From: Pleurotus ostreatus/Saccharomyces cerevisiae fusant
Lineage: Eukaryota; Opisthokonta
NCBI GenBank assembly: GCA_024196135.1
Contig: JAMQCK010000009.1
Location: forward strand, 215,009 to 279,008
Reading direction: 5' to 3'
DNA length: 64,000 bases
The position numbers and the translations under genes are program-made. The notes beneath the pieces were generated by a model. That model had not been told where the DNA came from and did no database searches. It was given only the letters and a program-made list of their open reading frames with translations. Of this stretch, positions 1-64,000 are shown piece after piece (the stretch's first letter is position 1; each line of letters begins with the position of its first letter).

Positions 1-19
1 GGATCTTCCAGCGGACACG

Positions 20-135
20 GCTGGTCGTCGAGGGGGCGCCAATGTTCGTCGAGCGGATGTCACTGCTCGTCGAGCGAGTGCCACTTGCGTTCGTCGAGGG
101 GGGGCCACTCGTCGAAGGAGCACCACTTGCATTCA
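20..135. repeat. Degenerate CGTCGAG tandem repeat
   Basis: The heptamer CGTCGAG (the last copy CGTCGAA) recurs at positions 26, 47, 68, 92 and 110. The steps are 21, 21, 24 and 18 bases, all multiples of three. Read on the minus strand the units give a repeating pattern around the tetrapeptide PLDE/SLDE flanked by Trp residues, interrupted by one stop at about 57-59. The three-base periodicity suggests the decayed edge of a protein-coding repeat that continues outside the window. No protein family was recognised. Confidence 0.4.
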
Positions 136-739
136 TAGGGTGAGGACCATCGCCACCGTGCTGGAATGTGGGGAGAAAGTCGCTGCTCTTTGGGCGGTAA
201 GCCAGGGGCATTGGCCCGCGCGGTCTGGTGGGCGGAGGGGGCGGTGAGTTTGAACGATCGTGGGCGTCCGTCACGCGAGTCCCGTGCGATGAAGGCTGCG
301 AGGGTGCATGGCACGAGTCAGGAGCCCGGGAAGCGAACGGCGAGTGGTATATTATGGCGAGGTTGCATGCGGTGTCGATGTTCAGAGCACGACGGGCGGG
401 GTCCGTTTGGCTTGGGTTCGCAGGCATATTTGTTGCTCCAGGGGAAGTACGAGGAGAGAGGCTCGAGAGGTGTCGATGTGCAGCTGCAGGTGTGACGCGC
501 GAGTCGCTAGAAAGCCTCAGAATATCTGAAGGGCTGCCAGCGAGTGGAGGCAGGGCTAAAGGGACTGGTGGCATCCTCGCGGTGGTATAAGAATAATCCC
601 GTCTCCCTTTGTGACCGTTCTACGGTGGTGGCACTTCTTGGGTGCGTGGCAGCACCTTTGCCGCGAGCGATGGCTTGGTTGTCTTCTCTATTTGCAGTGA
701 TCTTCTGTGATTCGTGGATAGCTCTTTGCGTCGAATGCT

Positions 740-1049
740 GCTTGTTGGGCGAAAGCATCTCAATGGCCCATCGGGTCCAAGGAATACGCACCAAACCGCT
801 CGATGTGGTCGAAGTCATCGACGCAAGACCCATCGATGAAGACAACCAGGACGTAAGTTGCTTGCCATCGTGCGCCACCGAGAGCGTAAAGCCCTCAAGC
901 TTGCGCGCGTACGTTACGACGTTGATTGCCAGCAGCAGCACCACCCACAAACCTGCGCAGCAGATGAAGAACGTTCGTTTGCATCGATAGCGTTCTTTCG
1001 ATATCGGTGTCTTTCTGACGAGGTTCGCTGCGATTCCTGCGGTGATCTT
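740..1049 (-). CDS. Possible internal exon of a membrane protein
   Basis: A minus-strand frame is open from 1049 downward. It encodes a basic stretch (KERYRCKRT), then a strongly hydrophobic segment (FFICCAGLWVVLLLAINVV) that would span a membrane, then a polar region. The frame has no ATG before the hydrophobic segment, so it would have to be an internal exon; acceptor-like CGCAG sequences lie near 1030-1040. I could not join it to other exons or recognise a family. It may be a remnant or a chance open frame. Confidence 0.22.
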
Positions 1050-1903
1050 TCATGATCAGGATATCGAGTCTATTGATCAGTGTGCTGCATCGAATCGGTG
1101 GCCTCACCGCCCTCAATGCATGAAGCCGCGCCGCGCCGGGTAGGTAGACCGCCGCACGCTATAGCGCGGGCGAACCTCGTCGATGGGCCCGCATCGAGCC
1201 AGTTACGCTGTCGACTGAATCGCTGCGATCGGGCTGGGAAACAAGTGGTTTGTCCCGCTTTGGCATGAGCTAAATGGGCCTTGCGGGGAGCACATGCCTA
1301 GCGGGTCAGCCCGGGGCCCGGGCTGCCGCTCGGTTCCAGGACCGCTGCGGGTGCTTGGTCCGTTACAGGTCGGAAAAAGCTTTCTCTGTGTTAACAACCT
1401 GTCCGATCTCGCGAGCACGCTCAAGCTAACGCTGTCGGAGGAGCCATCGAGGACGGAGGGAATGACGGTAAGATCAACATGCATTTTATGGCCAACGCGT
1501 GCCTTTCTCGGGACGTCATTCTGCTGTATATGGCTCCGTGTGGCGTTAATTGCAGGTAATGGCGAACATCAAAATCTCTCATACCTCTCAGAAGTATAGC
1601 TTAACTTCGTATGTTATTGCACAACTGTACTATACTACAGTCTACACCACTGCTTGCTGTAGGTTCAAGATGAGGCAGCCTCCCTGTGCCAGTGGACGGA
1701 CGATGCCGCCAAGCCGGGCCTGGCATATTCTCGCGGTTTCGTTTCTCCGCGGTCATGAGCGCATTCTTGACGTCTGATCCTCGCAAGCGGCAAGCGAACG
1801 CGCTCCAGGCTGCAAGCGGATCTCCAGTTCGCCTAGTTTGCTTCTTTCTTCCGACCACCATCTGCCTCATAAGCCAGCGCCGAGCAAGCGTCGCTCGCCA
1901 GCA
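1050..1903. other. Upstream region without a supported gene
   Basis: No reading frame here combines an ATG, coding-like composition and usable splice sites. The last part (about 1600-1903) is presumably the promoter and 5' leader of the trehalose synthase-like gene that starts at 1904. No clear TATA box was seen. Confidence 0.5.
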
Positions 1904-4900
1904 ATGAGTCTCTTCCGCAACCACGGCGTCATCATCGCCTCCCTCTTCCTCCCCGAGACCGCCGTGCTCGGAGAGGAGATCCCAGAAACGCCAGAGAAGG
2001 CCCCGATCACTGAAGAGGCCGCCGCGGCCCTCACGCCCCAGCCCCTACGCGGCGGTCCCCTAAAGAGTATCGTAGAGGATCTGAAGGACAAGGTGCGCAC
2101 CGATCGCGATATGACGGAGTCCGCAAGCTGATCGGACGATCCCCAGACGCGCCATGGCACGCCGTCCCTCTCACCGCGTGAAGAGCCCGGGAACCCCTTT
2201 GCGGGATTCAATCGCACTGCTACGACCAACACCCTGCGCGCGGTGTCGAAGGCCGTCGGGGAGCTTCCAGAGGCGCAGCGTCCGCCGCTGTCGCGCGGCC
2301 CGACAGGCCCGGGCGCGCAATCAGCGCATATGAATGCGACGCTGAGGCGCCAGCTGTCCGCCGCGACGTCCCCGACGCGCATGCAGCGCCGCCACTCGCG
2401 CTCGCAGTCGCAGGCGCGGCGATCGGGCGAGCAGAACGGCACCACGAATGTCGAACCTTGGCACGTCGAGTCCAACCCGCACTGCAATGGCGGACTCCGC
2501 AATGCGATCGAGTCCGTCGGCACGCGCCTCAAGCGCAAGGTCTGGGTTGGCACGCTCGGTATGCAGACAGACTCTTGCTCGCCGAAGCTTCGTCGCGATA
2601 TCGATCGTCGGATGGCCAAGGACCACCAAAGCTTGCCCGTCTGGATTCCGGACGACGAGTTTGAGAAGTGCTACGATGAGTTCTGCCATCAGGTCCTATG
2701 GCCGTGCCTGCACTATGTCATCCCCGACGCCCCCAAGACCACCCAGTTCTTCCAGTCGTCCGCCTTTAAGCAGTATGTCGCCGTGAACAAGCGCTTCGCC
2801 GACGTCATTGCCGACAACTGGCAAGAGGGCGATGTCAGTAAGTAAATCCCTCGCCCATCCCGTCCTCCTCGCTCACTTATCGCTAGTCTTCGTGAACGAC
2901 TATCACCTTATGATGCTACCCCTCCTCCTTCGCCAGCACCCCAAGCTCCCGCACAACGTCCCCATCGGCTTCTTCATGCACGTCGCCTTCCCCTCCAGCG
3001 AGATCTTCAAAGTCCTCCCCATGCGTCACGAGCTGCTCAAAGGCGTCCTCGGCGCCGACCTCGTCGGATTCCAGACCGCCAACTTCGCGCGCCACTTCCG
3101 CCAGACCGTCTCGCGCATACTGTCCTACGAGGCGCTGCCCAAGGGCATCCAGGTCCCCGACGGCCCCGTGCCCGGCCCGCAGCCCAACGGCTCGACCAAG
3201 GGCCGCTTCGTCGACGTCGGCGTGTACCCGATGGGCATCGACGTGAACCAGCTGGAGAAGCGGAAGAAGGACCCGGAGGTGGCGGAGTGGGTGAACGTGC
3301 TGCAGCAGCGGTACGCGGGGATGAAGATGATCGTGGGGCGCGATAAGCTGGATGGGATCCAGGGTGTGAGGCAGAAGATCCAGGCGTTTGACATGTTCTT
3401 GGAGCGCAATCCGGAGTGGCAGGGTAAGGTGGTCCTGATCCAGGTTGCGCTGCAGACGACGGAGGCGAACGAGGTCGGCGGGGGCGTTAGCGATTTGGTG
3501 GCGCATGTGAACTCGAAGTGAGTCGACTCCTTGGTTGGTTGCTTCGCAGAGTTGCTCATGAGAATACAGATTCTCGACGCTCACCTATCAGCCCATTGTC
3601 TTCCTGCACACCCAGGATCTCACCTTCTCGCAGTACCTTGCCCTCTTGACAGTCGCAGATGTCTTCCTCGTGACCAGTCAGCCTCATTCTATCGGATGTA
3701 TACGTTCGATCGCTCAACTGCCTTCTCCAGGTCTTCGCGAGGGTATGGCCCTTCGTGCGCACGAATTCGTCGAATGCCAAGAGGGTCGCCACCGTCCTCT
3801 CGTCCTCAGCGAGGTTCGTCACACCTTCCTCATCTTCTCTTTCACGCCCCTTCTGACCCCCACACCAGTTCACCGGCAGCTACAGCTACAGCGGCTTCCG
3901 TTCCTGCATCGCCATCAACCCCTGGGACGCCCGCGGCACCTCCTCCGCGCTCGCCCAGGCGCTCACCATGTCCGACGACGAGGCGCTCTCCCGCTGGGAG
4001 GACCTCCACAACCACGTCATCACGCAGACCGCGCAGGCGTTCGTCACCTCGTTCCTCTCGCGCTGCGTGCGCGCGCACCTGGAACACATCCAGCCGGATG
4101 TGGAGGACGTGACGGTGCTGGATGCGCATAGGGTGGTGCCGAGGTATAAGCATTCGTCGAAGCGGATGCTGTTTATTGATTTGGAGGGGACGTTGTATAA
4201 GAGGTGGGTGGATGGATTATGCGTAAGAAGGGGCGGAGGGACTGATTTATGTTGAAGGGATGTGTCGAGGGATGCGCTGCTAGACAACCGGTTTGACCCC
4301 CCGGAGGCGGCGCTCGAGATTCTGGAGAAGCTGGTTGCAGACAAGCGCAATGAGGTATGCTTCTCCTCTGTTTCTGGACCTAAGAAGGAGCTCATGTTTG
4401 AAGGTCTGGCTTATGAGCGGCCTGCCGAGGAGCGTCCTGCAGAGGATCGCAGACAGGATTCCGAGGCTGGGTATCATGTGAGTTCGTTCGACCAGACAGC
4501 GAGAGCAGACGTTGATCGAATATCAGCGCCGAGAACGGGTGCTTCATCAAGACCCTCGGCTCTGGCCCCAACAACACGGGCGAGTGGATCAACATGGTCG
4601 CGAACTTCAACTTGACGTGGAAGACGTCCGCGCTGGAGATCCTGAACTACGTGCGTCAACTCGCTCATCTACTGCAAACGCAACGTCTGACCTGCTCTAC
4701 AGTTCACCGAGCGCACGCCCGGTGCGGTCGTCGAGGAGCGCGAAGCATCGCTCGTCTGGCGCTTCTGGACTGACCCTTCGAAGCCGACTGACTCGCCCGA
4801 CCGCCAGTGGGCGCGCTGGCAGGCGGCGGAGGCGCAGAATCATATCTTTGACAGGTAAGCTTGCTCCTTTGCACTTGCTTTAGATTGTCGCTTACCATTC

Positions 4901-5313
4901 CCTTTTCAGCCTTGGCGAGCGCTTCGGCCTGCGCATCATCCCCGGCGCGAACTCCTTCCTCGTCCTGCCGAACAACATCTCGCGCTCGACCGCGGTCGGC
5001 GCGATCATGCACCCCGGCGGTCCCGCGCACTCGCCCCTGGCGGGCCGCGCGGCGTGGATGAGAGATGTGGACGGTGGGCTGGATCCGGGAGGTAAGTGTT
5101 CAAGCATGTGTACGCGACATGGAAGCTAACATCTTCTCTACAGACCTCGACTTTGCGCTCGTCATCAGCGGCGATGAGAAGCTTCTGCGCCGGATGAACG
5201 ATTTCGACCAGGCAGAGACGTGCTCGACGAGCGGGAAGGGCACGGAGGCGCGGTGGAAGCTCGACCCCGAAGAGGTGCTGAATGTACTCGGGGCGTTTGT
5301 GAAGGCGACTTGA
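1904..5313 (+). CDS. Trehalose synthase complex subunit, Tps3/Tsl1-like
   Basis: Spliced CDS of 944 codons. Introns: 2093-2146, 2838-2886, 3518-3569, 3677-3730, 3814-3868, 4204-4257, 4355-4403, 4478-4526, 4651-4702, 4855-4909, 5092-5143. The protein starts MSLFRNHGVIIASLFLPETA, has a Ser/Arg-rich linker, a GT20 domain (about residues 190-600, with VNDYHLM and FPSSEI) and a HAD trehalose-phosphatase-like domain from about 665. Both active sites look altered. The glucosyltransferase motif reads DKLDGIQG where catalytic Tps1/OtsA have DRLDY.KG. The phosphatase motif reads DLEGT instead of DxDGT near residue 671. Family knowledge: Tps2 dephosphorylates trehalose-6-phosphate, whereas Tps3/Tsl1 are non-catalytic scaffolds of the cytosolic complex. 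I infer a regulatory subunit. The ATG at 1904 is the first in frame and gives the family's N-terminus. Residual phosphatase activity cannot be excluded. Confidence 0.88.
2093..2146 (+). other. 54-nt intron containing an in-frame stop
   Basis: The frame on both sides is the same and is broken only by one TGA at 2129-2131. A GTGCGC donor at 2093, a CTGAT branch-like site around that same TGA and a CAG acceptor ending at 2146 define a 54-base intron that removes the stop. Its length is a multiple of three, so retention would leave the downstream frame intact but end translation after about 75 residues. Confidence 0.6.
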
Positions 5314-6197
5314 GGGTCATATGAGTTCGGGCTGCTTCGCCAGTGAGAGATAGCCGCCTGAGAAGGGGATGGAGAGAAAGCCGTAAGACACGAAGCGGCG
5401 CGCTGATGTCGCCGCGTTGTACAATTCTGAATAACCTCCTAGAGTAGATTCGCATGTTGTATCCATTAGCACTGTACTCGATGTATACATGTAACTTGCT
5501 GTGCTTGCAATAGAAGGGTTGGGACCTTAGTGAGATGGGTCAATTGGTTCTTTTATGGGAAAATCGAAGGTGGTAGGTCCATGTTTACTGTTGTGATGAC
5601 CAGCGGAGATCAGTGAGTGCCAATTCCTTCTCATGCTTGTCTTGTGCGTTCATGTGCAGATTCAGAAACTCTTCAGCCTATAAACTTTGCATTTTCAGCG
5701 ATCACCTTCGAGAATACCATGTCGCGCTGAGGTCGCCTGCGAACTGTTGAGCTTGAGGCGACCGTGCGGGTTCAAAGGCCTGTTCTTAAAACAAGGTTGG
5801 GACGAGGTACGCGGTCGCTTCGGTTTCACCCGCGTTCGAAACAGCCTGCATCCGACGTCGGTTCTCGAGTGCGGGATGCTTCTCTGCTTCCTCACTATGT
5901 CCTCCCTCGTGACACTATGCCCGAAGACGACGGCGAAAGTGCGCCCCTCTGCGTACCCCTCCGCGACTCTGCTTGACCTTTCCGCGCCTCACGGCGCGCG
6001 ATGACCAAAATCTAGAAAGAGTGTGCACCCGGGCAACGCTCACCGGGCGCTAATCCACGGGTTACGTTGCCTCGAGATGTCTGCTGCGTCAAATTTATCT
6101 TTGGCCCTTGGCGTAGTCGAGGCTGTACAACGTTCGCAGCACATTCGACGGCCCTGGCGGGTGACCTCCGCGGACTCCAGCAGTCGACGACGAGAGA
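5314..6197. other. Intergenic region
   Basis: This lies between the trehalose-related gene and the peptidase gene. It should hold the 3' UTR of the first and the promoter of the second. A pyrimidine/purine-mixed, moderately AT-rich stretch at about 5450-5660 fits a 3' UTR. Short open frames here show no supporting features. Confidence 0.5.
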
Positions 6198-6204
6198 TAT
6201 AAAG
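6198..6204 (+). promoter_or_regulatory. TATA box of the secreted peptidase gene
   Basis: TATAAAG begins 63 bases upstream of the ATG at 6261. That is a good distance for a TATA box driving a short 5' leader. Confidence 0.6.
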
Positions 6205-6260
6205 GCGGAGGGTATTCGGGATCAGTTCTCGACCTACCTTTCACCGCTCAGACCATTGGC

Positions 6261-8376
6261 ATGGCGCCGACGGTGGGTTTGTTCGCTGCTGCCATCGTCG
6301 CTGGACAAGTGCTCGGCGCACTCGGAGCCTCCTCGAGCACAGTATGTACTCTCACTTCAGGACGTGCGCATCCCAACCAATCGGCCATTCCAGCATAACT
6401 CGACGATAGACTGGTTCTCATGTGGCCAGTTCGACCCTCAGTATAGCGCTGGCGACGCCCAGAACATTACATGTGGCTACTATGAAGTGCCCCTCGACTA
6501 CGCCGACGACTCCGTGGGCACCGCAAAGTTGGCCGTAGTCAAATACCCTGCTACCGGGGAACGCACCGGCACCCTGTTCGTAAATCCTGGTATGTCCTCA
6601 TCGTTCGGGATTGAATTCATCTTCTAATGCCCTTTAGGTGGCCCGGGAGGCTCCGGCGTCGCATACGTATTTGCGTATGGCGCGAACCTCAGTGCCATCA
6701 CGGGTGGCAACTACGATATCGTCTCTTGGGATCCGCGAGGGTCCGACGGATTTACGGAGCCTGGCCCGCCTGCTTGCTTCAACAACGCCGCCGACTACTA
6801 CGCGTACTACAACGGCACCCTCCAGGTGTCCGGAATCGAGATCAGGGGCAATCTCAGCGACGATGGCCAGGTCGCCGAGCTCTACACCCATGTCGACGAG
6901 ATGCAGGCCAAGCTTATAGGCGAAGGGCAGCGCTGCGCCGCGAACAAGAACGGAGACAAGCTTCAATATATCGGAACGGCGGCCACAGCTCGTGACATCG
7001 TATCCCTCGCGGACTACTTCGAGCCTGGCGTGCAAGAGATTAATTACTGGGGAATTTCGTACGGGACGATGCTTGGGATCACCTTCGTTAACAGTGAGAG
7101 TCCCGAGGCCCCATTGATGAGCGTTGAGAACTTACCATACTCCAGTGTTTCCCGAACGCGTCGGACGTGTCGTCCTGGACGGCTGCATGGGTATGTCTCT
7201 TCGACCACACACAACAAGACATTGAAGTAACCCCTGCAGATCCCATTCTGTACATGGACAAACCGAGCACTGAGGTTCGTTCGTCCTATTGCTGCGCGTT
7301 TCTTTATGAATCGTTCGTAGTATTACCCCAACGGCCTCGCATCAAGCGAGGCGACCTTCGCTGGTTTCGCCGCCGGTTGTGCCAAGGCTGGAAAGACAGC
7401 TTGCCCGCTCGTGCAGAGCGACAACGATACGGCCGCGGATGTCGAGAAGCACTTCCATGACCTGCTTGACGTAGGTCCTTCACTTGTTGACCAACACGCC
7501 TCAGCTCATTCCATCTCATAGCTCGCTCACAACCTCACTGTCTCCGGCGCCGACATGAGCGCGGTGCCTACATCCGCCGAAGCTCGCGCCGACCTCTACA
7601 CCATCATGTACTTCACCCAACTATGGCACTCGGCCGCAACCCTCATCAACGACTGGGAGACCGCCCTCGAGGCGCTCGCTGCCAACCAAAGCGTGCCGGC
7701 AGACATCGCCGCGGAGCTCGCGTCCTTCAAGACCAATTTCAGCGCGGTGCCCTCGTATGCGGAGCAGGCGATCTACTGCAGCGACGTCGTCGACGCGGGG
7801 AATATGACGATGCGGGACGGCTTCGACACCATCGTGTCGGCGTCAGCGAACGTGTCGCCTCTGTTCGGGCCGCGGTGGGGTGATCCTGGCAATGCGTGTT
7901 TTGCCTGGCCGGCGCGTGCGGTCGAGCGCTATACGGGTCCCTGGGATAAGAAGCTCAAGAACAAGATTCTCATCATTGGGAACACGGTGAGTTGGTCAGG
8001 TCCTGACACTATCGCGTCGACTGACAGTTATGACACTACAGGCCGACCCGATCACACCCTTCGAGAACGCTCAGCTCATGACCAAGTTGCTCGGAGACAG
8101 CGCCGTTCTTGTGAAGCAGGACGGATTCGGACATACGTCGCTCGGGGAGATGTCGACCTGCACATACGGGCTCATCAACACGTACCTCACCAATGGCTCG
8201 GTAAGCAGTTCCTATAGCTCTTTGGCACGCAAGTCTGACGCGAACCTCTTCAGCTCCCAGAAAACAATGATACATTGTGCGAGATCGATGCCGATGTTGT
8301 TCTTTTCCCCAACTCACCGGTGACGCAAGCCGACATAGCAACGTTGCAGAGCATGATCGCCGCTGTGGATGTCTAG
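6261..8376 (+). CDS. Secreted TAP-like serine peptidase (S33, alpha/beta hydrolase)
   Basis: Spliced CDS of 569 codons. Introns: 6342-6393, 6590-6637, 7094-7145, 7191-7239, 7275-7320, 7471-7521, 7987-8041, 8201-8253. The first exon encodes a typical signal peptide (about residues 1-22, hydrophobic, ending ALGASS). The oxyanion segment NPGGPGGSG follows at about 90. The nucleophile elbow GISYG is near residue 229, the acid loop NTADPITP near 478 and the His loop GFGHTS near 505. This is the full triad arrangement of the tripeptidyl/prolyl aminopeptidase family with its C-terminal TAP domain. Such enzymes are exported by wood- and litter-decay fungi to remove N-terminal residues from peptides; the exact specificity cannot be read here. 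Several NxS/T sites fit a secreted glycoprotein. Confidence 0.88.
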
Positions 8377-8509
8377 GTTTTCCTTCATGCGTGTGTGTAA
8401 CTCGCGAGCTCGTGCTTGTATTCGGGCTGCCTCATGACAATGCATGTAGACGTCCTGTCCTACATATGTAGTACTCCATACAGAGCTATGAAAGTTCAGA
8501 CTTTTATCT

Positions 8510-10276
8510 TCACAGGACGGGGGCTCTGGCCCCTCTCGCTCGATCTCGGACCGTGTACTGCCGCTCTATCCACCCAGTAGCTGTCTGCTTGACCTCCACC
8601 TCGTCCGCCTTGTCGTCCCGCTCGCAAGGCGTCACCCGGTACCGATGGCTAAGCTTCATCTCCAGGATCCAGTAAAATCCATGATGCTCGCCACTGGGCC
8701 ACTTCACTTGGTCCGGCTCGCCCTCCCTGATAATCAGCTCCTGGAGTCGTGTCCCCTTTGCTGTAATCGCGCGCCATATATCGCACGCCTGGGAGTTGTT
8801 GAACTCAGCATAACGCTTCAGCCGACTGTGTATCGAGGCCAGGTCTTCAGGCCACTGCTCCTCCGGAAGCGCGCGGCCGCTATGTTCCCCTAACGCGCTG
8901 TACAAGTGCAGCCCAAGGTCATGGTTAAGCGTGGCGCGCCGCAAGCGGGGCGGGCGCGCGAGGATCTCGCACACGGCGTCGAGGTGCTGCTCAGGCGCGT
9001 CCGAGTCTTGGTCGATGTCGATCCCGAGATCCTCGAGCAGATGGCAGGCAGCACGGATGGCAGCGATCTCTGCGAGCGTGAGCACGCGACGCGGTGGGTG
9101 GCCCGTCATTTCTGGGTATGGCTCGTGCTGGTGGATGTGCAACTTGCGGAGGGTTGGCCCGTGGCGGGATAGCACGGGGGACAGGTCGGACAGGGCATCG
9201 CGCGGACCATATATGGTCAGGGATTCCAACGGAGGGACTTGAGCGAAGAATATGTCGACGTTGGCTATTACGTGTTCGGTCTTGCGTTCGACAGTATCGA
9301 AGCCCGCGTACTCCAATGGCTCAAACAGCAGCTCAACGTGTTTGAGCGCCGACAGCGACGCGCCGATCCCACCATCCCAATATTCATCGATGCGCAACAG
9401 ACCCAGTGACTCGATGCGGTCGAGGTTCACGTACTCGAGCAGCATGGTGAGGGCGTCTTCGCCGTCGACGTATATCTCCCGGATATCCCTCTTTGGGTAG
9501 TCCTCAGAGAAAAAAGTGTTGTACTTCGCCGCCCAATGCTCGTGGGCGTAGATACCCCCGTACTGCTCCAGCACCAGTGGCTCGTAGCGCACGCTCTGCA
9601 GATCCGGCGCGCTCCGCACGAGGCGAAGAAACGCCGGCCAGCGGAGGTCCTCCATCCCGTGTCTGTACACCGGATGGAAGGCGTGCAGGGACCGCAGGGC
9701 GGGCGATCCGACGAGCACCGCCTCGTCTGCGTCCGAGGCATCGAGCTGCGGCGCCTTGCGCGTCCAGTCGAGGAGGTGGAGCCGCACAGGAGACTTGCAA
9801 GCATGTATGGCTTCGACGAGGGCGCGCGGGATCGGCATCGGGCAGTCGAATGTCACGGACCGGAGGTGCACTAGACGTGGGAGGAGGCGAACCAAGTTGT
9901 CCCAATCGACCCAGTCCATGGACGAGTAGGAGCGTAAGTTGAGGTTGTCAACAAGCCTCGGTGCGTGTATAACAACGTGATGAGCGTGCTCGCATACGAT
10001 CCCACCACAAGTGAGCCATTCTGCGAGGCGGGCGGCGGTCTCTCGAAACCCGTCCTCAGAGAAATCGAGGAAGCAGCGGCGGACGGTGTGAGGCAGAACA
10101 ATTTCGTGTAATAGCTTGTTTGTCCTGAGCAGATCAAAGATGCTGTTCCTCGAGGTTTCGTGTAGCTGTAGGTGAGTGAGAAGGGCCGTAGATCTGTTGG
10201 CGATGCATGCGTGACTAACTTCGTGAACAACGGTCTCGATGAGCTCGCGTGGCAAAGCTAGGAAGGAATTTGCCAT
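8510..10276 (-). CDS. F-box/leucine-rich-repeat-like protein
   Basis: A single exon of 588 codons. The start is the ATG at 10276; the in-frame codons upstream contain no other ATG. The N-terminus (LPRELIETVVHEVS, then LLRTNKLLHEIVLPHTVRRC) matches the loose F-box found in many Agaricomycete proteins. It is followed by irregular Leu-rich segments of 25-35 residues (for example VRLLPRLVHLRSVTFD and VPPLESLTIYGPRDAL) typical of a divergent LRR solenoid. Such proteins are thought to recruit targets to SCF ubiquitin ligases. The family is hugely expanded in mushrooms, so no specific target can be inferred. The gene converges with the peptidase gene, with 133 bases between stop codons. Confidence 0.65.
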   Translation of the reverse strand: MANSFLALPRELIETVVHEVSHACIANRSTALLTHLQLHETSRNSIFDLLRTNKLLHEIVLPHTVRRCFLDFSEDGFRETAARLAEWLTCGGIVCEHAHHVVIHAPRLVDNLNLRSYSSMDWVDWDNLVRLLPRLVHLRSVTFDCPMPIPRALVEAIHACKSPVRLHLLDWTRKAPQLDASDADEAVLVGSPALRSLHAFHPVYRHGMEDLRWPAFLRLVRSAPDLQSVRYEPLVLEQYGGIYAHEHWAAKYNTFFSEDYPKRDIREIYVDGEDALTMLLEYVNLDRIESLGLLRIDEYWDGGIGASLSALKHVELLFEPLEYAGFDTVERKTEHVIANVDIFFAQVPPLESLTIYGPRDALSDLSPVLSRHGPTLRKLHIHQHEPYPEMTGHPPRRVLTLAEIAAIRAACHLLEDLGIDIDQDSDAPEQHLDAVCEILARPPRLRRATLNHDLGLHLYSALGEHSGRALPEEQWPEDLASIHSRLKRYAEFNNSQACDIWRAITAKGTRLQELIIREGEPDQVKWPSGEHHGFYWILEMKLSHRYRVTPCERDDKADEVEVKQTATGWIERQYTVRDRARGARAPVL

Positions 10277-10692
10277 CGTTACATTAGCGGAAATCAATAA
10301 CAGAAATTGAAATGCGTAAGAAAGTCGAGGGCGTTGTCAGAGCTCCTTGACGGTAGGGAGAAGACGAGTTCGGCGTGCAGACGAGTTGTCGCCACGATGC
10401 ACATCGTGGGAAATTTTATCACGTGTAACTTGAACTGCTCACGTGCCTGACGATCGTGCATGGTGCTCCAGACGTTGCAACCGTTATGGTCTCAAAGGAA
10501 GACGAGCGGTATATTCCCTAGAGAGATACTCTATATCTATAAGCACGGAACCTTCCTCGCCTCCGTTGCCACTCGTAGCTCATAACAAACTTACGATCAA
10601 CACGGTCTACTGCCCACTCGGCGTCGATCAAAATCTCGTCGACTGCTTACCACCTTCCCATCTAATCTAAAACCCCACTCAGAAATTGGCGC
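10277..10692. other. Intergenic region
   Basis: Promoter side of the F-box-like gene and 3' side of the MDP-1 gene, both on the minus strand. No gene, RNA or repeat was seen. Confidence 0.5.
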
Positions 10693-11678
10693 CTACTCAT
10701 CGCCATCCCCAGCTGGATCTTCGACGACCTTCACAGGATGTCGGCGGCGCCACTCCGCGAGACCCTTCTCAAATGTCTGCAGGTCCATGCCGTTTCGAAC
10801 GAGGCAGAAGGTGACGCCTGTTGCGGGACATCAGCCTTCGGTCTACGCGACAGGGTAACGGGTAGAAGTATGCTTGGCAGAAGACATACCGAGGCTCTCC
10901 ACTTCACTGTTTCGATGCTCGTCATCGAAGAATAGCTGTGAGAATTTCAGACGGGTTAGAAGGCACGGACGGGGTATGAGGACTTACCATCTCATCGTAC
11001 GGGATGCCAGTACGCTCATGGATCTTCTTGAAGTGCTTGAGCTTGGAACCTGGTAAAAATTAGTATTGGGCTTGCCATGTGTGCCCAGGGACAGGATGGC
11101 ATGCCTGGGTATATCTCCATCTCGTCGAAAAAGCTCTCTGCCTTCAGGACCTTGCCATCGGCATCGCCACGCTTGGGAGGCACAAGAAGCAAAGAGAGAG
11201 CTTGCCGGGCGCTAAAGAGCAGGGTGAGCGATTGATTCGAGGAAGAAAGGAGCAAGGAGACACACAGATTCGGGGCACTTGTCCGTGAAACGGCAGCGAC
11301 AGTGACGCCAGCATCGCGTATGCGGTGAAGAATATCGGGAACTTGCTTGTAGAAGCAGATCACATCATTATGTCTGAAGAGAGGCGTTCAGAGGTTGTCA
11401 GAAGGCAGGAAGCCTTGGGGGTACGCGGTGTGCCACATACCGATCGCGAACTTCATTCAGCGCGTTCTTGTTGCGATGAAGAGGGCCTGGAATGCGTTGT
11501 TGAGCCTGAGATTCCTGAAAGGAAGAAGGAGATCGCACCAGTAACATGCGTGTCTATCCAGAGATCCCAGAGGGTATAGCTGAGGCAAGCGATCGTCAGG
11601 CGATGCGAAGTGCGGGGAGCGGGTGGTACGGACGGACTCGAGGTCAAAGGCGATGAGCTTAGGCATACGGGTAGTCAT
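10693..11678 (-). CDS. Magnesium-dependent phosphatase-1 (MDP-1), HAD superfamily
   Basis: Spliced minus-strand CDS of 191 codons, eight exons. Introns: 11580-11637, 11487-11538, 11374-11440, 11212-11265, 11050-11104, 10936-10987, 10818-10889. After splicing, motif I is FDLDYTLW (the two Asp are nucleophile and acid/base). Motif II is SRTSAP. The motif-III Lys lies in SKLKHFKK and the metal-binding acids in FFDDE. Both the length and the TLW...WIDTHV context are typical of MDP-1, a cytosolic phosphatase proposed to act on protein phosphotyrosine or on sugar phosphates of glycated proteins. One intron (11050-11104) uses a GC donor. The first ATG (11678) was chosen; the second, four codons later, is also possible. 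Confidence 0.85.
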
Positions 11679-11936
11679 GGTGAAAGACTGTCTATCGTGT
11701 ACGTCTAGACTGAGGAGTTCAAGTGAGATGGTGAAGGTTCGCTGGAAAGAGGCCGAAGGGGACGCTGATGTGCCCCACCTGCACATGACGTCAGTGACGG
11801 TCACCATGCGATGGAACGCTCACGCCGAGATTGCCGCGGGACAGGCAGACGCGCAGCGCCAGCGCAGTCAGCCGAACATCACTCTTGCTCCCGACCGCCA
11901 CCTTGAGCGAGCCCGCCCTCGCGAACGGCGCCAGCA
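11679..11936. promoter_or_regulatory. Divergent promoter region, MDP-1 / GT15 gene
   Basis: The MDP-1 gene (minus) and the mannosyltransferase gene (plus) start 258 bases apart, head to head. The space must hold both promoters and may be shared. No TATA box was seen. Confidence 0.45.
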
Positions 11937-13568
11937 ATGCACACATCCGCGCGCTATGTTATCCTCGCCCTCACCATCCTTGTGCGCGTCCCGCTCTTCG
12001 CTCCCCCGCGGCCTGCTGACCCCGCCCCCCGCAGATTTCCCTCCACTACATTCTTTCCTCGACACACGAAGCATACGGAAATGCCACGTCGATCGACAGC
12101 CTCGCGTCCCGCCTGCGCGGCCGGCCATCCGACAAGGTGATCGTGCCCGAGGAGTACTACGACACTCCCGCAGTCCCCGGCACGAACCACTCGTCCCCCC
12201 ACCACGACCGCCCGAGCGCGACGTTCGTCATCCTCGCGCGCAACTCGGACCTCGACAGCACAATACAGAGCGTGCGCAACGTCGAGGACCGCTTCAACCG
12301 CAAGTACAAGTACCCTTACGTCTTCCTCAATGACGAGCCCTTCTCGGAGGAGTTCAAGAGGTGCGTCTGACCGTACCCTGGTCCATTTGCCGACGCTCAC
12401 ACGAGGAACAGCCGGCTCTCCAACATCATTAGCAGCACCGCTGAATTCGGCCTCGTTCCGCGCGAGCACTGGGTCCAGCCGGACTGGATCGACGAGGAGA
12501 AGGCGTCTGCGTCGCGCAAGAAGATGGAGGAGGACAACATCATCTACGGCGGTAGCCTGTCCTACCGCAACATGTGCCGCTTCAACTCGGGCTTCTTCTT
12601 CCGGCACCCGCTGCTCGACAAATACCGCTGGTACTGGCGAATTGAGCCCGATGTGCAGTTCCACTGCGATCTGGACTTTGACCCGTTCGTGTATATGCAG
12701 GAGAATAACAAAGTGTATGGTAAGTGCGCCTGTGATGTTGCTGGAACGCTCAGCTCATGCGCCCCCAGCTTTCACGATTGCGATGTACGAATTCGAAGCT
12801 ACGATCCCCACATTATGGAGCACCGTGAAAGGTCAGCTTGATTCCAGACGCTTCGCTCGTCCCACGCTGAACCTCATCGCTAGACTTCATCAAGGAGCAC
12901 CCCGAGTACGTTGCAGAAGACAACGCGATGGGCTTCTTGTCAGACAACAACGGCGACTCGTATAACCTTTGCCATTGTGAGTACTTCCAGCATACTTCCT
13001 GCCACACTACTCTGCCCTCGCTTTGCATCCTTTTCCACCTCTGCCATTTGCGCTATAATCACCAACACATCCCTCACTTATGCATTCCTACGCTCGTCTC
13101 CTGTGCGTAGAAGCAACTATGTACTGACACCAACCCCAGTCTGGTCCAACTTCGAGATCGCCGACCTCGAGTTCTGGCGCGGACCCGCGTACACCGCCTT
13201 TTTCGACTACCTCGACAAGCGCGGCGGGTTCTACTACGAGCGATGGGGCGACGCGCCCGTGCACTCGATCGCGGCGGCGCTGTTTGCGAAGAGGGAGCAG
13301 ATTCAGTTCTTTGATGAGATTGGTGAGTGGTGGTTCAGTGGTGTTGTGTTTTCGAGTTTTCTGTTGTTCAGCGATTCCTTTTTTTGTTCTGTGATTATGT
13401 CGACTGCATACTGACACCACCATCCCAGGCTACTCCCACAACCCGTACACGCACTGTCCGCAAAGCGAGGCCAAGTGGCGCCGCGGGAAGTGCGCATGCG
13501 ACCAGAAGCGCAGCTTTGACTACGACGGGTACTCGTGTATGAGGCAGTGGGATCGGATACAAGGTTGA
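11937..13568 (+). CDS. Alpha-1,2-mannosyltransferase, GT15 (KRE2/MNT1 family)
   Basis: Spliced CDS of 385 codons. Introns: 11982-12034, 12361-12411, 12720-12768, 12832-12883, 12977-13139, 13323-13428. Residues about 6-25 form an N-terminal signal anchor, giving a type II Golgi membrane protein. The lumenal domain carries family signatures: [23 protein letters not shown], the [11 protein letters not shown] block with the likely catalytic Glu, [18 protein letters not shown] and the C-terminal [13 protein letters not shown]. Members transfer mannose from GDP-mannose to O- and N-linked glycans in the Golgi. Two introns (163 and 106 nt) are long for this window. A short tandem of about 20-nt units follows the stop at 13600-13660, in the likely 3' UTR. 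Confidence 0.9.
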
Positions 13569-14304
13569 GTGGGGGGAGTGGAGGTTGGCGGTGGTGCAGA
13601 CGGTACGAGGATGGAGGTGTAGGTTGCGTGGATGGAGGTGTGGGTTGCGTGGATGGATGAGAAGGTATGAGATAGCGGCAAGAGACAGTACGATGACCGT
13701 CGGACAGTAGTAGCACGAGAGCACGCAGAAATCCGTCGGAAACGCACGATTACCCGCATATTTATTTGTACCTTACTATTCTCACTGTATCACATAGCAG
13801 ATTTCAGTATAGACCTCCCCAAGCTGACATTCTGGAACTTCACTAACGTTCTGAAGCTCGCGACAAGCGCAGAGGGGGGGGTTCCAATCTGCAGTTTATG
13901 CTGCCTGTGAGCTTTCACTCATTCCACCACAAGGTTTCACCTCACGCAGCTAGTGAGTTCACCCTATACCGCTGGTACTAATAAGCTTTCGTTCTGTAAC
14001 CATTGTTCTTGGGTGAATTCTCACCATATAAGGAAAAGGTTGCCACCCGCCTCGGCGATCGCCGAGCGCGCCAATTGTCGCTTACATCAGCCAAAGGCGG
14101 GTACACCGTTCATCGACGTGCGCCGCGTTTCTCGTTTGCCACCATCATCTCCCGACTAGCTGCGAGGTCTTGCTTTGCTAGTCCGTGTACACGCGACTTC
14201 TGTAGCCTCCCTCGACTCAAGGAAACAAATCTCTGTTCTCACAAGCCCTTTTTGATCAAAACCCCCACGCTCGACAAAGCCTTCGGCCCCAAACTTGATT
14301 CAAG
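13569..14304. other. Intergenic region with short G-rich repeat
   Basis: The first 100 bases hold two to three copies of a GGATGGAGGTGTRGGTTGCGT unit, read here as 3' UTR of the mannosyltransferase gene. The rest is the promoter and leader of the SUMO gene. No additional gene was seen. Confidence 0.5.
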
Positions 14305-15255
14305 ATGTCTGACGAGGAGAACCGCGCGGGCCAGCAGGAGGAGGAGCAGGTGAAGTCGGAGGACCCGAACGCGCCTATCAATATTAAGGTGTGTGGGGGT
14401 GTCTTCTTGTGGGTGGAGGTGTGGGCGGATATGGGGGACGCGTGAAGGGGAAGTTTGGTTAGAGGGGGTGCGTGGTCTAGGATGTGTGTGGAGGAGGAGG
14501 GCGGCTCCTTCGTGCTGTTGTTGTGGTGGTGGACCGTGTGTGGCTATGGACGCGGGATCGGGATTCCTGTGGAGGGAGCGAAGGTGATTGCTGACGCGCC
14601 GGATATGCAGGTCGTGAGCTCGACCGGGGAGGAGGTGTTCTTCAAGATCAAGCGCAACACGAAGCTGAGTAAGCTGCAAGGCGCGTACGCGAACAAGGTC
14701 GGGAAGGATGTATCGAGCATTCGGTGCGTAGTCTTCTTCTTCAGTCCCAACATCCTCAGTCCGTGCTCGAGCGCTACTCCGGGAGCTCGCAAAACTGTCA
14801 CAGCTCCATCGTCCTATCCTTCACCTGCCCCTCCCTCTCTCCCAGTGGTGAGAAGGGGAGCACCCTTACGCGCCACATATCATCCTTCTCGCTCATGCCT
14901 AACGTCCAAATCTGACCCATATGCAGCTTCATCTACGAGGGTAGCAGAATACAGGACGATGACACACCAGGCTCGCTCGACATGGAGGATAACGGTGCGT
15001 GATACCCCTGTAATGCTAATTGGAGAAGCGGCTCATCAGTCTTGCAGACACGATCGATGTAATGGTTGAGCGTACGTCCTTTCCTTTGTCCCCGTCCTCG
15101 AGAGCCAGTGCACCACGTCATCCCCTTCGAAGCGCTGCATCGCTTGACTCCAATCCGATCTTCGTTTCGATTCCCTTCCACACTATCATCCTGTCTTCAT
15201 CGACCCGCTTACTGACAACACTTCTGTAGAGGTCGGCGGTGCGCGTAGGCACTAG
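14305..15255 (+). CDS. SMT3: SUMO (SMT3/PMT3 homologue)
   Basis: Spliced CDS of 104 codons. Introns: 14389-14610, 14724-14926, 14995-15047, 15072-15229; three of them are long (158-222 nt). An acidic flexible N-terminus is followed by the beta-grasp core (VSSTGEEVFFKIKRNTKL, then FIYEGSRIQDDDTPGSLDM and DTIDVMVEQVGG). The mature end is the double Gly of QVGG, followed by a four-residue tail (ARRH) that a Ulp-type protease would remove before conjugation. A consensus sumoylation site, VKSE (residues 16-19), lies in the flexible tail, the place where chain-forming SUMOs are modified. The protein is attached to Lys of nuclear proteins through E1, Ubc9 and E3 enzymes. Confidence 0.93.
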
Positions 15256-16030
15256 CATAGAACCCGGCTGTCGCAATGCCTGAATACTCCGTCCCCTTCA
15301 TCGCTTTCTTGTTGCATGATTTCTTGCCGTCCTGTGTATCGCAGCCACTGTAGGTAGTATTGACCGAAATGTATCATCGCTTGCTCTTTCTTCACCTCGC
15401 TTTCTGTGCTCTGCGGCGTGAGGGGCATCGCCGAGCCATTCATTGCAGCCTCTGCATCTGTTTTCTGTCCTGTCGGGCTGTTGACTCTTCACCGGAGCCC
15501 TGACTGGTACTGTGGTAGACGGCCGTAATGAAGATTGCAGAGAAGTACTGCGACAGCGTACCTTTCCATTGTTCTCGAGTCCGGCCCTGATGGACGTCTT
15601 CCCCATAATTCCATCGGTACATAGCAACCAACGACCAGCACACCTTGCACTCAACCACCATCACCTGCTATACCCAGTGCCCACTGTCCCTTCTCCGCCA
15701 GAGCAAGCCTCACACTTTCGTTCATTTGCAAACACTTTGAGAAGATTCCGCCTCGAAAAGGTCCCGAAGGTGAGACAAACAAGCGACAACAGAACGGATT
15801 TTCGGGGATTTTGCGCTTGTTCGAGGCTTGCTTCTTGCCAGCACGAGGCTGATCCCGGCGCGTCGCATTGACACGAGGCTCGCGCTCATCTCCTCGTCGT
15901 TCGCAGCAGCGCCCCGCACCGACGACCGCCGTCCGACGCGTCCGCGGAACCAAAAGCTCGCGACTGACAGGTCGCGACGCGCGTTGATAGCGACCAGACG
16001 CGCCCCGCGCGCTCGCTCTCTTGCTGCATC
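15256..16030. other. Intergenic region
   Basis: Between SUMO and the large membrane protein. Several short open frames exist on both strands but none has coding support. The last 150 bases, rich in CG and pyrimidines, are probably the 5' UTR of the next gene. Confidence 0.5.
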
Positions 16031-19000
16031 ATGGGTCTCTTCTCACGAAAGCCACGACAGACGTCCCCGAGCCCACCGAAGGCGACACCTGAGTCCAGCG
16101 TGCGCATCGTGCCCACACCAGAGAGCCTTGAACATCACTCCGTGTCCCCCGCCCAGCGCACCTGGTCGAAGGACTCCGAGGGCTATCCTTCCTGGCTCCC
16201 CAAGCGCCCACCACCCCCCGCCCCCGCCTCGACCTTCCAGTCGTCAGCCGGCACGCCCACGCCCATGTGCGACCCCGTCTCCAGCGAACCGTCGACGCCC
16301 GGGCCCGCGTCCTGGGGAGGCCGCAAGCCCACCCCTCGGTCCATCCGTATCGTCAGCCTCACCGACGACCGCCGCGTGCCCACCGACCACACTCGCGTCC
16401 CCAGTACGCCCCTGCAGCCGCGCGTCTGGTCCCGCGCGACCGCCGGCGCCATCTCCCCCACCGTGTTTGATGGCACCGAGCCGAAGCCCCTCCAGCCGCG
16501 CTTCCGCGCCAACGGCCTCCATCTCGAGCTTCTTCGCAGCCCATCGGTCGCCTCGCGCCTCTACTTCGCGCTCTTCCATGCCCTCGTCTTCCTGCACATC
16601 CCGCTCCAGACGTTCTTGGATTTCAACGCCGTGTTCATTATCTATCAGTGAGTGCCGATCCCCCACCTTTCCCTGACCATCGCTCACGGATGTCGCCAGG
16701 GTAGCCAAGTATCCGAATCCAGAAGCACCTGGTGTGCCTGGCTCAGGCAAGAACTGGGCCCTCGCGATGGCTGCGTACATTGCCTGCTGGGTCTTCTGGA
16801 TCTTCGGCGTCTTCATTCTCTATGAAGTGGTCTATTCATTCGCCCGGCGTTGGAGGATCAGTAAGTCACTGCCGCATCTAATCTGGAAGCTCTGATTGAC
16901 CGTCTACGTCTTCCAGAACGGCCATTGATGCTTCCCATCTACATGTCATCGCCTGCGTTCAATCTCGCGTCGATCACTTCATATAGCAACTTCTGCTTCC
17001 TGCATCATCTCCGATACGCAGCCTTCTTCGGGGAGAACGGCAGCTTTCGTGATGGGTTGGCTGAAACTTGCTGGTATTACGCCCAGAATCTGCCGACTGT
17101 CGCGCTGCTGCTTCCTCGGGCGGGATTGGCCATTGCGCTGTTGCTGAGCTATTCGTCGTCACAGACCAGCGAGGTGTTGGCGCTTCGCTCTGGTGGTCCC
17201 CGGAGAGATGGCACGTTTTTCCACGGAGATGACGGCACGCTCACTGCGTATGCTCAGGGCGTGCTGTATGCTAACGCGGCATGGACGGGGTGGCGCATTG
17301 TCGTCCTCTTCGGAAGCTGGTGAGCGATCCGGAATATCGTTCGAGGGATTGATTTTGATATTATTCTTGCAGGCTTGGTTTGTGGATCATGAGCGGTCAG
17401 GCTTTTGGCGGACTTTGTGGCCCACGCTACAGATGGGATGAGGAAGAGACTGAGAAGCGGCTTTCCATGTTCTCCGACAACATGTCTGTCCCGGACACCG
17501 TGTTGTGGGACTGGCGCGAGCGCACGAAGGAGCGCCTGCAGGAGGCCTTCGAGTTCTGCCTGACGATCAAGCATCGGCGGCACTGGAGTGGACCAGACGG
17601 CAAGCAGATATCGGAGACTACGCAATTGGTCAGCGGGGTGTCGCGCGCGTCGCCTGCGCCGTTCGATGGGATGGATCGTGTCATGGCTGCGGTCGGATTG
17701 CCTAGCAGTCCTGCACCCGCCAGACGTCCTGTACTCTCAGGAGACCTTTTCTCGGAGCCAGGCCCTTCGGGCACGCAGCAGGGGCTTTCAGATGTCATAC
17801 CGCCGGTCAAGAAGCGCTCTTCGAAGGAGGAGCGTGCACCTGGGGAGTCGGAACCGCTGAAGGTGTTGCCTTACCCTTTTACGGCGCCGTCTGCGCGCGG
17901 GTCTTCGTCGGACAAAGTGCCCTTCCCGCCGTCACCTGTGCTCTCGAGCCAGAAGCAGACCACGAGTGAAGGCACCGAGGAGCACGACACTGAGGAAGGA
18001 GAGGAGGAAGAAGATGATGAGGAAGGTGGTGTTACGAGCGGCACGGGCGAAGTCGAGCAGCCATCGGAGCCCAGGACATCCGCGTCCATGTCGAGTTTGG
18101 GACAACCTATCAACTCCAGGTATCCGTTCCAGTTCCGCCATCCTCGTCGCGGGAACTCGCTCTCGTCTGGCTCGCCGTCGCACATCACCCCGCACTCGCA
18201 CGGGACGACACCCTCGAGCAACTCGCACCAGACGCCCTCGACCGGCAACTCGCACCATCAGACGCCGTCCAGCAACTCACGCTCCGCACAGTCGCGCCTC
18301 TCGCACGGCGCGCAGTCGGCCTCGACGCGCTACCACGAGAGCATCGACTCGCACTCGCCGCGGTCGCAGTACACGTCGACTAGCTCTGACATGCCGAGCC
18401 CGATGAGCTCGAACGGGATCCCGATGCCCCCGCGCCACCCCGGTCGCGAAGGCCGCCGCGCGCGCGCGGGTACGGTGCCCTCGAGCATCATGGAGTCGCC
18501 GAGCCCGGTCAACTTCCCGCGCGGCAGCCGCCCGAGGGCGCAGACGCGGGCAGGCGATTTCGGCTCGGCGCTGTCGAGTTCGGAGGCGCTGCAGTCGGAC
18601 TTTGACGACTCGTATCTGGACGACTCGATGGCGTTTGAGCATCCCGAGCCGGAGGGATCGCACGAGGCGGCCGAGAATGAGGATAGTGTAGGCTTGTTGT
18701 CGCAGGCGTCGAGCAACAGCCCGCGGCCGTCGCTGCTGGGGTCGCCTCGGCACCGCTCGCGATCGGGGTCTGCTTCGCGGACGAACTCGCACTCGGACTC
18801 TTCGCGCTCAAGGGCCGGCTCGTTCTCGCTCAGTGTGCGCGAGCGTACGCAGAGCTTGATGCAAAGCGTCAGCGCGGCGAGCCAGTCCTCGATCGACCTT
18901 GTTGCGGGTCGTCGTTCGCGCGTGAACTCGTCGATGGCGCGCCTTGAGGAGGATACGCACTACATGTCCGACCGTACGCACTCGCGCTCGGGTAGCAGCT

Positions 19001-19545
19001 CGGACGCTGTAGCGAGCAGTGGGGAGAACTACACGTTTGGTGTGCCGTTGCGGCACCAATGGCAAGCGCGCGATGAACAGCGCGTGGACGAAGAACCGGA
19101 GCCGACCTCGCCCACGACGTCGACGTTCCCAACGCCCACGATTCGTGCGCCGCCGTCGCCGCGCGTCGTGAAGAATGACAGTGATGAAGACATCACGCAG
19201 CGCATCCCAGACGACACCCTCTCGCACGTCTCGGAAGAGTCCTACCCAGGCCAGGGCGACACCGCGTCGATCGCCGCGCCCTCCGCGCACCTGTCGGAGA
19301 TCACGGTGTCCGCGTCGCCGCCTGATACTTCGCGGTCGAGGGAGGGTCTGGCGATTCCTGGTCGGGAGCGGCAGTCCCACGAGCAGTCGTCGGGAAGCAG
19401 CCATCGCGACCTTAGCACGGCGCCCGCGTCGTTCGTCACGGGCGCGCCCACCATGCAGGACTCGACGTCGAGCCGGCGGGGTCCCTCGAGCTGGGGCGAC
19501 TCGCACATGGTGGACCGCTCTGACGATGCGTGGAGGAATCCGTAA
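16031..19545 (+). CDS. Multi-pass membrane protein with long disordered Ser-rich tail
   Basis: Spliced CDS of 1117 codons. Introns: 16648-16699, 16861-16916, 17320-17372. The first 170 residues are Pro/Ser-rich and probably cytosolic. Four hydrophobic helices follow: around 172-205 (LYFALFHALVFLHIPLQTFL), 222-252, 310-340 (VALLLPRAGLAIALLLSY) and 380-402 across the third splice. The remaining 700 residues are low complexity, with acidic runs (EEGEEEEDDEEGG) and repeated Ser-Arg/Ser-His pairs, a composition expected of heavily phosphorylated disordered tails. Similar basidiomycete proteins are often labelled proteophosphoglycan on composition alone. I do not recognise a catalytic domain and assign no function. 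Confidence 0.78.
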
Positions 19546-20441
19546 TCGCCCTTCGTCCACGTCATGCTGTACCAACGTGCCTTTCATGTCTTCCGATGCT
19601 CACACGCCCGCGCCACGACACACCATGCCTCTATCCCCTCCACTTGCACATTCTTGATTACGCCCCGCCCAGGATGCTCACCATCTTCCCCTGCTTCATC
19701 CCCCGTTGCATCGTGTTCCCTTCGCATGCACCCGACGTACATCTAGACTCCCCTCATCTTACTTATTGCGTGTATTATATTGTTGTCTCCCCTGCTTTCA
19801 CGCCTTGGTCCATGCCTTCTCACCTTGGCCTACGCCTTCTCACCTTGGCCTACGCCTTCCCACCTCCCCACCCGCCTCGGTCTTCCCCCCGCAACACCAC
19901 ACCTTTCCTATTACCCAGTTTCTCGGATGGAAGACGCGCCGCGCACGGAATGCATAGTCGGAACTACTAATCAACTTACTTATCCTCTACCTGCGATACT
20001 TTCACCCTTCCACCCCCATGTTCTAACCCTTCCATCCCCATCCTCTAACCCTAGTTACCTGTGTCTAGTCTACTTAGTTAGCTGCAGTTGTCTGCGAATG
20101 AAGAACAGAGGTCAGTTACCTCGGAAGTTGAATGGCGATGGCACGGTAGCATGAGATGTACGTAGGCTAGTGGTAGTTTCGCAAGGCTCGACTGCAGGTG
20201 CGGCTGTAATGGAGTAGCAAGTTCGTCAATCATGATCCCTGTATTTTGTCCTCATCTGCTCCTCTCGGCCTTCGAAAGACGCGAAGCGGGCTGCGGCCCA
20301 AGTTCAACCAGTCATGTGATCTCTCGGCAAGCGCCGTATTAACAGTGCGTCACGCCGACTCTTCTCCATCGCTTCTTGCCCTAAGCTTTGACCACTGACG
20401 TGCACCACAACCACTTTCGTACTCTCTCATTTCACCTGAAA
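19546..20441. other. Intergenic region with 20-nt tandem repeat
   Basis: Contains three copies of a 20-base unit (CTTGGCCTACGCCTTCTCAC and variants) at about 19804-19863, followed by C-rich sequence to 20050. This is likely the 3' UTR of the membrane-protein gene. From about 20200 the sequence is the promoter of the oxygenase gene. No gene was seen. Confidence 0.5.
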
Positions 20442-21557
20442 ATGAAGCCACAGCCTATTCTTGGCCCCGACGACTTGATAGGAGAGGGTGACTCGCGACT
20501 CGTACTGAACCTGCTGCCGGACGAGCTTCGGGAAGGCATCTTTGAGAGGTTGCGCGAGGAAGTGGCCTGGGAGACTATGTACCATCGAGGTATGTATAAG
20601 TAAGAGCGAAAATGGGGAGTAGACTGATGCACGATGAAGGTGGTGAAGTGCCACGCCTCGTCGCAGTACAGGGTCGTATCGAGGAGGATGGGAGGTAAGC
20701 TGGCTTTGAATCATCATCCCCGCCCGTCTACTCGAGACCGAATGAAACCCTGACAATATCACAGCTTCCCCGTCTACCGCCACCCCTCCGACCAGTCTCC
20801 CGCGCTTCGCCCATTTACGCGGACCGTAGACCTCGTCCGCCGCCATGCGGAAGCCGTTATTGGCCATCCTCTGAACCATGCACTGATCCAGCTCTACCGC
20901 GAGGGCAAGGACTACATCAGCGAGCACTCGGACAAGACTATCGACATCACCCGCGGCACCAGCATCGCGAACGTGAGCTTCGGCGCGAGGAGGATTATGA
21001 TTCTGCGTCGGAAGAACGACGCGACTCAGAAGAACAAGGAGACACACAAGCAAGCGCAGACGGACCTGCAAGCGCAGGTCCTTGACTCAACCTCTGTCGA
21101 CGACTTTAGCTCTCCTCGCCCCTCGCCAGGACCCTCACGCGAATCCCAACGCATCGCCTTACCCGACAACAGCATGCTCGTCATGGGCCTGCGCACGAAC
21201 GCCGCATGGCTGCACGTCATACACCGCGACAATCGGCCAGACAAGGCGAAGCTGCCAGAAGAGATGGGCGAGCGCATCAGCCTCACGTTCAGGTGCATAG
21301 GGACGTTTCTCACTGCAGACAGCACCGTTTCCACTGCGGACAGCACGGCCCTCACCGCGGATGGTACTATGCGCATCTTCGGGCAGGGTGCGACGCGGAA
21401 GATGAGAGATCAGGCTCAACCTGTTGTCTTTGCGGGTGAAGAGGCGAAGGAGCTGCTGGCGGCGTTCGGGAAGGAGAACCACGAGACCAACTTTGACTGG
21501 GAGGCGAGCTACAGGAAGGGATTCGACGTGCTGCATTTTGCGGCAAAGAGGGGATAG
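20442..21557 (+). CDS. AlkB-like 2-oxoglutarate/Fe(II) dioxygenase
   Basis: Spliced CDS of 331 codons. Introns: 20590-20639, 20695-20764. The fold is recognised from GGEVPRLVAVQG, then FPVYRHPSDQ, then LIQLYREGKDYISEHSDKTID with the metal-binding HxD (HSD), NVSFGARRIMILR, the distal His in WLHVIHRD, and RISLTFR, whose Arg residues bind 2-oxoglutarate. This order matches eukaryotic AlkB homologues of the ALKBH2/3 type, which remove methyl groups from DNA or RNA bases. There is an unusual insertion after the RISLTFRCIGTF strand: three TADST/TADGT repeats (about residues 255-275). The substrate cannot be fixed from sequence. Confidence 0.75.
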
Positions 21558-21668
21558 TTTCTGATTCCTGGGATCTCGTTCAGTGAACCGCTGACATAGA
21601 AGTCTCATACTGCCATCTCATCTCTATATCTTCGACCCCCTGCCTCAAATCTGGGCATCGTTCTGTAC

Positions 21669-22513
21669 TCAATACATCTCCGCGCCCCCCGTCGCAGAGA
21701 TCGTCTGCGCGGTCACCCATCGCGCGCTCTCGCTGGCCAGCCACACCACGATCGGTGCCACATCCCCCATCGTCCCCAGCCTCTGCTGCATCGCCGTGCG
21801 CCGCTTCTGCTCCTCCACATACGCGTCGGGTATCATCTCGAACATCTCGGTGCCTACAATCGGCCCCGGCGAGACGACGTTTACCGAGTGCCCCAACGCG
21901 CCGAGCTCAGCGGCGCAGGCGCGCGAGAAGCCCTCCAGCGCGGCCTTGCTCGCGGCGTAGAGGCCATAGTACGCGGCACCGCGTCTTGCGGCCATGGATG
22001 AGATGTTTATGATGCGCCCGGGGGCGCGCAGGACGGGGATGACGGCCTTGGTTAGGAGGATTACTGCGCGAACGTTGATGTCGAAGACGTTCTCATAGTC
22101 TGCGATGGTGGTCTCTGTAATTGGCTTGACGAGCTCGGTGCCGGCGTTATTGACGAGGACGTCGATGGCCTCGGTATGGAAGGCGCGGAGGGTGGCTTGT
22201 ATGAGTTCGGCGGGGGCCTCTGGATCACGAAGATCTGCGCGGACGGCGACTGCTTGGGCACCGTTGTTCAGTGAGTTGATGCGGGTGACGAGGGCTTGGG
22301 CAAGGGTCGTGCTGGACTCGGAGACGTAGGTGATCATAACCTGAGAAGATCGAGTGAGTATTCGGCTCTCCGTACAGCGCCAGCGAAAGGATAGCCTACC
22401 TTCGCGCCATGCTTGCCGAATTCGTATGCGATCTCCTCGCCGATGCCTCTGGATGAGCCTGTCACAATAACGACCTTCCCTTGAAGCCCCGATGCAGTGG
22501 AGATGGTGGCCAT
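21669..22513 (-). CDS. Short-chain dehydrogenase/reductase
   Basis: Spliced minus-strand CDS of 261 codons with one intron, 22341-22399. It is a classical SDR. The cofactor motif TGSSRGIG sits at about residue 19, the NNAG structural motif near 110, the catalytic Ser in the ISSMAAR segment and the YxxxK pair in YAASK. The C-terminus has the usual PG and TG turns. The length and the pattern resemble 3-oxoacyl-ACP reductase/FabG-like enzymes, but substrates of this family cannot be predicted reliably. It converges with the oxygenase gene with about 110 bases between stops. Confidence 0.85.
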
Positions 22514-22588
22514 ATCACAATGTTGAGGTTGCGGGTACGAGTGGAGGATGGTTTATACCAATGCAGATCGCGAGGATCCGCCTCGCTC

Positions 22589-22595
22589 TATATAT
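22589..22595 (-). promoter_or_regulatory. TATA-like element of the SDR gene
   Basis: An ATATATA run about 76 bases upstream of the SDR start codon, at a typical TATA distance. Confidence 0.4.
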
Positions 22596-23281
22596 GCGTA
22601 CCGCACTTGCCGACGGCTGCGTCACCCTGGCCCTTAGACTGCTGGCGCGCGCTGATGTAGATGCAAATCTCTTCTCCATACTGGGCGCATCAGGTGGAAG
22701 AGGGGGAGCAGGCTGCCCGCAGAACTCAAATGAAACAGGTCTGCGAGCGTCGTGAAACAAACAAGAGGGTAGCCTGCGCCTGCTACAGACGACGATCTCG
22801 CGGATGTCAGAGTGCTTGCATATCCCATTTGCCGTCCTTCGTAAGCGCTCGGAAGTCTTCAATGATCGTCGATGTCCAGATGGAAAACCAAAGCAAATTG
22901 TCGCCTCATACAGTGGACCGGGGTTTTCATGGCCTGCAGGTTACTTACGTGGACAAAGTGTGCGAGGCCTATACTTGGCCAATGTACATGCAACTGGGAA
23001 TCGTTATCAGCAACAGAACCGCCAAAAAGATATACGGCCTACCTGAAAAGTGCTCGGCAGCTCCCAGGGAGGTGAACAAATTCGACGAAACCAACATTAT
23101 CCACGAAACAAGGACTCTCAGAAGCATAGCCTTCAGGGGACGACACCTTGAAAGAACACACCGTGTGCACAAAGGGTCGATGTAGATAGGTCAAACGTTC
23201 ACTGTCCTCTCGAGGTTCAATCTAGTGAGCGCAATCTACACCGTAGGCTGATGTAGGTGACCAAGCTGGAGCTCGAAGTCT
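22596..23281. other. Intergenic region
   Basis: Upstream of the SDR gene and downstream of the FIST-like gene, both on the minus strand. Open frames on the plus strand (22661-23185) look like chance and carry no recognisable domain. Confidence 0.45.
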
Positions 23282-24782
23282 TCATCGCCCACCGCCAAGC
23301 TCCATCGACCCAACAGCGCTTCCAATCCGACACCGCCCGCCCTCCGTCATGCTGAAGCCTTCCTCGCTTGAGGCTAGGAAGGTATCGGGTAGGATGAGTT
23401 CCTGGGCGGAGTCGGGGAAGATGGCGTCCAAAGTAGGGTGATCGCCAATGTCGTGCAAGGACTCGACCTCTGACGAGCCCATGTACGGCGGATTGACGAA
23501 CGCAATTTTCGGTTGGGGAGGGCGCTTGAGTAGATCGCGTACGGCGCTCGACACGGATGGGTCGCGGACGAAAAACTGGAAGTATATATGAGAGCTCGGA
23601 GCGGAGAGGGACAGAAAGAGGAAGGCGACGTACAGCGACTTCCTTCCCTGGTGGTATATAGGCGCCCTCTTCGAGTGCGAGTGTTCCTCGAGATGGATCG
23701 CTCGACATGATGGTGTGCATTTGGGTGACCTGCGAGAAGGAGGTGAGCAACTGTGCAGCTCGCCTCGAAGGAGGACATACCGTGTCACCATCCACCACAC
23801 CCAGCGCGAATCCTTGATCCTCGACCAACGACATCGCAGGCTCGGCACCAGCCTCCCGCGCCGCTCGGAGGAAATGGTGTGTCGGCTTCTCGCCAGAGAG
23901 GCCGGTGACTAAGTTGCCCTGTGCTCTACCCATCCAGTCAGCATTTCAACCCCATACGCATACCAAAACACAAGTACACTCACTCAGTAACACTAAACGT
24001 CCTGCTATCCACACGCCGCATACCCGCGAACGTCGGCTTCACACTCGCTTGCGGCCACGAGTCCAGCGCCACGCCCACACATCCCCTATCCAGGATACGG
24101 TTGTTGTAGAACAGTGTGTGCGGGAGGCCGGTGAGGAAGGGTGTGGCGGAGGTGTGGAGGTTGAGGAGCGAGTGGGAGCGGGTGATGGCGCGGGGGACGG
24201 TGAGAGAGGCAGAGAGGGTAATGAGGTGTTTGTTGGTGAGGTCTGAGGGGCTATTGGGAGTGGGGTGGGGTGGGGTTAGGTTGGATGGGAGGGGAAGGGT
24301 GTGGGGAAGTAGGCATACCGTAGACCCTCGATCACTTCGCCCGAATCCTCTTTCTGCGCGTCACCGAATGCGTGCCATCTACCGACGCGTACACGTCCGT
24401 CGTCATCGTATTCGACGCGGAATGCGCGTGCGGATGTGGAAGGAAAGACTGCTAGTGCGCAGGACAGCAAGGAGTTTCCGCCATTTCCTTCACTCCTCCT
24501 TGAAAATGGAGGCGGCGCCGTTATGCATCCCACCACATCCGCACGGGATGTCCATCCTTGAACCTCGTTGACCAGATCATTCAGCACCGCCCCATGCTCC
24601 CGCGCAAGATCGGTATCGTCTGGGGAGATGCCAAGGGCGAGGAGGACGGCAGGCTTGTCGCGAGCTTCCCCAGAGCTGTCAGACCCTAGATGTTGAGGAA
24701 CAGTTCGCGCAAGGTAGTCTAGGACATGAACTGGATTCCGCGACCGGGTGATGAACGTGCTGACGGACGGGAAAAGGGACAT
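23282..24782 (-). CDS. FIST-like domain protein
   Basis: Spliced minus-strand CDS of 421 codons. Introns: 24251-24318, 23926-23983, 23730-23780, 23576-23633. The start is the ATG at 24782; nothing in frame upstream begins with ATG. The N-terminal half reads like FIST_N: a VLLALGISPDDT strand, then VVGCITAP, then LSCALAVFPS. The C-terminal half reads like FIST_C: VGVALDSWPQ, TFSVTEAQGNLVTGLSGEKP, FALGVVDGD, then GKEVAFFVRDPS. FIST domains are proposed ligand-binding sensors and occur in bacterial signalling proteins and in human FBXO22; no F-box is present here. The assignment rests on pattern order, not on a search, so a novel protein remains possible. Confidence 0.55.
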
Positions 24783-25942
24783 GGCGCGCGGTGCAGGGGA
24801 CAAGGAAGCGGCGTGAGAAATGGGATAGATCACGTGTGCGTTCAGTCATGGACCCACTATACCATGGACGAAGTCGTTCAAGGCGCCGTGAACAACGACA
24901 CACTCACGATGTCAGCGCGCCCGTCAGCCCAACGCTCGCGACGCAAGCTACGGAGCATCAGATCTCCTAGAATTAGCCAAGTGAGGTAGTAAATATACGC
25001 GTTCCCGGACATGCGATGCCTAATTTCGGTTGTACGATCCTTACTTGGTGCTACAGACTGATGTGCGTATTTCGCAGGAAGTTTTGAGGAGTTGAGATTC
25101 TACGCAGGTACGGATTCCCGTTGAAGCTAGAATAAGAGAGAGGGATGGTGCACTGCACATAGGGCACTGATCGAAGATGCCAGCAAATCGGGACCGGAAG
25201 AGGTGTAAGCAACAAGCAGACATCAAGGTGGAGATCGTAAGCGAGCGAGTGTTGGCACAGAAGTATCGTCGTCCGATGGGGAGGAAGTGCGCCAGCCGAA
25301 CACGATCGTGTCGGCAGCAAAAAAGGGACGCTACGCCCATCGATGTCGGACGCAACCGGAATGGCTGACATCTCCATTCTGTGGTCGATCTCCCCCTGCC
25401 AACTTCAAATACTGACAGTTGGAGAGGGCCTTGTCCTGTAGCTGCACTTGAGTGAGGACGTCGATACTACGCTGAAGGTCTGAGGCCTGGGAGTGCGCCA
25501 GAAGGTCGGTGAATTGTAGATGTCGAGAGTGGACGCTAGGGTGGGACCAGCGTATGGTCGGCTGCCGTAAGTAAATTACCCGAGCCTAAGAGAGCATGAC
25601 GAGGTATGAGGGGCGCTCAATAATTCTGATGAAGTGACCACAGTTGACGCCGCAATGACAATAAAACCAGAATTGGGTTGACGGTTTGCAATCCACCTGG
25701 GAGGAGGCTCTCTCGTTGACCATGTCATGCGTGATGAAGCCTTTGCGCACAAGTCGTATACACTTTCCTTCGTCAATAGACCAGGCCCAGCAGATTCGCA
25801 GAAGATAAGGTCAGGGATGACGAGGTGAACACGAGTGGCGAGTTGCTGGCGAGTGGCAAGCGGGCGATTCGGGGTGCGGACCGGCAATTGCCGAGCGCCC
25901 ACGTGTGGTGTGTTTCGATGATGCACAACCAAACAAGGCTCT
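24783..25942. promoter_or_regulatory. Divergent promoter region, FIST-like / KIN1 genes
   Basis: About 1.16 kb between two divergent starts. The first bases serve the FIST-like gene and the last several hundred serve the kinase. No TATA box, repeat or RNA gene was recognised. Minus-strand frames at 25041-25377 are not supported. Confidence 0.45.
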
Positions 25943-28900
25943 ATGTATCCACGCCCCAGTGTTGACCGGGAAGAGTCGAGCGGGTTGCCGACGCCGTCGC
26001 ACGGAGGCACAGTCCAGGCAGGCAACGAGTACGACATGCCAGTCCTTACAAGAGAAAGGACTCCCCCGACGCCCCAGGACCAACCGCGACCGCGCCAGAA
26101 CCAGCCCGCTGCACGCCAGCGCCCTCTCAGCATGCCCCCGCAGTCAGCCGCGGCGGCGGCGGAGGCCTCACCAGCACGACACGAATCCCGCAGGGAGCGC
26201 CGGGAGGAGCGTCACGAACGACACGAACGAGAACGCGACAGGGACCGCGACCGCGAACGACAGCGCACCAAGATCGTCGGCGACTATACCCTCGGAAAGA
26301 CCCTCGGCGCAGGCTCGATGGGCAAGGTCAAGCTCGCGACGCACAATCAGACGGGCGAGAAGGTGCGGGCTACGACGCTGACGTCGGCTCTGGGGACGCT
26401 GACACCCTCCGCAGCTCGCGATCAAAATTCTGCCCCGCGCGCAAGTATCAGCATCCGCGGAAGGTTCGAAAAAGGATAAGGACGCGAGCAAGGTGAGCGC
26501 CACGACGAGCGCGGTGGCCTCAGCTGACGTCTCCAGGAAATCCGCACTCTCCGCGAAGCCGGGCTCTCGCTACTTCTTCACCATCCGTATGTCTGCGGCA
26601 TGCGCGAGCTCATTGTCCATGCGCACCACTACTACATGGTCTTCGAGTACGTCAATGGCGGTCAGATGCTCGACTACATCATCTCCCACGGCCGCTTGCG
26701 CGAGCGCGTCGCACGCAAATTCGCCCGCCAGATCGCCTCCGCCCTGGACTACTGTCACAAGAACAACGTCGTCCACCGCGACCTCAAGATCGAGAACATC
26801 CTTATTTCCACCTCTGGCAACATCAAGATCATCGACTTTGGTCTCTCCAACCTTTACGACCCCACTGCCCACCTCGACACCTTTTGCGGCTCCCTTTATT
26901 TCGCCGCACCCGAACTCCTCAATGCCCGCGTCTACACTGGCCCGGAAGTCGATGTCTGGTCATTCGGCGTCGTACTCTACGTGCTTGTCTGCGGCAAGGT
27001 TCCCTTTGACGACCAGTCCATGCCCGCTCTACACGCCAAGATCAAGCGCGGCCTCGTCGAGTACCCGATGTGGCTGTCAGCTGGTGGGGCGCTCGCCATA
27101 CTTCTCCCCCATTCACTAACGCCCTTTAGAATGCAAACACTTGCTATCGCGCATGCTGGTCACCAACCCACAAGCCCGTGCGCCGCTCTCTGAAGTCATC
27201 AATCACCCCTGGATGGTGCGTGAACAACCGCCGTCTTTCCCACGACTAACAAGCAGCTAGATACGCGGCTTTTCTGGCCCACCTGAGCCGCACCTTGTAC
27301 ACCGCGAGCCTCTGCGCGCGGCTGACCTCGAGCGCTCCGTCATTCACAGTATGGTTGAGTGCCAGGTCGTCAGTGGCATGGGCTTGGAAGGCGACGGCAA
27401 ATCTGGTGCGTTCGCGCCCTGGAATAATTGCCTCTTTCCCTCCATACTGATATGAATCATTCAGTGCCTACGTCCGACGAGCGTCATACTGGTCCCGATG
27501 ACCCTCCGGCGACACCAGCGAAGCCCGCCAACGACGAGGAGAAGAGGCGACGCGCTGAAGACGAGCTCGAACGGCGCCTGCGCGAAATACTCGAGAGCGA
27601 GAGCTACGCCCGCGCGGTGCGACATTGGCAAAACAAGCGGTCAGGTGAGCTATCGGACAGACTGGAATATCGCGGCGCCTCCAACCGTCAGATTATACTT
27701 TCACGCTGTTGCGAGGCTACTTGTGCTGATGAATGACCGCAGGCAAACGGGATGCGCTCGCAGTCAGCAGCTCCAGTTTGATCAGTGAGCATGCCCATTC
27801 ACTGCACTGCACGTTGAGCCGTACTAAGTGACATTAGCGCCTGCGTCGCCGTCAAGTACGTCTCTCGACTCCAAGGATACGCCACGCAAGGCCAGCAGGC
27901 GGTTCTCTGGTTTCGACTTCTATCGCAAGAAGTTCTTTGGCGCGACACCAGGGAACGGTGTAGAGGCGGACGCGAATGGCGGTCAGTATCAATCACCCAG
28001 AAAAAAAAACACCGTGAACTAAACGCTCGTTAGTAGGCGGCATCTCGTCTTCGTCTCTGCTCGGTGGACGCGAACCTCCGGACCCGACATACGGCTATCA
28101 CCCGCTTATCTCCATGTACTTCCTCGCTCGGGAAAAGCTGGAGCGCGAGCGCGTTTACGGGCCGGGCTACTTCGCCAGTAGCGCTCTCAGCCTGGCACCA
28201 GAGGCTGCTCTCAACGGCGCTTCATCAGCTGCCACGAATGGAAACACCCACGCACCCGTCAATGGGGCTGCAGAGGTTGGCGAGGTCAGTGCTGGCAGGC
28301 TCTCCGCGCCTGCTGCTGCCGAGGTCAAGGAGCACAAGGAGCGCGAGGCTGCTCCTGCGCCGCCAGCGAAGGCCGACTACAGCATGCCGCTACCGCGTCT
28401 GCCCGCACCTGCGCCGGGCCACTATTCGGGCATGAGCTACGACAATGGTGCTCAACCGAGCCCGACGAGTGCAACGTTCCATCCTGTGCCGCGTGCTCGC
28501 GACCCCGGTTTGCCACCTCTGAGCCCGATTGCGAAGGACTCGCCTGCATCACCTCGGCCTTTGGAGAAGTGTGAGTAAACCTCGTCGGTGTCGTAAGGCT
28601 CGATAACTGACCACTTCGAACAGTGCCTGCGACTCCGGACCGGGCGAAGACCATTGGCGGCGACAAAGCCAAGACCGTCGCCGAGCAGAGGGTCAAGTCG
28701 GTGCGCGCGCCCCCTGCGTCTACGCACAGACGGAGTCACAGTCTCAGCCAGAGGCCGACCGTCCTCCGCGGATGGGGCAGCGTCTTCGGAGGCGACCGCG
28801 GCGACGAGCACGGTATGCCTGCTATTCCTGAGCCGCCGCGTACCGCAGGGCCGGCCATCTCGACGTTCTCCGAGGCTGCTGAGAAGCAGGACGGCGAGAA

Positions 28901-30493
28901 GGAGAACGTGAGCGAGATGGGCGTGCGCCAGCGGGAGCCGCAGCCTGAGCACGGCGCGCTCGGCACGGGTGCGACGCTAGTGCGCAGGTTTGGGAGCATC
29001 CTGTACCGCGGCGACGACAGGAAACCGGGCGATAAGCCGACGAAGCGGGGCACGATACTCGGTGGGCTGCACCTCTCACCGAAGAGCACGCGGGAGGACC
29101 GTGTCGATGAGAAGAACGGCGAGGGCAGTGAGGGTGATCAGACGCCGACCGCCGACAATCGCTCGCATACGCCCGCTTTTGAGCCGCCACCGCGGCCGGC
29201 GAGTGCTGCGTCACCGTCACCTGCGCCGAAGTCGCCGACTGTTGGTCACCGTCGCGCGGCGACGTTGCTCGATTCGCGGAGGCATGAGCGCAGGAGCTCG
29301 ACGGGTGGTGCTCTGCTCGCGAGCGTGTCTACGGGTGGTACATTCGGTCGGAGACCCAGGCGGCCGTCTACGGGACAACAGGCTGGTCGTCCGTCGACTT
29401 CTTCGGTTAAGCGCCCTGTTGACCAGCTCTTTGAGCACGAAGAGGAGACGGGCGAACCCAAGGACGATGATGGCGCACACACCGATGCGACGAGTGCCGG
29501 TGAGGAGGATGAGCGGTCTGAGCGCGAGGCGAAGCCCGTGTTCTTGAAGGGCCTCTTCAGTGTGGCGACGACGTCTACGAAGCCGCCCGCGGTCATCAAG
29601 GCTGACATTCGTCGGGTGCTCGAGCGCATGCAGGTGCAATACCGCGAGACGAAGACCGGCTTCGAGTGCCTGCACATGCCCAGCATCGACCTCGCCAGCG
29701 TCGACCCCGCCGCTCACGCGCGGGAGACGTCGGACAGCACGCGCCGGTCGGAGACGCCTGATGCGCACGCCACGCCGAGGCAGTCGATTGTGAAGAAGGC
29801 GAGCAAGCTGTCCTTCGTGCGCCGTGGCGAGAAGGGCAAGGAGCGGGAGTCGGTGCGGGACCACGACTCGATCAAGGAGCGGCCGTCGGGCGAGCAGAGG
29901 CCAGAGGGTCGGGCGTCCAATGCGACGAACCTTGGGCCTACGCCGAGCAGTGGCTCTTCGAGCTTCTTCGGTGCCAGCACGGCGTTCAGCGGCAGCAACA
30001 CGGGCGTGTCGACGACCGGGACCGGTACGTATTCTTGGCCTGGCGTATCAACTATGTTACTGATCATCCCATCAGCTACTGAGACCGCTCAGCCTACGCA
30101 CCCATCCGATGGTCTCACGGTCGACACCGCTGCGTCCCAGCGCTCACATTCTCCTCGTGGCAAGGTCCTCCCGCCAATACCGCGCGACTTCGCGACACGG
30201 GCGGAGAGCACCCGCACGACGTCGCCCATGCCGCCGCAAAGCCCCTTCCCTACGGGCGGGCTCGACAAGGACATGTTCGACAGCATGGGCAGCAACACGT
30301 TGAGCGTTCGCTTCGAGATCACCATTGTCAAGGTAAGTCACTGTCGCTTCTCTGGCTGGTGGCAACGACTAACGAGTGCTTTCTCCAGGTGCCCTGGTTG
30401 CCTCTGCACGGGATCCAGTTCCGTCGGATTGGCGGCGATGGCTGGCAGTACCAGATGCTCGCGCGCCGTGTGCTGACGGAGCTCAAGTTGTGA
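25943..30493 (+). CDS. KIN1: Ser/Thr kinase of the KIN1/PAR-1/MARK family
   Basis: Spliced CDS of 1313 codons, 12 exons. Introns: 26363-26414, 26493-26536, 27084-27129, 27216-27260, 27406-27464, 27645-27742, 27785-27837, 27982-28033 (or to 28036), 28571-28623, 30025-30075, 30333-30388. The kinase domain spans about residues 112-395: Gly loop GAGSMGKV, Lys in LAIKIL, HRDLK near 245, DFG near 267, activation segment [14 protein letters not shown] (the Thr is the usual LKB1-type site). A disordered region follows, interrupted by [18 protein letters not shown], a segment typical of fungal Kin1. The last about 70 residues form a KA1 membrane-binding domain ([16 protein letters not shown] to VLTELKL). 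Kin1/2 kinases act at the cell cortex in polarity and exocytosis and in ER stress signalling. A decayed copy lies at 39.2-40.4 kb. Confidence 0.93.
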
Positions 30494-31278
30494 CCGCGCG
30501 AGCGGGCGGGCTCGCGTATTGCGATACTTCCTACATATATATCAACCCCAAGCACGATTCGGGCTGTTAGCACATAGCATACCTATATACAGCGACTTGC
30601 TGCTCTCCGACGACCCCCCTCGTCCCCGTCGCGTCCGACGTGTACATATACGCTGCCCAGCGTCCGCCTTCGTTTCGCCCTACGCTACGTTGACCCTCTC
30701 TTGCGTTTTCTCACCTCTTCTCTCACCCTCTCTCTCACTCACTCACTCTTCTCCACTTCGCACACTGATGCTGAAGATCATAGCGAACGTCTCTGACCGC
30801 CAGCGATGGCTGGCCCTAGTTTAACGATGCCGGATGGCGGGTAGTTCTGGATACCACGGACTGATGACGGGCGGCGCGCGCCTTATGTATCTTATTATCG
30901 TACGCTGATGATACTCTGCCTTAGGGTCAGTTACGCACCTGGCACGGTGCTGCTCAATGTAAAGGGTTAGGCAGATAATTGTTCGCATGCCCAGTCCATC
31001 TATAGCTATAGATCCCTTCGACCCGCCCTGGACGATGACCGGATGTCAACCTACAAACCTGAGACGTTCTAAGCTAACCTTGAAAGTTACCAGTGGCCTT
31101 TGGCGAGCAATCCTTTGCGATAGGCCACGAAAGCAGCTCACGGTGAATGCCGATATTGACAGTACTGACCTTCGTTGACCAAATCGGGCAATTTCCGTTC
31201 TGCGACCTGCACTCATCGTGGTCGCTTGGTCTTTGCTGCATTCAAACGGTTCTTTCTCGTCGATTTCATACATCAGCC
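30494..31278. other. Intergenic region with pyrimidine-rich tract
   Basis: Starts with the KIN1 3' UTR, including a CT-rich microsatellite-like tract at about 30700-30765. The region before 31279 is the promoter of the next gene. No other gene was seen. Confidence 0.5.
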
Positions 31279-32352
31279 ATGGCAAAGGAGGATTCTGATG
31301 GCGCCAAGCGGCTCACTGGGCTTGCAGCCGTGACGAGCCCGGTCGTCAAACGCTCTCACGCTCCGTCGCCGTCTGCGTCTTCGACCTCAGAGTCTACCAA
31401 TATCTCTGCACCGTCAGCTCAACCCCTCGCTCCCGCCCAAACAAGCACTACCAAAGTCGTCGAGAATGGCTTGAGCAGCAACGCCGCCTCTATCGGTCGA
31501 TCCGAATCTCTTGTCAAACCTTCGACCAAGGAGCGCCTGCGCAAGATCGCCATCGCTCGCGCCGCCTCCAAAATTCTGGCCTCAAAATCTTCTGTCATAG
31601 CTCCTACCGTCTCCGAAGATCATCACGCGGAAGCTTTATCGACCGCTACACCCTCGCCGCCCGTGATGTCGTCTTCCTCCTCACCGTCTACGTTCACCTC
31701 CGCCGCATCTGAACCTCTACGGCCTTCCAAACCTTCGACACCTGCTCGCTCACCCGCGTCCTCTGCCTCTAACGGCTCCTTCGCGTCCCTCGCAACTCGC
31801 TCGGCCACATCCTCCGCTGCTGTCTCCCCTACATCCTCCGCTACCGTCTCCCCCACGTCCTCCGCTACCGTCTCCCCTGCGTCCTCCGCTACTGTCACCC
31901 CCACGTCCTCCGCAACTCGTGCCACCGCCCCCAATCGCTGGCTCTCTACACTCTGCAACGTATGCATCCACCTCACGATCTTCATCACAGTCTTCTTCGC
32001 CGTCAACTACGCCGTGAGACCGGTATCTCAGCTTCGATCTCGGACGGCCAAGGCGATAAAGGCCGCGGCTGCAGTAGCGCCAGGACAGCCGGCTGCAGTA
32101 GCGCAAGGACAACCGGCTGCAGTAGCGCAGGGACAACCGGCTGCAGCCGTTGCAGGGCACGCGCAACGAGCTGCTGGGGGGAAGGCTCCAACGCCCGCCG
32201 CGGGCCAGGCTCAGTCAGCGAAGCAGGGTCGGAGGACTGCGGTGGGCACTGTCTTCGTAGGCCCGGACGGCCGCGCTCGCCGCCGTATCCGCTTCGTTCC
32301 TCCTCCGGATAATGCGTCGAAGAAAGTGGCGAGGAAGCGGGCGGTCATGTAG
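31279..32352 (+). CDS. Ser/Ala-rich single-pass membrane protein with tandem repeats
   Basis: A single exon of 357 codons, no intron. The first 200 residues are Ser/Thr/Pro/Ala-rich and end in four copies of an eight-residue unit (SATVSPTS and variants, about 31798-31915). One hydrophobic segment follows (CIHLTIFITVFFAVNYAV, about residues 230-247). The tail contains three copies of a second eight-residue unit (AAVAQGQP, 24-nt repeats at about 32068-32145) and a basic end (GRARRRIRF...KKVARKRAVM). The composition suggests an O-glycosylated or disordered exposed region on one side of a membrane and a basic tail on the other. No known family was recognised. Confidence 0.65.
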   Translation: MAKEDSDGAKRLTGLAAVTSPVVKRSHAPSPSASSTSESTNISAPSAQPLAPAQTSTTKVVENGLSSNAASIGRSESLVKPSTKERLRKIAIARAASKILASKSSVIAPTVSEDHHAEALSTATPSPPVMSSSSSPSTFTSAASEPLRPSKPSTPARSPASSASNGSFASLATRSATSSAAVSPTSSATVSPTSSATVSPASSATVTPTSSATRATAPNRWLSTLCNVCIHLTIFITVFFAVNYAVRPVSQLRSRTAKAIKAAAAVAPGQPAAVAQGQPAAVAQGQPAAAVAGHAQRAAGGKAPTPAAGQAQSAKQGRRTAVGTVFVGPDGRARRRIRFVPPPDNASKKVARKRAVM

Positions 32353-32735
32353 GCTCGGTGCAACTCGATGGACTACAAGGAAGGTGGAATATGATAGAAT
32401 GACTCGGATGGATGGCAAGGACTCCCGACTCTATTGTGGCACTCGCACTCTCCTTTCGCATGTGTATGGACTCGACTAGGTTCCTTCATTGTGTAGTCCT
32501 CTAGGACATGATCGATGTATAGCATATATCCGGTCCGCATATTGCTCAAATTTGAATTTTCAAAAGGTCACTGCAAACTTGGTTGTGAACTCGAGCCGCG
32601 CGAGTTGGAGCTGTCTCTGAGGGGAATTCGACCTAAAGTGGTACATAGTAATAACGGTACAGGCAAACTAGTCTTGAAGTCATACACTACACTATAGGCG
32701 GGTCGTCTTAGGTATACAAGAGGAATAAAGTATAG
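32353..32735. other. Intergenic region between convergent genes
   Basis: Both flanking genes end here, so the 380 bases are 3' UTRs. AT-rich tracts near 32500-32700 fit polyadenylation regions of both strands. Confidence 0.5.
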
Positions 32736-33565
32736 TTACATCACAGAGCAGCTCCCTTGACTGCTAGCCGCGGCCCGCGCAGCGCGCTCCTGCTCGACTG
32801 CTTCCTCGATATCCTTTACGGTCGCATTCACCAAATGCTTCAGCATAGACACGGAAAGTCCCGCCGCAGAGCTCAGCGCTACCTCACGCTCCTCTCCCGA
32901 ATTGTTGAGGACGTCGAGATAATCCAAGGCAAATCTGAGCGCCCTTGCCACTGGCGCACGCGCGTCAGCGCCATGAACCGCGAGAGACAACCACGTCGCA
33001 CTCACTCTCTTCTTCCTTCTCGGGGTCTTCGGGGGACGGCTCGTGCGCAGCGATGGCCGCCTCGACGAGGCGCAAATAGATCTTTTCAAGCGCCTTTTCC
33101 GTCGCTTCGAGGGGCAGGCTGAACATCAGGCCCAGGTAGGCGTGAAAGAGTGCAGCCCTGGCCTTCTCGCTCGAATTTGGGGCTCCTGGGAAATTGAAGA
33201 GGATGGCGGGGATCTGGTTGGCGCATATGAGCAGTGACAAGTCCTGCGTGAAGGGTTCCTGATCAATGAGGGGCAGATGCGACGCGTAATTGATAACGCA
33301 CGCGTCGAAACTTTTCCTCGCGTGCCAGTTTGCGCTCGAGGGAGGCTATGAAGAGCGCGCGCTCGAGGATAAGGACGGACGCTGTGGTGCCAGAGTTCCA
33401 GAACGTCGTGTTGAACCCGTCGGGGCCTTCCATGATGCTCGTCAAGGCGGCGGGGTTTTGTGGTGGGGAGATGAGCAGGAAGAGGTCGACCGAGTGGGCG
33501 GCGTCGATGACTGCGGCAGTGACGGCGGGCTCGAGAACGGGGGCGACATTTGGTCCACTTGACAT
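32736..33565 (-). CDS. Hypothetical helical protein with C-terminal CaaX box
   Basis: Spliced minus-strand CDS of 243 codons. Introns: 33259-33301 (43 nt), 32951-33005. The product is mostly alpha-helical by composition. It has an N-terminal helical region with DLFLLISPPQNPAAL, a middle block (LLICANQIPAILFNFPG, then EKARAALFHAYLGLMFSLP) and a charged stretch (EPSPEDPEKEEE). The last four residues are CSVM, a CaaX motif whose final Met favours farnesyltransferase. That predicts a lipid-anchored cytosolic-face protein. The 3' splice of the second intron was chosen because it alone keeps the downstream frame. No family was recognised. Confidence 0.65.
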
Positions 33566-34456
33566 TGTGGCTTGGCTGGTGTGGCTCGACAGGGTGGCGA
33601 AGTCTATGCTGAGAGGGCTGAGAGCGGCGCGAGAGGCGCAAGGCAGTCGAGGGCTCGTGGAGATGATTGCTGGTGCAAAGACGCGAGCGGACAGACGCGC
33701 GATTACATGGGGAGATTAAGCGCCTATAAGCGCTGGGTCCAAAGACGCCCACACAAATCGTGGCGCACGCATGTCCATCGCCTTCTTCTTGAATTGCGGC
33801 GCCCAGTAGAGAAGTGATCTCACGAAGTTGCCGAAGCACAGGATCCGCAAACCTTCGTCTTCTGGGCGGGAATAGTCGTCCCGTATATCATTATCCAGTG
33901 AACTGCATCCATTTCGAGCATGAATAGCATACAAAGACGCCACAAGATACGCCCGCGCGGAGAGAGATCAAGACAGGATATCGTGTTGAGACGGTCAACA
34001 GATGACGCTGATTGCAGTGAGGGTTTTCGCCATAAATTGCGGAGTGAGGCGATACATAGTAGAGTGGAGACCAGAGTTGCCGAGCAGGGCTGAAGCCTGA
34101 ACGTGGACTGTCCAGAGAGACTTGTTCAAGGGAGAGAGAAAGAGAGCTTGGAGTTATACATTTTCGATGCTGGGCGTCAGGAACAAAGTGAGAAGACCGC
34201 TTGATGGCAAGCGACACGCCACATATCAGCACTTGCAAACAAGTAGCGGCATGGTCTTGGACACGCCTGTTGTACGGCGTCGTCTTTGGATTTGAAGTAC
34301 CACTGTCCATTCAGAAGCAGATCAAGATGAGAGTGCACAAGGGTATATTGCTTGTATACTACGTAGACAGGACGAGACCGCGAAGCCGCAACTCGAAGAC
34401 GCTGGGACTACCGATCAAGTCATAACAACGGGGGGCGGGCGCGTACGTAGGTAAGA
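33566..34456. other. Intergenic region
   Basis: Promoter side of the CaaX-box gene, then sequence of no recognised function up to RNA-like locus A. Open frames here are short and on conflicting strands. Confidence 0.45.
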
Positions 34457-35566
34457 GCGGACGAAATTAAGAAGATGGTGTGACTGCGATTTGAACGCAC
34501 AAGGGCTCCCGACTGAGCCGTCACACCGAGGATAGACGATGAGCGAGGACGGGCGAACCGACAGTGGAGGTGACTGCGATGACAGATGTCAGTGGCGCAG
34601 GAGTAAGAGAAAGAAAGATAGCGACGTACAGATGAGTGAAGGCCGAGAGCGGGGCACAGTCAACGGGTCCGAATCGCCAGAAGCCGGGGGGTGTCGGAGG
34701 TGCCGCGCGTCGCCTGTGCATGCACGCGCTCGACAGCGCGGACCTGGGGGACATACGAAACAGAGTCCCACCTGCCTCTTGAGGGCGGGGACCGGCGCGG
34801 GAGGCGCCCAGCGCAGATGGTCCGCCCCTCGTCCATCGTGACCTTCAACCACAAGTGGGGTCACGACGCACCCGGGGAAACAGAGTCTGCGCCCGCTCGC
34901 ATCCCATGTTCGTTGTCGAAGCCGTTCCGCGGCGGTGTCGACTGTAGATGTTGTCAGTGCGAAGATGAAGCACACAAGACCGGCGACGTACCCTTGAGGT
35001 GTTGCCGGAGGCGGAGGGGAAGTACGAGACAGCGTCCCACCGGCCTCTTGAGGGCGGGGACTGGCGCGAGAGGCACCCAGCACAGATGGTCCGCCCGTCG
35101 CCCATCGTGACCTTTGACCACAAGTGGGGTCACGACGCACTCGAGGAGACAGAGTCTGCGCCCGCTCGCATTCCCAGGTTCAATGTCGGAGTCGGTGGCG
35201 GCGGCGGTGGCGACTGCAGGAGACGATGTCAGTCGCGAGACGATGAGCACAAGATCGGCAACGTACCCTGGAGGCGTTGCTGGAGGTAGAGGGGAAGTAC
35301 AAGACAGAGTCCCACCTGCCGCTCGGGGCGGGGACTGGCGCAGGAGGCGCCCGACGCAGAGGATCCCGCTCGACGCCCATCGTGCCCTTTAACGCTATGA
35401 GTGGGAGCACGACGCACTCGACGCGGCGGGGTCTGCGTCCGCTCGCATTCCATACTTGCTGGCCGATGTCGCCGCCCCGTCGAAGTCGTCCGTCGTCCGT
35501 GTCGATGCCGATGGGGGGAAGGGTTGAGGTATGGGTTATCCGGCGATGGACGCTTGTCTTATATAG
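34457..35566 (-). ncRNA. Structured repeat-array locus A (candidate ncRNA)
   Basis: Read on the minus strand, a TATATAAG box near 35559-35566 is followed by about 1.1 kb containing three tandem units, ending in a tRNA-like module. Each unit has stem-loop H1 (CGTGACC with GGTCACG around a 15-nt loop at 35106-35134 and 34837-34865; in the third unit CGTGCTC with GGGCACG, 35381-35411). Stem-loop H2 follows (GGCGC or GGTGC, five-base loop, GCGCC; at 34794-34808, 35063-35077, 35337-35351), then a Leu-anticodon-like loop CTCAAGA in H3. Intron-like GTACGT...CAG stretches lie between units. Minus-strand frames of 150-180 codons exist but do not match those of loci B-D. The RNA nature is inferred from co-varying stems. 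Confidence 0.45.
34477..34527 (-). ncRNA. Anticodon-armless tRNA-like module, copy A
   Basis: 51 bases. On the minus strand the acceptor stem GGTGTGA pairs with TCACACC (7 bp). The D arm GCTC/GAGC encloses AGTCGG. The T arm TGCG/CGCA has the loop TTCAAAT. The 17-base anticodon arm is missing; only a few bases join the D and T arms. The length is identical in all four copies. Confidence 0.55.
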
Positions 35567-35677
35567 CGGGCCCGCCGAATTGCTGTGCAGAGTTGTTCTG
35601 TCGATGCATGCATGAAACGAAGGGGTAGAGACCATCGGCGGAAGGAACTAGAGGGCGGAGGATTCAGCAAATCAGAG

Positions 35678-35704
35678 GCGGAGGTATAGGCGATCACTCC
35701 GCCG
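35678..35704. promoter_or_regulatory. Inverted-repeat promoter element, locus A
   Basis: GGCGGAGGTATAGG then CGATCACTCCGCC. This is the shortest and most diverged version of the GCGGAGG...CCTCCGC inverted repeat that lies upstream of the TATA box of loci A-D. Here it is about 115 bases upstream of the TATA box. Confidence 0.45.
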
Positions 35705-36912
35705 ACATTCTCAACTTCGGACCCTCCTGCTGCTTCGCGGTGCGCTACTGTCTCGCCCTAGACTGTCCCGAGAGCACTTTCGCACTGCCGGATGGGTATG
35801 TATCCCAGCGCGCATGCAAGTGAGCGAGGATGCATACGCGGGATGAGGTAGGAGGCAAGGGACAATTGATGGGGGACCGATCAGATCAACGCGGTTCGCC
35901 CTCTCCTCCTCCTTCCTCCCACCATCACCTCCGACCCCAACCAGCCTCCATGTCCCCACGCCTTCCGTCAGCGCTCTCGCCTATTTTGTCTCGATAATAA
36001 ATGCCACTGTCTGCACTTTCCTGACCCCATTGACTTCGAAATGGCCCACGACTTGCGCTCTTCGCGACGATGAACTCAGCCCAGGGCTGGCGCGCTCGAC
36101 TGGACCTGCCTGTGTATGAACTACGTATCTGGAGTCGCCTCGGGAGACTGCTATCAGTACTGTCTGCGCGCTCGCTGAAAGCGTACGCTCACGGAGGCGC
36201 CGCCTATCCAGTTCTGCAGTCAGTTAGTTCGTCAGCCTTCACTGCTTGCTGTCCTTGACCAGTGCGGGCTTGCCTTGCACATCTGAAGCTCCCCGCCGCC
36301 CATGCATTCCAACCCCCTTGTGGCCGTGTACCGCTTTGGCCTCCTGCGGTTTCTAAAGATGGAGAGCACCTTCGCTTCTGCGCACGCGCCGCTCTCTGCG
36401 CTTTCCTCCAGTCCGCCCAACCTCGTCGCGAGAATGAGTACTGCACGCCCGTCGCGATGAGCTCGCGCTGAACAATCTAAACCGCCGCCATCCTCTGCCG
36501 CCGACGCGCGAACGCTGCCGCATACACTTGGCTACCTAGCGAGCTCAGCTTCGCCGCGCACATCGCGCCTCGCAGTGCATGTCTCCCTCCTACACTATAC
36601 GTGCGCAGAGGCGTTCTACTCTCACCGCCGCCACCCCGTCATTATCTACTACTCCTCATTCACACTCGCCTGAATGCGCAAATCCACACGCCTCGAGGAC
36701 CGAGGACAAGAGCGCGTATCTCAGGTGGCAAGACACCGAAGCTCGCATCACCTTCGAGATGCGTTCAGCTCTCGCGGAAGGTTCAAACGAGGACAGAGAC
36801 GCGGGCAAGTGAAAATAGGGTCGACAGACACTCGCGAGGGCATAAGAATACCAAAGAATATTTGTATAGCATACAATTGGACGATGGAGCGCACTATCAC
36901 TACAATACGAGA
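35705..36912. other. Intergenic region between loci A and B
   Basis: No open frame with coding support was found on either strand. A pyrimidine-rich tract lies at 35890-35960. No repeat shared with other parts of the window was noticed. Confidence 0.4.
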
Positions 36913-38000
36913 GCCCGACAACGAAATGAAGAAGATATGGCCGCGAGTCGAACGCGCACGGGCTCCCGACTGAGCCACCACACCGCCGGACACGAGCCCG
37001 ATGAGGATCTGGAGTCGAAGTCCTGGTGAGGATCTGAAGCCGAAGTCGAAGTCGCAAGTCGTAGTCGGAGGACCAACACAAAACGGAGCCAGCAGCGCCC
37101 GCCCGCTCCCACCGAATTGCGAAAGCCTGGTGGGTTGCGCACTCAAGGCACTAATTCCCGCTCGAGCTCCCTCAAGTCGCAGCCGCGGTCGCAGTCGGAG
37201 GACAAGGTACGAACCGGAGTCTATTCACGCCTTGAGGGCATGACGACCGACGCGAAAGGCGTCCGACCCCAGAGCCCGCAGCGTCGCCCGCTCCCACCGA
37301 ATTGCTAAAGCCTGGTGGGTTGCGCAATCGGCGGCTGCGGGGTAGGGTCCCGCTCGTACTCCCCATGTCGCAGTCGGAGTCGTAGCCGGAGTCGCGCGTC
37401 GTAGTCGGAGGACGTCCCGAAGTGGAGTCGTATCGCGTCTTCGGCAGGCGAGGACCGGCGCAGGAGGCGCCAACTTCACGTCGTGCAGGGCCGCCCGCTC
37501 CCAGCGAATTGCTAAAGCCTGCTGGGTTGCGCATTCGCTGCCTGCGGACGTGAAGCCCACTCGAGTCCCTCGGGTCGCTTGTCGGTGTCGGAGCCCCAGT
37601 CGAAGTCGTCCGTCGTCCATGTCGTCGGCGAAGGGGCTGTCGGTGGCCTGCGTCGGCGGCGGGCGCGCCGGAGCGCAACGGATGAGGCAGCTGCATAAGA
37701 AAATTAGTACAGACGTCGTTGCGAATGATGATGAGTAAAACGTACCAAGCCGTCACCGTGAGACGAGAGGAGTGCGAGCAAGTCGCGTCAGTGTGGCCCG
37801 CCAGCTGATCGTCGCTCCCTTTACCGTCGCGCTAATGGGGGATGACGACAATCCCGGCCTCCACAGCAAACACGCCCCTCGCACTCCATACTTGCTGTTC
37901 GCAGTCGCCGCCCCGTCGAAGTCGTAGTCGTCCTTGTCGATGCCGATGTCGGTGGGGGGATGGGATGGGTAAAGCAAGGGACGGCCCTCTGCTTTTATGG
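36913..38000 (-). ncRNA. Structured repeat-array locus B (candidate ncRNA)
   Basis: Minus-strand locus, about 95 percent identical by eye to locus D and inverted relative to it. It runs from a CATAAAAG box near 37993-38000 to the tRNA-like module at 36934. H1 stems: CCCAGC/GCTGGG (37500-37526) in one unit and CCCACC/GGTGGG (37293-37319) in the next, a compensatory change with the same 15-nt loop. H2 is GGCGC/GCGCC (37457-37471) in one unit and GACGC/GCGTC in the next. H3 of that unit is CATGCC-CTCAA-GGCGTG. Compared with D it has an extra 21-base insert and an extra copy of a 27-base GACTTCGAC-type segment. Open frames of up to 194 codons exist but contain no known domain. Confidence 0.45.
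36934..36984 (-). ncRNA. Anticodon-armless tRNA-like module, copy B
   Basis: 51 bases. The acceptor stem GGTGTGG pairs with CCATATC through five Watson-Crick and two G-U pairs on the minus strand. The D arm is as in copy A. The T arm is CGCG/CGCG with loop TTCGACT. The A-box-like TGGCTCAGTCGG fits the pol III A-box consensus, and GTTCGACTC resembles a B box. Confidence 0.55.
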
Positions 38001-38104
38001 ATCTTCGGACCATCTTAGGGAAGCTGTGTATGCGTAGATGTTTGTTGATGGTAGAATGAAACAAGGGGAAAGGGAGCTGGAGGACGGAGGGTGAGTACAT
38101 CAAG

Positions 38105-38139
38105 CGCGGAGGTACTATATTTGATCACGCACCTCCGCC
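38105..38139. promoter_or_regulatory. Inverted-repeat promoter element, locus B
   Basis: GCGGAGGTA at 38105-38113 faces ACCTCCGCC at 38131-38139. The inner GATCACGC is also shared with loci C and D. It lies just over 100 bases upstream of the CATAAAAG box. Confidence 0.55.
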
Positions 38140-38577
38140 AACCAACGCCCGTGAGCCCCATCCCTCAGCCCATTCAATCTTGGCGGCAGACAACTCCGAA
38201 AGCACCTCACTTGCGTCTACGAGCCATGGGAGAGGAGAGAGCAGCGAACGGCAAGGGCGTGGTGGACGCAGGAGACAACGAGCGCTTGTTCGTGAGTGAT
38301 CGATCAAATCATTTTGATCGCTGTGCTGATCAGCCATCAAAAGCCCTGCTCCGTTCTCCTCCCTCTTGCCTCCATCAGCGAACCTATGAAATCCTACCTG
38401 CTCTCTTCATCCATCTGCCGTGTCCTTCTGAGCTCCGTTTGACGACCTCAATCACCACAGTACGACTGGAAGGGGATGCCAACTACACAACGGCAACGCG
38501 AGCAACGTCGAGGACAAGGGCGCAGCTCACGACTCTGCAATGGAACTTCATCCGCTAATACCTCCGTGGCTAGACTT

Positions 38578-38614
38578 GTATACTTTTAGCTCCCTCAGTG
38601 CACTAGAAGTGTAC
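38578..38614. repeat. Palindrome between array and gene remnant, copy B
   Basis: GTATACTTTTAG (38578-38589) and CTAGAAGTGTAC (38603-38614) form a nearly perfect inverted repeat. The same palindrome sits at the same place in duplicates C (51216-51254) and D (61521-61558). Confidence 0.6.
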
Positions 38615-38839
38615 GTTTCCAGGCCTTACAGACTGTCCAATCATCGCTGACCGAGCGCACGACCCTGCAGAGTCTGACGCCATTTCCTCGCGAGCGCAGA
38701 CGAGTACAAGCTACCCATCTATGATTCGGTTCCTCTCGGACGTATCTTCAGTATATCCCGGTCCTTTCGAGTAACCCAGCGTCTCCGAACACTAACAATC
38801 TGCCCCTCCATGATCTCGTGGGACCGAACGGATGCAGCG

Positions 38840-39110
38840 AATATATACTCTAACATCTACTGTGCGGCAGTCAACGCCCCCCTCGGGCTCCATTCAGCAA
38901 CGCATGTAGCCTCATCGTCTCGCGCTGCTCTCAGAGCCTCTTTTCCTCGTACAAGCCCACGATCACTGTTCCTCGTTCGACGGTCAGCGCCCCTAGGCGG
39001 GCCTCCGGGCCGGCCACGATGTGCCACGAGTTACGAGCCACGGGGGGCGCCTACAATCACACACATCTGCACGTCACGCTCTTTGTGACTTTCCGAATTA
39101 GGCATATATG
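38840..39110 (+). pseudogene. Divergent gene remnant, copy B
   Basis: A plus-strand stretch similar to the minus strand of 61050-61280 and, more weakly, to 51500-51700. Shared fragments such as SRAAL.ASFPR, CHEL.AT and HVTLFVT appear in mixed frames, so the copy is frameshifted. It lies divergent from array B. The original protein was not recognised. Confidence 0.35.
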
Positions 39111-39239
39111 GATTTCGCGCGCGTGAGTGGGGAAAACCCATTTCACGGGTGCCGCGGCGTTTAGAATCGATGCGCCTATCTGCAGCAACATCACTTGAGG
39201 GTGCAGGGGACTTTCTGAACCGGCAAGATAACAAGACAG

Positions 39240-40385
39240 CCTTGTAGGCGACTATATCCTTCGTGTCGGTTCGACGAGCAAAGTCAAGCTCGCGACGCAC
39301 AATCAGGCGGGGAATTACCCTAGGGCCACCGCCGCTGACTTCGACTTCGAGGATGCTACCCTCGCTCGCGGGCCGCAGCTAGCTGCTGCGAAAGGTCCAA
39401 AAAGGCCTATGACAAGAACGCAAACGAGGCGAGCCAGACGAGTGCGGTGGTCCATTCTAATGTTTTCAGGCAGTACAACCGTTCCCGCTACTTCTTCAAC
39501 ATCTGCATGTCTACGGCATGTGCGAGCTCATCGGTCACGCGCAGCATTACTTCATGGTCTTCGGGTATGTCGACAGTGGGCAGATGCTCGACAACCTGAT
39601 CATCCGCGGTCGCTTTCCCGAGCCCTACACGCTCAAACTTGTCCTTTATATCGCCTCTACCTCCGACCATCGTCACTAGGGCGACGTCGCTCACCACGAC
39701 CTCAACGCCGAGCATCATCATGACCGCCTCTGGCTTCCTCGAAATGATCAATTTTGGTAATGCCCACCCTTACGATCCCACTGCCCACCTTGACTTGCGC
39801 TTCGCAGCTCTCGAGCCTTTCTGCAAGCGGAAAACCCTGCGCGATATCGTCACTGTCACCTATGTCAGTCGCTTCTTTTTCCAGTCATCATTGGATTGTA
39901 GACCTTGCTCCATATGTAGAGGCATATTCGGCAGGTAACGCCCTCCTCGCGAGCCTAATCTCCAGTACATTCTACCGAAGGACCTCTTTTGATCTTTGAG
40001 ACACGCTTTCATGACTGACTGAGTGCTGCGGTGGGACGAACTCTCCCGCGATCGTCGAGATCGATATTCATCCAGTGTACGTGCGTATGCAGCTGCATCA
40101 CCGCGAGACGAAGACCGCTTCCAGTACCTACATACCCCACCAACGCCGACCCTGTTTCTCCTGCACAAGAGGCGTCGAGAGCACGCGTCGCTAGGAGACG
40201 CCTGACAGGCACGCCATCCCGAGGCCATCACATAGCCAGAGGGCAAATAAGCTATCCTTGGTCCGTCGCGGTGAAAAGGGTATGCATACAAGCGCCAGAG
40301 GCAATCATCGCCGCACCACGAACCATCAAGCAGTGCCCATCTGGCGAGCAGAGGACCGGGTGTCGAATGCTACTTCGCAGCGCAG
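39240..40385 (+). pseudogene. Decayed segmental copy of the KIN1 gene
   Basis: From 39244 the sequence follows the window's own KIN1 gene from about 26279 (GGCGACTATA...) through the kinase domain to about 26890. It then resumes at 40050-40385 with the part matching about 29600-29930; the 2.6 kb between is lost. Intron 2 of the parent (26493-26536) is still recognisable at about 39430-39470, so this is a DNA-level duplication, not a retrocopy. The HRDLK codons have become HHDLN and DFG has become NFG, with several stops and frameshifts. It lies just beyond inverted duplicate B, 13 kb from the parent. Confidence 0.85.
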
Positions 40386-40626
40386 AGAGGCTATGCACGG
40401 CTTCAACTCAGGCGTACGCGACTCGCTTCGAACGTATACAGGTCAATTATTGTCGACTGCATACATTGAAACGCTATCCCAATATTACAATATTACAACA
40501 TCATACTCTACAACAGAGTCCGTTCCGACATTCATCTCAGATCCGCGACGTACAAGCCCAAGCCCAAGAACAATTCCGATTCTAATGCATATGCAAAGTC
40601 CGACCGAAACGAAAGCAAAACCGAGC

Positions 40627-41736
40627 CTACTCCTGCGTCGACTCGCGGGCGCGTTTCATGCGCACGGACTCCTCGACCTCCTCCTCTTCTCCGTCGTCAT
40701 CCTGCTTCCGCTTGAGTGCCGGTGAGGTAGCTGAGAGATCGTCGGAAGCGCCAGAGACTTCAGAAGGAGCTGCAAGATCGGCAGGCGCATCGAGATTATC
40801 AGGAACATCGAGTCCGTCATCAGAGAGCGCAGCGACAAGAGCTTCAGCATTGCCAGAGGAGTCGACGGCATCGGAGGCATCGGTGACAGTAGCGGAGGCG
40901 GCAGCGACAGTAGCGGAGGCAGCGGCGACGATAGCGGGGGCATCGAGGGTTTGTTCGTCGGTGTCCGACAGCGTTGGTTCGTTGTCCGTGGTCGAAGGGG
41001 GCGCGCATAGGTTCCACAGCTCTCGATGGATGGGAGCAATTGGTTCTCCCAGTGGCTGCTGCCGTCCAGAGAAATACGATTCGAAGAGCGCGTCCACTGA
41101 CGAAAGATGCAAGTCAGCGCAAGTTACGATCGCTCGATCAAAGGAACCCACCAAGCGCATCATGCTGCAGTGCCTCAGCGCTCTCCACATCCGTCTCGTC
41201 GGGGGACTTCACCCTCGCGTCGTAGATGTTCATAGCCGTGTTAACCGCCGGCTCGAAGATCGCCTTCGCGATCTGAGGCGCGGTCTCGCGGTTCTCTATG
41301 TACGCCAAGCCGAGCAGGAGATGCAGCAGGTCGCTCTTGCACGCGTCGAGTCCTGGGGCTTTAGTAGGGACTCGGGGGTCGGCAGGCGCGCGGCGGAGGA
41401 TGGGCTCGACCATGCTGGCGAAGAACTGCGGCGACCCTAGGGTGTCGAAGAGGAACTGGACGCGAACCGTGATCAGTTTACGTCGGGAACAGCGCACAAG
41501 CAGGGGACGCACCGTAGCGAGCGGTCCATCTATGTAGATGCCGTCGGCGTATATACCTTGGGAACAGTTTCGCGAACGATCTCCTGTCCTCTGGCTATGG
41601 CGCAAGACCGGTTCCTAGCGTTGTCGCCGTGGGCCTTGAGTGCCGAGAGGCCAGGGAAGTCGTCCGGGATGATGCCGCCGGCCGCGTAGTCATGGAACAC
41701 GGCCGAGAGAATGTCGTTCTTCACTCTCCTGTTCAT
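40627..41736 (-). CDS. KRAR-tail family protein 1 (lineage-specific paralogue)
   Basis: Spliced minus-strand CDS of 317 codons. Introns: 41456-41556, 41097-41151 (phases 0 and 1). The first exon encodes an N-terminal helical domain (RVKNDILSAVFHDYAAGG). The second, 304 nt, encodes a helical core with LFDTLGS and LLHLLLGLAYIENR. The third encodes an Ala/Ser/Asp-rich disordered tail ending in KRKQDDDGEEEEVEESVRMKRARE. That basic pair flanking acids looks like a bipartite nuclear signal. It shares intron phases, exon-2 length and tail with the genes at 57856-58948 and 59392-60676. The function is unknown; nuclear location is inference. Confidence 0.6.
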
Positions 41737-42151
41737 CGCGGCGGGACTATGTCGTGGGAGGAGAAGAGCGAGGATGCGGAAGTCAAGGCCCGCCCCACAC
41801 TAAACCTAACACGCTCAAACACGGCAAAATAATGGAAAGCTGACCGGCCTGTCATTTGTGGCACCGCGCGAAACCGCTCGCCCACATGATCGAAGAGGGT
41901 ACCACATCCTACCCTCGGATACTAGTACAAATGTATATTCGAGGTACTTCATTTGTGGCATGCTATTGTACAGTAATCAGAGGCAATGTAGTAGAGTATA
42001 GTACTTTGTATGCGAGAAATGACAGTCAGCATAGTATGTAGCTGGGGATAGTATACATGTCGCAAACTCCATCTGAAAAGGAGAAGAATAATCGCTAGAA
42101 CTTTGAATATTCCTCGTATATCGCTAGAGCCCCAGACGATCCTCGTACATC
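41737..42151. other. Intergenic region
   Basis: Promoter side of the KRAR-tail gene and 3' side of the next minus-strand gene. It is AT-rich at 41890-42100. No gene was seen. Confidence 0.5.
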
Positions 42152-44014
42152 TCAGTCGGCTGCGAACGCGCTATCTGCCAGTCGGAAACGGAATGGTTCG
42201 TAGAGTCGCTTGAGGCTCGCGACGCTGCGCATTCCCGTCTCGATAGTCGGTGTCTGAGGCTGCTCGTCCACGTCCGTATAGTCGTCGAGCATGGGTGAAC
42301 GTACCGCGTCGTCCGTGAGCGTGGGTGCGGCTCGCTGGTCCTCGCCACCCTCGACGATCTCCGCGCCCTGCAGACCGTCGTCTGCGCGCCCCGCCGACTT
42401 TCGACCCGAGGCGCGTCGCACGACCGTTCGAGCTTGCTCCCAAGCCTTGATACGTTCGACGACCGGCGCAGGTGGTAGCTCTTCCTCGTCGTCGACATCG
42501 TCCGTGAGCGTAGGTGATGCCAGCAAACCGCTGCCACGCTTGACATCGACCGCGCCCGCTTCGACTTCGCGTGCGGCAGCTCGTCTGCCCTGCTCCCATG
42601 CTTTAATGCGCGCGAGGACCGGCAGTGAGGGCTGCGGACGAACGTCAGTCATCTCCATATGTGGGGGGAAGGGCACTGACCTCAGTGGCGTCGTCGTCCG
42701 CATCCACCTCGTTCAGGGGCTTGGAGTGAGGACGAATGTTGGTCGGCAGGCGCGGCGTGCCCGCCTGCGGGACCCTTTCCTTCCCGACTTCGACATTCTC
42801 AGCTGCCGCTATCAGCGCGTCGAGTTCGTCTCCAGTCACAGGCATGGCGACGGCCTCGTCAGCTTCAGCTTCAGCCTTCGTTACGCCGTCAATTCGCGCC
42901 GCGAAGGCGACGTCCTGCGCGCCGGGTTCCTCGCCGCGCGCGTCGTTGTCCTCGCCATGACCGTCAACGCTCATCTTCAGCGCGTCTGCATCCTCGACAA
43001 GCACATCCACGTCGACGTCTCCTTCGATGGGTGCATCTCCGCCTCCGACCGGCGTCTCGGAACTTTCGCCTTGCACGCCGGCATCGTCGTCGATGTCTTC
43101 GTCACTGTCGCCAAGGATCGCGCCCTCGTCCTCGTGCGCGTCACTCTCCTCGTTGGCTGCAGTCGCGGCGCGCAGGGCCGTATCACCCAAGGAGCTCGTC
43201 AACGGACTCGGGGAGGGCGGCAAAGGGACTGTATGCGCCTCAACCAGCAAAGCCGCTGGACGAGACTGCGCCGCATCAAGTGTCATCGGGGTAGGCCTGC
43301 GGGCGAAGGCCAAGTAGAGGCGTCGGAGAATGGGCCTGACGATGACTGCCGCGAGGACCAAGAGGAAGGGGGAAGTGAGGCAGATAGCGATAATAGTGAT
43401 GTGAGGAGGTAGATTTGTGGCATAGGATAGACCCCAAGCGTCCGTCGAATGGATGGAGGAGGCGGTGATGGACGAGTCGTTGCTGGAAACGAACTCGGCG
43501 GCGATGGTGATATTGTGGCATAAGTCGGTGTTTGCGTCAGGCGCGTTCGAGTCGGTGGTAGAGTTCTGTGCATAGACTTTGTTGGTATCGAGCTCCGTGT
43601 CGATGGTGTTGGCGTAGGGCAATGATAGCTCGAGGGTCGGAAGGGGAGGCTGGATAGTCAAGCGTCTTATCGAATCGCCCGCTGAGAGTTGGGCCGGCTC
43701 TGGCGATGTCGACGGATCTACTGAACCATCAATTGCATCCTCTCCGGTAGCAGTTTTTGCTCACCATTGACTAGAGCAGAGTGCGGCACCGCACGGTCGC
43801 CATCGTGGCGTTGAACAGTCGCGTTGGCAGAGGCGGCGTCGACAGGCGAGACAGACACGCCCGCCGGCTCTTGAGCCGCCTCCCGCAGCTTTAACACTGT
43901 CTTCGCGCCGATTGCGATGAACCCGCTCGCGCCCGCGAACGCAGCCTCCACGTATATACCCCCGAGCCCTTCGGTCGCTGCCCTATACACGAAGCTCGAG
44001 ACCACTTCAGACAT
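42152..44014 (-). CDS. Hypothetical single-pass membrane protein
   Basis: Spliced minus-strand CDS of 589 codons. Introns: 43721-43764 (44 nt), 42632-42680. Exon 1 starts MSEVVSSFVYRAATEGLGG and includes a weakly hydrophobic segment (IYVEAAFAGASGFIAIGAKTV). The middle exon has an Asn-rich probably lumenal part, then a clear membrane helix (ITIIAICLTSPFLLVLAAVIV, about residues 160-180), then an acidic disordered region with many Asp/Glu (GDSDEDIDDDAG). The last exon carries two copies of a motif around RIKAWEQ(G/A)R and two of TLTDD. No family was recognised. The repeats suggest an internally duplicated interaction motif. Confidence 0.62.
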
Positions 44015-44554
44015 GGTAGTAGGAGGGGAAGGATGAGGATCGGGTTGGCTCGGATGGGCTGTCACTATATAGGGAGAAAGAGCGGAACCCTTTCCCCCAT
44101 CCGCGCTACGGAACGCACATCCTCATTGACAGCTTGACGCGGCGCGATCGCGACGAAGAGGACGATTCGCCAGCGACTCCTGAGCATCTTGTGTGCAGAC
44201 ATTTTGGACATCACGACGGCCTGGAAAATACGGTCACCCAGAGATAATAATCAAGTTGATGTGCTGGATCGCGGATGGCTCCCGAGGGCGTCCTGTAGCC
44301 GGTGAAAGAGGACGTGCTTCGAAATCAGAAGACGTATGACGCGTGACGTCACGCGATTGACGTGAGCGACCGCCTTGTGGCCGACAACAGGGCGAACCAA
44401 GAGTCTTCAACGAGGGCCGTGGTCATAATGCAGCAGATACATTTACGACAGACAATAGTTCCGACGACGATACGCAGCAATCAGGTTTATTGCCAGGAGC
44501 TTGCGCTCCAAAGTCTGACCAGATCCCCAAGTCCTTCACAGCCCACGCCATCGC
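44015..44554. other. Intergenic region
   Basis: 540 bases upstream of the membrane-protein gene and downstream of the next minus-strand gene. A CGTATGACGCGTGACGTCACGC stretch at about 44331-44352 contains an 8-bp CRE-like palindrome TGACGTCA. Confidence 0.45.
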
Positions 44555-45702
44555 CTACACGAGCCCAGCTTCCGCTCGCATAGCGCACATCGCATCCCAG
44601 TCCGGCTCGTATCCGTAGGCTCGAGGCAGCCGGATGTAATACACCTTCGCCCACCTCGAGTCCACATCAACCAAGTCACGCCGACAAACTTCGCAATCGC
44701 CGAAGAGAGCGACGACCTCGGGCGACAGCGGCTCCAATCGACCAGGTAGAAGCGGAGGTCCCTTCTCGAGCCGGTCGCAGAAGGCAGAGCGGAGGGGCGC
44801 GCAGATCGCAGGCCGAGTGCATGCGCTCGGCGGAGTGTCTTGAGCGCGCTCTAGTATCATAGCGAAGCGGTCATCGGCGTGGTTCGTGCGGGCGAGGCGT
44901 GCGGCGTCGGAATTATGACTGAGGATGTCCTTGAATGACTGAGGCAGAGAGATGGCGTCGGAGTCCGGAGAAGTAGAGGGCAGAGGGCTCAAGATATCGT
45001 AGTGGTCGCCGAGGCGGGAGAGCAGTTCCAGTGCGCCCGGCTTGAACCATTCCAGACCGGACTCCTCGATGAAGCGTGCGAAACGGAGGGCGACCCGTAG
45101 TTGGGCAGCAGAGGCGAAAGTGCGAGGGATGGCTACGATCGAAGAGCTGCGCAAATCGCAGCGGCGGGGAACGGGAATATACGCCTCGATGTGCGCGGCT
45201 GCTTGGAGCATCACGATACGATCGCCGAAGAGAAGTGCAGAGCATGCGATGTTGACTGCCGTCTCGAAAGGCAGAGGATATGCTTCAGAGATCGGGGCGT
45301 CGGGAGCTCTGTAGAGGATGTCAATTCCCAGACTCGTACCGCACTCGGGTGCATGGGGGGCACGTACGGAGCCGTCGGGCATGCGAAGTATTTGTGGGTG
45401 TTGGTCTTGAGTTTGACTGCCTCGAAGTAGTCGTGCAGCTCAGAATCCGTCAGGCTGACGCGGATGTAGGGACGCTCCCGTCCCGTGTATTCGATGTTAC
45501 CGGAGTTGTTGGCATAATGGACAACATGAGGATGGGTCCTCATATAGGCTCTTCTAGGGGCATTCGAGGACCCATCTGCAGGCAGAACGAGGAGGTAGGC
45601 GTCACCAGGTCCGTCCAGGAGTCGATCCACGGCAGTCAGCAGCGAGTTAGAGGAGACGCGACGAAGGCTGGGCGTTGAGTTGATAATGACCGAGGAGTAC
45701 AT
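44555..45702 (-). CDS. Hypothetical BTB-family-like protein
   Basis: Spliced minus-strand CDS of 362 codons with one intron, 45309-45367 (GTACGT...CTACAG). The overall plan resembles the large BTB/POZ-like family of Agaricomycetes. A N-terminal beta/alpha region has YLLVLPADG and YIRVSLTDSEL. A mid helix pair (FETAVNIACSALLFGDRIVMLQAAAHIEAY) follows. Near the C-terminus a Cys-x2-Cys segment (CEVCRRDLVD) precedes a WxxxYYIRLPRAYG..PDW motif of the type seen near the end of those proteins. The core BTB fold is not obvious, so the assignment is tentative. The intron was placed because it is the only strong donor/acceptor pair joining the two frames. Confidence 0.5.
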
Positions 45703-46250
45703 GGCTGGCGATTTTCAAGTACGCAAGTTGGCGGAAGAAGGTGTTGACGAGTAGGACGAGAACTATCGCAGAGGTTGGAAGCAAGACGGACTGCACGCCG
45801 GCGCCCACAATTCCCAAAGGCACGTGATTCAGCAAACACTGGACCCACACGTACAAACTTGGACGCAGCGGACGAGTTTTGCAGAAGAACTGGAAGGCAT
45901 CAATCTCGTCGCAATCATCAGAGTACGTCGCGCTTATAATTGTGGGGTACTGGCCTGATATATACGCGTGATACTGGTCCATAGAAAGTACAAATGTGCA
46001 CCAGACCGCCACGGAATGGGATAATCGACATGGTGACGACGAGGAAGTATGATAAAATGTGAGAAGGACGGTGCAAGCTGTATCCACCCGGTGGCCGCAA
46101 GGACACAGTGGGTGGCGGCAGGCCCCTGGAGGAATTATGCCTCATGCGAAAGACATAGTGGGTGATTAAATTGTATACGAACGAGCCCAGGAGAATAGTA
46201 GAAGATACGACGAAGCGAAAGGAAAAGAACAGAGCTGAAAGAGTGCAAAG
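45647..46250 (-). CDS. Possible small multi-pass membrane protein
   Basis: Two minus-strand open stretches joined by a GTATAT...TTCCAG intron (about 45889-45963) give hydrophobic helices: STILLGSFVYNLITHYVF, HILSYFLVVTMSIIPF, and SLYVWVQCLLNHVPLGIVG then TSAIVLVLLVNTF. The first in-frame ATG lies after the first helix and the frame runs 55 bases into the next gene's start, so the model is uncertain. It may be a remnant. Confidence 0.25.
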
Positions 46251-46377
46251 GCAAGCCGAGACGAAGGAAGACGACACCGCTCAAGATGATCAAGCTTCAA
46301 GACGCGCTCTCGAAGGTAGCGAACCAACGTCCTTCAGGAGCGGGATTGACGACGCCATGCCTGCAACGCATAGCACG

Positions 46378-47680
46378 TTAGAGATATTCGCGAGGAGAAG
46401 GTAAGAGCGTACATATGCCGGTTATGTACAACGAGCCCGAATTCCGTGAATACATTTCTGAGCTTGCAGATATTGCTTGTCGATTCGTAGGGTCGGCTAT
46501 CGCAGAAGGAGCATCGCGTGTACAGCTCAACCCTAGGGATATCGTCGTACTCGACATGGGGATGCCTATTGTGAAATGTAAGGAACGAAGGAGGATGATA
46601 CGTGGTACGCACGCTTCATAATAGTGTCTAGCCAGATTCTGCACGCAGACTGTGTTCTTGTCGAACCATACTCGTCTCTTCGTGTCGCTCGAGATCGCAT
46701 GGATATGAGGGAACAGCGCATCTGGCTGAGGGTGGCATTCGGGGCAGACGACACGATCCCTCGGATTGTAGCGAAAGCCCGCTGGCACTTTGAACATATC
46801 GCACGAGGCGATGAGCCCGACTTGCTTCTGAATGGTCGGCAGGAGGTCGCGCCAGGCTGTATGCATACGTCAGGGGAGTGAAAAGGAGGGGGCGAGAGAG
46901 AGACGCACTCGCCGAGGTCATGATACGCAGGTCCCTTCGGTGCGCCTTTAAGGCTCTCTGAAGAGACGGCGAGCGCATATACTCGCGCATGCGGATCTTG
47001 GCTGCGCCCGAGCTCAGCGGCTCGATTTCGTTGAGCATTCTGGCGAACCTGAAGCGCATATATATGAGTAGTTGTCGGGAAATGGGAGGTGGGAGCGCAC
47101 TTGGCCACATTCCCGTGGTGCGCTGATTTCCACTGCACGGCGACCGACCCTGTCCAGGCTGGAACTACCTTGCGCGCTGCGTCAAGCTTTAACGGGCCAG
47201 TCAGTAGACGAATGCGCGCGCGCGGTTCCGTGAGGCGCACCGTGCCCGTGAAGACGATGATAGCCCACTTCCACTCCGGCATGCCAGGATCGGGGGGAGG
47301 AGGTAAGTCTCCAACGTTGCGACGGGCCATAGCCCAGACTAGCGGGTTATTATCGATGATGCTCTTGACAGACGTGCAGACCCCTCTCCAGCATACGAGA
47401 TCCATGGGACTACAATTCGCCAGCATCTTCGTGACTTCAATCAGCATCGTGTAAAGGCGAATGACTTGTCGCCGCATGAACCAACGCTCACCCTGAGCCA
47501 CAGTTCGAGAGTGAAGACGTCGATGATGGTGCGACCAGCGCGAGCAGGCCGAGGCTCGATTATCTCTTGCGCCGCCCACTCCCTGCGTGTAGCGTCGGCG
47601 AAGCCGTACGACAGCATATCTGGCAAGTTCGGATGGAAGAGTCACGGAAAGAGGGTTTCGCAAGTGGTACACGCAGGATG
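46378..47680 (-). CDS. F-box-like gene, exon structure unresolved
   Basis: Several minus-strand stretches read like parts of an F-box protein. One is MLANCSPMDLVCWRGVCTSVKSIID followed by NPLVWAMARRNVGDLPPPPDPGMPEWKW, the usual order of F-box, domain linker and LPDPP-type segment in Agaricomycetes. Next comes FARMLNEIEPLSSGAAKIRMREYMRSP, then DRVVCPECHPQ with a CxxC pair. GTGCGC and GTGAG-type donors between them indicate four or more introns. The stop at 46378 fits the last exon. I could not fix all splice sites, so it may be functional or decayed. The segment EYMRSPSLQRALKAHRRDL recurs in diverged form in the fragment at 52.8-53.5 kb. Confidence 0.4.
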
Positions 47681-49359
47681 AGGTGACGCAGGAAGAGGAG
47701 GAGCAGCTCAGAGTCAGAGCGGAGCAGCTTCAGCTTTAGGTCACGAGATCGTTCAGCGGTGGCGTCGACAATCGAGCGACAGTGGACCACTGCGCGAGGG
47801 AGAGGCAGAACCGGATAAAGACCACTTCTTTCTGGCAGAGGCGCCTTCAGGAGGCGCATATATGCAGTTGGCAAGACTACGCAACACAGCTCATCATGAG
47901 CGAAGAGGCGGTATGCCTCGACTATGATGAACAGTTCGAACGCGAACAAGCGGGTAAACCAGCATCCATAGTAGTACAGTTAGCTCAAGACGACGAGTAC
48001 GCTTGACGCAGTAACGGCATAGCCAGAGTATGCCGCAAAACATGCAGCCGCGTCTCGAACGCGAGAGATTTCCCGCTCGAGTGACTACATACACCAGATG
48101 ATACGTCCGCCGCCGACAGTATCCCAGTATCACGATCCAAATTTACAAGTGGCGCTTCTTTGAAGTTGAGGCGTAAACGAGGAGGACCATCATAGAAGGC
48201 TTGCTGTAGTGCGCCGCGCGGTTGAAATGATTTGGCAAGATTGGAGTCTGGCGACAACATTGAAGACATCCGTAGCGGCGATGACCAAAGTAAGGGCCCA
48301 ACAGTTGACATGCGGCTTCAGAGCAGAGCCTCGTGATGGGCGCAGTTGCCGAGGATGAACTGGATCCCCCCGCGAAACGATGAGTGCGCGTCGCCGATCG
48401 CGTCAACGCTGGAACGGATACCGCAAGATGCTCGACAGTAATGGGTGCGCGCTACGCCTGGACCGATGGACCATGGCGATGGGGCCATGCTGTCTGCCCG
48501 TGGAAGTAGTTCGCCCTCCTGGGACCTTCATCCGCGTCAACATCGATAGAAGAGTTTGAGGTTCTGGCTATCCGGCCGATTGTCCTTCGCCTCTGAGTTC
48601 ACCGGGAGGGAGGACGGGAGGGGATTGAATGTATTTCGTGCATGTATTAGTTGGTGATGGAAGGCAACGAAAGACACCCTGAGGAATCCAGGATTGAGCA
48701 GGCGAGCATTCTCAGAAACCAGGTACACACCGACGACATGCGATCGTTCCTCCCTAGAGCCATGGTCGACGAAAGCATTTGCGCGGATGTTGAGTGTTCG
48801 AACGCGTCTTGTGTGGGAGAGAGGCAGAAACGAGCCGAAGGATGGACGCAGGAGACAAGGTGCGCTTGATTGTGTTGGCTCGATCAAGCCAGAATCAACG
48901 TATGGAAGCTCGACGGCAGTCGATCTACCGGCGACGACTATCAACCTCCCCGACACCTTGCCGCGCCTCCCCCAACGCGCATGGACACCCCTCCATACCC
49001 TGGGAGCGTGACTGAGCACCGGTGACGACAGGGACAAGGAGCAAGACGCGAGGACGGCTGTCGGCAATGCAAGCAAGAAATCCGTGAGCACGACGAAGGG
49101 GGCGGAGGTCGAGAGCGAGTCAGGAGCGGACAGAGGCTTAGCGGTCAAGGTGAAGATCGACGAGAGACGAAGAGACCAATTGGACGAGTAACAAACGAGT
49201 AGACAAGATCAGTAGTCAATTGTAATCGAAAGGCCACTGAATTGAAATCATGACCCGGAGTCACTGAATCCTGACACTTCGCTTACCAGGTCCATACTGC
49301 AGAGCACGGTATCACGCAAGCGAACATAAGAGAGTATGAAAGAGCATGTATTCGCTATG
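47681..49359. other. Region without a supported gene
   Basis: About 1.7 kb. A 203-codon minus-strand frame (48537-49148) lacks any recognisable domain, and the opposite strand is also open in part. A hydrophilic plus-strand stretch ending at 49191 (KKSVSTTKGAEVESES, then KIDERRRDQLDE) looks like the C-terminus of a lost gene. No complete gene, RNA or mobile-element signature was found. Confidence 0.35.
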
Positions 49360-50642
49360 TACTAAGTGCAGAAGAAGGTGTGACTGCGATTCGAACGCAC
49401 AAGGGCTCCCGCCTGAGCCATCACACCGGGGTGTCGAGCCTTGAGTGCGACGACCACAGCCAGACGAGCAGATATCCACGACCTTCGTCCGCGCTAGCGC
49501 GAGCCGACGTCGTTAATCCAAGTATCGCCTGGCGGTGGCCGCCGCGGAGAAGATACGAAGCGAACGCCATTCGCCTCTTGAGGGCGAAGGCACGGCGCAG
49601 AAGGCACCCGACCCCACGTCCCAGCCATCCCGCCCGGTCCCATCGAGGCCCCCGTAGGAGTGATGAGTGCCCGTACTCGGCATTCGGGAGTGAGGCCGCC
49701 GCTCGTATTCCTGGTCGCAGTCGAAGCCGGTGCCGGTGCCCATATCGAGGTCGGTGTCGTAGTCGGAAGGGTGTGCGGATAACGACGACAACATCGCGTT
49801 GGGCGCGATGGCCGGTGCGGGAGGCACCGAGCCTAGATCCCAGATGCTCTGTCCGCGCCCCACCGAGGCCCCCCGCGAGGAGTGGTGGGTAGCACGAGCC
49901 CGGGCAGCGCTGGGTGTGGACCTCGCTCGCAGTCCTCCATGTCGTAGTCGGAGTCGTAGTCGGGGGACGATGACGAGACGAAGTCAACTCGCGGGGCTTC
50001 GTTGGAAGGCGCGATGACCGGCGCGAGAGGCGCCCGACGCAGACCCTCGCAGTCCGCCCACACCCCATCGAGGCCCCCGTAGGAGTGATGGGTCACATGT
50101 GCTCGGAGATGCGAGGAAGGTCGCGTCCGCATTCCCCATGGGGGCTGTCGGTGGCGGTGGTGAGGGCGTGCGCGACTGTGGGTTAATTTCAGTCGAGCGA
50201 TGGAAAGCTGAAGTAGGCGACGCACTCGAAGGGGAAGGGCAAATAGAGTCGCGCTGGATGTTGCCCACCGAGGTCGTCCGTCGTCCGCTTGAGGTCAAGC
50301 TGAGCGAGGGCAGCAAGGAGACAGCATAAAAGAGAATGTCAGTTGAGCGATGATGAGTAGAAAGCGAGGACGTACGAGTAACTTGGTCTTGAAGGTCGTC
50401 GCCGAGGAGTGCAAGCATGCTGCGCACAGTGACCGCCACGCCGCCCATCGCTCCCTTTAACTAGCACTAATGGGGGAGTGCGACGCACTCAGCGACGCGG
50501 GTCTACGCCCTGCCTACACTCCATACTTGCCGGTCGAAGTCGCCGCCCCGTCGTAGTCGAAGTCGATAGTCGTCCATGTCGCTGTCGTGGGGGGAAGTGT
50601 TGAAGATGGGGATTTCCTGGCCATGGTCCCCGGCTTATATAG
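49360..50642 (-). ncRNA. Structured repeat-array locus C (candidate ncRNA)
   Basis: Minus-strand locus from a TATATAAG box (about 50635-50642) to the tRNA-like module at 49377. Three units are clear. H1 stems in + coordinates: 50065-50070 with 50088-50093 (CCCATC/GATGGG), 49859-49864 with 49884-49889 (CCCACC/GGTGGG) and 49639-49644 with 49662-49667 (U-G pair on the minus strand). H2 stems: GGCGC/GCGCC (50020-50034), GGTGC/GCACC (49814-49828), GGTGC/GCGCC (49594-49608). H3: ATCGCG-CCCAA-CGCGAT (49793-49809) and TTCGCC-CTCAAGA-GGCGAA (49570-49588). Between them lie GACTACGAC-type blocks shared with B and D. H1 loops differ completely from those of B/D, yet stem position and length are kept. Confidence 0.48.
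49377..49427 (-). ncRNA. Anticodon-armless tRNA-like module, copy C
   Basis: 51 bases. The acceptor stem GGTGTGA/TCACACC is 7 bp. The D arm is GCTC-AGGCGG-GAGC. The T arm TGCG/CGCA has loop TTCGAAT, so GTTCGAATC matches the core of a pol III B box. No anticodon arm is present. Confidence 0.55.
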
Positions 50643-50749
50643 TTTTTCGTGAGCTGCTGTGCAGATATATGTCGCAATCGCTCAAGGATATATTTGGGAG
50701 GGGGAGGTCCGAGGGATCTGAAATGTTTTGATGCTTGAGCGGAATGTAT

Positions 50750-50780
50750 GCGGAGGCATTGGGGATCACGCACCTCCGCC
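50750..50780. promoter_or_regulatory. Inverted-repeat promoter element, locus C
   Basis: GCGGAGG at 50750-50756 faces CCTCCGCC at 50773-50780, with GATCACGCA between, about 110 bases upstream of the TATA box. Further upstream (50930-50975) several TGATC/GATCA motifs are clustered, as in loci B and D. Confidence 0.55.
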
Positions 50781-51215
50781 GTCCAGCGTTCGCCCAAAAT
50801 TTCCTGCACATCTCGCCATCCAGATAGTGCTGGGAAACGCTTGCCATGATTGAGAGAGCCGAGAAAGCGGGAAGCGTACGAGCGGCGAGGATGTGGTGGA
50901 CGTGGGAGACAACGAGCGCTTGTTTGGGCAGGATTGGTAGCGCGCTTTGATCGCTGCAGGGATCAATGATCAAAAATCCCTGCTCCGTTCTCCTTCCTCC
51001 TCCCATCATCGGCGGACCTCATGCACATCCCGAATGCATACTTATCTCGCACTCCTCATACATATGCGCAGACCGACCGTTGCACGTGTGACATCCTGAG
51101 TAACTCAAAGGATGTGAATTACTCCATCATCAGTGCTCAGCCTCGACCACAACGGCGACGACGACGGTGTCCTAGTCTGATGAGATAACCTCCGTCTGCC
51201 TCCGCACCTAGACTC

Positions 51216-51254
51216 GTACACTTCTGAATTACGCTTTGGCTACTAGAAGTGTAC
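51216..51254. repeat. Palindrome between array and gene remnant, copy C
   Basis: GTACACTTCT (from 51216) faces AGAAGTGTAC (to 51254) around a 19-base centre. Same position as in B and D. Confidence 0.6.
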
Positions 51255-51289
51255 GTCTCCCAATTATACGAACCAACCGATTCGCACCT

Positions 51290-51810
51290 CAAGGAATACG
51301 GCGGCGTGGGCGATTGCCCGCAAGGAGGGTAGCCCGATATGCCCGATGCATCATTCTGAATAACCATACGGCGCGGACCCTTCCAAGCTGGCCTCCAAGC
51401 CTACAGACCAGCTATCTACCGCAATCCTGACGGCGTTCCCCAACCTCTCGAGCCATACACGCCCCCAGGGCCCTCGGACGACGTCCCCCTTGTACACCAC
51501 TCCACAACTCGCTCAATCCCATCATTGTCCTGCTGTCCCCTACGCATCCCCCGCTCGTCCACGCCTACGATCGCACTTCCTCGAATTCCTCGCGCCACCC
51601 GGGCGCCCGGTCCGCGGCCACGAGTTATGCGCCACGCGCGATAGCACGCGGCGCGCACGGGGCGCCTACACCGGGACCCACATGGACCCGCCTTTGTTGG
51701 ATCTTCTCGAACAGGTGGTTTTCGTGAGCCTGCAACGCAGAGCGATTGGTGTAGAACTATTGCGACGACCATTTGCTCCTGGTGGGGCGTCCTTCGTCAT
51801 CTTATTTTGA
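51290..51810 (+). pseudogene. Divergent gene remnant, copy C
   Basis: A plus-strand open stretch ending at 51810 (RGHELCATRDSTRRARGAYTG...) aligns loosely with the remnants at 38840-39110 and 60808-61290. It is again divergent from the array. Frames are inconsistent between copies. Unidentified gene, probably decayed. Confidence 0.3.
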
Positions 51811-52555
51811 CTTGTACTTGATGAGAGCGCACGCGTGCAGCCAGGATTACACTATATCTGCGACCGAGCGCATACCGCCTCCTCATGGCCGTCGGTGGTG
51901 CCGCATCAGACCTATGTATCTCGACTACGAAATAACAGCGACGGGGAGTGAAATTGAGATCAGTATTCGAGAGTGTTCGAGCTCATTGAATCTAACTTAG
52001 AAGGACAACCTCATCGTTGTAGCAAACCGGACTTGTCAAGCGCAGCGCTCAATTCCCTTGTTCGGACGCACGCAATGTCTTCAGCTAGAAGTCTTATAAG
52101 CGACGAGATTGCTGACCCCTCTGTTTGAGTCTTGCATCTCCACTGGAACTCGAAGTCGAAGACACCTGCTACCCGTCGTAGTTATTCGCGGGGCCGACGC
52201 TGACAGAGTAAATCATCAAGTACGCTCTGCATTCATCCGTCGAGTAGCGAACATTACGAGTCCTCGGAGAATGTCACAACGAGTACGCAAAAGAGGTCAC
52301 AAAGAATAACAGGAGAGCGTAGAAGGGCAATAGACTCGAAGAGCGTAGCAGAATATCAGGATCTCCGAAATCGATGCGGGCGAGTGGTATCGAGGTCCCG
52401 TGCCGAGCGGGCAATGTTGGGTAATGCGAAGACGTAGGGACTCGAGAGACACAGTACAAGAGAGCGATAGTATTGCGAGTAGGGGCACGAAGATCGTCGT
52501 AGAACGCATGCAAGAGGCCCGAGGATAAGTCGAGAGACGACGTAAGACAGACTGA
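51811..52555. other. Region without a supported gene
   Basis: No coding frame with recognisable content. Minus-strand Leu/Ser-rich frames at 52274-52761 come from low-complexity repeats. Confidence 0.4.
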
Positions 52556-52627
52556 GCGAAGTTGAAGGACAAGGCAAGCGAAGTTGAAGGACAAGGCAAG
52601 CGAAGACGGGGAACAAGCCAAGCGAGG
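52556..52627 (+). repeat. 22-nt tandem repeat, three and a half copies
   Basis: Unit GCGAAGTTGAAGGACAAGGC plus two A bases begins at 52556, 52578 and 52600 (the last diverged), with a partial fourth copy. Confidence 0.75.
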
Positions 52628-52759
52628 TAATATATCAACGAGCTGGCGAAGAGACCGGGATGCGGACGAATACGAAGCGATGACAGTGGCGAGAGCGACA
52701 GAACACGACGCGGCGACGGGAGAGACAGTCGTGGTGAATGGTGGGGAGGGCGGCTTTCC

Positions 52760-53554
52760 AAGCTGTTAAAGTTGTAAGCATGCGCAGTATTTTACGCAGG
52801 ACCCCGCGATTGAGCTCGCAATTAGAACGCACTCGTGGTACATATTCACGACCTTCAAGTCGCGCACGTGGACTCGCAGGAGCTTTTCGCAGGTCGGCGA
52901 GCGCAGGTACCCCTGGCAGATGCGTGACATCCGGCGCCTTTTGACGAGCTGTTCAGGGTTATCGGCACAGATGTAGGCCTTGATACTGGCTGACATGCAA
53001 TCAGCTCATAATCAGAAGGAGGACGGTGCCAGAGCTCACGCCCAAACATTGTAGCCACGATAGCGTTTGTAGCTCTTGATGAGGGAAGCGCTCCATTCGG
53101 GGCCGATGTCTTGTCGTATGGCCGTCTGTCGCTGCGTTGTCAGTCAACGCATACCCAAGACGTCCGCAACGCACCTTGCCCGTGAGGATGTGCACTGCCC
53201 AAGCATGTTTTCGCGGTGTGTCCCATGCAAATAAATCGGAGGTGATGGCATACTGAGCATCCTAGCGCGCACGCTGGCCCAGACGGATTGGTTAGAATTC
53301 CCGCAGCACAACGAGGTCCATCAGTCCGCACTCTTCGAAAATCTGCTCAGCTATTGGTTAGTATTGGTTAGTAAACGCGGGGATATAGAGGAGTAGAGGT
53401 GCCATACGTACAGAGTGACCCCCAAAGATGCTCGGCCAAAGAACTTGAAGTTGTCAATGATTGGCGCCACTGGCATCTCCTTTCCTTCTGCTTCAGGCGG
53501 TGAGGTCACAGCACATGCCATCCTCTCACTGTCCAAGAACAGAGCCCAATGCAT
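52760..53554 (-). pseudogene. F-box-like gene fragment
   Basis: Minus-strand pieces: MHWALFLDSERMACAVTSPP (start at 53554), AEQIFEECGLMDLVVLREF after a GTACGT...AATAG intron, then NQSVWASVRARM only after a one-base frame change. Later pieces are YAITSDLFAWDTPRKHAWAVHILTG and GYLRSPTCEKLLRVHVRDLKVVN, the last resembling the F-box-like gene at 46.4-47.7 kb. The frame break inside the F-box core suggests decay, unless an intron was missed. Confidence 0.4.
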
Positions 53555-53569
53555 GGTAAAGATATGGAA

Positions 53570-56548
53570 TTACCGCGCGCGGAGTATGGAGATCACTGGA
53601 GGTGAGGAGTCGTGCCAATGAACCAGGTCCGCGGAGGTTATTTGTTTAGCGCGGATCGGCGCGGTCACATGATCGAGCGGTCGCGTCGCGGCGCGCCTGG
53701 TCTTGTCATGCGCGAGCGCGAAGTCAATGATCACATCGGCGTCACTTGGGGGCACCGACAGAGGAAGGAATGTTTTTATTCGATTCGCGAATACATCCCA
53801 CATTGACATATGCAGAACTGGAAGTCTATAGCGGTGAGAAGAACGTCCTGTTCGAAGAGACGCGCAGTACGAGATAGCACGCCGAGAGAGAGACAGTCAG
53901 CAAGAACTAGGAGGACCAGAGTGAGAGACAAGATAGTGATGAGAGAAGCTGACCTCGGCAACGACAGCAATGGTGTACACAATCATCATCAAGACGTGAA
54001 TAAACGAAGCTGCCGAGGTCACGCTCTCGGGAGGGGCGCCGAGGCGGTGACAATGACTAGAAGTAAGCTTTCTAAAGCAGAACTGCATGTCAGTATTAAT
54101 CAGACATACGACGGTGTGGCTCGGCAAAGTTATTCTACCAGACCCCGGAAAGGCTGGCAGGCTCGACGCAGGCCCGAGGTCGTAATACATCGCGCGGAAG
54201 ACTAAGCGCTCGTCCCAAAAGATCTACAGAGCTTGCACATGGGGGCCGCAGTGCTGGAAAAGCGTAGCGCGGAGTGAGAAGCAGAGTTTGCGAGTGAGTA
54301 TCATTGGCTTCTTGTCGGGAGCTGAGGTACACCGTCGTCGTTTCGCTTCACCGTACTGAGTCCAAGGGACGGCGTCGCGCGTGAGAATGCTCCTTGCAAT
54401 AATAGATGGCTGCGCGTGCAACATCCATAGGAAATGAATATATTCAGCGGCCGGAGCCGAGAAGCGGTGGGTGAACCGAAGGAGTCTTCAAAGGGGTGAG
54501 AGGAGACAGGCATGACGGGGAGGCATCTGTTGTCGTGCATGAAGCCCGTTGGTGATTGCGGAGTTGCCTGAGACGCCTAGACGGATCGTCAGTCAGTGAT
54601 ATGGGGGGTCGACTGGATGGTGAACGAACGAGTACGAGCTATGTACGGGCTGATCACTGCCTAGGGATAGCGACCACGTCGGCGCCGGCAGACTTGCGGC
54701 AGACTGACTGCACGATTCGATCAGCGTCGCATTGGGGAGCGTGAATTTCGAGAATGCTGGCAGTTTCAGGGAGCGAGGGTAGCGGAGGAGGCTAAGGGTG
54801 GTCCAGTTGAGTGCGACGCAAGCCAGACTTGAGCTCATCCACTACTACAGCACGCCGTCAGGAGAAGAGGTTGAATTCCGTTGAGGTTGTACGCCGTATC
54901 GAGGCCGTCGGATTATAAAAGGTGAAGCACCATGGTCCGCGTCATCTTAAGCGGAGGGAGGACGAGAGAACGGTGGCGACAAGGCCGAAGGCCGTGGTGG
55001 TAGGAGGAAGGAGCAGACTACGGCGGTGATCTGATGGGTGCCAACGGTTCTTGCCTCCTCCCGTCATCGCGCCGGTCTCTGTTTAAATTTGACCCGGGTC
55101 CTCTTTATGAAGCACTTCTGAAATATGTCCTCGATGAGTAACAAGACCGCATTCTCGAGAAAGCCTACGGCGGCGTAGGACATCGCGAAGAAGCCGGAAG
55201 ATTTCAGTGTATGTTATTATCAGAGCGGCGGAAGTTCGCGCATTCACCAACCTTAGCTGCGTCCGATCCGCTGGACCTCCGCCTCCAAGTCCCTTCTGCT
55301 AATTGCCGTCATCGTACCACTGCTTGCCGCCGTCAACAAGGAATGTGTGTATAGCACTTCGACGCACGCGCAGGTCAGGATCAACGGAGAAGTTCGGCCT
55401 CCCCCACCTATCCTCACCTCGAGCCGCAGGGTCACACAAATCCTTCGCTCAGATTCCACGGAGGACAGCACGCTGCGTCTCCCCTACATATATGATTATA
55501 TCTGCTAGACACTCTGCAGGTTAGCATTGATCGCGAGCTTCTGAGTATGACCAGGCACTAACGGGTTGTAGGGCGTACACAGCCCCATTGCGTACCATAC
55601 GACGAGTCCCCAAACTCAAACTCGTGTTCGAACCATCAGCCCTCAATACGAAGGTCAACCGCGAGTACATCTTGACTTGAGGATAGGATCACCCTACTCT
55701 CGTCGTCGACCGTCCTGGAAGCCGTGTTGCCGAGTACATCCTCGTACTGGCAAATCCATATCTCATGGTTCGTCCTTTGCGCAGGACGCCCTTGTGATGA
55801 TGCTAATGGTCTTGCAGGAGAAGACAGCTCGTGCTCACCGACCCCTACCGCAGGTGCTTCCGGCGCAAGCTGACCTTGACGCTACTCAAGCGAAAGCCAC
55901 ACGAGTGGCAAGATGCAGTTTATGCAGAGGCCGCAAGCGCCTGTGAATAGTCCCACTGTCCAACTACCCGAGAAGGCCTAGATACCCATTGCGCGCTGCG
56001 GCCACCGAGGCAGTGGAGACTGTTTAGAAGACGAAGACGAAACCGCGACCGGAGCACGGGGGTCGTAAAGAATCGGATGAAGACCGCGCGGGCTGACAGG
56101 GAGATGGAGTTCGCGCCACAAGGATCCTTCGTGCTATTCAGCCAGTAGGCGCCAATGGGCGGTGGCGGTCGCAAGAAGCAGGAAGGAGCGAGGTCGTGAG
56201 CGTGTTGGGATGCGCTATGTCTGCCGCGCTTGGACGGTACTGTACGTCTCGAACATTGCATCTTGCTCGTATCCTCCTCAACATAGCGATGGCCCCTCGC
56301 GGGCTCTGCCGCCCGTAAGCTGCACGAGTGGACCATCGGCGGACAGCTTTTATGAGGGCGATGGACTAGTGGTCATCTGCAACGACCTCGGTATGAGCAC
56401 GAGGTACGTGGTTCCGTTGGCCGTGTCGTCTCATGAATGACCTAGCTACCTGGAGTACCTCTTGGTCGACTCGACTCGGTGGCAACAAAGACTGGCGAAA
56501 CACGGTGTCCATGGGTCGGAGTTCCTATACCTCGGGACCTCGGCAACC
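53570..56548. other. Region without a supported gene
   Basis: About 3 kb. Scattered hydrophobic minus-strand stretches (for example SLTLVLLVLADCLSLGVLS near 53890-53940 and FIHVLMMIVYTIAVVAEV near 53950-54000) hint at a decayed multi-pass membrane gene with short exons. I could not build a consistent model. Open frames at 55677-56440 have no recognisable content. Confidence 0.35.
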
Positions 56549-56555
56549 TATAAAG
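56549..56555 (+). promoter_or_regulatory. TATA box of the small secreted protein gene
   Basis: TATAAAG 86 bases upstream of the ATG at 56635. Confidence 0.6.
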
Positions 56556-56634
56556 GCTGAATACGCGCAAGACATCCTTTCGCATCGCATCATCCTCACC
56601 TCCGCAGCTCACGACCCATCTAACAACGCTCGAC

Positions 56635-57119
56635 ATGTTCAACCTCGTGTTCCTCTCTTCCGTGCTTGCCCTCGCTGGTAGTGCTGCCGCGCAGTCGTAC
56701 TATGCAGCCGGTTAGTGTCTAATCGCGCTTGATGCCTTGCGCATTCGCTCATCCTTCCGCAGCCAATATCTATGGCGCAGACGGCGTCGAGACCAGTCCG
56801 TGCCAGTGCGACAACGCCCCCGTCGGCGGCGCCGCTGTCGCTCGCGGTATCCGCCAGGAGCTCGGGAAGGACCTGTGCTGCGCGAAGGTCACCGTCAACT
56901 GTGAGTTGACCGCAAGCGCGGTCGTACTAGTAGAACGTTGAACTTCTGAGTGACTGACTTTCCGCAACAGCTGGTGGCAATTCGATCCAGACCGTCTTCA
57001 ATGATATTTGCGACTCGTGCGATTCACACAATATCGCGTTGGAGACCGAGGCGTGGACGTCGCTGACGAATATGACCGAGGATGGGTCTTTGAACGTGTT
57101 CTGGACGGTGCAGGAGTAA
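56635..57119 (+). CDS. Small secreted double-psi beta-barrel-like protein
   Basis: Spliced CDS of 120 codons. Introns: 56711-56762, 56901-56970. The signal peptide is MFNLVFLSSVLALAGSAAAQ, cleaved near residue 20. The mature chain of about 100 residues has Cys residues in pairs (PCQCDN, DLCCAKV, DICDSCDS). The order (Tyr-rich start, CC pair, TVFNDICDSCDS, late TSLTNMTEDGSLNVFWTVQE) follows the barwin/expansin/RlpA-like double-psi beta-barrel pattern: ..V.D.C..C...D/A......L......G.L.V.W. Such small proteins are secreted, often bind polysaccharide, and lack catalysis. It has one N-glycosylation site (NMT). The TATA box and small size suggest a strongly regulated gene. Confidence 0.62.
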
Positions 57120-57855
57120 GCAGGTGATCTCAAATAACAATCTACTAGCTGGATAAAGGCTACCACTCGCGGGCTTGAAAGCAAGCGCGTCGCGCTTGAC
57201 TTGATGTTCGAATGCGAACGGTTTGACTTGACTCCTGCTAGTCGATTCCTCTCCTTTGATGCACGGATCAGCTTCAACACGAATGTAAGGCTACATCACC
57301 GAGGCCGCAACGCAAGTATTGATTGCGGGCGGACGCAGACACGGCCCCTCGGGTGGTTTATGGATTTATTCCTATTCTCTCGCTCGGCATACTCTTGAAA
57401 CTCTCGACGGACGGACGGTCAGCAAATTGTCGATATCGAATGTCTCCTGCACCAGCCTCTCGAGGGTCAGCTCATTTTTTCTGTACTTCCTTTTGTCGCC
57501 TCCCGCGCCGTCATCTCTTGAGCACGCCGCACGGATGCAAGAGGTAAGACAAGGCCTGCCTAATCGGCAACAGCGCACACGTTCACACGGCCGCGAATCC
57601 AAGATTCCGATTCGCCCCGAAATGAAGCCCTACATTGAGCGAAGCAAGCGCGACGTGAGCGAGGGACAATCATGGGATGGGTATAGGATCAGAACTCGAT
57701 TCCAGGGAGCTTACATATCATATTACTATCCACAGCGGAGCCTACACATTATACTATCTACGACCTCGAACGACACGAACGGAACAGCCATACCAAGGAC
57801 AAAGAAACCATGCCAATATCACGATGCATCCATACCAACGAGAAACCCCATAACC
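57120..57855. other. Intergenic region
   Basis: 3' sides of two convergent genes. Plus-strand frames here lack coding support. Confidence 0.45.
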
Positions 57856-58948
57856 TCAACTCTCTCCAGTCACCTTGCGCGCGCGCTTGTCGCGGGACGC
57901 CTCTCCATCCCCTTCTTCCGCCTCGTGACCATCATCCTTCAAGCCGGAAGACTCCAGGCTGAATCGGGACTGCGCTTCAGAGACGGAGAGGCTGTCTCGG
58001 CGGGTGCAGTGGGTGGCTCCTGTGCTTGAGCCCGCATCAGGGATAGACGCTAAGACCTCAGAAGGAGGAGTGGGCGGCGAAGCGGTGACACGTAGTTTCC
58101 TCGACAGCAGGTCGTGGTATGAGAGCGTAGAAGGCATCGGAGCGGCAGATAGCACAGCGTCGGCAATTGGAGGCGCGCCGTGTCCCAAGACGTAGAATGC
58201 GTAGTACGAGAGCGCCAAAGGGTGCGACGAAGGGCAAGCGGGCTGGGGCGCTGAGTGGCAGGCATTGATCAGCTCGATGTCTGGGGTAGGCATTAGCCAG
58301 TGATAGCATGCAGCGTGTGAAGACAACTCACGTTGCATGCGTATCTCCTGCATCTGTGTGTCGAGAGTGTCCGCGGCAGAGGCAGACTTCGCGGAGAATA
58401 CCCAATTTTCGTAGGCATAGATGACAGACCAGACCAGGGCGCGGTAGATGCCGTCCGCGACATCCCGCGCGCGGGCTTGGTCGCGACGCGTAAGAGATCC
58501 CAGATAAAGGTAGAAGAAGTCGGCGTCGGCGAGTGTCTGAGCCTCCGAGAGCGGTACGTCCGAATCGTTCGCGGAGCCACGGACTAGCTCAAGGTATGGT
58601 TGAATGAGGTTGGCTGCCACGGAGTCGCTCAGGAGAGCCGAGTCGAGATACTGAGTAAGGATGAAATCCACGGCATACGAGCTCGGCAGCGCAGGGACCC
58701 ACCTGAGCGAGATCGCCAGGAATGTGATTTTCAGCGTCAATCTTGGCGTTCACAAGGGCGAGCTGCGCGGTAGCGCGGCCTTTGTCGACGAGCCTCTGCC
58801 ACATGAATTCATTTTGAAGTTCCGAAGCGTCGGGAAGCTCTTCCTTGGTTGGAATGACGTCCAGTTTGCCGCTCTTGGTAAGCTTGTCGACGAAGACGGA
58901 TGCCTCGCGGCCGAAGAGGAAGGCAGGGCGACTGGATTGCGAGACCAT
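57856..58948 (-). CDS. KRAR-tail family protein 2
   Basis: Spliced minus-strand CDS of 329 codons. Introns: 58651-58702 (phase 0) and 58281-58331 (phase 1). Exon 1 is 246 nt, exactly as in the neighbouring gene at 59392. Exon 2 (319 nt) encodes a helical core with QYLDSALLSDSVAANLIQPY and DFFYLYLGSLTRRDQ. Exon 3 begins with IELINACHSAPQ and ends in a polar tail with DKRARKVTGES. Head-to-head with the next paralogue, so they may share a promoter. Function unknown; the basic tail suggests nuclear import. Confidence 0.62.
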
Positions 58949-59391
58949 GATGCAAGGAAGTAACGCGCGATCAATACGAATCGCGATGCGGCTATGGGCA
59001 AGCCAAAACAAGTGCAAGCAAAGACAAACATTTGTGTGCATTTATGGCGCAGGCATGTTTGTTCGCCCGTGCTCTGCGTCTACTTGGAGTCTGATGAGGA
59101 AGTCGAGACTGCCGGACGCGTTACAACAATCTTGCAGGACTCATCTGAATTCCGAGCATCAATGTCATCGGAACAGACCGCAGTAAGAGCAACTTCAGCT
59201 TTTTCACAGGAGTTGGCTGCATGAGGCCTCGGGTGTCAGGAAAGAAGCAGATGACATCATTTTGCTTGTGCCGGTCTGGTTCGAACCCTGAGCACTCTTT
59301 GGTCTTGTTGAAGCATGTTTGTTACTTTCGAGAGCGACAACGGCGTCACAGCGATCGCACGCACCACGGCTTACCCGCTACCCTCACCCAC
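58949..59391. promoter_or_regulatory. Shared divergent promoter of two paralogues
   Basis: 443 bases between the start codons of two head-to-head members of one family. A tRNA B-box-like GGTTCGAACCC occurs at about 59278-59290 but no tRNA fold surrounds it. No TATA box is evident. Confidence 0.45.
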
Positions 59392-60676
59392 ATGAGCATC
59401 CAGAGTACCACCGCCTTCTATCTGAATCCTATCGCAAAGCGGAGGATCGGCGCTGCCGTCTACCAGATGGCTCGGAACCTGCCTGTTGAGCCTGACAAGG
59501 CGGTCCTCGTCAATCGCACTGGCGACAAAGTGTACTGGGAATGCACTATCAACCTGGGCTATCACGTCGCCGTCAACGCCGTCAACTTGTCCATCCAGCG
59601 CAATTCTGCTCACTTTGGCGGACCTGCTCTAGCCTCGGTACGTCGGGTGGTCTTCGTGGCCTCTTCTCGCTGACGAAGTCACGACGTTCCCAGTACCTCC
59701 CGAATCTGCTTCTAAGCTCCTCCGTTACTGCGGCACTCATGGAAGGCTACATCGATACTATCGCCATTGGAGCCGGCCTCGAATCGCCCGTCGGGGCTAA
59801 CACCGCTGCTCGTGCTCAGTTTTTCTTCTATTACCTGGGCGTCCTTTTCGAGCGCGACCGTGACCGGGGTCGCATCGTTGCCCTCCGGATCTTCTTCCCT
59901 CTGGTCAGGATCGCTATCCTTATGAACGACAAAGTCAACCGCGATCCCGCGAACCGCTTGGGCGAGGAAGCGCAGCAGCATCATATCCGCACCTATCGTA
60001 AGCATTCTGCACGTAGACTGCTCCGCATACCATCTCTGACCTCGCTATAGATGATGACCTTCTCAAGGCCTGCCAGTCTGAGCCCCAGACACGTCTTGTT
60101 GCTCCCCCTCCCGAACCGCTCTTCGTCTTTCTAGATACCGTAGGGCGGGAACCCGCCACGACGCTACCGGAAACCGAGCCCGTTGATTCCGATGCCCTGG
60201 ATACTTCGGTCGCTGCCGGCCCTCCCGCCTTCGCCACGCTGATCTCCTCTGCGTCGTCACTTGCTGCTATCGCTGAACTTGCTGCTATCGACGCTGCCGA
60301 GGACCTCGATACAGACGAACTAGATCTAGTCGTATCGTTGCTCACAGCGCCGCCTTTCTCCGATGCCGATCATGGCTCTATCGCGCCTAGCGAGGGTGTC
60401 GACACCCACACTCGTAACACGATCTTCACGTCTACCTCCGCCTCGTCTGCCTCTATCGATGCGGTACACGCAGCTGCAGGATCTTCCGAGGGAAACGATC
60501 TCGAGGAGCATGATGTAGCTGCTGCAGTCTTCGCGTCGTCTTCACTGTCGCTTACTTCGCAGACGCCTTGGGCTTCGCCTGCCATGAAGAGGAAGGCTTG
60601 CGGTGGGAATTCGGAGGACGTCGAAGAGGTTCTTCATAAGCGCGCTCGCGAGGCTGCGAATGGACAGGTGTCCTAA
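59392..60676 (+). CDS. KRAR-tail family protein 3
   Basis: Spliced CDS of 391 codons. Introns: 59638-59693 (phase 0), 59998-60050 (phase 1). Exon 1 is 246 nt and exon 2 is 304 nt, matching its paralogues. The core has YLPNLLLSSSVTAALMEGYID and FFFYYLGVLFERDRDRGRI. Exon 3 begins DDLLKACQSEPQ, equivalent to IELINACHSAPQ of its neighbour, then runs into an Ala/Ser/Asp-rich tail ending MKRKACGGNSEDVEEVLHKRARE. The tail matches that of the protein at 40627-41736 best. No known domain was recognised. Confidence 0.65.
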
Positions 60677-60807
60677 GGCTGAGCGCCGAGGCAGGAGTAA
60701 TGGGTTTCGAAAGCATTTCGCTGTGTTATTACTATTGTATGTTTGTGTGTAATTGGTTATAATGTACTGTATGTCTCGTTCTGTATGTAGCAAATCGTTA
60801 CCTAGCG

Positions 60808-61290
60808 TCATTTATCTTGCATATGCATCGTCTCCGTCCGCTGTCCGCTCCTCGGCACGTCAACGCGAAAGCCACGAATCTTCACATACCTAATTGCGTT
60901 GTAATGCCACGCTTCAGCACTGGTCATGTCGGCAGGACGAACGCGTGCAGTCAATGCATAGATGTGCACGTAGAGCCCTGGGATACCCATGTGGATGCGG
61001 ACTTCGCCGAGCGCGAGATTCAAGAGATGCCGAGCTTGCCAGGTCACGAACAGCGTGACGGTGCGAGCGTGCGATTGCAGGGGCCGCTCGCGTGGCCAGT
61101 AACTCGTGGCATATCGTGGGACATGGGACGGCCCGAAGTCCCGCCCAATGGCCTAGCCGTCGGACGAGGAGCAGTGATCGTGGGTTTGAACGAGGGAAGG
61201 AGGCTTGGAGAGCAGCGCGAGACGATGAGGTTATATGTGTTGCTGAATGGTGACCGAGGGGGACGTTGGCTGCCGCACGATAGATGAAAT
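60808..61290 (-). pseudogene. Divergent gene remnant, copy D (longest)
   Basis: A minus-strand stretch ending in a clean open frame (TWQARHLLNLALGEVRIHMG, VHIYALTARVRPADMTSAEAW, NAIRYVKIRGFRVDVP; stop at 60808). Upstream it passes into sequence shared with copies B and C (CHEL.AT; THxHVTLFVT) but the frame breaks. The intact end looks like real coding sequence. It may be the last exon of a living gene or a remnant. No family was recognised. Confidence 0.4.
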
Positions 61291-61520
61291 ATATTCATTG
61301 CAGGCCTTCGGTCACCCCGTAATCGTAGAAGGACACGTTGAGAGTGATTGGGGGCGCAGGGTTGGTCGGAGAGACCGGGAGATACTGAAGATGTCGAAGA
61401 GGAGCGTGACCATGGATGGGAACCTTGTAGTCGACCGCGCTCGCGAGAAAATAGCGTCAGACGCTGCTGGATTGTGCGCTGTGATCAGCGATGATTGGAC
61501 AGTCTGTAAGGCCTGGAAAC

Positions 61521-61558
61521 GTACACTTCTAGTGTGCTGAGGGGAGCTAGAAGTATAC
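61521..61558. repeat. Palindrome between array and gene remnant, copy D
   Basis: GTACACTTCTAG (61521-61532) and CTAGAAGTATAC (61547-61558) pair at 11 of 12 positions. Confidence 0.65.
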
Positions 61559-61996
61559 GAGTCTAGTCACGGAGGTATTAGCGGATGAAGCTCCGTTGCA
61601 GGGTCGTGAGCTGCGTCCTTGTCCTCGATGTTGCCCGCGTTGCAGTTGTGTAGTGAGCATCCCTCTTCAAGTTGTGATATGGTAATTCGGGTAGTCAGAC
61701 GGAGCTCAGTGGGACACAACATATGGATGAAGAAAGTATGTAGGATTTCGTAGGTCCGCCGATGGAGGCAGAGGGAGGAGAACGGAGCAGGGCTTTTGAT
61801 GGTTGATCAGGACAGCGATCAAAATGGTTTGATCGATCACTCGCGAACAAGCGCTCGTTGTCTCCTACGTCCACCATGCCCTTGTGGTTCGCTGCTCTCT
61901 CCTCTCCCACGCCTCGTAGACGCAAGAGAGGTGCTTCCCGAGCTTTCTGCCGCCAAGATTCACTTGGCTGAGGGATGGGGCTCACGGTCGTTGGTC

Positions 61997-62030
61997 GGCG
62001 GAGGTGCGTGATCGAATATAGTACATCCGC
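61997..62030. promoter_or_regulatory. Inverted-repeat promoter element, locus D
   Basis: GGCGGAGGTGCGTGATC (61997-62013) faces ACATCCGC (62023-62030), about 110 bases upstream of the TATA box. The block is the most conserved sequence upstream of loci B-D. A cluster of TTGATC/GATCAA motifs lies at 61800-61840. Confidence 0.55.
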
Positions 62031-62136
62031 GCTTGATGTGCTTACTCTCCGTCCCCCAGATCCCTTTCCCCTTGTTTCATTCGACCATCAACAAACATCG
62101 ACGCCTACACAGCTTCCCCTAGATGGTCTGAAGATC

Positions 62137-63185
62137 TATAAAAGCAGAGGGCCGTCCACTGCTTTACCCATCCCATTCCATCCCCCCACCGACATCGACA
62201 TCGACAAGGACGACTACGACTTCGACGGGGCGGCGACTACGACCAGCAAGTATGGAGTGCGGGGGGCGTGTTTGATGTGGAGGCCGGGATTGTCGTCATC
62301 CCCCATTAGCGCGACGGTAAAGGGAGCGACGATCAGCTGGCGGGCCACATCGACGCGATTTGCTCGCACTCCTCTCGTCTCACGGTGACGGCCTGGTACG
62401 TTCTACTCACCATCACTCGCAACGGCGTGGGTACCAACTTCTCTATGCAGCTGCCTCATCCGTTGCGCTCAGGCCACCGACAGCCCCTTCGCCGACGACA
62501 TGGACGACGGACGACTTCGACTGGGGCTCCGACATCGACAAGCGACCCGAGGGACTCGAGTGGGCTTCACGTCCGCAGGCAGCGAATGCGCAACCCAGCA
62601 GGCTTTAGCAATTCGCTGGGAGCGGGCGGCCCTGCACGACGTGAAGTTGGCGCCTCCAGCGCCGGTCCTCGCCATCCGAAGACGCGATTAGACCTCACTT
62701 CGGGACGTCCTCCGACTACGACGTGCGACCCCGGCTACGACTTCGACTGCGACATGGGGAGTACGAGCGGGACCCTACCCCGCAGCCGCCGATTGCGCAA
62801 CCCACCAGGCTTTAGCAATTCGGTGGGAGCGGGCGACGCTGCGGGCTCTGGGGTCGGACGCCTTTCGCGTCGGTCTTCATGCCCTCAAGGCGTGAACAGA
62901 CTCCGGTTCGTACCTTGTCCTCCGACTGCGACCGCGACTGCGACTTGAGGGAGCTCGAGCGGGAATTAGTGCCTAGAGTGCGCAACCCACCAGGCTTACG
63001 CAATTCGGTGGGAGCGGGCGGGCGCTGCTGGCTCCGTTTCGTGTTGGTCCTCCGACTACGACTTGCGACTTCGACTCCGGCTGTAGATTCTCACCGGGCG
63101 CGCGTGTGCCCTGCGGTGTGGTGGCTCAGTCGGGAGCCCATGCGCGTTCGACTCGCGGCCATATCTTCTTCGCTTCGTTGTCAGC
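62137..63185 (+). ncRNA. Structured repeat-array locus D (candidate ncRNA)
   Basis: Plus-strand locus: TATAAAAG at 62137-62144, then a first stem-loop (TCGTC 62293-62297 with GACGA 62328-62332 and inner TCCC/GGGA) enclosing CCATTAG...GTAAAGGGA, a motif also found in A-C. Three units follow. H1: CCCAGC/GCTGGG (62594-62620), CCCACC/GGTGGG (62801-62827), CCCACC/GGTGGG (62986-63012), all with 15-nt loops AGGCTT...AATTC. H2: GGCGC-CTCCA-GCGCC (62649-62663) and GACGC-CTTTC-GCGTC (62857-62871). H3: CATGCC-CTCAA-GGCGTG (62878-62894). Units are separated by GACTACGAC/TTCGACTGCGAC blocks. It ends with the tRNA-like module plus a short CTTCTTCGCTTCGTTGTC tail, after which the four copies diverge. Confidence 0.5.
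63115..63165 (+). ncRNA. Anticodon-armless tRNA-like module, copy D
   Basis: 51 bases. Acceptor GGTGTGG/CCATATC (two G-U pairs), D arm GCTC-AGTCGG-GAGC, T arm CGCG-TTCGACT-CGCG. TGGCTCAGTCGG fits a pol III A box. No T-run terminator follows closely. Confidence 0.55.
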
Positions 63186-63190
63186 CCTTT

Positions 63191-64000
63191 CGGTCACATT
63201 GTAGTAGATAGTGTGCCTACATGCATAATTTGCGGGTCTTTTGCTCTGGCGATTCCTGTCTTGTATTCGAATTTGGGTCAGCAACGTACTCCCCAAACTT
63301 TGAGTCTGACGACTCCGACGAGGAGCGATTCAATTCACGTGCACGAACCCTGGTCGATCTGTCTGCTCCTGGTGGTGCGCACCGCCGCTACCGGATCCGG
63401 CATATGTGGTCGTGTTTGGCCCCGCCAAAGAACTCGTTCCCAAGTAAATCTGCTACTCCTCCGTCACTTTTTCTCGTAGCGTCTTGTAAAGTATACCATT
63501 GGAAAGCGACTGATCATACCCACATTTTGATGGGACGGATTTGTACCTATGCCTGCCCGAATCGCGCTATTCGGTAATGACTGATCAACAAATGACAAAA
63601 ATAAAAGCCTGCATCGAATCATAGCGTCGAGTCGTAGCTTTCCATTGCACTTTATTCGAAGAAAATAGATCAAGAAGTGGACGAGGAGATACGCAAACAA
63701 TCTGGCCGTGGGACAGCGCGTTTGCGCCTACGCGCCGCTTTTGATCCGCGTCTCGATTACCCGAAGCCTCTACATGGGTAACATCCTGGACGTGTTCCGC
63801 GCCTCTCTTTCTGGATTGCGCCCTTACGAGGTTGTAAAAAGATGTCGAGGCCCTTCGAGCACCCCAGTAGGCCGAAAGCAAGTGTCAATCCCGCAGATAT
63901 ACGCGCTCGGCCGCATCAGTAGGTTTGCCATCACCCCACCGCGCGGGGTGCAAGGTATGTAGCTAACGCCTGCCTCCGGGCTCTACTTCGGCGTTCCAGG
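63191..64000. other. Window end without a supported gene
   Basis: A plus-strand frame from the ATG at 63221 to 63577 (118 codons, with an acidic FESDDSDEERF stretch) is open but has no recognisable domain and no paralogue in the window. Nothing else is supportable up to the edge. Confidence 0.35.

Follow-up and report, generated by a model that had tools for sequence, protein, structure and literature searches.

Four dispersed loci (A to D) in a 64,000-nt stretch of DNA, hereafter the window, raise the question of whether a mushroom carries genes for long structured RNAs that end in a tRNA-like element. The host is Schizophyllum commune or a close relative. A preliminary description had proposed that the loci form one undescribed family of RNA polymerase II (pol II) noncoding RNAs, in which an inverted repeat, a TATA box, tandem stem-loop units, and a 51-nt tRNA-like module follow one another. 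Checking the sequence bore out this order in all four loci, with a TATA-type box in each, as well as the spans given for them (A, 34457-35566; B, 36913-38000; C, 49360-50642; D, 62137-63185). Jointly with the full explanation developed below, we consider it fairly probable that these loci belong to a multigene, noncoding family of structured-RNA genes in Schizophyllum.

Gene layout and family membership

The upstream repeats, TATA boxes, and predicted introns of the four loci are as follows.

35677-35703, minus strand: upstream inverted repeat of locus A, GGCGGAG ... CCTCCGCC
35558-35565, minus strand: TATA box of locus A, TATATAAG, by sequence
35214-35266, minus strand: predicted intron 1 of locus A, GTACGT ... 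CTGAC ... CAG
34942-34991, minus strand: predicted intron 2 of locus A
34574-34629, minus strand: predicted intron 3 of locus A
38106-38139, minus strand: upstream inverted repeat of locus B, GGCGGAGGTGCGTGATC ... ACCTCCGC
37992-37999, minus strand: TATA-like box of locus B, CATAAAAG, by sequence
37691-37745, minus strand: predicted intron of locus B, GTACGT ... CTAAT ... CAG
50750-50781, minus strand: upstream inverted repeat of locus C
50634-50641, minus strand: TATA box of locus C, TATATAAG, by sequence
61997-62031, plus strand: upstream inverted repeat of locus D, second arm with one mismatch
62137-62144, plus strand: TATA box of locus D, TATAAAAG, by sequence
62396-62450, plus strand: counterpart in locus D of the B intron, with donor and acceptor kept and a weaker branch word that the strict search did not match

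The distance from TATA box to module is about 0.5 to 1.2 kb where measured. The predicted introns had gone unmentioned in the preliminary description. Across 19 elements, GT-AG introns with branch-point words were found eight times in the sense orientation and never in the antisense orientation, compared with a mean of 0.88 and a maximum of 6 in 200 resampled controls. They occur in six of the 19 elements and fall into three homologous groups, and therefore do not represent eight independent cases. Taken with the TATA-type boxes and the absence of a T4 tract after 17 of 18 modules, they agree with the pol II-like gene anatomy that had been proposed.

The family reaches beyond the four loci first described. 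A 34-place pattern of the module, allowing up to three mismatches, matched exactly four sites in the window, namely A to D (0.00 expected from 100 shuffles), and 14 sites in the whole genome (0 for a reversed control pattern). A genome pattern search at up to two mismatches returned 25 sites versus 8 for the control, from which we kept 18 modules in the 40-Mb assembly: 17 with zero or one mismatch, plus C1:300632, the partner in a head-to-head pair. Seventeen of the 18 lie at the 3′ end of a recognized body on the same strand, C858 being the sole module locus lacking one. The bodies are of three structured kinds, types I, II, and III, which have no mutual blastn match of at least 80 nt, yet all carry the same 51-nt module. 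Relatives of the elements are present in other S. commune strains, and no module is seen in two close relatives, C387b and C610b.

The placing of A to D in one family is supported, but B and D are not independent: together they form an inverted duplication of 2.2 kb, with 86.6% identity across 2262 aligned columns and 97% complementarity along one 629-nt arm. Retroposition was considered as an origin because the similarity of B and C610 fades near the module end. It was rejected in favor of duplication at the DNA level, as the similarity among B, D, and C580 continues for about 40 to 180 nt past the module and also reaches well ahead of the TATA box.

In line with the proposal of an undescribed family, no Rfam match came near a family cut-off, whether for positions 33000-64000 of the window (E ≤ 5), for 11 loci (E ≤ 1), or for module D (E ≤ 10). 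The literature, searched through titles and abstract openings, yielded nothing on these RNAs.

The tRNA-like module

The modules of the four loci are as follows.

34477-34527, minus strand: module of locus A, with a 7-bp acceptor stem, D arm, and T arm and no anticodon arm
36934-36984, minus strand: module of locus B, which at minimum energy folds not as a cloverleaf but as a long hairpin
49377-49427, minus strand: module of locus C
63115-63165, plus strand: module of locus D, with the same long-hairpin preference at minimum energy as B

The module pairs as a tRNA minus its anticodon arm. That arm and the full cloverleaf of canonical tRNA genes are absent from all 18 copies, and the gap between the D and T stems is 4 nt in every one. 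All 18 also keep a GG in the D loop and the letters TTCRA in the T loop, which we take to be the contacts that hold the tRNA elbow together. In an alignment of the 18 copies (17 distinct rows, 16 pairs), 97.4% of cells were paired, compared with 39 to 54% when the pairing was slid, and the D and T stems were paired in 100% of the distinct rows. Six of the 16 pairs changed on both sides, a number reached in 1 of 500 shuffles, and the covariation score was reached by none of 500; compensated changes in the acceptor stem include U-A/C-G and G-C/A-U. The number of pair types did not exceed that of shuffles (277 of 500). The preliminary description had named a lack of significant covariation as one of the results that would refute it, and here the expectation failed: under a simplified tree-aware null applied to the 18 modules alone, one of 16 pairs fell below E = 0.05, the contrast there being U-A versus C-C.

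The cloverleaf is the minimum-energy fold of six of the 18 modules, including A and C; in the remaining 12, B and D among them, it lies 2.3 to 7.0 kcal/mol above another fold. The long hairpin was rejected as the conserved fold. Of its private pairs, 14-39 is broken in 1 of the 17 rows, 15-38 in 8, 16-37 in 3, and 17-36 in 4, unlike the D and T stems, which are never broken. Taken whole, the hairpin also does better than its controls (it is 92.8% paired, and none of 500 shuffles reached its score), in part because the acceptor stem is common to both folds. ARAGORN reported no tRNA in the window, and the only tRNA model among the Rfam matches for module D was tRNA-Sec (11 bits, E 5.8). Downstream, a T4 tract within 40 nt was found after one module, C1:301889, and the word CTTCT follows within 9 nt in 8 of 18.

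Structured units and coding potential

The structured units of the four loci, and the open frame discussed with them, are as follows.

35301-35439, minus strand: structured unit 1 of locus A (P1 stem, H1, H2, H3)
35027-35162, minus strand: structured unit 2 of locus A
34758-34893, minus strand: structured unit 3 of locus A
37421-37556, minus strand: structured unit of locus B, basal stem CTTCACGTC/GACGTGAAG
37213-37350, minus strand: structured unit of locus B, basal stem CCCGCAGC/GCTGCGGG
49984-50125, minus strand: structured unit of locus C
49778-49923, minus strand: structured unit of locus C
49558-49699, minus strand: structured unit of locus C
62564-62699, plus strand: structured unit of locus D, basal stem CTTCACGTC/GACGTGAAG
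62770-62907, plus strand: structured unit of locus D, basal stem CCCGCAGC/GCTGCGGG
37172-37831, minus strand: stop-to-stop frame of locus B, common to B and D
62310-62948, plus strand: the same frame in locus D

Two helices had been described in these units, and their variants are present as listed: H2 as GGCGC/GCGCC, GGTGC/GCACC, and GACGC/GCGTC, and H1 as CCCACC/GGTGGG, CCCAGC/GCTGGG, CCCATC/GATGGG and, in A, CGTGACC/GGTCACG or CGTGCTC/GGGCACG. Neither the longer basal stem, P1, of which H1 is only the tip, nor the composite hairpin H3 that comes after H2 had been mentioned. The claim that pairing is kept while the sequence changes drew support from a swap test, from consensus folds of the units, and from the module alignment. 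When type I P1 strands were exchanged among 11 unit groups (24 units), own strands paired at −22.0 kcal/mol versus −14.3 kcal/mol for swapped ones, and 0 of 20000 permutations were as low; the own strand ranked alone as the top partner in only 5 of the 11 groups. For H3, 130 of 20000 permutations were as low. The upper-stem test, with windows cut by fixed length that do not isolate H1, was not significant (2078 of 20000), and the H2 test covered one group. Pairs changed on both sides in the fitted consensus folds number 5 of 42 in A, 7 of 41 in B/D, 14 of 45 in C387b/C610b, 12 of 40 in C, 3 of 49 in type II, where the stem sequence itself is conserved, and 16 of 154 in type III, with 97.1% of cells paired. 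Pairing in the unit stems is thus preserved through sequence change. In one pair of copies, 93% identical, conservation is concentrated in the units, which differ at 2.4% of positions (10/424) versus 11.7% (36/309) elsewhere. The folding energy of D as a whole is ordinary (z −0.88).

Could the units instead encode repeat peptides, with the RNA structure incidental? The statement that open frames are not shared between loci does not hold for B and D, which have the one frame in common; it does hold in general, that frame being lost in C610 and C580. Some frames are long: after splicing, A keeps an open frame of 292 codons that spans its three introns (exon lengths of 222 and 312), and those of C610, C387b, and C610b (348, 310, and 314 codons) exceed the frames of resampled sequence (P 0.004 to 0.012). 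S. commune gene models also lie over relatives (P0006, P0007, P0009, and P0010), and third positions take 54 of 125 changes between unit A_269 and four other A-type units. Against a protein-coding reading, substitutions are near-flat by phase, at 61/58/44 for B versus C580 and 17/17/12 for C610b versus C387b. For A-type units, codon positions 1/2/3 take 105/120/128 changes when all 15 pairs are summed and 29/46/34 when the sum is limited to the six pairs of equal length. Every comparison with C580 contains six to seven one-nt indels, the two kinds of A-type unit are offset internally by two gaps, one of 2 nt and one of 1 nt, the frame used by the gene models differs between strains, and Pfam gave no match for four element ORFs. 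As had been proposed, comparisons of copies revealed no conserved translated frame; a conserved frame with third-position excess was not found, and there is no clear codon signature. We regard protein-coding repeat genes as very unlikely.

Proposed 3′-end formation and comparison with known RNAs

To our knowledge, the gene layout of a long folded noncoding RNA with a tRNA-like end has so far been seen only in MALAT1 and NEAT1 of vertebrates. The tRNA-like 3′ elements of MALAT1 and NEAT1 (MEN-beta), known as mascRNA and menRNA, are reported to be excised through the action of RNase P together with RNase Z (PMC12941219, PMC10869381). The preliminary description had drawn a parallel with these RNAs, which stands for the layout from TATA box to tRNA-like 3′ element. 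Common to both are a TATA-started pol II gene and a long noncoding RNA, each predicted in the mushroom, and a tRNA-like fold at the 3′ end, an assignment that we retain despite the minimum-energy agreement in 6 of 18 modules and the failed tree-aware test. The parallel does not extend to the triple helix or the anticodon arm. In the 130 nt upstream of the module, T runs do not exceed 4 and A runs do not exceed 3 in any of the 18 copies, so that the U-rich and A-rich triple-helix tracts are absent, and the mascRNA/menRNA family is neither among the three Rfam matches of module D (E ≤ 10) nor among those of positions 33000-64000 (E ≤ 5) or the 11 loci (E ≤ 1). The mushroom family further differs in its fungal host, its 18 modules, its distance from TATA box to module, its tandem structured units, and its predicted introns. 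The T4 or longer terminator expected just 3′ of a pol III gene is missing from 17 of the 18 modules.

On the strength of these sequence features, we favor with moderate confidence a reading in which pol II genes yield structured RNAs that are modular and spliced, with RNase P and tRNase Z cutting at the module to set the 3′ end, and, jointly with it, the view that the family is an independent counterpart of the MALAT1 and NEAT1 ends. Pol II would start about 30 nt past the TATA box, and the short introns, as their splice signals suggest, would be removed. The transcript would fold as a chain of self-contained units, each comprising P1 with its apical H1 followed by H2 and H3, with unpaired CGAC-rich linkers between the units. 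Transcription would continue past the module, which would fold as a tRNA elbow and acceptor stem with no anticodon arm. RNase P may then cut before the module and tRNase Z probably after it, releasing a tRNA-like RNA of about 51 nt and so leaving a mature RNA with a 3′ end devoid of poly(A). If this is correct, a large structured RNA family is added to fungi, and a fungal multigene family has a MALAT1-like layout minus the triple helix and the anticodon arm, meaning that the route arose more than once. A genetically tractable mushroom would also be at hand for testing how such ends form and survive.

Other readings of the module and the hairpins were weighed against this one. The mature RNA might keep the module as a 3′ cap, whether for protection, for export, or for CCA addition, with no RNase P cut to remove it. 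The invariant D-loop and T-loop letters, presumed elbow contacts, would suit a cap, as would the lack of a MALAT1-type triple helix to protect a newly cut end; the CTTCT trailer word fits a processed precursor slightly better, and we consider a retained cap unlikely. The same letters match what we take to be the A-box and B-box consensus of pol III, which would suit a DNA element (a pol III A and B box, a TFIIIC site, or a boundary site) in place of an RNA structure. However, the compensated acceptor-stem changes fall where no box lies, the boxes are about 10 nt apart, below what we take to be their usual spacing, a T4 tract is nearly always lacking, and the module ends a recognized same-strand body in all but one case. 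This is the reading to which we give the least credence.

It is also conceivable, though quite improbable in our view, that the tandem hairpins of a pol II transcript are diced as microRNA-like (milRNA) precursors, the module helping to end the precursor. The long imperfect tandem hairpins are in keeping with this, and one report describes fungal milRNAs that can arise when RNase Z cuts transcripts containing a tRNA; in Neurospora, mature milR-4 is flanked by two tRNA-Ala genes, and T tracts are present in all four milR genes that were confirmed (PMC3547838). Both cases place a tRNA moiety beside a hairpin RNA in a fungus, and in Neurospora it is used for processing. There, however, real tRNA-Ala genes, pol III, and T tracts are involved, whereas here TATA-started genes, of which some have predicted introns, end in an armless module that no T4 tract follows in 17 of 18 copies. 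Moreover, type I stems diverge strongly between unit groups with pairing kept, a pattern that fits selection for shape and not for a guide sequence; this argument does not cover type II, as its stems are conserved in sequence.

Viral 3′ tRNA-like structures are tRNA mimics that end a longer structured RNA. The mushroom elements resemble them in this respect and differ in being multicopy chromosomal genes with TATA boxes and predicted introns. An exact search with one module pattern gave 0 matches in viral_contigs, where no mismatches were allowed, and 0 in a prokaryote genome collection. That at least three unrelated bodies in Schizophyllum share the armless tRNA mimic as a portable 3′-end-forming cassette is an idea that we hold tentatively, at slightly below an even chance. 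If so, 3′ ends made by the tRNA machinery would be a general route, taken repeatedly, to nonpolyadenylated long noncoding RNAs and no vertebrate peculiarity. Within the favored reading of spliced RNAs cut at the module, the tandem units and repeated linkers might most plausibly serve as a scaffold for multivalent protein binding. The motif CGACnnCGAC occurs 15 times in D versus 0.20 in shuffles; it is absent from both type III genes counted, and in A there is hardly any enrichment of CGAC linkers.

Loci ending in a tRNA-like module and their relatives

Four dispersed loci had been described as tandem structured units behind a TATA box, each closed by a 51-nt tRNA-like module, and on re-reading the sequence we found this preliminary description correct for all four.

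Loci in the window and their relatives on other contigs (C plus number; L, extracted genome region)
34457-35566, minus strand: locus A, type I, with module
36913-38000, minus strand: locus B, type I, with module
49360-50642, minus strand: locus C, type I, with module
62137-63185, plus strand: locus D, type I, with module
C610, C580, C387a, C1a: type I, with module
C387b (L074:1801-3401), C610b (L071:6901-9301): type I subfamily, TATA box and units present, no module seen
C1174, C840 and a head-to-head pair on C314: type II
Contig C1, five loci including two head-to-head pairs: type III
C858 (L079:3715-3765): module with an upstream body unlike all three types, possibly a fourth body type or a lone module copy

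The window (C1167:215009-279008) contains four matches to the module core, with 0.00 expected, and the assembly (40.05 Mb, 1277 contigs) contains 14, compared with none for a reversed control pattern. A looser pattern matched 25 sites, compared with 8 for the control, from which we retained 18 modules, 17 at zero or one mismatch and one as the partner in a head-to-head pair. Seven sites (C375, C579, C749, C813, C1002, C1012, and C1214) carry two mismatches, and because the control yields 8 at two or fewer, most of these are probably chance matches. No blastn match of at least 80 nt was found between types I, II, and III. C840 and C1174 (L077, L078) share 91% identity across roughly 4 kb, a stretch reaching well past the RNA gene, and may represent two haplotypes of a single gene; 18 is thus an assembly count, not a number of certain genes. 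B and D belong to a 2.2-kb inverted duplication (36889-39123 and 61008-63216, about 22 kb apart; 86.6% identity over 2262 aligned columns). Head-to-head pairs hold four of the five type III and two of the four type II genes, with modules 1.2-2 kb apart (L080, L084, and L076), an arrangement that suggests shared two-way promoters.

A 608-aa open reading frame of the window matches a Schizophyllum commune protein with 91% identity over 97% of its length, which on protein similarity identifies the host as S. commune or a very close relative. Our searches of the open-licence literature found nothing on such RNAs in fungi, nor this family described anywhere.

Structure of the units and the module

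Our script recognised 24 type I units in nine of ten elements, its search expression matching none in C1a. Each unit starts near GAGCG or a variant. Its basal stem P1 bears H1 at the apex and is followed first by H2, which has 5 bp and a loop of 4-6 nt, and next by H3. The P1 sequence differs strongly among unit groups (CTTCACGTC/GACGTGAAG, CCCGCAGC/GCTGCGGG, GCGCAGA/TCTGTGC, CCTCGCA/TGCGAGG). When P1 strands were swapped among 11 groups, own strands gave -22.0 kcal/mol versus -14.3 for swapped ones, and none of 20000 permutations equalled own pairing; in only 5 of the 11 groups did the own strand outrank every other partner. For H3, 130 of 20000 permutations were as good, and the upper-stem test failed (2078/20000). 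Consensus folds contained double-sided changes in 5/42, 7/41, 14/45, and 12/40 pairs for four type I sub-groups, 12/22 for all 24 type I units, 3/49 for type II, and 16/154 for type III, counts that are biased towards structure because each fold was fitted to the same alignment. In C387b and C610b, changing stems carry the apical loops GAAA, GCGA, and GTGA, which we take to be of the GNRA type. For D, overall folding energy was not unusual (z -0.88, against +1.14 for the reverse strand, with 20 shuffles per strand).

Between C610b and C387b, 10 of 424 unit positions differ, 8 of them within one of three units, versus 36 of 309 elsewhere, a set that takes in linkers and some of an intron-like stretch. 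The linkers of D are rich in CGAC, with 37 copies on the RNA strand compared with 4 on the opposite strand and 12.8 in shuffles, and CGACnnCGAC occurs 15 times versus 0.20 in shuffles. CGAC is hardly enriched in A (14 versus 11.0), and CGACnnCGAC is absent from both type III genes counted. The function is most likely scaffold-like, a suggestion we offer with low confidence.

The module alignment (18 copies, 17 distinct) comprises a 7-bp acceptor, a 5-bp D stem, and a 4-bp T stem, with 4 nt replacing the anticodon arm. In this fold 97.4% of cells are paired, versus 39-54% with partners slid. Both sides change in 6 of 16 pairs, a number reached in 1 of 500 shuffles; these changes include U-A/C-G and G-C/A-U in the acceptor, C-G/U-A in the T stem, and G-C/A-U in the D stem. 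The number of pair types does not exceed that in shuffles (277/500). All 18 modules keep GG in the D loop and TTCRA in the T loop, presumably the contacts of a tRNA elbow. Three results speak against this fold. Under a simplified tree-aware null, only one of 16 module pairs reached E<0.05, and it sets U-A against C-C; the alignment columns hold few independent changes. Type II modules and C858 have a C-C mismatch in the acceptor. The computed minimum-energy fold is of cloverleaf type in 6 of 18 modules and in B and D favours a long hairpin, which we considered as an alternative. However, the pairs unique to the hairpin fail in 1, 8, 3, and 4 of the 17 rows, and no row breaks the D or T stem; we therefore retained the tRNA-like fold. 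With moderate confidence, 3' ends are probably formed at this tRNA mimic.

Transcription signals and coding potential

A TATA[AT]A word lies at a plausible distance upstream in 12 of 14 loci scanned; B carries CATAAAAG and C858 lacks a clear box. Just upstream of the box, CTGCACAGC is present in 8 of 10 promoters compared, spanning types I and II, whose bodies are otherwise unmatched (in A and C, within 35540-35760 and 50620-50830). ACACAGC occurs in the B and D promoters. Farther upstream, AACGAGCGCTTGTT and neighbouring blocks are conserved among B, C, and D (38245-38385, 50879-51019, and 61752-61891) and resemble distal control elements. No T4 tract lies within 40 nt downstream of 17 of the 18 modules. 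Searching both strands of 19 elements for GT[AG]NGT ... CT[AG]A[CT] ... [CT]AG predicted eight introns on the RNA strand (three in A; one each in B, C580, C387a, C1174, and C840) and none opposite (resampled mean 0.88, maximum 6 in 200 resamplings), although these eight form three homologous groups and are not independent.

We also considered whether the loci are protein-coding rather than non-coding RNA genes. Spliced A has 292 open codons with exon lengths divisible by three, and frames are longer than in resampled sequence in C610 (P 0.004-0.005), C610b (0.006), and C387b (0.009-0.012). One frame of C610 is fully open; B, D, and C580 have stops in all three. Substitutions by phase are nearly flat among B, D, C610, and C580, each comparison with C580 involves 6-7 one-nt indels, and C610b-C387b substitutions fall 17/17/12. 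In the open frame of A-type units, codon positions 1/2/3 changed 105/120/128 times over all 15 pairs and 29/46/34 over the six of equal length; one unit, A_269, leans to the third position against four others (39/32/54), as coding would predict. Gene models (P0006, P0007, P0009, and P0010) overlie relatives in other S. commune strains, so the family is present there too, but they are predicted models in differing frames, and P0010 extends into the module and is apparently spliced out of it. The overlying "hypothetical proteins" (EV714DRAFT_277547, GGG16DRAFT_115694, EV715DRAFT_293335, and EV714DRAFT_271301), whose frames conflict, are probably mis-annotated RNA genes. We conclude that these loci belong to a genuine family of genes for structured non-coding RNAs; our high confidence refers to the structure.

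Comparison with MALAT1 and NEAT1

One paper describes NEAT1 and MALAT1 as the only lncRNAs that use tRNA-processing machinery; RNase P and RNase Z cleave their 3' ends, and a triple helix shields these ends (PMC12941219). The fungal loci share the gene layout of these lncRNAs, but a triple helix, an anticodon arm, and an Rfam model match were not found for them, and we therefore do not class them in the MALAT1/NEAT1 family. By analogy, they may work like MALAT1/NEAT1 3' ends.

Elsewhere in the window, two diverged duplicate pairs lie in the same order (26565-26878/39483-39794, 74%; 29577-29911/40036-40365, 68%), and the second set may have arisen by duplication and decayed since. A 401-codon open frame contains 24-nt tandem repeats at 31805-31913 and 32066-32146.
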